A stretch of DNA of 38,841 nucleotides from a gamma proteobacterium symbiont of Ctena orbiculata (GTDB lineage: Bacteria > Pseudomonadota > Gammaproteobacteria > Chromatiales > Chromatiaceae), in the NCBI GenBank assembly GCA_003058525.1, contig QBVD01000010.1:1-38841 (forward strand). Reading direction: 5' to 3'. The notes beneath the pieces were generated by a model. It worked only from the letters and a program-made list of their open reading frames with translations. It ran no database searches and had not been told where the DNA came from. A program made the position numbers and the translations under genes. Below, piece after piece: positions 1-38,841 of this stretch; position 1 is the stretch's first letter; every line of letters begins with the position of its first letter.

Positions 1-112
1 GTAATCGTAATATCTCTCTTAATTGTCGCATCGATAGTCTCTTCGTTGGCATCACCGTTCCCGATAGGCAAAATCGGTTAGGTTAGCAGTGGAAAATCAA
101 TGCGTGGGATGG

Positions 113-240
113 GATTCTGGCATCGTGAACGGTGATTCTGGAAACAACGCAAAAGCGTTCATGATCAACCAGAATGAGTGTTCACGATGAATCAGAATAG
201 GTGTTCATGATCGTTCAGAATCAGTGTTCACGTTCGGCCA
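113..240. mobile_element. Degenerate 23-bp repeats resembling IS21-family ends (remnant)
   Basis: Four head-to-tail units of 23 bases lie at 149-171, 172-194, 195-217 and 218-240. They share the pattern GAAT..GTGTTCA(C/T)G followed by a variable part ending in CA. One further unit lies in the opposite orientation at about 113-141. Repeated GTGTTCACG..CC(A/G)GAAT blocks are typical of the multiple terminal repeats of IS21-family elements (known). No istA or istB coding sequence is visible, so this is an end remnant or an element truncated by the window edge. The opposed unit suggests that two ends meet here. The flanks at 1-112 and 241-388 show no gene I can support. Confidence 0.5.
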
Positions 241-388
241 GAATATGCATATGCCACCCGGCCACCTCAACGACCACTATAACCAATTGATAATGCGGGA
301 AACTGCAGTCAGATTATCTGTACGAGCCCCTGATCATGTCCCGGGCGGCGCTCAACAAGACGTCCATAAGCGCCTCAATCCTAGCGGC

Positions 389-1648
389 TTATTCATACCG
401 AAGCGCGACTACCGGCCTTAGATTGGCGGCCCGGATCGCTGGAGCCAGACCCGACAACAGACCAACGCTGATTGATACACACAGGGCGACAGTCACCATG
501 AGCCAGGTGGGTTGCAGTGGAAAGTCACTCAACCAGGACAATATAAAACTGGCACCGATTCCCACGACTAGACCGATCCCGCCGCCTATCAATCCGATCA
601 TCATCGCTTCCACAAGAAACTGGGACAGAATATCAGACTTGCGAGCACCGATTGACCGCCTGAGTCCGATCTCTCTGGTACGTTCCAGCACAGACGTACT
701 CATTATATTCATCACACCCATTCCACCAACCAAAAGCGAGACGAATGCCGCCACCAAACCAATAATTGAAACACCGTTCAATATTCTGTTTGCGGTTTCG
801 ATATATTGGGCCATGGTCTCATGCCTGTAGTTGAACCGGCCACTATGATTCCGTTGTAGCAACGACTCGACCTGTTCAGCGGCTTCCTCCGCCGCCTCCA
901 GACTGACAGCTTCCCCTTGCAGCCCGTCGATAGCGTTTGCGTGGTCTTTGCCTTTGAGCATTTGCAGGTAGGTATAAGGGACAAGGATGCGATTGTTGAC
1001 ATCGCGCCCTCCGGTGGAGCCGATGCTGGCGAGGAAGTCACGGCTTTTTTCCCTCAATACACCGATCACCATGACTTTCTTACCCTGGATGCGTATATGC
1101 TCACCCACGACTGTCGCATAGGGAGGAAATAGATCATTCCTTGCGATAGGGCCAATGATCGCAACCCCCCTGTTTCGCTGTTCATCGCTGAGGGTGAAAT
1201 AGCGACCATCCACCAGCTGGTCGTTATTGATCTGAAAATAATCTACGCCGACACCCCGAATTTCCGCATTGCTATAGCGGTCGCCTCTGCGAACGACGAT
1301 CCTGCGCCCTTGGCTGTAAACAAGTGGCGTTATATTCTTCAACTTATCGCAACAGCCTTGCCGAATCAGCTGGTAGTCTGTCTCATCAATCCCACTGCCC
1401 TTACGCAGCGCTTTGTTTGGATCTTTATCATTCTTTTGCCTGAACACCCATAGAGACTCCAACCCGAATGTTTTTAACTCATTGAAGACCAGGAAATGCC
1501 CGCCACTACTGATCGCACTGACGGCAATGATTGCGGCCACACCGACCGCCATACCAAAAATACTGAGAATGCTTCGAAGCCTATTATCCCTTAATGCCGT
1601 TAATGCTTCGAAAAATATGCTGATGACATAGGTATAATTCCTAACCAC
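389..1648 (-). CDS. MacB-type ABC transporter permease (FtsX-like)
   Basis: Inner-membrane permease of 419 aa, last gene of the peptide operon and third part of a MacA-ATPase-MacB style tripartite exporter. It has the family layout: one N-terminal membrane segment (about 28-50), a large periplasmic MacB_PCD-like domain (about 50-285), and three C-terminal membrane segments (about 293-320, 348-375, 383-405). The coupling segment ERTREIGLRRSIGA lies just after the second membrane segment. The start is GTG, preceded by an AGG-type ribosome site and overlapping the ATPase stop by 8 bases, so translation is probably coupled. Unlike E. coli MacB, the ATPase is a separate protein, as in DarB-type transporters of darobactin clusters. 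Export of the cluster product, or self-protection, is inferred from context. Confidence 0.85.
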   Translation of the reverse strand: MVRNYTYVISIFFEALTALRDNRLRSILSIFGMAVGVAAIIAVSAISSGGHFLVFNELKTFGLESLWVFRQKNDKDPNKALRKGSGIDETDYQLIRQGCCDKLKNITPLVYSQGRRIVVRRGDRYSNAEIRGVGVDYFQINNDQLVDGRYFTLSDEQRNRGVAIIGPIARNDLFPPYATVVGEHIRIQGKKVMVIGVLREKSRDFLASIGSTGGRDVNNRILVPYTYLQMLKGKDHANAIDGLQGEAVSLEAAEEAAEQVESLLQRNHSGRFNYRHETMAQYIETANRILNGVSIIGLVAAFVSLLVGGMGVMNIMSTSVLERTREIGLRRSIGARKSDILSQFLVEAMMIGLIGGGIGLVVGIGASFILSWLSDFPLQPTWLMVTVALCVSISVGLLSGLAPAIRAANLRPVVALRYE

Positions 1649-2306
1649 CGACTACCTGCCCATCCTTTAAGTGGATCGTGCGCTGTGCATATTTGGCCAC
1701 CCCCTGTTCATGAGTAACCAACAGAATTGTCGTGCCTGCATGATGGAGTTCCTGAAATAGGGCCATGATCTCATTCCCTGTCTTTGTATCAAGACTACCC
1801 GTCGGTTCGTCGGCAATAATCAATTGCGGGCTGTTGACCAGCGCGCGCGCTATGGCGACGCGCTGCTGTTGACCTCCCGACAATTCAGCTGGACTATGAT
1901 CCGCCCATTTGCTCAGTCCCATTCGCTCCAGCGCCTCCTGCGCGAGCGAGTGGCGCTTTTTTAGCGGAATCCCTCGATAGAGCATTGGGAGTTCTACATT
2001 GCGTCTCGCGCTTATCCGTGGAATGAGATTGAACAATTGGAAAACGAAACCGAGATTCTCATTCCTCAACCGAGTCAAATGATCGTCATCCAAATTGCTG
2101 ATATCCGTCCCTGCAAACATATATGTTCCACTATCGAAGTGGTCGAGGCAGCCGATTATGTTGAGAAGTGTCGATTTGCCTGAACCTGACGGCCCCATCA
2201 ATGCAACAAACTCACATGGCTCGATGCGGAAACTCACACCTTGCAATACGGGTATAACCACTTTTTCACGATGGTAGCTTTTATAAACGGCTTGTAATTC
2301 GATCAT
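1641..2306 (-). CDS. ABC transporter ATP-binding protein (LolD/MacB-type)
   Basis: Cytoplasmic ATPase of 221 aa that powers the MacB-type permease encoded next to it. Walker A GPSGSGKST is at 38-46, the Q-loop glutamine at 90, the signature LSGGQ at 142-146, Walker B LIIADEP at 162-168 and the switch histidine at 199. Length and sequence fit the LolD/MacB/FtsE-like MetNI-independent group. Its ATG overlaps the stop of the upstream membrane fusion gene (ATGA), and its own end overlaps the permease start by 8 bases. The three transporter genes thus form a tightly coupled unit. The transported substrate cannot be read from the sequence; the RiPP product is the contextual candidate. Confidence 0.9.
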   Translation of the reverse strand: MIELQAVYKSYHREKVVIPVLQGVSFRIEPCEFVALMGPSGSGKSTLLNIIGCLDHFDSGTYMFAGTDISNLDDDHLTRLRNENLGFVFQLFNLIPRISARRNVELPMLYRGIPLKKRHSLAQEALERMGLSKWADHSPAELSGGQQQRVAIARALVNSPQLIIADEPTGSLDTKTGNEIMALFQELHHAGTTILLVTHEQGVAKYAQRTIHLKDGQVVGG

Positions 2307-3385
2307 TGTTCAAGCAGGACGCGATCGCCGTCCGCCAAATGGTGTCCTTCCGGCAAGACGATCCGATCATCGACTGACAGCCCTGAAACAACCTCGGTAT
2401 GGGTAATGCTTTGAATACCCATTGTTATAGGCTGCATGGAAATACGGTTGTTTTCGACTAGCGCCACATGCGGCCCGGACTCTTTTTCGATGATGAGATT
2501 GTGTTTCAATTTAATGGCATTGTCGCGGTGCGCTGTACGGATTTTCAAATCCACCTGTTGCCCTATCAGCAATTCCTGCGCATGCCTGCTTAGACTGATT
2601 TTTACACTCAAGGTATTGGTGCCATCGGTATCCTGCTTGTTCACTGCCCGCGCGATGAAGATCACCTTTTCGTCCCAAACGATATCCGGCCACGCATCTG
2701 TCATCACTTGAATCAGGCTTGATTGAGAAATAAGACCGCTGTCTCCCGCATCCACTTGCGCCTCGATGTAGGGAGCCGAGTCGTCAACGACGGTGAACAG
2801 CGTCGTGGCCTCGCCTAACGCCGGTTGAACCGCCTGCCCAACTTCTGCGTTTCGATGCACGACGACGCCTGAAAATGGCGCCGATACACGATGGAGATCA
2901 AGTTTTATGTTTTGCAGTTGATAGTCTGCCTGATTGACTTTGAGTTCAGATTGAGCGTCGCTCAATTCCGCTTCTACATTTTCAACGGCCTGTAGAGATT
3001 CACCGCCGGTTAACTTTACCTCTCTTATTCTTCGCAATTTCCGTTTAAGTTCCTTAATTTTATCTTTGGATCTTTCCATGATTGCCTTTGAGCGCAGCAC
3101 TTGCGCGCGCGCTTCAGCATCATCCAGCTGCGCCAATAACTGCCCCTTCGCAACATGCTCCCCCTCGTTAACCAGAACCGAGGTCAAATGGCCAGGAATA
3201 CGTGAAATAACATCGACGCGGCGAGCGGCCTTGACCACGCCTGACACTGATAGGTAGGTTGATATAGACCCTTGCTCTACCGGGCCGGTCTTTACTGATA
3301 TCGCAGAGTCGCCGCGATAAGACATGAAACTCCAGAGACTGACACAAGCGGCGAGGACAATGAGTGTACTTATTAATCGTTTCAT
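2303..3385 (-). CDS. HlyD/MacA-family periplasmic membrane fusion protein
   Basis: Periplasmic adaptor of 360 aa linking the inner-membrane ABC permease to an outer-membrane channel. It has an N-terminal membrane anchor (about 4-22), a biotinyl/lipoyl-like half (VISRIPGHLTSVLVNEGEHV), a Lys/Arg/Glu-rich coiled-coil hairpin (about 95-155), the second lipoyl half (VSAPFSGVVVHRNAEVGQ), and beta-barrel and membrane-proximal domains. I place the start at 3385 because AAGG lies 4 bases before this ATG and the membrane anchor follows directly. An alternative ATG at 3421 overlaps the upstream stop as ATGA and adds 12 residues. No TolC-like outer-membrane partner is encoded in the window, so a chromosomal TolC elsewhere would be needed. 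Confidence 0.85.
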   Translation of the reverse strand: MKRLISTLIVLAACVSLWSFMSYRGDSAISVKTGPVEQGSISTYLSVSGVVKAARRVDVISRIPGHLTSVLVNEGEHVAKGQLLAQLDDAEARAQVLRSKAIMERSKDKIKELKRKLRRIREVKLTGGESLQAVENVEAELSDAQSELKVNQADYQLQNIKLDLHRVSAPFSGVVVHRNAEVGQAVQPALGEATTLFTVVDDSAPYIEAQVDAGDSGLISQSSLIQVMTDAWPDIVWDEKVIFIARAVNKQDTDGTNTLSVKISLSRHAQELLIGQQVDLKIRTAHRDNAIKLKHNLIIEKESGPHVALVENNRISMQPITMGIQSITHTEVVSGLSVDDRIVLPEGHHLADGDRVLLEQ

Positions 3386-3417
3386 TTTGCCTTGGTCACA
3401 CAGTGAGTCGATTATTC

Positions 3418-5175
3418 TCATCCTGCATCGACAGATGGTTGGATGTTGCCTTCACAGAATCTGGCGATTACATAGTACTCTTCCTGGCGTAATTCACCTG
3501 GCGAGTGGTGGATAATCTTATCCCTCAACGCGCCATGCTCCGCCAAAGACCTGACCAGTTCCATCGCTAAACGCTTCGTCACGCCTGTTGTATTTTCTAT
3601 GGGTCTATGTACTGCAGCGGTTGGACAGGATGCCTTGTCCACCTCCTGACTGAATTGCGCCGGGCATTTTCCTATGGGACTGTCATTTTTCCAGTACCAA
3701 GGATTGGCCCTGAAAGAGTCGATTTTCGACTGGTGTGTTTCGAGAAACTCTATTGTCTGTGATGCTTCAGACAGGCGTTCTGTCGGAAAGCCGAACATAA
3801 TGAATAACTCGACAGAGATGCCATACTCCTCGCAAAGCTCCAGTATCCGTACTGCATCCTGTAACTTGTAGCCTTTTCCCATTGTATCGACCACACGCTG
3901 AACTCCTGACTCTAATCCAAACGACAGGGAACGGCAACCCGCCTTCACCAACGGCTCAATTAAGTTTATGATTTTCTTTTCAAAACGCGCCATGGTACCA
4001 AAAAATATCTGATCTGACGTCTTACTTAATTCACGGCTCAACCGCTCCAACATTCTGGGTGAAGTCGATTCGTCGCATATACCCACATAATCGACATGAT
4101 GCTCCTCTTTAAAGCGGCGCATATTTTCTGCGACAAGCGATGCATCCAATTCTCTCCAGCCACTTTGTAGTGTATTGGAATGATCACAAAATGCGCATTT
4201 GTTCCAGTAACACCCTCTTGCGGTCATGAGGGGCGCTATCTTTATCGGCGATAAATACTTCTTATAATCTTGCAGCAGACTGAGATCGATGGCCGGTAGC
4301 TCATCTGTTTCTATAGGCGGCCCTTCTGGCTGCAACAGGATATTCTGCCCCTGCTGGTAAAAGAGACCGGGAATATTGTCAATCGATTGACCAGTCGCCA
4401 CGCAATTGCACAACTGCAACAGCGGTTTCTCCCCTTCACCCAGAATCCCATACGGCTGCAACATGGGTGCGATTTTCACGTAGTTTTCGTTTTCTGCTGT
4501 AATTACCGTCGGCCTCCCCTCAAATAGTTCGTGAAAATAGGTGCCGCCTACGACGATCGGCGTATTCAGTATTTTGCTTATTTGGTCGATTAGAATATAA
4601 CTGTGATGAGCCTGCTCGGAATAACTGATTGACACACCGATCAATTCAGGATTTATCGCTTTGAGTTTTGGGATAAGGTACTCTTCACAGTATCGCAATA
4701 GGGGATGACCGCTTTTTATCGTCTCAGTACTCCTATCCCAATATCTTCTGAATGACCAATTTATCGGGCGTAATCGACTGGGTAAAGAAGCGATTTCCGC
4801 TGATATTTTAACCGGGTGATAGGGTAGTTCTAATATTTTCCTTGCATCGCTGATAAGAGCGATGGCTTCGCGAAACGATACAAGCGTGTTGTGGTTATAA
4901 TCATCCGGCGTCCATAACCTTTCGAGAAATTTCGATACAGTCGCGTAATCCGAAGCGATGGTGATATTATCGTTTATTCCTTTTAGCGTTTTGCGCGTTA
5001 TTTCATAGTGCTTTCGAAATAACTCAGGGTTTAATGTGTAATGATAATAACTGGGGGATACATCAATGGTTGTAACGTCGATACCGTTCTGTCTCAGGTA
5101 ACTCCCTAGGGCTAGTATACTGAGTGGAGGCGAAAAGGGCGAACCTCCAGGCATGCTTAGAATTGCTATTTTCAC
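3418..5175 (-). CDS. B12-binding domain radical SAM enzyme, RiPP cluster
   Basis: Protein of 585 aa with an N-terminal cobalamin-binding (Rossmann-like) domain at about 1-260 and a radical SAM barrel from about 312. The cluster-binding cysteines are C322, C327 and C330 in GCYWNKCAFC, giving CX4CX2C rather than the canonical CX3CX2C. A GLESG-type motif follows at 420-424. No DxHxxG base-off motif is visible, as in many class B enzymes. Family members methylate unreactive carbon or phosphorus or rearrange skeletons (known). Here C-methylation of the peptide, or modification of its acyl group, is inferred from position between the metallopeptidase and exporter genes. The start is a GTG without a strong ribosome site. 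It is cytoplasmic, with no signal peptide. Confidence 0.85.
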   Translation of the reverse strand: MKIAILSMPGGSPFSPPLSILALGSYLRQNGIDVTTIDVSPSYYHYTLNPELFRKHYEITRKTLKGINDNITIASDYATVSKFLERLWTPDDYNHNTLVSFREAIALISDARKILELPYHPVKISAEIASLPSRLRPINWSFRRYWDRSTETIKSGHPLLRYCEEYLIPKLKAINPELIGVSISYSEQAHHSYILIDQISKILNTPIVVGGTYFHELFEGRPTVITAENENYVKIAPMLQPYGILGEGEKPLLQLCNCVATGQSIDNIPGLFYQQGQNILLQPEGPPIETDELPAIDLSLLQDYKKYLSPIKIAPLMTARGCYWNKCAFCDHSNTLQSGWRELDASLVAENMRRFKEEHHVDYVGICDESTSPRMLERLSRELSKTSDQIFFGTMARFEKKIINLIEPLVKAGCRSLSFGLESGVQRVVDTMGKGYKLQDAVRILELCEEYGISVELFIMFGFPTERLSEASQTIEFLETHQSKIDSFRANPWYWKNDSPIGKCPAQFSQEVDKASCPTAAVHRPIENTTGVTKRLAMELVRSLAEHGALRDKIIHHSPGELRQEEYYVIARFCEGNIQPSVDAG

Positions 5176-5263
5176 TTTATTGGCTATGTAGACAGCTGGC
5201 CACCGCTAAACGTTCATCAAATGATCCACAGTTGTAATACTGCTGCTGTTATTCAATTCGGTC

Positions 5264-5947
5264 CTATGAAACCGTCATATTTTGGAGAATATTCAGGTTC
5301 AATATCCGCCTCGCCGCCGATGTAAATTCCTCGCCTTCCTTGACACTTCGAAGGAGATTATGTATGTCTTTAGATTGTGTATCTGAACTCAACAAGTAGG
5401 AAACCATCACCTCTATCTGTGCATTGACTCGTGAATTATCGAACCATTGTTCACCATGCACATTCGTTATGTCCTTTTTTTGCTTATCTTCGGTTTTATC
5501 CAGGTAATGGCTGTCTCTGATGTTTTCGACCTTTGTTATCCAGTGCGCAAGCGCCTCATTAAACCAGACAGGTATATATTTTGAAGTCCCGTAATAGATC
5601 CATATTGCTGAATGCAGTAATTCATGGATAAGCGTGTTGATCGTGATACTGCGCGTCCACATACCTCTGTCTACCAGCAAATATACGTTGTCTCTTATCG
5701 ATAAAGCTTTAATCCATGTTGGATAGCGCTTTCCATCCGAGAATTTCAAGTCCGGTTCTCCTACAACAATATGCACCTTCGGCTCTCGCTGCACTGGGAC
5801 ATATTGTTTTATGATGCTGAAGCAATATTTTTTTTCTTCTTGTATGATATTTATCAATTCTTGCACATTGCTTGCCGAATCCGCATATTCTGTCTTTTGA
5901 TTTTTCGTTGTCATGCTGAACACACTGCTTACGCTCGGTATAGACAT
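5264..5947 (-). CDS. Putative zinc metallopeptidase (HEXXH-X18-E), candidate leader peptidase
   Basis: Protein of 227 aa with HELLH at 108-112 and a glutamate at 131 in WFNEALAHW. This HEXXH-18 residues-E spacing is the gluzincin zinc site, as in M1 and MA-clan peptidases. There is no signal peptide or membrane segment, so it should act in the cytoplasm. I choose the ATG at 5947 because AGGAG lies 4 bases upstream and it begins 11 bases after the acyltransferase stop. A longer frame to 6022 would overlap that gene by 64 bases. Neither exporter of the cluster has a C39 peptidase domain, so this protein is the obvious candidate to remove the precursor leader. An immunity or scaffold role is also possible. 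I recognise no named family beyond the zinc motif. Confidence 0.7.
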   Translation of the reverse strand: MSIPSVSSVFSMTTKNQKTEYADSASNVQELINIIQEEKKYCFSIIKQYVPVQREPKVHIVVGEPDLKFSDGKRYPTWIKALSIRDNVYLLVDRGMWTRSITINTLIHELLHSAIWIYYGTSKYIPVWFNEALAHWITKVENIRDSHYLDKTEDKQKKDITNVHGEQWFDNSRVNAQIEVMVSYLLSSDTQSKDIHNLLRSVKEGEEFTSAARRILNLNILQNMTVS

Positions 5948-5958
5948 CTCACTCCTAA

Positions 5959-6897
5959 CTATACCTTGCCCTCCGACAATTCCACTGATGGTGCATTGAG
6001 CAGTCTTGCCCAAAAACCCCATTGTTCAGGCACTTCCTTGATCTTTTCTTCCAGTGCGCTGTTTATTTGTTTGGCGATCCTTGTTATATCGCTTTCTGCA
6101 TTGTCAGTATAATAAGCGTCAAATGGTTCTTGAAATTCGATGACAATACCGTCACTGTCGATATAACTGTATGCAGGCAAATAAGTAGCGGCGTATTTTC
6201 TACTCAACTCGAGTATACCTACCGGCATATCGACGACTCTTCCCAAAAATGGCGTACTTTTATTTTTAGTGAAGGGATAGGCATAATCCAAGTTGCATCC
6301 TATTATCGATCGACATTTCAGTGCACGTATTATTCGTATGGCACTTGTTTTCTTTGTGATATCGATAAGTTGGCATGTCTTTCCATAATCAGATAATTGC
6401 GCCTGCATTTGTTCTCTTCTTGAATCTTTTGTACTTGGCACGAGCAAACAGACGCTTCTTTCATCGATAGCTGAAAGAACTCTATCGCTAAACAAAATAT
6501 TAAAGAAACACCCGATATGCGCTGAAAACGCCACTATAGCCTTTTCACGCTTGACCGCATTGTATAGATTGTCTATCCCCTTTATTTTAACAGCTGATAT
6601 TTTGTCTCGTATGTCTTGAGGCCTTGTATAGAGCAGCCATCCATAATTAAACAATGCAAGAATGCTGTAGTAATGATTCAAATAGGAAAACCTATAACTT
6701 GTACATTCAGGTCCGATTGATTTCTGCATTTCCGGTAACAGTTTCATCGTGCGCTTGACAGACAATTTGCCATTGAACAGCTGGTCATAAAGAAAGGCTG
6801 CCCATGCTATCGGCCTACTTATAAGCACATTCCACAATGTGCCCACTCTCCATATGGGACGTAGGATTTTGTGATCCAACAGGTTATATGCATCCAT
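5959..6897 (-). CDS. LpxL/HtrB-like acyltransferase in the peptide cluster
   Basis: Protein of 312 aa resembling the lauroyl/myristoyl acyltransferases of lipid A synthesis. It has a hydrophobic N-terminal segment (about 20-38), the active-site histidine H127 in FSAHIGCFFN, a GCNLDYA...PFLGR block at 200-219, and the C-terminal PEQWGFWARL block at 290-299 that matches the PxQWxW signature of the family. The family acid in HX4(D/E) is missing: five residues after H127 is F132. It may therefore use another acid, bind acyl donors without classical catalysis, or have changed substrate. It lies inside the RiPP operon rather than with the lpx genes, so acylation of the peptide is the leading inference. 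A lipid A-modifying self-protection role is the alternative. Confidence 0.75.
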   Translation of the reverse strand: MDAYNLLDHKILRPIWRVGTLWNVLISRPIAWAAFLYDQLFNGKLSVKRTMKLLPEMQKSIGPECTSYRFSYLNHYYSILALFNYGWLLYTRPQDIRDKISAVKIKGIDNLYNAVKREKAIVAFSAHIGCFFNILFSDRVLSAIDERSVCLLVPSTKDSRREQMQAQLSDYGKTCQLIDITKKTSAIRIIRALKCRSIIGCNLDYAYPFTKNKSTPFLGRVVDMPVGILELSRKYAATYLPAYSYIDSDGIVIEFQEPFDAYYTDNAESDITRIAKQINSALEEKIKEVPEQWGFWARLLNAPSVELSEGKV

Positions 6898-6978
6898 ATT
6901 TTGCTATTCGATGTGTTTATGCCTATCTTCGATATCTATTATTTACCATGCGCAGACTGCCAGTATTATATGCAGTCA

Positions 6979-7707
6979 TTATCCGTTGTTATATCCCATC
7001 TGCGAGATATATACCTTACCAAGCGTTCGTTCATTATATGTGTCAGGTATTTCAATTAAACCGAGATGTTTTGCCAGTTTTTTGCTGGCAATGCTCTCCT
7101 CACGACTTACACCTACATTTGACCGCGCAGACTGATTTAACTCCATCAGATTGATTGTTTGTCGCGCCCTCTGCTCGACCGACAATTGATAAAGCCCGGT
7201 GGTTTCGATTAGCATTGGCGTATTGTTTTCTTTTCCTAACTTTTCCAACGCTGCTACGAACTTTACGTATCGCATTGCCAATGCGGTGTAATAGTCCGTA
7301 TATACTGTTTTTGTTTTATACCGCGGACTTTCAACATATCCATGCATTATGACGCCATCGGCATTTCGTCCTGCCATATAGTCATGAAGACTTACTTTTT
7401 GTAAATAGTTACTTCCCGTTTGTCGATTTCTATCAATTTTCCAGAAATTTATCAGTTTGTAATGTGAATTGCTGAGTGAAAATATGGTCATATTCCCCAC
7501 ATAACGTGACTGAAGATTATCTTCGATAAATATATTGAAATAAGTATGTCTAAATTCGTTTTTTTGTATCCTGTAATCCAGTACGCAGTCTCTTGTTATT
7601 ATTGTGTTTCTTTCATTTTGCACTAAGTACCGATAGTGTCCCATACCACGTCCATGCTTATTGACTAAATAATCACGTGCAAGTTTGGTAAGGTCGGCTA
7701 TATCCAT
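6979..7707 (-). CDS. Unassigned protein of the RiPP operon
   Basis: Protein of 242 aa, 18 bases downstream of the second SPASM gene and 81 bases before the acyltransferase gene, so it is almost certainly in the same transcript. I do not recognise the family. It is soluble, without signal peptide or membrane segments, and rich in Tyr, Asn and Arg. The N-terminal 150 residues look like mixed alpha/beta; the C-terminal part (about 175-220) is mainly charged helix. There are no Cys clusters, P-loop or HEXXH motif. A single cysteine is at 41. Position next to two maturases suggests a modification partner, a substrate-binding protein or an acyl donor handler, but none of these is shown by sequence. 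Confidence 0.75.
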   Translation of the reverse strand: MDIADLTKLARDYLVNKHGRGMGHYRYLVQNERNTIITRDCVLDYRIQKNEFRHTYFNIFIEDNLQSRYVGNMTIFSLSNSHYKLINFWKIDRNRQTGSNYLQKVSLHDYMAGRNADGVIMHGYVESPRYKTKTVYTDYYTALAMRYVKFVAALEKLGKENNTPMLIETTGLYQLSVEQRARQTINLMELNQSARSNVGVSREESIASKKLAKHLGLIEIPDTYNERTLGKVYISQMGYNNG

Positions 7708-7725
7708 TAGCTATTACTTGCCAAC

Positions 7726-9069
7726 TCAGTGTATATTCTCTAAAAGATATCGTTTACTCAGATTCATTCCCAAATACACCCTCAATGCACTTTGCACCAT
7801 TTCACGTGTATATTTGCAATGAAGTTCGTTGACTAACCTGGTTTCTCCACTGTGGGTGTAGCTTGGGTGGTAGCAAGTTCCTCCGCACATAGTAGAGGCC
7901 CAGCATGTTTTACATTGACCAACTCTTGAAGAGACATTGTGTTCTTGCAAAAACTTGTCCCTGATTTCCGGATTGACTCCATGATTGATATCGCCGAGCC
8001 TGTATTCGTCGACATTATTGAATCTATGGCATAAATAATAATCACCCGTTGTGGCCAGACTAAAACTGCTATGTCCCGCCGTACACGGAAAGCGCATTGG
8101 CCTGTTTTCTGGTGTAAATCCGAGGTGGATTTTTTTCAGATACTTTAAATAATCTCCGAACCTGACTAGTACATCATCATTCATATTTTTAATTATATAG
8201 GCTTCCATCTCGCCTATCCTTCGCCTGAGGATATCCATTTTTTCTTTCAATTTTGTGGTGTCAGTCTCTTCGTCTGCGACGATGGCGAGGTGGACATCCC
8301 AAAATCCCGCACTTTTCAGTTGTTCATACATCTCAACCAGATCGACATCTACGTCACATAAGGTTACCCTTGCCTTTATTTTTTTAAATTCGGCTAACTT
8401 GCGAACATTCTTGACAATTGTATCGTATGATCCTCGTCCGGAATTTTTATAGGGTCTCATCGCATCATGGACATCCTGTGATCCATCTATACTGATTACG
8501 ATACTGATGTCGTATTGCAGTATTAAATCGAGTATCTTATCACTCAGGATCGTACCATTAGTCGTGAGTGAAAATGAAAATTTCGTCTTACCTTCTGCCT
8601 CGATCTTTTTCAGAGAGCCTATAGCTTCAGTCAAAAAAGAGATATTGAGTAATGGTTCACCGCCAAAGAAGAGAATATTGATACGCTTACTTGTATCAAA
8701 TTCAGTGAGTAAGTTATCGACAGCTGACTTGAACGTATCGATAGACATCTTCTCATCGTTCATTGCATTGTTTTTCGTCACATAACAATATGAACAATCC
8801 AGATTACACCGATTTGATGTAAATACAGTTATATTCTGCAGCGCCGTCTCTCTCGCAGGCAAGATCCGCAACGATTTGTTATAATCACCATCACCAAAAA
8901 GGCACATTCTGATTTCATCGTCCAATTCATCGGGTGCTTGCAACCTTTCACTCAACTGGTCGTCCACTTCCACAATTAAACCAGTATTACCAGAAAAGAT
9001 ATACCTATGTCCATGACTCTCGAGTTCCAATAATTTACTGTTATCTTGTTCCATTGCATTACCATCCAT
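7726..9069 (-). CDS. Radical SAM/SPASM peptide maturase with N-terminal recognition-like domain
   Basis: Protein of 447 aa. Residues about 15-75 form an N-terminal domain that resembles the peptide-recognition region of SCIFF/PapB/QhpD-type maturases. The radical SAM cysteines are C88, C92 and C95 in CNLDCSYC, and GGEP is at 136-139. The SPASM domain carries C329, C347, then C386, C389, C395, C399 and C418 (CX2CX5CX3C with flanking ligands), enough for two auxiliary 4Fe-4S clusters. Relatives make Cys-to-carbon thioether or other crosslinks in peptides (known). The acidic, Cys-rich precursor in this operon is the expected substrate (inference). A second ATG at 9054 is an alternative start; neither start has a strong ribosome site. 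It is cytoplasmic. Confidence 0.88.
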   Translation of the reverse strand: MDGNAMEQDNSKLLELESHGHRYIFSGNTGLIVEVDDQLSERLQAPDELDDEIRMCLFGDGDYNKSLRILPARETALQNITVFTSNRCNLDCSYCYVTKNNAMNDEKMSIDTFKSAVDNLLTEFDTSKRINILFFGGEPLLNISFLTEAIGSLKKIEAEGKTKFSFSLTTNGTILSDKILDLILQYDISIVISIDGSQDVHDAMRPYKNSGRGSYDTIVKNVRKLAEFKKIKARVTLCDVDVDLVEMYEQLKSAGFWDVHLAIVADEETDTTKLKEKMDILRRRIGEMEAYIIKNMNDDVLVRFGDYLKYLKKIHLGFTPENRPMRFPCTAGHSSFSLATTGDYYLCHRFNNVDEYRLGDINHGVNPEIRDKFLQEHNVSSRVGQCKTCWASTMCGGTCYHPSYTHSGETRLVNELHCKYTREMVQSALRVYLGMNLSKRYLLENIH

Positions 9070-9108
9070 TACGTCTATACCAAGTCTTCTGCGTCAATGT
9101 AGAACAAC

Positions 9109-9164
9109 CGATAACGCGGGCTTATCGATACTGTGCGGATACTTCTTCATCACTGCTAGCAGTG
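9109..9164 (-). repeat. Two inverted repeats between the SPASM genes
   Basis: In the 140-base gap between the two SPASM genes there is a perfect 14-base palindrome CACTGCTAGCAGTG at 9151-9164. A 6-bp stem CGATAA/TTATCG with a 7-base loop lies at 9109-9127. Neither is followed by a T-run in the direction of transcription, so they are better read as RNA-processing or stability structures than as terminators. Confidence 0.35.
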
Positions 9165-9209
9165 TGGTGCATCTCCTTCCATCTATCATTGATGCGATAT
9201 CATTCTCTA

Positions 9210-10454
9210 TCAGTTAATTCCCTGCTGATTTATTGATAATGTTGCTTTTTCAGATTTGATTTGACGCGTGTTGTTATCTATTGACTGATTACCCATACCT
9301 CTATGCATAAGATAGCTTTGTAGTGCTGGATTAGGTAATTTCAGGATGTTTTCTTCACAAAGTCCATGTTCTCTATCTATACCCGTTTCGTACATGGCGA
9401 TTTCGATATGATTGAATATTTTCTTATACTGATCACAAAAGAAAGGGCCGATTATCCCTTCTGTCGAATAGTCTGCAGGACAGCCACCATGACACACCTT
9501 GTAGTATTTGCAAAATAGGCAGTGCTCCATGCGCTGCTCTTCTTTGACTGACCATTTCATTCTTGTTTTATTGCTTCTATCGATCAGCGCATCCAAGGAG
9601 TCGTCCAGAATGTTACCCAAGCTTACTAGAGGAAATGAGTCACAGAATGACGACTCGCCATCCGGGGCAATCGAAATCATATTTTGATTTAAAACGCAGT
9701 TATTCTGAAATGTGCAGAGTACGCTTTTCTCCGTCAGTAGCGCAATGATCACACTGCAAAAGAATCTTATTTCGAATCGACTGTCGGCATCGTAAAACCA
9801 ATCATCGAATACACGATTGAATAATATACTCAGACTATCTTTTTTCGCTGTGGGAAACGAATCCTTTCTTGGAACAAGCAAGTCGAGAAAGTGTACATTT
9901 GTTAACGATTTATAAAAGGGATACAATTCATGGGATTGTGCCGCATAATTCAGATTAGCAACGGATAACAGTGCTATTTCAATGTTATTTTCCGCTAAGA
10001 GCTCAATGCCCCTCATCACATCTTCATAGGAACCGTGTGCATTCTTTTTGTATACGCGAGACGAATCATGGATATATTTCGGTCCATCGAGCGAAACGCC
10101 CAACCCCACATTGACACCCAACCTTACAATGGCTCTGTAATCAGCAATAAACTCTTCATCGAACAGTGTTCCATTTGTTTGAATGGAGTTGCGAACATCT
10201 CTATCATGCAAGTAGCGTTGCTGCAGCTTGAAGATATTGTCCAGATAGTGTGACTTGCGCAACAGAGGTTCGCCGCCGTGAATCGAGAAATGGATTGACT
10301 CAGCATCCGAATTCGCCACATTCCGCATAATGCTTTCAACCGTCTCTATCCTCATGTTAGAGGGGCGGTTTTTCATCTCACTTGCATAATAACAATAGTG
10401 GCAGTCGAGATTACAGCCATTCGTAACATTCAATACGATTTCAATCCTTTTCAT
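9210..10454 (-). CDS. Radical SAM/SPASM peptide maturase, cyclophane/anSME-like
   Basis: Protein of 414 aa. The radical SAM motif is nearly N-terminal (C14, C18, C21 in CNLDCHYC), so unlike its neighbour it has no leader-binding domain in front. HGGEP is at 59-63 and SLDGPKYIHDSSRV at 121-134. The SPASM domain has C253, C271, C312, C315, C321, C325 and C340 (CX2CX5CX3CX14C). A tail of about 60 residues follows. This layout is shared with sulfatase maturases and with the GrrM/XyeB/FxsB-type enzymes that join aromatic residues to a residue two positions on (known). It is the first gene after the precursor. The precursor has three tryptophans, two of them in W-X-N or W-X-K settings, which makes cyclophane formation a reasonable inference. 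Confidence 0.87.
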   Translation of the reverse strand: MKRIEIVLNVTNGCNLDCHYCYYASEMKNRPSNMRIETVESIMRNVANSDAESIHFSIHGGEPLLRKSHYLDNIFKLQQRYLHDRDVRNSIQTNGTLFDEEFIADYRAIVRLGVNVGLGVSLDGPKYIHDSSRVYKKNAHGSYEDVMRGIELLAENNIEIALLSVANLNYAAQSHELYPFYKSLTNVHFLDLLVPRKDSFPTAKKDSLSILFNRVFDDWFYDADSRFEIRFFCSVIIALLTEKSVLCTFQNNCVLNQNMISIAPDGESSFCDSFPLVSLGNILDDSLDALIDRSNKTRMKWSVKEEQRMEHCLFCKYYKVCHGGCPADYSTEGIIGPFFCDQYKKIFNHIEIAMYETGIDREHGLCEENILKLPNPALQSYLMHRGMGNQSIDNNTRQIKSEKATLSINQQGIN

Positions 10455-10654
10455 CTGTTTGTTTCTTCCCTGAGGCGACTACTCGATTCCAGCCATCAGT
10501 ACTGATCGAGCTGATTACCGCATTGATTACGGTAAGCTTTAATAAATATTGTAGAGCATTTTGGTTAATTCTACTGCGGCAGGATATGCAATCCTATTTA
10601 GAGACACTTACATAGAGTGCATACCCCGCCACGTCGACTCAGCCTAGTGCATTG
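10455..10654 (-). promoter_or_regulatory. Spacer between precursor and first maturase, with inverted repeats
   Basis: This 200-base spacer holds no gene I can support. It contains a perfect 12-base palindrome ATCAGTACTGAT at 10495-10506, a stem TTACCG/CGGTAA (10515-10520 with 10530-10535), and weaker stems at 10551-10574 (GTAGA/TCTAC) and 10581-10595 (AGGAT/ATCCT). None is followed by a clear U-run in the minus direction. In RiPP operons such a spacer often lowers expression of the enzymes relative to the precursor, and that is the likely purpose here (inference). Confidence 0.35.
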
Positions 10655-10837
10655 TCAGCAAGTCGATTTCTTCCAGCCGACAACCCATTCATTCGGACAG
10701 ATATCGTTGACCCAATCGCTACCGGTATCACAGGAACAACCACCGTCGCAGGCTAGAATATCCTCCCTGTTATCACCGCTACTCATTTCTGTCAGATAGT
10801 TTTCCAATGCCTTTTTGTTGATTACTTTGATTTCCAT
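10655..10837 (-). CDS. RiPP precursor peptide (Cys/Trp-rich core)
   Basis: Peptide of 60 aa, first gene of the minus-strand operon. GGAG lies 8 bases before the ATG. Residues 1-28 are a helix-prone charged leader. The C-terminal part is compositionally distinct, with cysteines at 30, 34, 36, 47 and 60, tryptophans at 42, 51 and 55, and acidic residues at 31, 37, 41, 45 and 50. A Gly-Gly pair at 32-33, with Asp-Ile at -8/-7, resembles a double-glycine leader end. Cleavage there would give a 27-residue core with four Cys and three Trp. Two W-X-N/K triplets occur (WVN at 42-44, WKK at 55-57). There is no signal peptide or lipobox. I know no described precursor family with this core; the call rests on composition and on its place before three radical SAM genes. 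Confidence 0.8.
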   Translation of the reverse strand: MEIKVINKKALENYLTEMSSGDNREDILACDGGCSCDTGSDWVNDICPNEWVVGWKKSTC

Positions 10838-11122
10838 GAGTTTTTCTCCATTATGCAGAATTCCATCTTAATTGATAGCACGAAGACTGTAGCGGATAAT
10901 ATAAATTGCCGCCTCACTTCGCCATACGACTGCATCATACATAATACGTTTATGTCAACTATAACAATTAAACATTCATAATTTTTTAACTGGCCAACAT
11001 CGATTATCAATACGTTCAGTTTTTTTAACACTGTTAAGAATACTATTGATTACCTATATCGTTTTGGAGTCAAAATGCTTACACTAACCTTGCTACACCC
11101 GAGTATTTAACTGCACAACGCG
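10838..11122. promoter_or_regulatory. Divergent promoter region of the peptide cluster
   Basis: AT-rich 285-base region between the precursor (minus) and the hydrolase (plus). For the minus strand there is a -10-like TATATT at 10903-10898, giving a leader of about 50 bases, but without a good -35. A perfect TTGACA lies further up at 10958-10953 without a well-spaced -10. An inverted repeat TTAAC-ACT-GTTAA is at 11025-11037 and could be an operator. No regulator gene is encoded in the cluster. Confidence 0.4.
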
Positions 11123-12178
11123 ATGACATTTGCTCTCAACACATTTTCCTTACACAAGCTTTTGACGATTTGTGCTGTCGTACTTTTTTCCGTCTTGAGC
11201 AGCGCGTGTTCCACCAAAATCGGCTATCTGGTGACCAGCATCGCCAATCCTCTGGCAGTCAAATATATCAAGCTGGACAATAACACAAGTTCCTCCTACT
11301 ACACCTACCAGATTGGCCAAGGCGAACCCGATACCATACTTTTTTTTATTCCAGGCTCAGGCTGCACCAGTTTAAAGTACTATCTGAAGCCATATTTGTC
11401 TCATTTAACAGGCTCTGTTCACGTTTATGCCCTTCAAAAACGAAACCTTGAAAACAATAATATGGGACTTTTTGATTGCGATAAGGCGTTTCTTGACACT
11501 GATCACTTCACCCAGTGGGTTATCGACAACAAGCGTTTTGTCGAGGAGATTTCCCGTACTCTTCACTTTGAGAATAAAACCATTGTCTTGCTTGGCGTAT
11601 CCGAAGGTGGGAATGTCGCAGCTGCTATAGCTGCCAGTACGCCTGTTGTTTCTCACCTTGCCATCCTGGGAAGCGGCGGCATGAAACAAATTGACGAACT
11701 GAAACTTCTTGTCAAGAAATCAGGGGTAAATGCAAATATCGATGATGTCTTCAACACTATTGTCAAAGACCCTACGAATATTGAAAAGACCGTATATGGA
11801 CAAACCTATAAATATTGGAATTCCGTCGCTTATGTTGATCCCATGAAATTCTACGTTACTCTCGATATTCCTATTTTTGTCGGCATAGGCGAAGCAGACA
11901 ATAATGTCCCGATCGAGTCGGCGATTGCCTTGCATGATTATTTCGAAAAACGACAGAAAAGCAATCTCACGCTTTGCATCTATCGACATGCTGACCATGC
12001 TCTAGTCGACCCGAATGGCATCTCTCACCGTTCTCATTTTTTAACCACAATGACACGTTGGGTGAATAAAACAGTCGCTGTTAGAACAAGGACACTCTCT
12101 TATTTCTTACCCGATGGAGAACACACACTTGCGGACCTTCTGGATAACGATGACGAACTCTTTGTAAAATGTCAGTAG
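11123..12178 (+). CDS. Alpha/beta hydrolase with lipoprotein-like signal
   Basis: Protein of 351 aa with a hydrophobic signal (about 11-28) ending in LSSAC, so C29 is a possible lipidation site, although serine at -3 is not the best lipobox residue. The catalytic set of an alpha/beta hydrolase is visible: nucleophile S160 in GVSEGG, D259 in GIGEADN and H292 in RHADHALVDP. An oxyanion-region motif FFIPGSGC lies at 74-81. It should act outside the cytoplasm, in the periplasm or on a membrane. It is divergent from the precursor operon and followed by a peptide exporter gene, so it may trim, de-acylate or inactivate the product (inference). No good ribosome site precedes this ATG, so the start is uncertain. 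Confidence 0.75.
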   Translation: MTFALNTFSLHKLLTICAVVLFSVLSSACSTKIGYLVTSIANPLAVKYIKLDNNTSSSYYTYQIGQGEPDTILFFIPGSGCTSLKYYLKPYLSHLTGSVHVYALQKRNLENNNMGLFDCDKAFLDTDHFTQWVIDNKRFVEEISRTLHFENKTIVLLGVSEGGNVAAAIAASTPVVSHLAILGSGGMKQIDELKLLVKKSGVNANIDDVFNTIVKDPTNIEKTVYGQTYKYWNSVAYVDPMKFYVTLDIPIFVGIGEADNNVPIESAIALHDYFEKRQKSNLTLCIYRHADHALVDPNGISHRSHFLTTMTRWVNKTVAVRTRTLSYFLPDGEHTLADLLDNDDELFVKCQ

Positions 12179-12401
12179 ACGATGCACGATCTCCTTTTAC
12201 ATTCTCGCTCTCGGCCAACGACAGTATGCCTTGATCAAGTATGCGGTACTAAACAAGACTCGCTTATGTTTCTCTATGGCCACACCAATGTACGAAGGCT
12301 CTGTAACACGCCGGTCAGGCGCACTCGTAACAATCACAGGCTATGCTGCCGACAGGTTATCTTACCGCAGCTGCTTTACGATACCGTATTAAGGATGATA
12401 C
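12179..12401 (+). other. Hydrolase-exporter spacer without supported gene
   Basis: This spacer of 223 bases has an open frame (12182-12430) that overlaps the exporter start, lacks a ribosome site and looks random. I see no terminator. AAGGA lies 7 bases before the exporter ATG and is the only clear signal. Confidence 0.4.
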
Positions 12402-14048
12402 ATGAATTTCATTATCGATTTTTTTTCTAGATCCTGGCCACTTATCACAACGACTCTCCTGACAGGCTTAATCAGTGGCATCAGCACCACATTGCTGCTG
12501 GTAACCGTAAACAAAGGCCTCGGCGCCTTGGGAAGTGATGGTGATCGCCTAACACTGTTAGCCCTAAGCTTTACCGCACTCTGCTTGATCGTTCTGGTAT
12601 CAAAAATCATTACTGAGTTGCTGCTCTTAAAAATGGCGCAAAGAGTCACAATGGAACTGCGGCTTGAACTGAGTAGAAAAATCATCACGTCGCCCTTTGA
12701 GACACTAGAAAAACTCGGTACATCGAAAATGTTCGCAAACCTCATCAGCGATATCAGCACACTGACCAGTTTTATCACGAGTGTTCCGTCACTGGGAGTC
12801 AGCGCCATTATCTTGCTATCCTGCTTCATCTATTTAGGCACTCTATCCTGGAAAATGTTGATACTCACTTTCTCCTTCATCTTGATTGGTCTCTCAATCT
12901 ATATCACGTTATCAAACAAAGCGAGAGTGATCGTAAAAGAGACTCGTAATATACATGACCATTTGTACAAGTGCTTTCAGGGTGTCACCCACGGTGTGAA
13001 AGAGCTCCAAATGCACTATCTCCGACGGGATCATTTCCTCAACTCAGATCTGAAAACAGTCGTCAGCCAAATAAATAGCCTGAATCTGAGCAGCGGACTA
13101 TATTTTATACTCGCACGGAACTTTGGCATGATTCTGTTCTTTATTCTTATCGGAGTACTGATATTCGTCGCACCTCAATCCTTCGTGGTTGAATCGGATG
13201 CGTTAAGAGGGTATGTCATCGTCATTCTCTACCTTATCGGACCGCTTCAGGTATTGCTATCCACCTACCCCAGCATTATTCAGGCTAAGATATCTTTACA
13301 CAAAATCACCGATCTGGGCGCCTCTCTGGGAGACACCGTACAGTCAAAGTCCGTTCTTACACCCGGCATCACACAGGTCGATCTATTAAGCTTGCGTGAT
13401 ATAGAAATCGAATATGAGCAGCAAAACGGCGAGGGATTCAAACTGGGTCCTTTGGATATTGATTTGATTCCGGGGGAAATCATTTTCCTCACGGGAGGAA
13501 ACGGCAGCGGCAAAAGCAGTTTCGCAAAAGTATTAGTCGGTCTGTATCAGACTAAAAACGGTAGTATATCGATCAATAATACATCGATAGACGAATCCAA
13601 TATGGACTGGTACCGGCAGCATTTCACCGTTCTTTTCTCAGACTACTACCTTTTCGAGAATATCGGCGGCTTACAAAACCGGATGCCGGATAATAATATC
13701 GAAAGCCTTACACAATCCTATCTAAGGAAGCTAGAACTCGATGAAAAAGTCAAGATCGAAGATGGGAAGTTTTCGACCACCAAGCTATCCATGGGGCAGA
13801 GAAAACGCCTGGCATTGCTAATAGCCTATCTGGAAAATCGACCTATCTATGTTTTCGACGAATGGGCCGCCGACCAGGATCCCGCGTTTAAAAAACTCTT
13901 TTACACTGTTTTACTCGAAGAACTCAAAGTTAAGGGAAAAATCGTGTTTGTCATCAGTCATGATGATCAATACTTCCACGTGGCGGACAGATTACTGAAA
14001 ATGGATTATGGAAAACTGGCGGAACTGTCCAAAGCCAAGGCTGACTAG
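12402..14048 (+). CDS. SyrD/PvdE-type cyclic peptide export ABC transporter
   Basis: Fused membrane-ATPase half transporter of 548 aa, the usual length of the SyrD/PvdE cyclic peptide exporter family. Six membrane segments fall at about 14-36, 52-74, 130-148, 150-172, 238-258 and 268-290. The ATPase has Walker A GGNGSGKSS at 365-373, the degenerate signature LSMGQ at 462-466, and Walker B IYVFDEWAADQDP at 482-494. The DEWAADQDP form is characteristic of this family. The switch histidine is H520. There is no N-terminal C39 peptidase domain, so it cannot remove a double-glycine leader. It probably moves the peptide across the inner membrane. AAGGA precedes the ATG by 7 bases. It lies 223 bases after the hydrolase on the same strand. 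Confidence 0.88.
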   Translation: MNFIIDFFSRSWPLITTTLLTGLISGISTTLLLVTVNKGLGALGSDGDRLTLLALSFTALCLIVLVSKIITELLLLKMAQRVTMELRLELSRKIITSPFETLEKLGTSKMFANLISDISTLTSFITSVPSLGVSAIILLSCFIYLGTLSWKMLILTFSFILIGLSIYITLSNKARVIVKETRNIHDHLYKCFQGVTHGVKELQMHYLRRDHFLNSDLKTVVSQINSLNLSSGLYFILARNFGMILFFILIGVLIFVAPQSFVVESDALRGYVIVILYLIGPLQVLLSTYPSIIQAKISLHKITDLGASLGDTVQSKSVLTPGITQVDLLSLRDIEIEYEQQNGEGFKLGPLDIDLIPGEIIFLTGGNGSGKSSFAKVLVGLYQTKNGSISINNTSIDESNMDWYRQHFTVLFSDYYLFENIGGLQNRMPDNNIESLTQSYLRKLELDEKVKIEDGKFSTTKLSMGQRKRLALLIAYLENRPIYVFDEWAADQDPAFKKLFYTVLLEELKVKGKIVFVISHDDQYFHVADRLLKMDYGKLAELSKAKAD

Positions 14049-14154
14049 ATCACAAACACTTAGTTCGAATACGCCACACCACCCGAGCGTCATTCGCGCA
14101 TCCGACCGATTCAATGGATCCGAAAACCTTCAGCCCTCACTAGTCAGCCACAAC

Positions 14155-14754
14155 TCACACGTCTTTTTCCGAATCTGCCCAATCGATCAGCCGCCTGATC
14201 GGCGCGAAAGACCGCCTGTGGATGGGTGTGATACCCAGGGTTCGCAAACCCTCCAGGTGCCGCTTGGTAGGATAGCCCTTGTGGTGCGCCAGCCCGTAGC
14301 CGGGATAGGTACTGTCCAATTCCACCATCTCCTGATCTCGAGCCACCTTGGCGATGATCGAGGCTGCACTGATCGCCTCGACAAGGGCGTCCCCGCCGAT
14401 CACCGTATCCACCCTGCAGGCCAGTCGCGGGGCATGCTTGCCATCCACCATGGCCAGACCGGGCATGCATGGGAGCCCTTCGACCGCCCTTTTCATGGCC
14501 AACAGGCTTGCCTGCAGGATATTTATCCGATCGATCTCTTCCACTTCAGCCCGTCCCAAACACCAACTGTGGGCCTGTTCCCTGATCAGTTGGGAGAGTT
14601 GTTCCCGGCGTTTTTCACTCAGCTTCTTGGAATCGGCCAGTCCCTCGATGGGTCGCTCCGGATGAAGGATCACCGCAGCTGCGACAACCGGTCCCGCCAG
14701 GGGTCCTCTCCCTACCTCATCAACACCCGCAACCAGGGCAAACGCTTTTGACAT
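14155..14754 (-). CDS. rnhB: Ribonuclease HII
   Basis: Cytoplasmic nuclease of 199 aa that cuts RNA in RNA-DNA hybrids and starts ribonucleotide excision. The DEVGRG motif with catalytic D12 and E13 is N-terminal. A third acidic site follows in VDGK (about D104), and the C-terminal [10 protein letters not shown] block is typical. I use the ATG at 14754; a GTG at 14766 adds four residues. The gene normally sits between lpxB and dnaE. Here an acyl-CoA ligase gene separates it from lpxB, and dnaE is absent downstream, where the peptide island begins. It converges with the exporter gene; the 106 bases between them show no clear terminator. Confidence 0.95.
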
Positions 14755-14832
14755 GCTCCAACTCACTGAATATAGAGTTACAAACCAAGGCCCAATTTCA
14801 TTGTGTAGACAGGAATCGATTGGACATTTACT

Positions 14833-16416
14833 TCATTCGGATATTGACGTCATTATCTCCAATCTAAGTTGTTTTCTATCGACCTTGCCATTGGGATTCG
14901 TCGGCAGCATGGTACGTAATATAACTTCGGCCGGCATCATGTAGTTCGCCAATCGCTGCTTACAGTTATCGAGTAGTTGTTTTTCCGTCACTTCCGAACC
15001 GTTTTTGAGGATTGCTACCAGAACGATCGATTGACCCATTGTGGTGTGGGGAATACCCAATGCAACCGCTTCAGATACCAGGCCGGTGCGGTAGAATACC
15101 TCTTCGATCTCATTCGGACTTACCCGATAGCCCATCGTTTTGATCAATTCATCATCTCTTCGTAAGAAATAGAGATAGCCTTCGCCGTCCATCTTGACGA
15201 TGTCCCCCGACCAGACGGCCAGCTCATCGCCGGGTAAGCCATCAAACCGATTGGGGATAGGCCGAAAACGCTGCCGGGTAGCCTCGACATCATTCCAGTA
15301 GCCCATTGCCACCAACGATCCCCGATGCACCAGTTCGCCGGGTTCATCCACGGCACAAGGGGTACCGTCACTTCTCAACACCAGCACTTCGGCATTCGGA
15401 ATGGCTTTGCCGATGGAGGTGGGTCTTTTATCTATTTGATCCGGTGCCAGGTAGGTCGATCGAAACGCTTCTGTGAGGCCATACATGAGAAAGATCTCAG
15501 TATTGGGCAGTACCTGACGTAACAGCTCTGTGGTCTCAACCGGCACCACACCACCGGAGCTGGTGATATAACGCAGGCTCGATGCGACCTCAGTCGGCCA
15601 GGGCAGCTCGACCAACAGATTCCATAACGGGGGTACCGCCGCCAACCCGGTAATCTTTTCCTGGGCAAGGGTGTTGAGTACCTCCATAGGCAACAGATAG
15701 TTGATCAATATGGCAGTGGCACCGACCAGAAATGCGGTTGTCAACTGGCTCATACCATAGTCGAAACTGAGAGGTAGTACGGCCAGGATCCTGTCTGATG
15801 AGGTATTTTTCAGGTATTGGGCGACACTTTTTGCACCGGTCACCATATTGCGATGGGAGAGGATCACGCCCTTCGGATCACCGGTACTGCCTGACGTATA
15901 GATGAGTGAAACCATATCCGAATCGATCACGCGATGGCCGTGAGGAGCGACAGGATTGGCGATCAGCTCATCCCAGGCAAGCAAACGCTGGGCGTGCAAT
16001 CCTTCTTCTTCGCTGTCCACTTCATCGATCAGAACCACGGTCTGCAGATCGACGCAATAACCGAGAGCCGTATTCAAGGCCCTGCTCTTGCCCTGTACAG
16101 TAATCAGAACCTTGGCATCGCAATCCAGCAGAATATGCGACACCTGGTGGGACTTAAGGGCTGGATTGATCGGTACGAACACAGCACCGGCTGCGGCTGC
16201 GGCGAAGATAGCGATGACATTCTCCAGACACTTCGGCAGATAGATCGCAATGCGATCCTGTTTCTCGATACCGATGTCGACAAATGCCCGTGATAAGCGG
16301 CCGACCTGTTGCGCCAGTTCGGCATAGGTCAGCGAGGTCGATTTGTACTTTAAGGCCGTCTTTGACGGAGTGCGGGTGGCCGATTCGAAGATCAGATCAT
16401 GGAGTAGTACAGCCAT
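14833..16416 (-). CDS. Acyl-CoA ligase (AMP-forming), exosortase-A-system type
   Basis: ANL-superfamily adenylating enzyme of 527 aa. The P-loop YTSGSTGDPKGV is at 173-184, YGLTEAF is in the middle, the SGDIVKMDGEGYLYFLRR hinge follows, then GYRVSPNEIEE, and the C-terminal lysine in NPNGKVDR. The sequence around SHRNMVTGAKSVAQYLKNT and LPLSFDYGMSQLTTAF matches the acyl-CoA ligases found beside exosortase A (PEP-CTERM) loci. Neither the usual pyridoxal-dependent decarboxylase nor a carrier protein gene is next to it. It probably activates a carboxylic acid as acyl-AMP or acyl-CoA in the cytoplasm. It interrupts the lpxB-rnhB order and may supply acyl groups to the LpxL-like enzyme of the nearby peptide cluster, though this is inference only. 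Confidence 0.85.
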   Translation of the reverse strand: MAVLLHDLIFESATRTPSKTALKYKSTSLTYAELAQQVGRLSRAFVDIGIEKQDRIAIYLPKCLENVIAIFAAAAAGAVFVPINPALKSHQVSHILLDCDAKVLITVQGKSRALNTALGYCVDLQTVVLIDEVDSEEEGLHAQRLLAWDELIANPVAPHGHRVIDSDMVSLIYTSGSTGDPKGVILSHRNMVTGAKSVAQYLKNTSSDRILAVLPLSFDYGMSQLTTAFLVGATAILINYLLPMEVLNTLAQEKITGLAAVPPLWNLLVELPWPTEVASSLRYITSSGGVVPVETTELLRQVLPNTEIFLMYGLTEAFRSTYLAPDQIDKRPTSIGKAIPNAEVLVLRSDGTPCAVDEPGELVHRGSLVAMGYWNDVEATRQRFRPIPNRFDGLPGDELAVWSGDIVKMDGEGYLYFLRRDDELIKTMGYRVSPNEIEEVFYRTGLVSEAVALGIPHTTMGQSIVLVAILKNGSEVTEKQLLDNCKQRLANYMMPAEVILRTMLPTNPNGKVDRKQLRLEIMTSISE

Positions 16417-16543
16417 CGCTAACTATCGGTATCCCTGCGCTGAAAATTGATGCGTTCTATATGATTTTCCGGATGTGACAATAAGAGCAAAAAAACCTCT
16501 CTCTGTCTAATCAATTGATGAGTGATGCCCGCATTGACAGATC

Positions 16544-17728
16544 CTAACTATCTGCCAGCATCTCCAGAACTGCATGGGCGGCTGCATGGGCGGCGTTTTG
16601 GCGTAATTTCTGGTGGACCTTGGTATAGGCCTTTGCTATCTGCCCACACTTTATCGGGTTATCGAGAAAATCCAGCAAGGCCCTGCCCATGGAATCAGGT
16701 TTACACGCCTCCTGGATAAATTCAGGCGCGTAGGGGTTATCCGCAAGCAGATTTGCCAACGCCACGTGAGGCGTTTTTAATAGATTAAAGCGACGAATCA
16801 ACCAGACCGAGAGGGGAGAAAGCCGGTAGGCCACCACCATGGGACGCTTCAACAACATGGTCTCGAGGGTAGCCGTACCCGATGCGGTCAACACTGTATC
16901 CGCAGAACGGATCGCCTCTCTGGGCCTGCCGTTCAACAACATAATCGGCAGTTCCGGTGCGATCGATTCTATCTGTTCCTGAAAAAGCTGTTTGACCTTC
17001 TGATCCACCATGGGCGCGATAAACTGCAGATCCGGCTTATGTTGTTGCAGCCACAACGCTGTCTGCAGAAATAACGGAGCCAGCCTGCTTACCTCGCTCA
17101 TGCGGCTGCCGGGTAGTAGCGCTACGACAGACTTTTCCCTATCAAGGCCCAATCCATCCCGAATCACTCCGGGGTCGGCGGGTTGCAGCGGGATCTGGTC
17201 CGCCAGGGGGTGTCCCACATAGACCGCCGGCACATTGTGTCGCAACAGGAAATCGACCTCGAAATCAAAGATGCAGAGCATCAGGTCAACCGCCTTTTGC
17301 AGCTTCTTCACTCTTCCCTGCCGCCACGCCCAAACCGTTGGGCTGACAAAATGCGCTGTCGGGATGCCGGCCGCTTTGAGTTGCGCCTCCAGTGCCAGGT
17401 TGAAATCGGGAGCATCGACACCCAATACCAGATCGGGTGGATCATCAAGAAAATGGGCCACCAGTTTTCTACGGCTGCGCAGCAATCCCGGCAGATGAGC
17501 GATCACCTCGGCAAACCCCATTACCGGATCCATCTTGGCAAGGGAGCGGCATCCCGCAGCCTCCATCAACGGTCCTGTCATGCCCTCAAACTCGATATCT
17601 GCCCGTTGGGCATGCAGGGCATCGATCAATGCCGCTGCCAGCTGATCGCCTGACACTTCATTGGCCAGGATGCCAATCCTCGGCGGGCGCTGTTGTTGCG
17701 TGTTCTGCATAGACGGGGATAGAGACAT
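16544..17728 (-). CDS. lpxB: Lipid-A-disaccharide synthase
   Basis: Glycosyltransferase (GT19) of 394 aa that joins UDP-2,3-diacylglucosamine to lipid X to form the lipid A disaccharide at the inner membrane. The N-terminal GILANEVSGDQLAAALI corresponds to the family AGExSGD block. FVSPTVWAWRQGRVKK, LPGSRMSEV and the C-terminal donor site TASGTATLETMLLKRPMVVAYR are all present. It follows lpxA by 42 bases in the usual order. A second ATG at 17710 is a possible start. The 127 bases between its stop and the acyl-CoA ligase gene hold nothing I can identify. Confidence 0.96.
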   Translation of the reverse strand: MSLSPSMQNTQQQRPPRIGILANEVSGDQLAAALIDALHAQRADIEFEGMTGPLMEAAGCRSLAKMDPVMGFAEVIAHLPGLLRSRRKLVAHFLDDPPDLVLGVDAPDFNLALEAQLKAAGIPTAHFVSPTVWAWRQGRVKKLQKAVDLMLCIFDFEVDFLLRHNVPAVYVGHPLADQIPLQPADPGVIRDGLGLDREKSVVALLPGSRMSEVSRLAPLFLQTALWLQQHKPDLQFIAPMVDQKVKQLFQEQIESIAPELPIMLLNGRPREAIRSADTVLTASGTATLETMLLKRPMVVAYRLSPLSVWLIRRFNLLKTPHVALANLLADNPYAPEFIQEACKPDSMGRALLDFLDNPIKCGQIAKAYTKVHQKLRQNAAHAAAHAVLEMLADS

Positions 17729-17770
17729 TCGCGTTCTACTGGTGGATCCCCTGTGCCAGGGTAGGAGGGC

Positions 17771-18565
17771 CTAACGTAGAATACCCCGGCCCTTATGTTT
17801 GAGAAAATCGGAAAGAATTTCAAGCTCCGGGGTTTCATTCAACATCCCGTCGATTCCCTCCCGTGCCTCTTCCAAACGCTTTTTGGAAAGGTATAGCAGT
17901 TTGTAGGCACGTTTGATCTGCTGAATAGTTTCATCACTGAATCCACGGCGGCTCAACCCCTCCCGGTTGATACCATGTGGTTTCGCCGGATGCCCCGATG
18001 CCATCACATAGGGTGGCAGATCCATGCTGATAGCCGACCCCATCCCGCAGAAGCTGTGCGCGCCCACCCGGCAGAATTGGTGCACTTTCGTGAATCCACC
18101 CAGGATGGCGTGCCTACCGATCTTCACATGGCCACCCAGGGATGCGGCATTGGCCATGATGATATGGTCCTCCAGCAGACAATCGTGGGCGACATGGATA
18201 TAGGCCATCAGCAGATTGTCATTGCCGATCCGTGTCACACCCTGGTCCTGCACGGTGCCGCGATGCAGGGTGGCGAATTCACGGATAACGTTGCGGTCGC
18301 CGATCTCCAGTATGGTCGGCTCGCCGGCATATTTCATGTCCTGGGGATTCTCCCCAACCGAGGCGAACTGGTAGATCCGGTTGTCCCGGCCAATGTGGGT
18401 CGGCCCTTTGATCACCACATGGGGGCCGACTTCGGTACCTGCTGCAATCTTGACCCCGGCGCCAATGATGGAGAAGGGACCAATACTGACCCCTTCATCG
18501 AGCTCGGCATCCGGATCGATAACTGCACGTGGGTCGATCAGCTGCCTATCTCCCGTGCCGTACAC
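17771..18565 (-). CDS. lpxA: Acyl-ACP--UDP-N-acetylglucosamine O-acyltransferase
   Basis: First enzyme of lipid A synthesis, adding a 3-hydroxyacyl chain to UDP-GlcNAc in the cytoplasm. It shows the hexapeptide repeats of a left-handed beta helix, the catalytic-histidine region [15 protein letters not shown], and the family helical C-terminus. The first in-frame standard start is GTG at 18565, inside fabZ, giving 264 aa. Homologues begin with MIDxxA at the position of Leu9 ([10 protein letters not shown]). That codon is a CTG at 18541-18539, forming CTGA with the fabZ stop, and GGGAG lies 8 bases upstream. The true start could therefore be this CTG (256 aa). Confidence 0.95.
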
Positions 18566-18987
18566 ATGATATCCGCCGTCGCTACGGTTTTATCCTCGAC
18601 TTTCGCGGAACAGGTGAAAAAGCCGATGCCTCGCTTCATTTTGGTCTGAACGACTTCGATGATCAGCTGATCACCAGGCTCCACCTGATGCTTGAAACGA
18701 GCCTTATCGATGCCGACGAAAAGATAGATGGTCGTCTCATTGACTGTTTCCGGATTGGACTCCATCGCCAACAGACCGGTCGCCTGCGCCATCGCTTCGA
18801 CAATCAGGACACCCGGCATCACCGGTTGAATGGGAAAGTGACCGTTGAAAAAGGGTTCATTGTAAGTGACATTTTTCAACGCCAGGAGGCGTGCATCCTT
18901 TTCGTATTCAAGAACCCGATCGATTAGCAGGAAAGGATAGCGGTGCGGCAGCAGGCTCAGCACCTTGTTGATATCCATTGCGATCAA
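18538..18987 (-). CDS. fabZ: 3-hydroxyacyl-ACP dehydratase FabZ
   Basis: Fatty acid synthesis dehydratase of 149 aa, removing water from 3-hydroxyacyl-ACP. The hot-dog fold signature [14 protein letters not shown] is N-terminal. Catalytic H50 and E64 are in [12 protein letters not shown] and VEAMAQ. The start is TTG at 18987, supported by GGAGG five bases upstream. An ATG three codons later (18978) is the alternative but has a poorly spaced ribosome site. It lies between lpxD (41 bases) and lpxA, sharing hydroxyacyl-ACP as a branch point between membrane and lipid A synthesis. Confidence 0.96.
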
Positions 18988-19028
18988 ACTGTCCTCCAGT
19001 TACTCATGCCATTCATTTCAACGGCTTT

Positions 19029-20063
19029 TTATTGGTTGTTCAGGTTTTTTTTCAGAAATTTCATCTCTTTTGCCATCGACTCCAGATTTCGCAGCCGGGC
19101 AATCACGCGTTTCCAGGCGCCATTTTCCATGGCGGGCAGGTTACCGCTGTAGTACCCCGCCTCAGTGAATGAGCGGGTAACCAGGGTGGCCGCCGAAAAG
19201 TGCACATTATCACCTATCGTCAAATGCCCCACCAGACCTGTTTGTCCACCGATGGTGCAATGGCCTCCAATCTTTGTTGATCCGGCAACCGCCGAGCAAC
19301 CGGCCATCGCCGTATTCCGGCCTATTTCCACGTTGTGCGCAATCTGAATGAGATTATCCAGCTTAACCCCGTCATGCAGGATCGTATCTTCCAGCGCACC
19401 GCGATCGATGGTGGTGTTGGCGCCGATTTCCACATCGTCCCCAACCCGTACCCGACCGAGTTGCGGCACTTTGACCCAATGCCCTTCGTCATTTGCCAGG
19501 CCGAAGCCGTCCGCACCCAGCACCGCCCCTGGATGAATCAGGCAACGCTGACCCAGGCGGGTGTCGTGACACAGGGTCACATTCGCCACCAACCGGCTAT
19601 CGGCACCGATCCGGCAATTGTCCTCGACCACACAACCCGGACCTATACAGACACCGGATTCAACAGTCACACCTTCCCCAATCACAACGCAGGGCCCGAT
19701 CCAGGCACTGCTGTCGATCGACGATGACCGACCCACAACCGCAGTGGCATCGATACCGGGCGTAACGGCTGTGCGGGGAAACAGCTTTGTTGCCACCCTG
19801 GCATAGGCAAGATAGGGGTTATCGGAGATCAACGCTGAAGTCGGGCAATCGGCGGCATCCTTTTCGTATAGGATCACCGCCGAGGCCTGTGTTGCTGAAA
19901 GGTATCTACGATAGGAGGGATTACTGAGAAAACTGATCTCTCCGGGTTGTGCGCTCTGCAGCGTCCCAATCCCTCTGATCATCGTTTCCGGATCACCCAG
20001 CAGCTTCGCCCCAACGGCATCCGCCAGGTCCCCGAGACTGGATCCAGATGATCTTGATACCAC
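19029..20063 (-). CDS. lpxD: UDP-3-O-acylglucosamine N-acyltransferase
   Basis: Third lipid A enzyme, 344 aa, adding the N-linked hydroxyacyl chain from ACP. It has an N-terminal uridine-binding domain (about 1-100), a long run of hexapeptide repeats, the catalytic histidine region IAHNVEIGRNTAMAG, and a C-terminal helix that would contact ACP. The start is GTG, one base after the skp stop codon. The order skp-lpxD-fabZ-lpxA-lpxB is the standard gammaproteobacterial one. Confidence 0.96.
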   Translation of the reverse strand: MVSRSSGSSLGDLADAVGAKLLGDPETMIRGIGTLQSAQPGEISFLSNPSYRRYLSATQASAVILYEKDAADCPTSALISDNPYLAYARVATKLFPRTAVTPGIDATAVVGRSSSIDSSAWIGPCVVIGEGVTVESGVCIGPGCVVEDNCRIGADSRLVANVTLCHDTRLGQRCLIHPGAVLGADGFGLANDEGHWVKVPQLGRVRVGDDVEIGANTTIDRGALEDTILHDGVKLDNLIQIAHNVEIGRNTAMAGCSAVAGSTKIGGHCTIGGQTGLVGHLTIGDNVHFSAATLVTRSFTEAGYYSGNLPAMENGAWKRVIARLRNLESMAKEMKFLKKNLNNQ

Positions 20064-20064
20064 C

Positions 20065-20580
20065 TTATTCAGCTTTTAACTGACGCAGTTTTTCCAACAC
20101 CTTATCTGAGATGTCGATCTTTTTACTGAAATAGACGACGCCATCTGAAACGATAAGGTCTATCTTCTCACTCTTACCCACTTCCCGGATCACTTCACGC
20201 ACCTGCTGGCGAAGTTTCTTGAACTCCTCGTTCTGGCGCAGGTTGAGGTCCTCACGAAACTCGGTCTGGGCGTTTTTCAACTTGCGGCTGCGACTGAGAA
20301 TATCCCGCTCCAGCCGTTTGACCTCGGACTCGCTCATCACCGATCCGTCCCGCTGCAGCTTCTCTTCGAGTTGTTTCAGCTGCTTCTGGGAGGCGAGCAG
20401 GTCTTTCTCCCGTCGGGAAAACTCGGTCTGCAACCGCTCCCTGGCTGATTTGTATTGCGGCGACTCCTCGAAGACTTTTGTGGCATTCACGAAGCCGATA
20501 CGATACTCCTCGGCTACAGCACTGCCGGTCACGAAAAACCCAAGGGTCAAAGCAAGTAATATATGTCTTAGCGAATTCAC
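20065..20580 (-). CDS. skp: OmpH/Skp periplasmic chaperone
   Basis: Periplasmic chaperone of 171 aa that holds unfolded outer-membrane proteins for BamA. The chosen start is GTG at 20580, because GGGAG lies 7 bases upstream and the protein then begins directly with a signal peptide cut after GSAVA (about residue 23). A longer frame to 20646 would overlap bamA and add 22 residues in front of the signal. The body is a long charged coiled coil (about 45-130) with the usual short beta strands at both ends. It follows bamA by 19 bases. Confidence 0.92.
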   Translation of the reverse strand: MNSLRHILLALTLGFFVTGSAVAEEYRIGFVNATKVFEESPQYKSARERLQTEFSRREKDLLASQKQLKQLEEKLQRDGSVMSESEVKRLERDILSRSRKLKNAQTEFREDLNLRQNEEFKKLRQQVREVIREVGKSEKIDLIVSDGVVYFSKKIDISDKVLEKLRQLKAE

Positions 20581-20599
20581 CCATTCACTCCCTAACTGT

Positions 20600-22891
20600 T
20601 TAGAAACCACTACCAATCCTGAATTGAAGGTTCTTGATATCATCACCCTCTTCCTCTTTGATCGGATACCCCCAGCTGAAAGAGAGGGCTCCTACTGGCG
20701 AGAACCAGGATAACATCAGACCGGTGGAAGCCCTAAACAGGTCCCACTCGACCTTCTCATCTCCAGCCAGATCGAATACGTTGCCGACATCAACAAAGAA
20801 ACCGGCACGCACCGTGTCCTTAAAGTCATCGCCAAAGGCGGGAAAGAGTAACTCCATCTGACCCACGATTCTAGCATTTGCTCCCAAAGCATCATCCTGG
20901 GAGTCCTGCGGTCCCAGGGTATTCTCCTCGAATCCCCTGACCGAACCGATACCACCGGCATAGAAATTACGGAAAAACGGCAGCTCATCATCTTCCCCGT
21001 AACCATCGCCATATCCCAGCTCCCCGTTCAGTTTCAAGGTCAGAGAGTTGGTGAGCTGGAAATAGTGGGCATTTGAGTATCTAACACGGTAGTACTGCAG
21101 ATCACTGCCGGGGGTGTTGGTCTCGATGGTGAAGACCTGCCGGTTACCTCGATTGGGAAATATGGCGCGATCCCTGGTGTCGTGAATCCAGCTGCCCACC
21201 AATTCGAAATCGCTGAACTTATCTCCGTTGGTTTCTATGAATTCCTCGATCTCATCGGAAGGGGATGAGCCAAGAAAAAAGGTCGTATGCTCGTAGGCCA
21301 GACTGAATCTAAAGCGGTCGTATTCCGTCAGGGGTATGCCGAAATGGACCCCCAGACGCCCCACGTCGGTGGAATAGCTGGAGATATTCAATTCTGAGAA
21401 ATCGGTCTCCCGGTAACTCAGCTCATAACCCTGACTTACACCGTCAATGGTGTAGTAGGGATTGGTGTAGGATAAGGAGAGCTTTTTGGTTGCATCACTG
21501 GTATCGAAGCCAGCGCTGAAGCGGTTCCCCGTACCGAGAAAATTGTTTTCACTGATGCTGGCATTGAAGATCACTCCCTGGGTCTGGGTAAACCCGACAC
21601 CGGCACTGAACTGCCCGGATGCAGCCTCGGTCACAGCAAGGTTCACATCTAGTTGATCCGTGGAGCCCGGTACTGCTGGGGTCTCCATATTCACTTCACT
21701 GAAAAAGCCCAAACGCTGCAGGCGTTCCCTTGAGAGCCGGGTCTTCTCACCGGAAAACCAGGCTGATTCCATCTGTCTCAACTCCCGACGCAACACCTCA
21801 TCACGGGTGTTGGTATTACCCGATACATTGATATAGCGGACATAGACCCTTTTTCCCGGATCGACGAAGAATGTGATGGCCACCTGCATCTTTTCACGAT
21901 CAATATCGGGAATGGTGTTGACGTTGGCAAAGGCGTATCCCACATCGGAATAGTGCCGGTTCAGCCTGTCTGCGCTGGCTGTCAGTTTTTTACGGGAGAA
22001 GACCGCCCCCCGTTTGAGGTGGATTAGAGGAAACAGCTCCTCCGGATTGAGTTCCAGGTCTCCGGCCAACTTGATATCGCTGAGGGTGAAAACATCACCC
22101 TCGTCGATCACCACGGTAATGTAGATATCCTTCTTGTCCGGTGTTATGGATACCTGGGTGGACTCGATCTTGAAATCGATATAACCCCGATCAAGATAGA
22201 ATGAGCGCAATGTCTCCAGGTCGCCTGAGAGCGCTTGCTTGGAATATTTGTCGCGGCTGGAGAAGACGGCATACCAGGACGGCACACCCAATTCGAACTT
22301 ATCCAACAACTCGTCATCTTCATAGGCCCGATTGCCGATAATGTTTATGTGCTTGATCCTGGCGGTCAGGCCCTCTGATATCTCGATATCCAGACCCACA
22401 CGGTTTCTCTCCAACGGAGTCACTTTTGATTGGATCTTGATCCCATATTTACCCCGCGCGAAATATTGGCGGTTGAGCTCCTGCTCGACCTTTTCCAGTA
22501 ATGCCCGCTTAAAAACCCGGCCCTCGGCAAGACCGATATCCTTTAATCCTGCCATCAATGGCTCTGTATCCAACTCTTTGTTTCCAGTGATATTTATCTC
22601 TGCGATAGCAGGTCTTTCACGGACGAATACAATCAGGACATTCCCATCCTGTTCGAGCCTTATATCCTTGAAAAAACCCGTTTTGTAGAGTGTGCGGATA
22701 ATATGGGAAGAATTGCCTGCATCGACCTCATCCCCAGTCTTTATCGGCAGGTAATTGAATACCGTGCCGGCCGAGATCCGTTGCAGACCCTCTACCCGTA
22801 TGTCCTCGACCACGAAGGCGGTGGCCTGCTGGGAGAATAGCAGTCCACCCATCAGAGCCATGAGGATCAAAGTCCGGGAAAATAGAGACAT
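20600..22891 (-). CDS. bamA: Outer membrane assembly factor BamA
   Basis: Outer-membrane insertase core of 763 aa. A signal peptide ends near residue 25 (QQATA). Five POTRA domains follow (about 25-420) and then a 16-strand beta barrel. The L6 motif is present as [11 protein letters not shown]. The chain ends with FRIGSGF, a terminal Phe as expected for barrel recognition. It stands between rseP and skp as usual. The protein appears complete and ordinary. It is of interest that darobactin-type peptides made by related clusters target BamA. Confidence 0.97.
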
Positions 22892-23058
22892 TATCTATAA
22901 TTACAACAGTGTTTTTTCATATTATCCGTTCTGCTGATTCATACTCAGAACGACTACGGCGGCGAAACAGCGCGTTAGTATAAGTGATCTTAATTGATCA
23001 GGATACTGAAAGCCTTTATGCGGCAGTACAACCCAAACTCTTCGATAATTGCCGACAT
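22892..23058 (-). promoter_or_regulatory. bamA upstream region: candidate promoter and leader hairpin
   Basis: A -10-like TATACT lies at 22982-22977 on the minus strand. Just upstream is an inverted repeat TGATC-TTAATT-GATCA (22985-23000) that would overlap the -35 region. A perfect 7-bp stem CGTTCTG/CAGAACG with a 12-base loop (22927-22952) lies in the presumed bamA leader. No sigma-E consensus (GGAACTT...TCTGA) is seen. Confidence 0.35.
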
Positions 23059-24423
23059 CTACCCAAGAAACCTGTTTATGTCGACATAGAAGGCGAGACT
23101 CATAATCGCCAATAGGATCAATAATCCGATTTTTTGGCCTTGTTCCATAAATCGATCCGATAATGGCCGGCCTTTAATCCCTTCTATCAGGAAGAAAAAC
23201 AGATGTCCGCCATCCAGAACAGGAATCGGCAACAGGTTCAACACGCCCAGGCTGACACTCACCACCGCGAGAAATTTGAGAAAATAGCTGATACCGTAAC
23301 TTGCTGATTTACCAGCATAATCCGCAATTGATATCGGGCCGCTGAGATTCTTTACAGAAACCTCGCCGATGATCATCTTGCCCAGCATCCGTAACATCAA
23401 CAGGGACAGGTCCCAGGTCTTATAGAGAGATTGGCCTATTGCGTCGATCGGTCCATATCTGACAACAGCCCGGTAGTCATCCATCAAATCATCGGGCACA
23501 TCCACACTTGCGCCAATACGACCATAGCTCTCCCCATCCCCCTCAATCATCAAAGGGGTGACGCTCAATACAATATAATCCCCATTGCGGTCGACCTCCA
23601 GATCGAGGCTCTGGCCCGGTCGCTTGCGTACATAATTGACCCAATCACTCCAATCCACCACATCGACACCGTCGACAGTGACAATACGATCTCCGGGTTT
23701 CAGGCCGGCCAATGCAGCCGGTTCTCCATCCAACACCTCACCGATGACAGGTGGCAGGGTGGGTCGATCGGGAGTGAGTCCGAGATTCTGCAACAGCAAA
23801 CCATCCTCTGCCAGCCCGGAGAGACCATCACTTGCCACTCGATAGATGTGCTCCACGCCCGTCTGACTACGCACTCTGACAGCAAGGTTGGTAGTGTCGA
23901 GCGCTTCTGACAACATCACATAGACGACACTCTCCCAGGTCGGTGTAGGCTGATCCGCCACCGCCAGTATCTCGTCACCTTGGGTAAATCCTACCTGTTC
24001 CGCGATCGAGCCGCCCTCAACCTCACCCACTATGGGTTTGAGGCCCGTATCGCCGGTAACGAAAATGAGCCAGAACGCCAGGATGGCAAAGAGGAAATTG
24101 AACAGCGGGCCCGCCACAACAATGGCGCTGCGCACACCCAATGACTGGCGGTTAAACGCACGATGCTGCTCCTCGGCCTCCACCGGCGCCTCGCGTTCAT
24201 CCAGCATCTTCACATAACCGCCCAGGGGAATGGCGGCAATCACATATTCGGTACCATCAGCCCCGCTGGTGCGTCGCCACAGGGCTCGGCCGAAACCGAT
24301 CGAGAATCGTAACACCTTGACACCCAATTTTCGCGCAACCCAGAAGTGACCAAACTCGTGCACTGCAATCAGGATTGCCAGGGCAACGATAAATGAAACG
24401 AGGGTGAAGAGTAGTGAGTCCAT
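23059..24423 (-). CDS. rseP: RseP site-2 zinc metalloprotease
   Basis: Inner-membrane intramembrane protease of 454 aa that cuts anti-sigma factor RseA and remnant signal peptides. HEFGH is at 22-26 within the first membrane segment. Two PDZ domains occupy about 110-300. The second active-site motif NLLPIPVLDGGHL lies in the third membrane segment, and a final segment ends the protein. It starts 10 bases after dxr. The 167-base gap to bamA probably holds a promoter. Confidence 0.97.
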   Translation of the reverse strand: MDSLLFTLVSFIVALAILIAVHEFGHFWVARKLGVKVLRFSIGFGRALWRRTSGADGTEYVIAAIPLGGYVKMLDEREAPVEAEEQHRAFNRQSLGVRSAIVVAGPLFNFLFAILAFWLIFVTGDTGLKPIVGEVEGGSIAEQVGFTQGDEILAVADQPTPTWESVVYVMLSEALDTTNLAVRVRSQTGVEHIYRVASDGLSGLAEDGLLLQNLGLTPDRPTLPPVIGEVLDGEPAALAGLKPGDRIVTVDGVDVVDWSDWVNYVRKRPGQSLDLEVDRNGDYIVLSVTPLMIEGDGESYGRIGASVDVPDDLMDDYRAVVRYGPIDAIGQSLYKTWDLSLLMLRMLGKMIIGEVSVKNLSGPISIADYAGKSASYGISYFLKFLAVVSVSLGVLNLLPIPVLDGGHLFFFLIEGIKGRPLSDRFMEQGQKIGLLILLAIMSLAFYVDINRFLG

Positions 24424-24433
24424 GGATAAATGA

Positions 24434-25630
24434 TTAGCCTATACCGCTGGTTATGACCCTGTTATATACGACTTGTTCCGCGATGGCACGCCCTTGCCTG
24501 TCGATATCGAGCAAAGCGCCTAGATCCTCGGCATTTTCAACCGGCATCCGCTGTAAGGTCTCATCAACCACCGAGGCAATATCGATAAAACCCAAACGCT
24601 CCGCTAAAAAAGCCTCTACCGCCACCTCATTCGCCGCATTCAGGATCACACTCGCCGTGCCGCCCGCCTGAATTGCCTGATAGGCAAGTTTCAGGCAAGG
24701 GTATCGCTGCAGATCAGGCTGATTAAAGTCTAGCCGTGCAACCTGGAACAGATCGAGGCTGTCGACACCCGATTCAATTCGCTGAGGCCATGCCAGGGCA
24801 TGTGCGATCGGCGTTCGCATATCGGGATTGCCAAGCTGAGCGAGTACTGAACCATCGACGTACTCAACCATGGAGTGGATGATACTTTGTGGATGCAGAA
24901 CTACCTGAATCTCTTCTGCATCGGCCCCGAACAGCCAGTGTGCCTCTATAACCTCCAAGCCCTTGTTCATCATGGTTGCGGAATCAACCGAGATTTTCCG
25001 TCCCATATCCCAATTCGGATGGGCACAGGCCTGTGCCGGAGTGACACTTGCCAATTGCTCAATCGGCATGGTACGAAAAGGCCCGCCAGAGGCAGTCAAC
25101 AGGATGCGTTTTACCCCGCCTGCGGTCAACTTCTCTTCCACTCCGGGCGGCAGGCATTGAAAAACCGCGTTATGCTCACTATCGATCGGCAAAATCTCTG
25201 CGCCATGGGCCGCCACTTCCGCCATAAACAGACTACCCGCGACCACCAGCGCCTCTTTATTCGCTAACAACAAACGCTTTCCAGCGCGCACCGCTGCCAG
25301 TGCAGGCAACAGCCCCGCCGCACCAACGATAGCTGCCATTACGATTTCGGCATCGGGTATAGCGGCTGCTATCTCCAGCCCTCGCAATCCGGATAATACT
25401 TCAGTTGATATACCTTTTTGACTTAAGCCTTTAGCCAACAGGTTTGCGGATTCCGTATCTGCCATCACCGCTATTTTAGGCTTGAAACGTTCACACTGAT
25501 GCAGCATGCCCTCCACATCACTTTTGGCCGTCAAGGCGACGATATGATATTTCTCGGGATGCCTGGCAACCACATCCAGGGTACTCACACCTATTGAGCC
25601 GGTGGATCCAAGTACGGTTAAACCCTTCAT
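24434..25630 (-). CDS. dxr: 1-deoxy-D-xylulose 5-phosphate reductoisomerase
   Basis: Second enzyme of the MEP isoprenoid pathway, 398 aa, converting DXP to MEP with NADPH. The NADPH motif GSTGSIG is at 8-14. The metal and substrate regions [21 protein letters not shown] and [18 protein letters not shown] are present. The start ATG shares one base with the cdsA stop (TGATG), and GGGAG lies 7 bases upstream. A GTG one codon earlier is unlikely. It feeds the downstream undecaprenyl pathway encoded by uppS in the same operon. Confidence 0.97.
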
Positions 25631-26445
25631 CACGCCTCTCCCAGAAGGATTAATCCAAACAGAAAAACAGGGGCTGCTGCTGTAAGGCTGTCTATCCGGT
25701 CCAACATGCCGCCATGGCCAGGTAGCAGTTGCCCACTGTCCTTGACACCCTGTAGACGTTTGGTCAGGCTTTCAAAAAGATCCCCCACCACTGATGCAAG
25801 CATGGTGATCAGACAGAGTAAGACGATCAACAGGGATTGGCCCAAACTGCCAGCCAACCAAAAAGAGAGAAAAACCGCACAAAGCAAGGCGCTCGCCATA
25901 GCACCATAGACACCTTCACGGGTTTTTCCCGGACTTACCTGGGGGGCAAGCTTATGTTTCCCCCAACGGTGCCCGGCAAAATAGGCACCTATATCCGCGC
26001 TCCAGATCAGGATCAGCACAAACAGCAGAAGTCCGGGACCGGTGGTGTGTATACGATGTATCGAGACTAACGCCAACCCGGCAGGTAGCAGTACGACAAA
26101 ACCTTCAGTTGCCCGCATCAGTAATCTGTCGGACTGTTGCTGGTCGGCGTGATAGCGAGTCAAGCGCCACACGACGAGTAACCACCACACCACAGAGAAC
26201 AACATCACTCCCGGTACCCATGCCGACGGTAGCAGATAATAGAGTGCAGCCAGACAGAGAACCAGCGAACCTGAATAGACTATCTGCAGGAATGAGGTTT
26301 CAATGCCGCTCAGCCGAGCCCACTCCCAGCCTCCGACTGAAACCACCAAGGCGACGATCAGCGCCAAGTAATGGTTTGGCAGCAGTAATACCGCTGCGAC
26401 AACCAATGGCGCAAGTATTAGGGCGGTGATAACGCGCTGTTTCAA
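25630..26445 (-). CDS. cdsA: Phosphatidate cytidylyltransferase
   Basis: Multi-pass inner-membrane enzyme of 271 aa making CDP-diacylglycerol from phosphatidate and CTP. The CDP signature [20 protein letters not shown] followed by GMLDRIDS is near the C-terminus. About eight hydrophobic segments are visible. I place the start at 26445 ([12 protein letters not shown]), which matches family N-termini. An ATG at 26499 has a better AGG ribosome site and would add 18 residues, so the start is open. Confidence 0.95.
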
Positions 26446-26556
26446 CATGGGCGATTGAACGGCATTTTGCTTGTTAGTTGCCAGTAGACTGCACCCCATG
26501 TCGACCTGGTATCAAGCTGGCTACCGACATTTGACCGATACTTCATATCGAAGGCC

Positions 26557-27330
26557 TTAAGAGGCCTCTGCGGTCTGATCCTGGACCTGATCACCAGTGC
26601 GGCCGAAGCGTCGCTGTCGGCAGGAAAAATCGTGCAGTGCCTCATCCAGGGCTTTGCGGTTGAAATCAGGCCAAAGCAGGTCGGTGAAATAGAGTTCCGT
26701 ATAGGCACATTGCCACAATAGAAAATTGCTGATCCGCTGTTCACCGCCAGTACGGATAAACAGGTCCGGTTCGGGTAGATTGGTAATACAGAGATTTTGG
26801 GAAAAACGCTCCTCATCGATCTGATCTGGCGATATTTCTCCACTCTGTACCTGTTCAGCCAGCCGTTTTGCAGCCTGTGTTATGTCCCAGCGACCACCGT
26901 AGTTGGCTGCCACCTGTAACAACAAGCCCTGATTGGATGCGGTCTGCTGTTCAGCCTCGTCAATCTGCGCCTGCAGATTGGTGGCGAAGGCGCTACGATC
27001 ACCGATCACTTTGAGCTTAACATGATTCCGATCGAGACGACGAACCTCTTTCTTCAGCGACCTTAAAAAAAGATCCATGATGAGGTTGACCTCCTTCTGA
27101 GGCCGCTGCCAGTTCTCACTGCTGAAGGCAAACAGAGTCAGTACCGGAATCTGCAGTTCGACACAGGCCTCAACCACCCCACGAACCGCTTCCACCCCTG
27201 CAGGATGACCGGCATAGCGCGGAAGGCCGCGCTTCTTAGCCCAACGACCGTTACCATCCATGATTATTGCGATATGCCTCGGTAGTCGTTTCTCGACAGG
27301 TACAGATTCCTTTGTCGTGCCGTTAGTCAT
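26557..27330 (-). CDS. uppS: Undecaprenyl diphosphate synthase
   Basis: Cis-prenyltransferase of 257 aa producing the C55 lipid carrier for cell wall and polysaccharide synthesis. The motif IIMDGNGRWAKKRG with catalytic D25 is N-terminal. The FSSENWQRP and RTGGEQRISNFLLWQ motifs of the family follow. It comes after a 227-base gap from frr, larger than elsewhere in this operon, so it may have its own promoter. Confidence 0.97.
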   Translation of the reverse strand: MTNGTTKESVPVEKRLPRHIAIIMDGNGRWAKKRGLPRYAGHPAGVEAVRGVVEACVELQIPVLTLFAFSSENWQRPQKEVNLIMDLFLRSLKKEVRRLDRNHVKLKVIGDRSAFATNLQAQIDEAEQQTASNQGLLLQVAANYGGRWDITQAAKRLAEQVQSGEISPDQIDEERFSQNLCITNLPEPDLFIRTGGEQRISNFLLWQCAYTELYFTDLLWPDFNRKALDEALHDFSCRQRRFGRTGDQVQDQTAEAS

Positions 27331-27557
27331 TACCCTAGAATCCCCGGTTGAGTGTTACTACCGGCGTATCGCCGTGGATAGCCGCACAGCGGCTCGTTGA
27401 ATAAGGTTTTATGAGGGTTGGGATTGGTAAATTCTGTCCTGTGCGCATTGAATTCATGAACATTGATTCAGTATAGGTGGAATTCACCTGTTGGATGAAC
27501 CAGATTTTAGGACCTTAAACAGAATTTATGCCAAAAAAACCGTTGCACAGGCCCCGG
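27331..27557 (-). terminator. frr-uppS gap with possible weak terminator
   Basis: Just downstream of frr on the minus strand a short GC stem (AGCCG with CGGTT, about 27534-27555) is followed by a run of seven T. This may be a weak or partial terminator. A second inverted repeat AGGTG-GAATT-CACCT is at 27475-27489. No gene is supported in this gap. Confidence 0.35.
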
Positions 27558-28115
27558 CTAAATTTCCATGAGGTCTTTCTCTTTCTCAGCCAACAGCTCG
27601 TCAACCTGCCCGATATGCTGATCTGTCAAACCCTGGATTACATCCTGACCCCGTCGCTCGTCATCTTCGGAAATCATCTTCTCCTTCACCAAATCCTTAA
27701 GATCATGGTTGGCATCACGACGGATGTTCCGAATCGCCACTTTGGCACCCTCGGCCTCATGGCGTACAACACGTATCAGGTCTTTACGCCGCTCTTCGGT
27801 CAAGGGGGGCATAGGTACCCGAATGACAGTGCCGGCACTCATGGGATTGAGGCCTAGATCGGAAGTAAGAATCGCCTTCTCAACAATAGCCACCATGCTC
27901 TTTTCCCAAGGAACGACAGTCAATGTTCGCGCATCCTCGACATTGATATTGGCAACTTGACTGATTGGAACGTCTGAACCGTAATAATCTACACGAATGT
28001 GATCCAACAGACTGGGATGAGCCCTTCCTGTGCGCACTTTGGCTAATTCATGCACCAAAGACTCAACACTCTTGCCCATACGGGTATTAGCATCTTTCTT
28101 AATGTCGTCTATCAT
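27558..28115 (-). CDS. frr: Ribosome recycling factor
   Basis: RRF, 185 aa, which with EF-G splits the post-termination ribosome. The full-length family pattern is visible: N-terminal helix [20 protein letters not shown], the [12 protein letters not shown] turn, the domain II segment [14 protein letters not shown] and the C-terminal long helices. It starts one base after pyrH ends. The order rpsB-tsf-pyrH-frr is highly conserved in bacteria. Confidence 0.98.
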
Positions 28116-28116
28116 G

Positions 28117-28839
28117 TCAGCCGCCTTTTACCACTAGTGAACCGATCTCTTCTCCCTGCATCAAGCGCATGAGAGCACCTGGATCATTAATATTCATGAT
28201 GCGAAGTGGCACCTCATTATCCCGACAGAGGACGATTGCCGTTGCATCCATCACCTGCAGGTTTTCCGCCAATGCCCGATCATAAGTCAATTGAGGATAA
28301 AAGACAGCTTGTGGATCCTTTACCGGATCAGCTGAATAGACGCCATTGACCTTGGTCGCCTTGATCATCAGGTCGGCTTTTATCTCCACAGCACGGAGAC
28401 TGGCTGCCGAATCGGTCGTGAAATAGGGATTGCCTGTACCGGCCGCCAGAATCGCCACCTTACCTTCATCCAGTGCACAGCGCGCACCTCTCGCAGTAAA
28501 GATCTCACACACATCAGGCATCTGCAGCGCAGAAAACACCACAGCATCGACATCAATCCGTGACAGTGCATCCTGCATCGCCAAAGAATTCATGACGGTT
28601 GCCAACATTCCCATGTGATCGCCGCGCACCCGGTCGAAACCACCCTGCGCCAAGCCAGCACCGCGAAAGATATTGCCGCCTCCGATCACCAATCCGATCT
28701 GAATGCCTGCATTCACCAGCTCCATGATCTCTTCTGAAACCCGTCGAATGACAGCAGGGTCGATACCGAAATCCCCTCCGCCCATGAGGGCCTCGCCACT
28801 GAGTTTAAGGAGAATGCGCTGGCAAATCAGATCAGTCAT
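28117..28839 (-). CDS. pyrH: UMP kinase
   Basis: Amino acid kinase family enzyme of 240 aa phosphorylating UMP to UDP. The N-terminal KLSGEALMG motif, the GGGNIFRG loop and the [12 protein letters not shown]-like segment (here [12 protein letters not shown]) are all present. It lies 17 bases after tsf. UDP derivatives feed the UDP-sugar-dependent lipid A steps encoded further along. Confidence 0.98.
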
Positions 28840-28856
28840 TTATATCCTTATCCGGG

Positions 28857-29741
28857 CTACATTTTTGCCTGCGCCAAAACCTCTTCCGCAAAGTTTTCCT
28901 GCTTCTTCTCAATTCCCTCACCAACCTCGAAACGGGTATATTGGATGATCGAGGAGGCGTTGCTCTTCAGCAATTTTTCCACCGTAGTATCCGGATCCTT
29001 GACAAAGGCCTGACCAAGCAATGTGTTTTCAGCCAGGTACTTACGCATACGACCATCCACCATTTTGGCAACGATCTCATCCGGCTTTCCACTCTCCTTT
29101 GCCTGAGCGGTTACGATATCGCGTTCCTTGTCGAGCAGATCCTGTGGCATCTGCTCAGCAGAGAGACTGATTGGATTGGTAGCCGCAATATGCATAGCCA
29201 GATCCTTGCCAAGTGCCTCATCCCCACCATCGAGCTCCAGTACGACACCGATGCGCGAACCGTGTTGATAGCTGGAAAGCTTACCGCTACTGGCCTGGAT
29301 ACGGGAAAAACGACGTACGTTCATATTCTCACCGAGCTTCGATACCAGCGCTTCGCGAGCTTGATTCACCGTGGTGTCCTCGCCCTCGTGCAGCGGCAGT
29401 TCCATCAATCCCGCAACATCCTCTGCACCGCCAGCCAATACCCGCTCGGCAACCGCCTTTGCAAATGAAGTGAAATTGTCATCTTTTGCGACAAAGTCTG
29501 TTTCGCAGTTGACCTCAACCATTGCTGCCTGGCCGCAGTCTTCGCTGAAGCTGATGACAATCACCCCTTCAGCGGCAATGCGCCCGGCCTTTTTGGCCGC
29601 TTTGGCCTGCCCGGATTTGCGCATCTGCTCAATAGCGGCATCGATATCACCATTGGTCTCAACCAGTGCCTTTTTGCATTCCATCATGCCTGCGCCTGTA
29701 CGTTCGCGCAGCTCCTTAACCAGAGAGGCTGTAATCGCCAT
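28857..29741 (-). CDS. tsf: Translation elongation factor Ts
   Basis: EF-Ts, 294 aa, the nucleotide exchange factor for EF-Tu. It has the N-terminal UBA-like domain ([19 protein letters not shown]), the [12 protein letters not shown] signature of the core domain at about 79-90, and the C-terminal module. It is 104 bases after rpsB, the normal pairing. Confidence 0.98.
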
Positions 29742-29845
29742 AGTCTGTCTACCTTAAATAATTAAGCTGAAATTTGTTAATTGCGGAGGCTGGGATATGG
29801 ACATCTACCAATCGCCAGCCGGCATCCCCGAGCTTAGTCACAGCT

Positions 29846-30595
29846 TCAGGAACTGCCTTCCGATACCTCTACAAACTCTTCGTTGCCATTGCCGCCAACC
29901 ATGGTTGCGGCACTCGCACGACCTTCGAGAATGGCTGCAGAAGCCCCTTGCACATAAAGCTGAATTGCTCGAATTGCATCATCGTTGCCGGGGATCACAT
30001 AGTCGATACCATTAGGGTCATTGTTGGTATCAACCACACCTATAACAGGTATACCCAATTTACGCGCCTCGGCCACGGCATTCTTCTCGTGGCCAACGTC
30101 AACTATAAAAAGCGCATCAGGCAGGCCATTCATATTCTTTATGCCACCCAGGCTCCGCTCGAGCTTTTCCAGCTCTCTGCTCAATCCCAGGGTTTCCTTT
30201 TTGTTGAAGCGTTGCTCAACGCTTCCGTCTTCAAACATGGACTCCAGTTCTTTCAGCCGCTTGATTGACTGCTTGATGGTCTTGTAGTTTGTCAGCATAC
30301 CGCCCAACCAGCGATGGTTGACATAGGGCATGCTGCAACGATCTGACTCTTCCCGAATCACATTCTGTGCCGCACGCTTGGTTCCTACGAAGAGAACTTT
30401 ACCGCCGTTGGCGGAGAGGGACCCGATGAAATTCATCGCATCCTTGAACAGTGGCATGGTCTTTTCAAGATTGACGATATGAATCTTGTTGCGATGACCA
30501 AAGATGTAGGAACCCATTTTGGGATTCCAATAACGGGTCTGATGCCCGAAGTGCACGCCAGCCTCAAGCATTTGGCGCATTGATACTTCACTCAT
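29846..30595 (-). CDS. rpsB: 30S ribosomal protein S2
   Basis: Small-subunit protein of 249 aa. [20 protein letters not shown] at the N-terminus, the [16 protein letters not shown] block and the PDALFIVDV segment are diagnostic. It is the first gene of the long minus-strand housekeeping operon. It is preceded by a region with a strong palindrome that may be part of its control. Confidence 0.98.
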
Positions 30596-30888
30596 GAGTG
30601 ACTCCTAATTGTATCGGGTTATACCTCCACATATCCCATGGCCCAACCATAAGAGACTGATTAATAAGTAATTATTACTTATAATCACGACATCTTCCGG
30701 CACCCAGGCCCATGTGTCGATATGTGTGTGTCGTTTGCCGCCGTTAATACCCTAAGTCTTACAGCGGATTTAGTACGCCGAAGCGTTTGCGATTCGGCGG
30801 GGCGTTTTATACCATAACCTGCTTGTTGCGACAATCGCGCAGAATCCCCCTAGCCCCTTCATTTCCCCGGATTTTTTAGCATTTTCAA
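30596..30888. promoter_or_regulatory. Divergent rpsB/map control region with two inverted repeats
   Basis: A 9-bp inverted repeat around one base (ATAAGTAAT-T-ATTACTTAT, 30664-30682) lies 70-90 bases upstream of rpsB. S2 is known to control its own leader in enterobacteria, so this may be an operator or leader structure. A perfect 7-bp stem CGCCGAA/TTCGGCG (30776-30799) lies on the map side, near a weak promoter-like TTGCGA/TATACC pair (30787-30813, 15-base spacer). Confidence 0.4.
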
Positions 30889-31680
30889 ATGGGTATCACA
30901 ATAAAAACCGCCGAAGAGATCGAAAAGATGCGTATCGCCGGAAGACTGGCGGCTGAGGTATTGGAGATGATCGTTCCTCATGTCCAACCTGGCGTGACCA
31001 CACAGGAACTGGATCGCATCTGTCATGAATTCATCGTAAATGAACAAGACGCCATCCCGGCACCGCTCAATTATCGAGGATTCCCCAAATCGATCTGCAC
31101 CTCGGTGAATCAAGTCGTCTGCCATGGCATACCCGGAGAGAAGAGGCTGAAAAAGGGGGATATCGTCAATATCGACATCACTGTCATCAAAGACGGATAC
31201 CACGGCGATACCAGCAAGATGTTCTGTATCGGTCAACCCTCGGTGTTGGCCAAACGTTTGATTGAAGTGACGCAGCAGGCGCTCTGGATCGGTATAAACA
31301 AGGTCAAACCCGGATGCCATTTGGGTGATATCGGTCATGCCATCCAAACCCATGTGGAGAGCTACAATTACTCAATTGTACGTGAGTACTGTGGGCATGG
31401 TATCGGACGTGAGTTTCATGAGGACCCCCAAATTCTCCACTATGGGCAACCCGGGACGGGCGTCGAACTTAAGCCGGGGATGTGCTTTACCATCGAACCC
31501 ATGGTGAATGCCGGTAAACAACAGGTGAAACTCAAACCCGACGGCTGGACAGTGGTAACCAAGGATCGCAGTCTCTCGGCGCAATTCGAACACACCATAC
31601 TGGTCAAAGATAATGGTTTTGAAGTACTCACACTGCGAGATGAAGAGCGCGGTAAAATCCCTTCCATGGGATCAAACTGA
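30889..31680 (+). CDS. map: Methionine aminopeptidase type I
   Basis: Removes the initiator methionine from new proteins; 263 aa. The pita-bread metal ligands can be placed: two aspartates in NIDITVIKDGYHGD, the histidine in GHGIGREFHEDP, and glutamates in FTIEPM and QFEHT. It is divergent from rpsB, the normal arrangement in gammaproteobacteria, and precedes glnD by 7 bases. Confidence 0.97.
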   Translation: MGITIKTAEEIEKMRIAGRLAAEVLEMIVPHVQPGVTTQELDRICHEFIVNEQDAIPAPLNYRGFPKSICTSVNQVVCHGIPGEKRLKKGDIVNIDITVIKDGYHGDTSKMFCIGQPSVLAKRLIEVTQQALWIGINKVKPGCHLGDIGHAIQTHVESYNYSIVREYCGHGIGREFHEDPQILHYGQPGTGVELKPGMCFTIEPMVNAGKQQVKLKPDGWTVVTKDRSLSAQFEHTILVKDNGFEVLTLRDEERGKIPSMGSN

Positions 31681-31687
31681 CTGAACA

Positions 31688-34321
31688 ATGATCGACTTCG
31701 CGTCACTGAATCAGGCATTCGCAGAAGATGGCTCTCCCATTCAGCCATGCAAGGTCATACTCAAGCACTATAAGGAAGGCGTTGAAGAACGCTTCTCCAC
31801 CGGACAGACCCCCATCAGCAAGCTTGTCGCCGAACGCGCTCAGCTGATCGATGAAATCCTGGTCCGTGCTTGGAATCGCTATCTGGACATCTCCATTGAA
31901 GCCTGCCTGGTTGCCGTTGGGGGATATGGGCGTGGTGAGTTACATCCGGCTTCTGATATAGATCTGTTAGTCCTACTAGACCATGAGGATCTGTTTGAAT
32001 CATTCAAGGATCCTCTCACACAGTTTCTTACCCTGCTCTGGGACATCGGCCTTGATGTCGGCCACAGTGTTCGAACTCTTGACGACTGCGTTCGAGAGGC
32101 CGACCAGGACATCACTGTTATGACCAATCTGATCGAATCCCGTCGCCTGGTTGGTTCGGCGCGGCTGTTCAGTGAAATGCTGGAGGCCACCGGACCTGGT
32201 CGGATGTGGAACAGCCATGATTTCTTCGAGGCCAAATGGAACGAGCAACGCGTTCGCCACGCCAAACACGATGACACTATCAGTAACCTGGAACCAAACA
32301 TTAAAGAGAGTCCCGGAGGTTTGAGGGATATTCATATGATTGGGTGGGTTGCGAAACGCCATTTCAAGACCAAGAGTTTGCATGACTTGGTGGAACACGC
32401 CTTCCTCACGGAAGCCGAGTATCATACCCTGATCGAGGGACAGGAGCATTTGTGGCGGGTAAGATTCGCGCTCCACTTGCTTACCGGTCGCCACGACGAC
32501 CGATTGCTTTTCGATCATCAACGCACACTCGCTTCCTATCTGGGTTATGATGCAGACCATGCCAACATGGCGGTCGAGTGCTTCATGCGCGACTACTATC
32601 GTACCGTAATGGAGTTGAGCCGTCTCAATGAAATGCTGTTGCAGCATTTTCAGGAGGATATTCTTTTCAAGGGTGAACTGGGTGAACCGGTTTCCATCAA
32701 TAAACGCTTTCAAAAACGCGGCTACTTTCTCGAAGTCACCCATAAGAATATATTCAAGAAATATCCTACCTCCCTTTTGGAGTTGTTCTTGATAATGCAG
32801 GAAAATCCCGAGTTGAGAGGAGTCAGAGCCAGCACTATTCGCCTTGTACGCAATCATACCTATCTGATAGACGAAAAATTCCGCCAAGACATTCGCGCAC
32901 AAAGCCTTTTTATGGAGATCCTGCGCCAACCGTTTGGTATTACCAGCGCCCTTAGGCGCATGAATATTTATGGCATACTGGCAGTCTACATACCGATATT
33001 CGAAAATATTGTCGGCCGAATGCAGTATGATCTTTTTCATGTCTATACCGTTGATGAACACACCCTCATGGTGGTTAGAAATCTGCGGCGTTTGACCACG
33101 GAAAAGTATGCTGAAGAGTACCCACTCTGCAGCCAGTTGATGAGCACCCTTCCAAAAGAAGAACTTATTTATTTGGCGGCAATATTTCATGATATCGCCA
33201 AGGGACGGGGTGGCAATCACTCAGAGCTGGGCGCTATCGATGCCTATGATTTTTGCCGATTACACCATTTAAGTGAATATGACAGCCACTTGGTCGGTTG
33301 GCTTGTACGTAATCATTTGGTTATGTCTATGACCGCCCAACGCAAAGATATCACCGATCCAGAGGTGGTACAGGAGTTCGCGTCACTTGTAGGCGATCTC
33401 AACCGATTGACTTATTTGTACTTGCTTACCTTTGCGGACAGTAGAGCGACAAATCCTGCAGCCTGGAATTCCTGGAAAGACTCACTATTGCGTGACTTGT
33501 TCAATGCGACACACCGGGCTCTGATCAGGGGACTGGATAATCCACTTGCACAGGATGAGTTGATAGAAGAAAAGAAATCAGCAGCGTTGCATCAATTGAC
33601 GTTACAGAGTATTTCAGACGAAGCTATCAGCGATTTATGGGCGACCTTTACCAAAGAGTACTTCCTCACACACTCTCCAAATGCCATACAACGGCATACG
33701 AAGGCAATCATTGATACTCCAAAAAGTGTACTGCCATTAATACAGATGCGCCAGACGGAAAAGCGTGGCGGAAGTGAAGTGCTGATTTATTGCTTGGACA
33801 GAGACAATCTATTTGCCGTTACGACTATGCTGCTTGATCAACTGGCACTATCAATTGTCAATGCAAGGGTAATGAGTACATCCGACGGTCATTCACTTAA
33901 TTCCTATCTTGTACTGGAGCAGGATGGCAGTCCGGTGGAAATTGGTCAACGCAGCGGAGAAATCATTGAGACACTCTCTGATGGCCTTCGCTTGGAAGGT
34001 ACCCAGCCATTCAAAGTAACTCGGCGCATTCCCCGAAAAAACAAGCATTTTGACCACGAGACGTTTATCTATTTTACCCAGGAACCAAAGCTGCAAAGAA
34101 CAACTATGCGCCTGGTCACATTGGATCGACCAGGCCTTTTGTCGAATGTTGGTCAGGCTTTTGCAGAGTGCAAGATCAGACTAAAGCACTCCAAGATAAC
34201 CACACTCGGGGCACAGGTAGAGGATATATTTTTTATTACAGACAGGGATAATCAACCAATCTTGGATGAAGAGAGATTGAATTGCCTGAAAAACGCAGTC
34301 GTAGAGAAAATGTTGGAGTAA
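31688..34321 (+). CDS. glnD: Bifunctional PII uridylyltransferase/uridylyl-removing enzyme
   Basis: Nitrogen sensor of 877 aa that adds UMP to PII proteins when glutamine is low and removes it when high. The nucleotidyltransferase motif GGYGRGELHPASDIDLL is at 78-94. The HD domain motif FHDIAKGRGGNHSELG starts near 500. Two ACT domains sit near 700-770 and 805-877. All active sites look intact, and the length is normal. It is probably co-transcribed with map. The 263 AT-rich bases that follow contain no gene and no clear terminator and mark the start of the low-GC region. Confidence 0.97.
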   Translation: MIDFASLNQAFAEDGSPIQPCKVILKHYKEGVEERFSTGQTPISKLVAERAQLIDEILVRAWNRYLDISIEACLVAVGGYGRGELHPASDIDLLVLLDHEDLFESFKDPLTQFLTLLWDIGLDVGHSVRTLDDCVREADQDITVMTNLIESRRLVGSARLFSEMLEATGPGRMWNSHDFFEAKWNEQRVRHAKHDDTISNLEPNIKESPGGLRDIHMIGWVAKRHFKTKSLHDLVEHAFLTEAEYHTLIEGQEHLWRVRFALHLLTGRHDDRLLFDHQRTLASYLGYDADHANMAVECFMRDYYRTVMELSRLNEMLLQHFQEDILFKGELGEPVSINKRFQKRGYFLEVTHKNIFKKYPTSLLELFLIMQENPELRGVRASTIRLVRNHTYLIDEKFRQDIRAQSLFMEILRQPFGITSALRRMNIYGILAVYIPIFENIVGRMQYDLFHVYTVDEHTLMVVRNLRRLTTEKYAEEYPLCSQLMSTLPKEELIYLAAIFHDIAKGRGGNHSELGAIDAYDFCRLHHLSEYDSHLVGWLVRNHLVMSMTAQRKDITDPEVVQEFASLVGDLNRLTYLYLLTFADSRATNPAAWNSWKDSLLRDLFNATHRALIRGLDNPLAQDELIEEKKSAALHQLTLQSISDEAISDLWATFTKEYFLTHSPNAIQRHTKAIIDTPKSVLPLIQMRQTEKRGGSEVLIYCLDRDNLFAVTTMLLDQLALSIVNARVMSTSDGHSLNSYLVLEQDGSPVEIGQRSGEIIETLSDGLRLEGTQPFKVTRRIPRKNKHFDHETFIYFTQEPKLQRTTMRLVTLDRPGLLSNVGQAFAECKIRLKHSKITTLGAQVEDIFFITDRDNQPILDEERLNCLKNAVVEKMLE

Positions 34322-34584
34322 TTATGTGAAATATAACTCTTTAATCTACATTATATTTTATTACATTATGCATTTTTTAAACTATGTAGCGCATATTCAG
34401 CGTGTCATCAACGTACAATATGTACAAGCAGAATTTTAGTATTCACTAATTTTCATTATATCCTTTTTTTGCATGTGTTTATTACCTTTAACCGATATTT
34501 TTTAACTATTAGGATATATTTCACTGATTTACGGACATTTTATGTGATATTAATGTCTGTATAGAATCAAGGGAGCTTTACCGC
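34322..34584 (+). other. AT-rich spacer after glnD
   Basis: Strongly AT-rich stretch marking the change from core genes to the accessory polysaccharide region. I see no gene and no GC hairpin followed by a T-run. GGGAG lies about 9 bases before the next ATG. Confidence 0.4.
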
Positions 34585-34977
34585 ATGTATCACAAGCTTT
34601 TTATTTTCATAAGTATGCTTAGTTTTGCAATGCTATTTCAAGGCTGTGGCGGCGGTGGCGGCAGTTCTGGCGGCGGCACGCAGGACCCGGTTACCTTTAC
34701 TGCCTACACAGATCTTTCATGGATATCCCCTAAAACACGAACAGATGGTAGCTATCTCTTATCAACCAGCATTGCCGGCTATAAGGTCTACTATGGAGAT
34801 GATAATGACAATCTAAAACTTCTTGTCGATATTCAAGGTACTGGAATGGATGAATACCGTATTGGTGTACCAACTGCTGGAAGTTATTTTTTTGCGATAG
34901 CCGCTTATGATACACAAGGAATAGAAGGCGAATTATCTAATATTGAACTTAAGGATGCTATCTCCTTAGACGATTAA
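34585..34977 (+). CDS. Small Gly-tract lipoprotein with FnIII-like domain
   Basis: Protein of 130 aa. A signal peptide of about 20 residues ends at FQGC followed by a glycine/serine tract, a layout frequent in outer-membrane lipoproteins, with C21 the lipidation site. Residues about 38-122 resemble a fibronectin type III module: a W-x-x-P start, AGYKVYYGDDNDN, and SYFFAIAAYDTQGIEGELSN. Such small domains occur beside exosortase and polysaccharide loci. Role unknown, perhaps surface adhesion or sugar binding. It converges with the ATP-grasp gene 19 bases away. Confidence 0.75.
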   Translation: MYHKLFIFISMLSFAMLFQGCGGGGGSSGGGTQDPVTFTAYTDLSWISPKTRTDGSYLLSTSIAGYKVYYGDDNDNLKLLVDIQGTGMDEYRIGVPTAGSYFFAIAAYDTQGIEGELSNIELKDAISLDD

Positions 34978-34996
34978 TTCTACTGTTATTAACCCT

Positions 34997-36199
34997 TTAT
35001 TTTACTAAATTACTTATCCATTGCCTGCTCTCATGAAACCAGGGTTTTATATCCTTAAAGCTGAGCACTTCATAATGCAGGTTTTTACCAAATGGATTGA
35101 GTATGCTAGCTATAACTTTCCATTTAGGACCATAATCGTCGGGTAGTTTTAATTGGCTTCTGCTTTTTAGAAGCAACATTAACAATAAGTCTAAATCTCC
35201 CCACAACCATCTCGTTTTCACACCTATCTTATAGTTCGTTGCGTCACCAATATCTATATTCTGAGAAATATCAGCGAGGATATTTGGGAAATCCAGACCC
35301 GCGTCAATTGCCAGTTGTAAAGATCCCCAGAATCTGCCGTTAATCTCCATAAAATAGGGAATACCTTTTTCATCATTGTATTTATATTCTACCATTGCCA
35401 CACCATGCCATTTTATTTTATTTAATAATATTTGGCTGTATCTATCTATATCCGGATCTATTTCCACACTTTCCCTTAGAACACTTACACCTCCAGATGG
35501 CGGCTTTTCTCTAATTCTTCGATGTGAAAATTTAGCAATACACCTTCCTTTATCGTAACAATAGAATGCACCGATACCCTTTCCTCTAACTCTCTCTTGC
35601 AAGATTACGGGAAATACTTCGCTATTCGTTTTCTCTAGAATTAATCGCAGTTCCTCATAACTGCCGGCATAAGTTACACTGTTAAATATCCACTTCCCAT
35701 CTATCATGACCCTTGAACGTGATGGCTTTACAACGACTGGATAGGGAATTTTCAGATTCTGTAGTGCTATGTTGTTTTTTGACTCTATTATATGTGAGAG
35801 TGGTATAGGAACCTCCAACTCTGCTGCTTGCTTTGTCAGCTCGCTTTTATTTGCCGCCAACTTCATCGAATCATCATTTGCCAATTGCGTTTTATTTTCG
35901 ATTACACCATCCTTCACCATATTAGAGATGGGAAAAATGCAAATATCTGTAACTGGGATTATCAAGTCTATTTTTAAGATATCAATTTTTTCCTTTATTG
36001 CTTTACAGAATTTATCATATTCGTTTACAGGGTCCGGATATAGAACAGCTTCATTGCAATACTTCGAGCTAGATGCCAATGATGGCTTGACCCTTTCTCC
36101 AACAAATAATTTATAACCTTTAGAACCCAAAGATCTTGTTATCGCCAGTGCAGCCCTGCTGTTTCCGTCAGTTACTAAGATATTTCTTATTTTTTTCAT
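34997..36199 (-). CDS. ATP-grasp carboxylate-amine ligase-like protein
   Basis: Protein of 400 aa with an N-terminal pre-ATP-grasp Rossmann domain (ILVTDGNSRAALAITRSLG), a central ATP-grasp region (YPVVVKPSRSR, VILQERVRGKGIGAFYCY) and the metal-binding MEINGRFWGSLQLAIDAG motif at about 302-319. This resembles carbamoyl-phosphate-synthase-like ligases found in polysaccharide and exosortase loci. The substrates are not known. It is downstream of the aminotransferase and FemAB genes on the same strand, so a role in amide-linking an amino acid or amino sugar is likely (inference). Base composition is clearly more AT-rich than the core genes. Confidence 0.8.
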   Translation of the reverse strand: MKKIRNILVTDGNSRAALAITRSLGSKGYKLFVGERVKPSLASSSKYCNEAVLYPDPVNEYDKFCKAIKEKIDILKIDLIIPVTDICIFPISNMVKDGVIENKTQLANDDSMKLAANKSELTKQAAELEVPIPLSHIIESKNNIALQNLKIPYPVVVKPSRSRVMIDGKWIFNSVTYAGSYEELRLILEKTNSEVFPVILQERVRGKGIGAFYCYDKGRCIAKFSHRRIREKPPSGGVSVLRESVEIDPDIDRYSQILLNKIKWHGVAMVEYKYNDEKGIPYFMEINGRFWGSLQLAIDAGLDFPNILADISQNIDIGDATNYKIGVKTRWLWGDLDLLLMLLLKSRSQLKLPDDYGPKWKVIASILNPFGKNLHYEVLSFKDIKPWFHESRQWISNLVK

Positions 36200-36274
36200 A
36201 ACAATAATATTCGGATTAATATTTGCTGATATCTTGCTGCTAGTGCTGATGTATTATTTCTTGTTATACATCAG

Positions 36275-37477
36275 TCACGCTGTCATATCGTCAATGATAA
36301 TCTTAATATTTTCTCTATCGTTATAATTGATAAATGTATGCGTTGGTAATGTAATTAGCTGTGCTGAAATCTGTTCAGCACCCTCGAACTCACCAGGATT
36401 TACTAGTATTTTCTCTATTTCCTTCAATTGATTAAGTGATTTTGGATAGGATTTCGTTATTCCGTACCTTTTTGCATGAATTAGGATAGCTTCCCTTTTT
36501 TCCCGTTGTTTCACTTTTATTGGATATCTCAAATAAACAGGCTTCCCTTGATCTGATTCATTAATTTTGTTTATTGTATTATTCTCCGTAATATTGCTTT
36601 TGTACCATAATCCGTTCACTATCCTTTTTTCTGCGATCTGGTTAGACCTTTTAATTTGCATTAATGCTATTGGTGCTACCATGCGCGAATATTTTTTTAT
36701 CTCAATATGTTCCTCGTATCTCGTTTTACCAAGGTTCAGAAAAGGCAGTGAGGCTGGAATCCAGTAGAGCAATGGGTTGAGAAAAAGATAATATATAATC
36801 ACCTTAATAGCGGTCAGCAGGTTATCTTTAACAGAATTACCTGACATTTTACTGTAATTACTGTCAATGATTTCTGCCAGCTCCGGGTTGTTTGTAATAA
36901 TACTCCCACCTTCAATTGATGTTATATTCTTTCCCTTGTCAAAACTGTACAGGCCTGCCGTACCGAATGTACCCACTTCTCTTTCTTGATATTTTGCATT
37001 GAATGATTGTGCGGCATCATCAACCATGTAAAAACCATATTTGTTCGCTATACTCTCTATCTCCTGCAATTGATTGGGAATACCATATAAGTTCGCCGAT
37101 ATAATGCACAATACATTTTTAAATGGCATTTTTTGCAATTTTTCCAGATTGTAAGAAAGTGTAACTGGATCCACATCACAAAGTCTGACTTTTAAACCCG
37201 CATTCTGGATAGAACTTGCAACAGAGTAACATGTATATGCCGGTATAATTACTTCATTTATTTCTGCCTTATTTCTCAGTTTCTTTAATGACCTGAGCAG
37301 TACGGTCATAGCACCACGCCCTGTAGTAAAGAGATAACTGTACTCAACTTTAAACCTATCCCTCAGACTTTTATTAATATCCTTTCTTTTATCTACAAAA
37401 AAAGCATTGCAGGCTAACCAATACAGTATTTCTTTTGTTGTAATCGGTGAGCCACTTGGTGGGAAATACTTGAACAC
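36275..37477 (-). CDS. DegT/DnrJ/EryC1/StrS-family aminotransferase
   Basis: PLP-dependent aminotransferase-like protein of 400 aa. The cofactor aspartate lies in VDDAAQSF (D153/D154). The expected Schiff-base lysine is K183 in SFDKGKNITSIEGGS. The family normally makes amino sugars for surface polysaccharides. The start is GTG, with AAGGA seven bases upstream, 10 bases after the FemAB-like gene ends. It is cytoplasmic. AT-rich codon use matches its neighbours. Confidence 0.85.
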   Translation of the reverse strand: MFKYFPPSGSPITTKEILYWLACNAFFVDKRKDINKSLRDRFKVEYSYLFTTGRGAMTVLLRSLKKLRNKAEINEVIIPAYTCYSVASSIQNAGLKVRLCDVDPVTLSYNLEKLQKMPFKNVLCIISANLYGIPNQLQEIESIANKYGFYMVDDAAQSFNAKYQEREVGTFGTAGLYSFDKGKNITSIEGGSIITNNPELAEIIDSNYSKMSGNSVKDNLLTAIKVIIYYLFLNPLLYWIPASLPFLNLGKTRYEEHIEIKKYSRMVAPIALMQIKRSNQIAEKRIVNGLWYKSNITENNTINKINESDQGKPVYLRYPIKVKQREKREAILIHAKRYGITKSYPKSLNQLKEIEKILVNPGEFEGAEQISAQLITLPTHTFINYNDRENIKIIIDDMTA

Positions 37478-37487
37478 TTAACATTCC

Positions 37488-38537
37488 TTATGGGATGTTT
37501 TTTGATATCAATGGACCAATGATCTGTGTTGCTTTCAATGGCAACATTCTCCATAGTTTTATCAAAAGCTTGTATTTGGGATTTGAAGGATTTAGATTTG
37601 GTATTTTATCGATAGTATTCAAGTAGTATTGCCAATATAATTGTTTTTTTTCTGCATTCCATTTTTTCTTGAAAGACTCACCACCTGAGTCTGTACTCGA
37701 CCTTCCGAGATGATAAGTTTTATAACCTCTTTCACAGGCATCTTTTATCATTTCCCAATATAAAACATAACTGGGTTGATATTGTCTGTATTGGTTATCC
37801 AAACCAAGCCACATACCTTCAACAACATCATCATAATAGCCGTTAAATGCAGAAGCCACTGGCACATCATCTTTGTAAGCTATGAATATAGTATAATCAT
37901 TCTTAAAATAATCAGTTATCGTTTTAAAATACCGAATAGAATAGATAGGTGTTCCAAGGTCTCTCCAGGACTTTGATAGAATCTCGTAGAATGGTTCCAA
38001 TAATTCAACACCGCCTTTCTTAACTGTTATACCGTTCTTATATACTCTACGTATGTTTGTCCTATGTTTTGATTTAAATCCATTCCACAGTTTCTCATAA
38101 TCGTCATCCAGCTTTATTGTCAGTGATATTTTATTTTTTGATTCCTTCATATTTATAACTGAAGGCTTTTGACTTCTCACTTCAAGATATTTCGCACCAA
38201 TTTTATTTGTTAATTCACATGCATATTCCATTAATTTCTTATTAATTTCAGTGGAGTTCGCACAACTGGAACCATAATTAACAAAAGGCATCGAACATAA
38301 AATGTGGCCGAATATCTTACTCTTTATTGATACCAGTGGGAGCACCCCCACTATCTGATTGTTACTTTCTGCAACAATATTATATACAGAGTGCTTGAAA
38401 TAGCTCTTATTTATAATCTGCCACTCAAATAGTTGATATAAGCATGCTTGATCGTTGTTCTTTAGATAGTTATTCCATTTACTGGAATTTGTTTCATTAA
38501 TACTATAGATTTTTACTGATATATTCTTATTAATCAT
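37488..38537 (-). CDS. FemAB/GNAT-family protein, exosortase-system type
   Basis: Protein of 349 aa with two GNAT-like halves. The C-terminal HLGRSSTDSGGESFKKKWNA block closely follows the FDFGRSxxGxGxxxFKxxWG signature of the FemAB-like proteins linked to XrtA/PEP-CTERM systems. KHRTNIRRVYKNGI is the usual mid-protein motif. Relatives transfer aminoacyl groups; the substrate here is unknown. It is the first of three same-strand genes with the aminotransferase and ATP-grasp ligase, and probably the start of a polysaccharide-decoration operon that is cut off by the window end upstream. Confidence 0.82.
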   Translation of the reverse strand: MINKNISVKIYSINETNSSKWNNYLKNNDQACLYQLFEWQIINKSYFKHSVYNIVAESNNQIVGVLPLVSIKSKIFGHILCSMPFVNYGSSCANSTEINKKLMEYACELTNKIGAKYLEVRSQKPSVINMKESKNKISLTIKLDDDYEKLWNGFKSKHRTNIRRVYKNGITVKKGGVELLEPFYEILSKSWRDLGTPIYSIRYFKTITDYFKNDYTIFIAYKDDVPVASAFNGYYDDVVEGMWLGLDNQYRQYQPSYVLYWEMIKDACERGYKTYHLGRSSTDSGGESFKKKWNAEKKQLYWQYYLNTIDKIPNLNPSNPKYKLLIKLWRMLPLKATQIIGPLISKNIP

Positions 38538-38591
38538 TTCGTGGCCATATTCATGAAGAATTCCAGTATGTCTATATTTTCAACTGACTGT

Positions 38592-38841
38592 GTCTAGGGC
38601 CTGTTAACACTAATCCAATCGACTCTGCTGGAGCTGTTTTTTTACCCAGCAAGGCAGAATGAGCGAGGTTTAGCCGTGCTAAATGAGCGAATGATAACGC
38701 CGCTGGGTGGAAAAACAGCCCCAGCCCTTCGGGTTGTGCCTGAAAATGCGCCACTCGGCGTTGCTCGTCGCTCATTTGGAATCACCAAACCTCACTCCTC
38801 GCGCCTTGATTGGCGCATTTTCAGACACAACAGAGCCGATT
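38592..38841. repeat. Palindromic repeat element, truncated by window end
   Basis: Two long imperfect inverted repeats lie in series. The first has 24-base arms at 38627-38650 and 38702-38725, 21 of 24 positions paired, with a 51-base loop that itself holds TTTAGC-CGT-GCTAAA (38669-38683). The second has 19-base arms at 38734-38752 and 38812-38830, 18 of 19 paired. The GGGCCTGTTAACAC start near 38597 looks like a transposable element end. It is visibly more GC-rich than the genes beside it. A short frame across it (38572-38775) is a by-product of the repeats. It may be a MITE or the end of an insertion sequence. Confidence 0.5.

What the first reader, a model, noticed from the sequence alone, without database searches (positions are those of the whole stretch)
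389..14048. Probable undescribed RiPP cluster with three radical SAM enzymes
Seen: a 60-aa Cys/Trp-rich peptide is followed on the same strand by two SPASM enzymes, an unassigned protein, an LpxL-like acyltransferase, a HEXXH-X18-E protein, a B12 radical SAM enzyme and a MacA/ATPase/MacB exporter, with a hydrolase and a SyrD-like exporter divergent. Known: each enzyme class occurs in RiPP pathways. I know of no characterised pathway with this combination, in particular SPASM x2, B12 radical SAM and a lipid A-type acyltransferase together.
Basis: partly seen in the sequence, partly recalled or inferred. Interest (0 to 1): 0.92.

Follow-up and report, generated by a model that had tools for sequence, protein, structure and literature searches.

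The report
Orphan three-radical-SAM modified-peptide gene island
A gene island present in one bacterial strain and missing from a close relative appears to make, cross-link and export a small cysteine- and tryptophan-rich peptide with an enzyme set that turned up in no other genome searched, so its product may be chemically new, but nothing about the product is proven yet.

Summary
A 60-aa Cys/Trp-rich ORF, two radical SAM/SPASM enzymes, an orphan 242-aa protein, a divergent LpxL-like protein, a HEXXH-X18-E zincin, a B12 radical SAM protein and a MacA/ATPase/MacB exporter lie in order, with a divergent hydrolase and cyclic-peptide exporter. All frames are open. The precursor has a Shine-Dalgarno site, the fourth-best coding score of 78 island ORFs, and a strong hairpin behind it.

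The cluster is a low-G+C island between rnhB and dnaE, beside an IS21-type element, and is absent from a single-contig genome of the same species. The 242-aa protein has no match in 209 other genomes of its order.

Best reading: an orphan RiPP pathway. The PapB/QhpD/CteB-like enzyme makes Cys-Asp/Glu thioethers, the sulfatase-maturase/dynobactin-like enzyme makes Trp-X-Asn/Lys cyclophanes, the B12 enzyme tailors, and export is two-step, resembling pyoverdine.

Against this: no curated radical SAM cut-off among those shown is met, no second copy was found so co-conservation is unshown, and the LpxL-like protein lacks the catalytic HX4(D/E) acid.

The parts
10655..10837 (-). 60-aa precursor peptide: leader about residues 1-29, core about 30-60 with Cys 30/34/36/47/60 and Trp 42/51/55 (leader/core border inferred)
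   Evidence: no match in Pfam, NCBIfam or PADLOC, and only a chance-level PHROGs match at E 0.21
10576..10632 (-). RNA hairpin between precursor stop and first SPASM gene (about 15-pair GC-rich stem); probably sets the precursor:enzyme ratio (inference)
   Evidence: spacer z -4.61, 0 of 200 shuffles as good; hairpin z -4.20, 1 of 200
9210..10454 (-). Radical SAM/SPASM enzyme 1 (414 aa), sulfatase-maturase/dynobactin DynA-like; proposed cyclophane former
   Evidence: 206.8 bits TIGR03942, 169.9 NF041298, both under cut-off; anSME 4k37, 127 bits
7726..9069 (-). Radical SAM/SPASM enzyme 2 (447 aa), PapB/QhpD/SCIFF-like; proposed thioether former
   Evidence: 269.1 bits NF047865, cut-off 340; SPASM Pfam under cut-off; 5wgg, 144 bits
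6979..7707 (-). Orphan 242-aa protein, no family or relative found
5959..6897 (-). LpxL-like protein (312 aa) of the Lip_A_acyltrans family lacking the HX4(D/E) acid
5264..6022 (-). Zincin with HEXXH-X18-E (252 aa or shorter; start overlaps the LpxL-like gene by 64 bp); proposed leader peptidase
   Evidence: (Peptidase_MA_2 18.9 bits, cut-off 32.4)
3418..5175 (-). B12-binding radical SAM protein (585 aa), PhpK/RiPP C-methyltransferase-like
   Evidence: (94.3 bits TIGR04479; 83.6 TIGR03975; both under cut-off)
2303..3421 (-). MacA-like periplasmic adaptor
   Evidence: TIGR01730 165.9 bits, cut-off 94.9
1641..2306 (-). ABC ATPase, MacB/DarD-like
   Evidence: MacB 258.1 bits, cut-off 966 for the fused protein; DarD 240.3, cut-off 375
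389..1648 (-). MacB-like permease (MacB_PCD + FtsX)
11123..12178 (+). Alpha/beta hydrolase with N-terminal hydrophobic stretch and GVSEG motif; proposed periplasmic peptidase or deacylase
12402..14048 (+). Cyclic-peptide export ABC transporter (SyrD/PvdE/YojI type)
   Evidence: TIGR01194 463.2 bits, cut-off 286.2
1..249 (.). End of an IS21-type element with 23-nt repeats, shared with two other contig ends; taken as the cluster's left limit
14155..14766 (-). rnhB, the right-hand host flank; island border at about 14185, in the last bases of the gene

Best explanation
It is a horizontally acquired, probably complete RiPP gene cluster. Shown from sequence: an intact small Cys/Trp-rich ORF set apart from its modifying genes by a strong hairpin, two radical SAM enzymes with full SPASM cysteine sets and different nearest families, a B12 radical SAM protein, a zincin, and two exporters of different kinds. 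Inferred mechanism: (1) The precursor is read from its own ribosome site, and the hairpin lowers expression of the enzymes behind it. (2) Radical SAM 2, of the QhpD/PapB/CteB group that attaches Cys sulfur to non-alpha carbons, joins some of Cys30/34/36/47/60 to nearby Asp/Glu (31, 37, 41, 45, 50). (3) Radical SAM 1, of the sulfatase-maturase/dynobactin/triceptide group, joins Trp42 to Asn44 and perhaps Trp55 to Lys57 (i to i+2 cyclophanes). (4) The B12 enzyme C-methylates or otherwise tailors the core. (5) The zincin removes the leader. (6) The SyrD/PvdE-type transporter moves the peptide to the periplasm, the secreted hydrolase finishes it there, and MacA/ATPase/MacB with a host TolC-type channel expels it. 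The LpxL-like protein may add a temporary or lasting acyl group, or may have lost catalysis and bind lipid. My estimates: RiPP cluster 0.88; thioethers by enzyme 2, 0.65; cyclophanes by enzyme 1, 0.45 (lowered from 0.5 on recheck, because three of its five best families are sulfatase maturases); two-step export 0.5; true acylation 0.3. The confidence below is for steps 1, 2, 5 and export taken together in outline.
For: Frames open and ordered. Precursor: Shine-Dalgarno, codon score 4th of 78, rare composition, hairpin. Enzyme 2: PapB 269 bits, QhpD 234, nif11 221, SCIFF 207 are its top four families; solved maturase 5wgg 144 bits; review passages say that reasoning from QhpD grouping led to freyrasin/PapB and the ranthipeptides (PMC11002830), and PapB accepts Cys-Xn-Asp with n 0-6 (PMC9413430 abstract). 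Enzyme 1: DynA is its second-best family, and YhhB, DarE, DarW, GrrM and XyeB are in its top ten; triceptide enzymes join Trp to Asn/Arg/Asp two residues on (PMC11002830 passages), and the core has W42-V-N44 and W55-K-K57. Zincin: M1 and M61 peptidases are known RiPP leader or core proteases (PMC10885120 passages). Exporters: TIGR01194 over cut-off, DarD-like ATPase, 11 outer-membrane-channel matches at seven places in the genome; pyoverdine uses PvdE, then in part PvdRT-OpmQ (PMC6206403 passages). Island absent from a single-contig genome of the same species.
Against: No NCBIfam cut-off shown is passed by the three radical SAM proteins; the Pfam SPASM score of enzyme 2 and the B12-binding score are under cut-off. 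Three of the five best families of enzyme 1 are sulfatase maturases. No exact C-X3-D/E motif is in the core; spacings are n = 0, 2, 4, 6. Enzyme 2 is a very long branch whose place is unsure. No second copy of the cluster was found, so precursor-enzyme co-conservation is unshown. The LpxL-like protein lacks its acid. MacA/ATPase/MacB have host-like G+C (0.50) against 0.39-0.46 for the enzymes, so the exporter may be a later addition. No structure could be predicted.
Confidence: 0.6

Rival explanations
1. Enzyme 2 and the peptide belong to a protein-derived-cofactor or enzyme-subunit system like quinohemoprotein amine dehydrogenase, in which a small cross-linked peptide is a subunit and not a secreted product.
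For: QhpD is the second-best family of enzyme 2 (234.4 bits). 25 of 79 loci around its relatives hold a QhpC-type small ORF by motif, and more such ORFs were seen by eye among the 26 loci printed.
Against: No dehydrogenase subunit was recognised among the twelve island genes. The precursor lacks the QhpC CWWP-type motif (motif as seen). In the tree 14 of the 15 rows labelled QhpD lie in a 16-row branch without enzyme 2 (98/97), and the fifteenth lies in another starred branch without it (100/99); enzyme 2's own place is unsure.
Confidence: 0.07
2. The product is a peptide metallophore: the thiol/carboxylate-rich core binds a metal, and the export pair resembles that of pyoverdine for that reason.
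For: Export pair of TIGR01194 and MacAB-type; five Cys and five acidic residues in the core; pyoverdine precedent (PMC6206403 passages).
Against: No TonB receptor or metal-uptake family appeared in the scans of the twelve island genes. TIGR01194 exporters also serve other peptides (recalled). Thioether formation would use up thiols.
Confidence: 0.12
3. Enzyme 1 works like an anaerobic sulfatase maturase, oxidising a Cys of the core to formylglycine or an aldehyde, and not as a cyclophane synthase.
For: Best family is TIGR03942 (206.8 bits), and two more sulfatase-maturase models are in its top five (145.1, 134.8); best solved structure is anSME 4k37 (127 bits); the Cys-Asp pair after the SPASM glycine is kept (FCDSF).
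Against: Under the TIGR03942 cut-off of 349.45. No sulfatase was recognised among the island genes, and the core has no C/S-X-P/A-X-R motif (motif recalled). Cyclophane families follow closely (DynA 169.9, YhhB 139.3).
Confidence: 0.2
4. The island is a decaying or composite remnant: real RiPP enzymes brought together by transposition, with no working pathway.
For: Mosaic G+C (0.39-0.46 enzymes, 0.50 MacA/ATPase/MacB), an IS21-type element at the border, the missing acid in the LpxL-like protein, no second copy found.
Against: All twelve reading frames are open with no stops, several neighbours overlap in operon fashion, and the iron-sulfur and zinc motifs of the three radical SAM proteins and the zincin are complete.
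Confidence: 0.12

Closest known systems
Ranthipeptides (freyrasin/PapB, thermocellin/CteB) and QhpD
   Same: SPASM enzyme 2 has PapB, QhpD, nif11-peptide and SCIFF maturases as its top four families; Cys/Asp-rich core
   Different: Under their cut-offs; no C-X3-D repeats; one of three radical SAM enzymes; own long branch
Dynobactin, darobactin and triceptides
   Same: SPASM enzyme 1 has DynA second and YhhB, DarE, DarW, GrrM, XyeB in its top ten, among sulfatase maturases; Trp-X-Asn and Trp-X-Lys in the core; separate adaptor/ATPase/permease as in DarBCD (ATPase 240 bits to DarD)
   Different: Far under cut-offs; extra thioether-type enzyme, B12 enzyme, zincin, LpxL-like protein and second exporter; darobactin needs only darA and darE in heterologous hosts (PMC9055067 passages)
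Pyoverdine export (PvdE, PvdQ, PvdRT-OpmQ)
   Same: Cyclic-peptide ABC exporter, hydrolase proposed to be periplasmic, and MacAB-type pump; PvdE was grouped with transporters of modified cyclic peptides, and the acylated precursor is deacylated in the periplasm (PMC6206403 passages)
   Different: Ribosomal, not NRPS, peptide; hydrolase is alpha/beta, not Ntn; acylation here unproven; separate ATPase and permease
Biphenomycin-like RiPP clusters with B12 radical SAM
   Same: B12 radical SAM enzyme acting in a RiPP cluster with other tailoring enzymes (PMC12257519 passages)
   Different: No MNIO or arginase was recognised here; two SPASM enzymes instead
LpxL/LpxM/LpxP lipid A acyltransferases
   Same: Pfam Lip_A_acyltrans over cut-off; later motifs such as PEQ kept
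   Different: 19, 14 and 20% identity to E. coli LpxL, LpxM, LpxP; HX4(D/E) acid absent

Membership tests
RiPP biosynthetic cluster (general) | Genetically encoded small precursor next to modifying enzymes | tested here: met
RiPP biosynthetic cluster (general) | Precursor co-conserved with the enzymes across genomes | tested here: inconclusive
   No second copy found: 0 of 79 loci, 0 of 13 other loci; 242-aa protein in its own genome only, 1 of 210 in the order
RiPP biosynthetic cluster (general) | Modified peptide product detected | not testable with these tools
   Needs mass spectrometry
Ranthipeptide (PapB/CteB) | Maturase over the curated cut-off NF047865 (340) or TIGR03974 (425) | tested here: not met
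   269.1 and 207.1 bits
Ranthipeptide (PapB/CteB) | SPASM domain in the maturase | tested here: inconclusive
   Cysteine set complete, Pfam score 17.8 under cut-off 21.5
Ranthipeptide (PapB/CteB) | C-X3-D/E motifs (freyrasin type) | tested here: not met
   Only n = 0, 2, 4, 6 spacings; PapB itself accepts n 0-6 (abstract)
Ranthipeptide (PapB/CteB) | S to non-alpha-carbon thioether | not testable with these tools
   Needs co-expression and MS/NMR
Triceptide/dynobactin/darobactin | Maturase over cut-off (DynA 450, DarE 650, XyeB 450, YhhB 445) | tested here: not met
   169.9, 128.8, 111.6, 139.3 bits
Triceptide/dynobactin/darobactin | Aromatic-X-X cross-link motif in the core | tested here: met
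   W42-V-N44, W55-K-K57; a weak test, since short motifs occur by chance
Quinohemoprotein amine dehydrogenase (QhpD) | QhpD over cut-off 453 and a QhpC-type gamma subunit | tested here: not met
   234.4 bits; precursor lacks the motif; tree
Anaerobic sulfatase maturase | TIGR03942 cut-off 349.45 | tested here: not met
   206.8 bits
B12 radical SAM RiPP C-methyltransferase (TIGR03975) | Cut-off 281.85 | tested here: not met
   83.6 bits; PhpK family 94.3 of 600; Pfam B12-binding 27.4 of 32.1
Lip_A_acyltrans (LpxL) | Pfam gathering score | tested here: met
   37.6 of 22.3 bits
Lip_A_acyltrans (LpxL) | HX4(D/E) catalytic motif (recalled; visible in the E. coli rows) | tested here: not met
   H127 then IGCF then F, or leucine in the gapped register
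Gluzincin peptidase (M1/M61-like) | HEXXH-X18-E | tested here: met
   HELLH at 133
Gluzincin peptidase (M1/M61-like) | Curated family score | tested here: not met
   Peptidase_MA_2 18.9 of 32.4 bits
Cyclic peptide export ABC transporter TIGR01194 | Cut-off 286.2 | tested here: met
   463.2 bits

The most novel reading that the evidence does not exclude
A first hybrid RiPP class in which one 31-residue core carries both Cys-Asp/Glu thioethers and Trp-X-Asn/Lys cyclophanes plus a B12-dependent change, and which borrows pyoverdine's logic: the peptide is acylated to anchor it, flipped by a PvdE-type transporter, trimmed in the periplasm by the secreted hydrolase and expelled by a MacAB pump. The LpxL-like protein would then be an acyltransferase with an altered active site acting on a peptide, and the 242-aa protein a new RiPP enzyme or recognition protein.
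Probability: 0.15. Interest if true: 0.8.

Novelty: new variant of a known kind. Interest (0 to 1): 0.55.

Why it matters
If real, the island joins two cross-linking chemistries that the passages I saw describe in separate RiPP classes on one short peptide, in a Gram-negative host with a dedicated two-stage export route. Cross-linked Trp peptides of this general kind (darobactin, dynobactin) inhibit BamA (PMC11002830 passages). It also offers two testable protein puzzles: an LpxL relative without its catalytic acid in a peptide cluster, and a 242-aa protein with no relative found.

Tried and rejected
Searches that led nowhere: enzyme 1 as a single-sequence query in genome contigs (16 stretches matched a pattern, none a relative) and viral contigs, none found; the 242-aa protein in plasmids, none; a 15.7-bit hit of the 242-aa protein inside a 2960-aa frame (G081) was rejected as chance; precursor in plasmids, 4 records at E 4-9, taken as chance; HEXXH protein in plasmids, none; LpxL-like protein in plasmids, 3 records, all partial. 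The B12 protein's best plasmid match, in Rhizobium phaseoli (25.8%, 93% covered), has an S8 peptidase beside it but no annotated second radical SAM or precursor gene within 15 kb (that gene table is incomplete). The regions around enzyme-1 hits in G821, G842 and G868 hold only radical SAM matches and one 38-bit ATPase-part match to the SyrD-like protein. 13 further loci (4 plasmid, 9 genome) hold no match to the precursor, 242-aa, LpxL-like or HEXXH protein at E 1e-3. Rfam over the island, none; PADLOC none and PHROGs nothing useful. Two neighbourhoods of enzyme-2 relatives read through (L091, L112) look like quinoprotein systems (read by eye, not scanned). A first scan of the precursor lacked its Met by my coordinate slip and was repeated. 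Placing enzyme 2 by tree is unsafe: end branch 3.41, a long-branch warning, and its join to L113/L126 (90/79) may be false (30 of the 79 loci used, QhpD labels partly by eye).

Full report
What is there. The window is one whole contig of a 4.74-Mb genome in 112 contigs. Between 389 and 14048 lie twelve open frames. On the - strand, in order of transcription: a 60-aa Cys/Trp-rich peptide (10655-10837), SPASM enzyme 1 (9210-10454), SPASM enzyme 2 (7726-9069), a 242-aa protein (6979-7707), an LpxL-like protein (5959-6897), a zincin (5264-6022), a B12 radical SAM protein (3418-5175), MacA (2303-3421), an ATPase (1641-2306) and MacB (389-1648). On the + strand: an alpha/beta hydrolase (11123-12178) and a SyrD-type exporter (12402-14048). 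Four neighbouring pairs overlap, three of them by 4-8 bases, as operon genes do.

Is the peptide real? Its start has GGAG eight bases before it. By a codon score trained on the other eleven genes it ranks 4th of 78 island ORFs of 40 aa or more (the score was not trained on it, but was on the eleven genes it is ranked with). It is the only one of 51 island ORFs of 45-100 aa with at least 5 Cys and 3 Trp; 50 of 3000 simulated spacers of equal size held such an ORF (45-120 aa, either strand) and 3 also had a Shine-Dalgarno-like site. The 203-nt spacer behind it folds far better than shuffles (z -4.61, 0 of 200), chiefly by one hairpin at 10576-10632 (z -4.20, 1 of 200). I read this as a device that keeps the precursor in excess; that step is inference. 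The sequence is MEIKVINKKALENYLTEMSSGDNREDILACDGGCSCDTGSDWVNDICPNEWVVGWKKSTC. It matches nothing in Pfam, NCBIfam or PADLOC; its single PHROGs match, at E 0.21, is chance level.

Enzyme 2 scores best against PapB (269.1 bits, cut-off 340), QhpD (234.4 of 453), nif11-peptide (220.7 of 518.7) and SCIFF maturases (207.1 of 425), and against the solved radical SAM protein 5wgg (144 bits; that this is CteB is recalled). Passages of a review (PMC11002830) say that reasoning from QhpD grouping led to freyrasin and its synthase PapB, with S to beta-carbon links between Cys and Asp, and to the ranthipeptide class. The abstract of PMC9413430 says PapB accepts Cys-Xn-Asp with n 0-6; the core here offers n = 0, 2, 4 and 6 but not 3. 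In a tree of 31 rows (30 of the 79 loci plus enzyme 2), enzyme 2 lies outside the 16-row branch that holds 14 of 15 QhpD-labelled rows (98/97), but on a branch of length 3.41 with a warning, so its place is open. Its Pfam SPASM score is under cut-off (17.8 of 21.5), though the cysteine set is complete.

Enzyme 1 scores best against sulfatase maturases (206.8 of 349.45), then DynA (169.9 of 450); two further sulfatase-maturase models (145.1, 134.8) and YhhB (139.3 of 445) complete the top five, and DarE, DarW, GrrM, TIGR04083 and XyeB the top ten. Its best solved structure is anSME 4k37 (127 bits). The best-ranked rows found elsewhere are about 25-30% identical (one search listed 30 of 252 records). 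Passages of PMC11002830 give triceptide links from Trp to Asn, Arg or Asp two residues on; the core has W42-V-N44 and W55-K-K57. The B12 protein has CX4CX2C, and its best families are PhpK (94.3 of 600) and RiPP C-methyltransferases (83.6 of 281.85); its best other matches in 298 phylum genomes are 25-31% identical. No NCBIfam cut-off shown is passed by any of the three (25 best of 92, 25 best of 80, all 22).

The LpxL-like protein passes Pfam Lip_A_acyltrans (37.6 of 22.3). In alignments with E. coli LpxL, LpxM and LpxP its histidine 127 lines up with theirs, but the acid five residues on is phenylalanine, or leucine in the gapped register; the later PEQ motif is kept. So the fold family is supported and the classical catalysis is not. 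The zincin has HEXXH-X18-E but only a weak family score (18.9 of 32.4). Passages of PMC10885120 describe M1 peptidases as RiPP leader proteases and an M61 peptidase that cuts a core. The 242-aa protein matched nothing in Pfam, NCBIfam, PADLOC or the solved structures and only weakly in PHROGs (E 0.056).

Export. The + strand exporter is well over the TIGR01194 cyclic-peptide cut-off (463.2 of 286.2). The ATPase is MacB/DarD-like (258.1 and 240.3 bits, under cut-off), and the genome has 11 outer-membrane-channel matches at seven places. The hydrolase has a hydrophobic N-terminus and GVSEG; a lipobox is possible by a loose recalled pattern, but the stricter pattern that I ran did not match. Passages of PMC6206403 describe acylated ferribactin most likely moved by PvdE, deacylated in the periplasm by PvdQ, and pyoverdine secreted in part by PvdRT-OpmQ; [quoted passage not shown] The likeness in layout is my inference.

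Where it came from. A single-contig genome of the same species (G857) and a sister species (G009) match the window from 14186 to 31999, the end of the stretch asked, at 99 and 96%; over the first 937 bp G857 is only 94% identical. Beyond that point they run directly into dnaE. In the window genome dnaE is on contig C109: likeness to the G857 junction stops in the last bases of rnhB, and the contig goes on for about 280 bp with IS21-type repeats and the tail of IstB (50 bits over 42 aa, PF01695), then ends. The two sides meet within about five bases on the G857 sequence (L051 933 and 937). The left 249 bp of the window hold similar 23-nt repeats and recur at two other contig ends. The simplest reading is rnhB - cluster - IS21-type element - dnaE, which makes MacB the last cluster gene; more DNA between IS copies cannot be ruled out. 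The island is 44.3% G+C against 52.0% for the flank to 34321; the enzymes are 0.39-0.46, the three export genes 0.50. Patches of DNA similarity in genus genomes fall in the ATPase and MacB genes and the IS end, none in MacA or the enzymes; conserved ABC motifs may explain them.

How rare. The 242-aa protein: 1 of 56 relatives (own), 1 of 210 genomes of the order (own), and in the class sample 2 of 369, one own and one chance-level; these samples overlap. Enzyme 1: in the family sample 5 of 194 genomes match at E 1e-15, one its own, the others at most 29% identical; in the class sample 3 of 369 at 1e-25, one its own. Enzyme 2: 16 of 398 phylum genomes at 1e-20, one its own, the others at most 31%. 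The 79 loci kept for enzyme 2 in genome contigs are at most 32% identical, and 0 of 79 hold matches to the precursor, the 242-aa protein, the LpxL-like protein, the zincin, the B12 protein, MacA, MacB or the hydrolase at E 1e-4.

Print. Library searches for the combination listed no paper on a lipid A-type acyltransferase with radical SAM RiPP enzymes; apart from the papers cited above by passage or abstract, I saw only listings and starts of abstracts. One search returned 0 papers, and of the 1,000 papers only 25 were listed. The library lacks most subscription journals.

Judgement. A RiPP cluster is very likely; its class is new in combination, not in its parts. Thioether formation by enzyme 2 is the best-supported chemistry, cyclophanes the next, acylation the weakest.

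Noticed in passing
L113 and L126 (Candidatus Eisenbacteria contigs), within about 2 kb downstream of the PapB/QhpD-like gene: Small Cys/Asp-rich ORFs with repeated C-x-x-D-like units sit behind the radical SAM gene, two of this kind in L113 and one in L126; possibly an undescribed ranthipeptide-like family.
   Followed up: partly
L091 (Catenovulum sediminis) 6157-12792: A QhpD-like radical SAM gene lies between a LodA/GoxA-like protein with a ferritin-like neighbour and a flavoprotein, a layout suggesting a tryptophylquinone oxidase system (family names recalled, not scanned).
   Followed up: no
window 34585-38537: A second low-G+C patch (35-38%) at the right end with ATP-grasp, DegT-like and FemAB/GNAT-like genes, suggesting another variable surface-polysaccharide region (names recalled from the translations).
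   Followed up: no
window 14186-15122: rnhB and the stretch beside the island are 94% identical to the same-species genome while the whole flank is 99%, suggesting the island came in by recombination with its flank.
   Followed up: partly
window 389-3421: The MacA/ATPase/MacB genes have host-like G+C (0.50), and the ATPase and MacB genes have patches of DNA similarity to genus genomes, unlike the enzymes; the exporter may have joined the cluster later.
   Followed up: partly
window 1-249: An IS21-type end with 23-nt repeats recurs at the ends of contigs C26 and C59; the assembly is broken at IS copies.
   Followed up: yes
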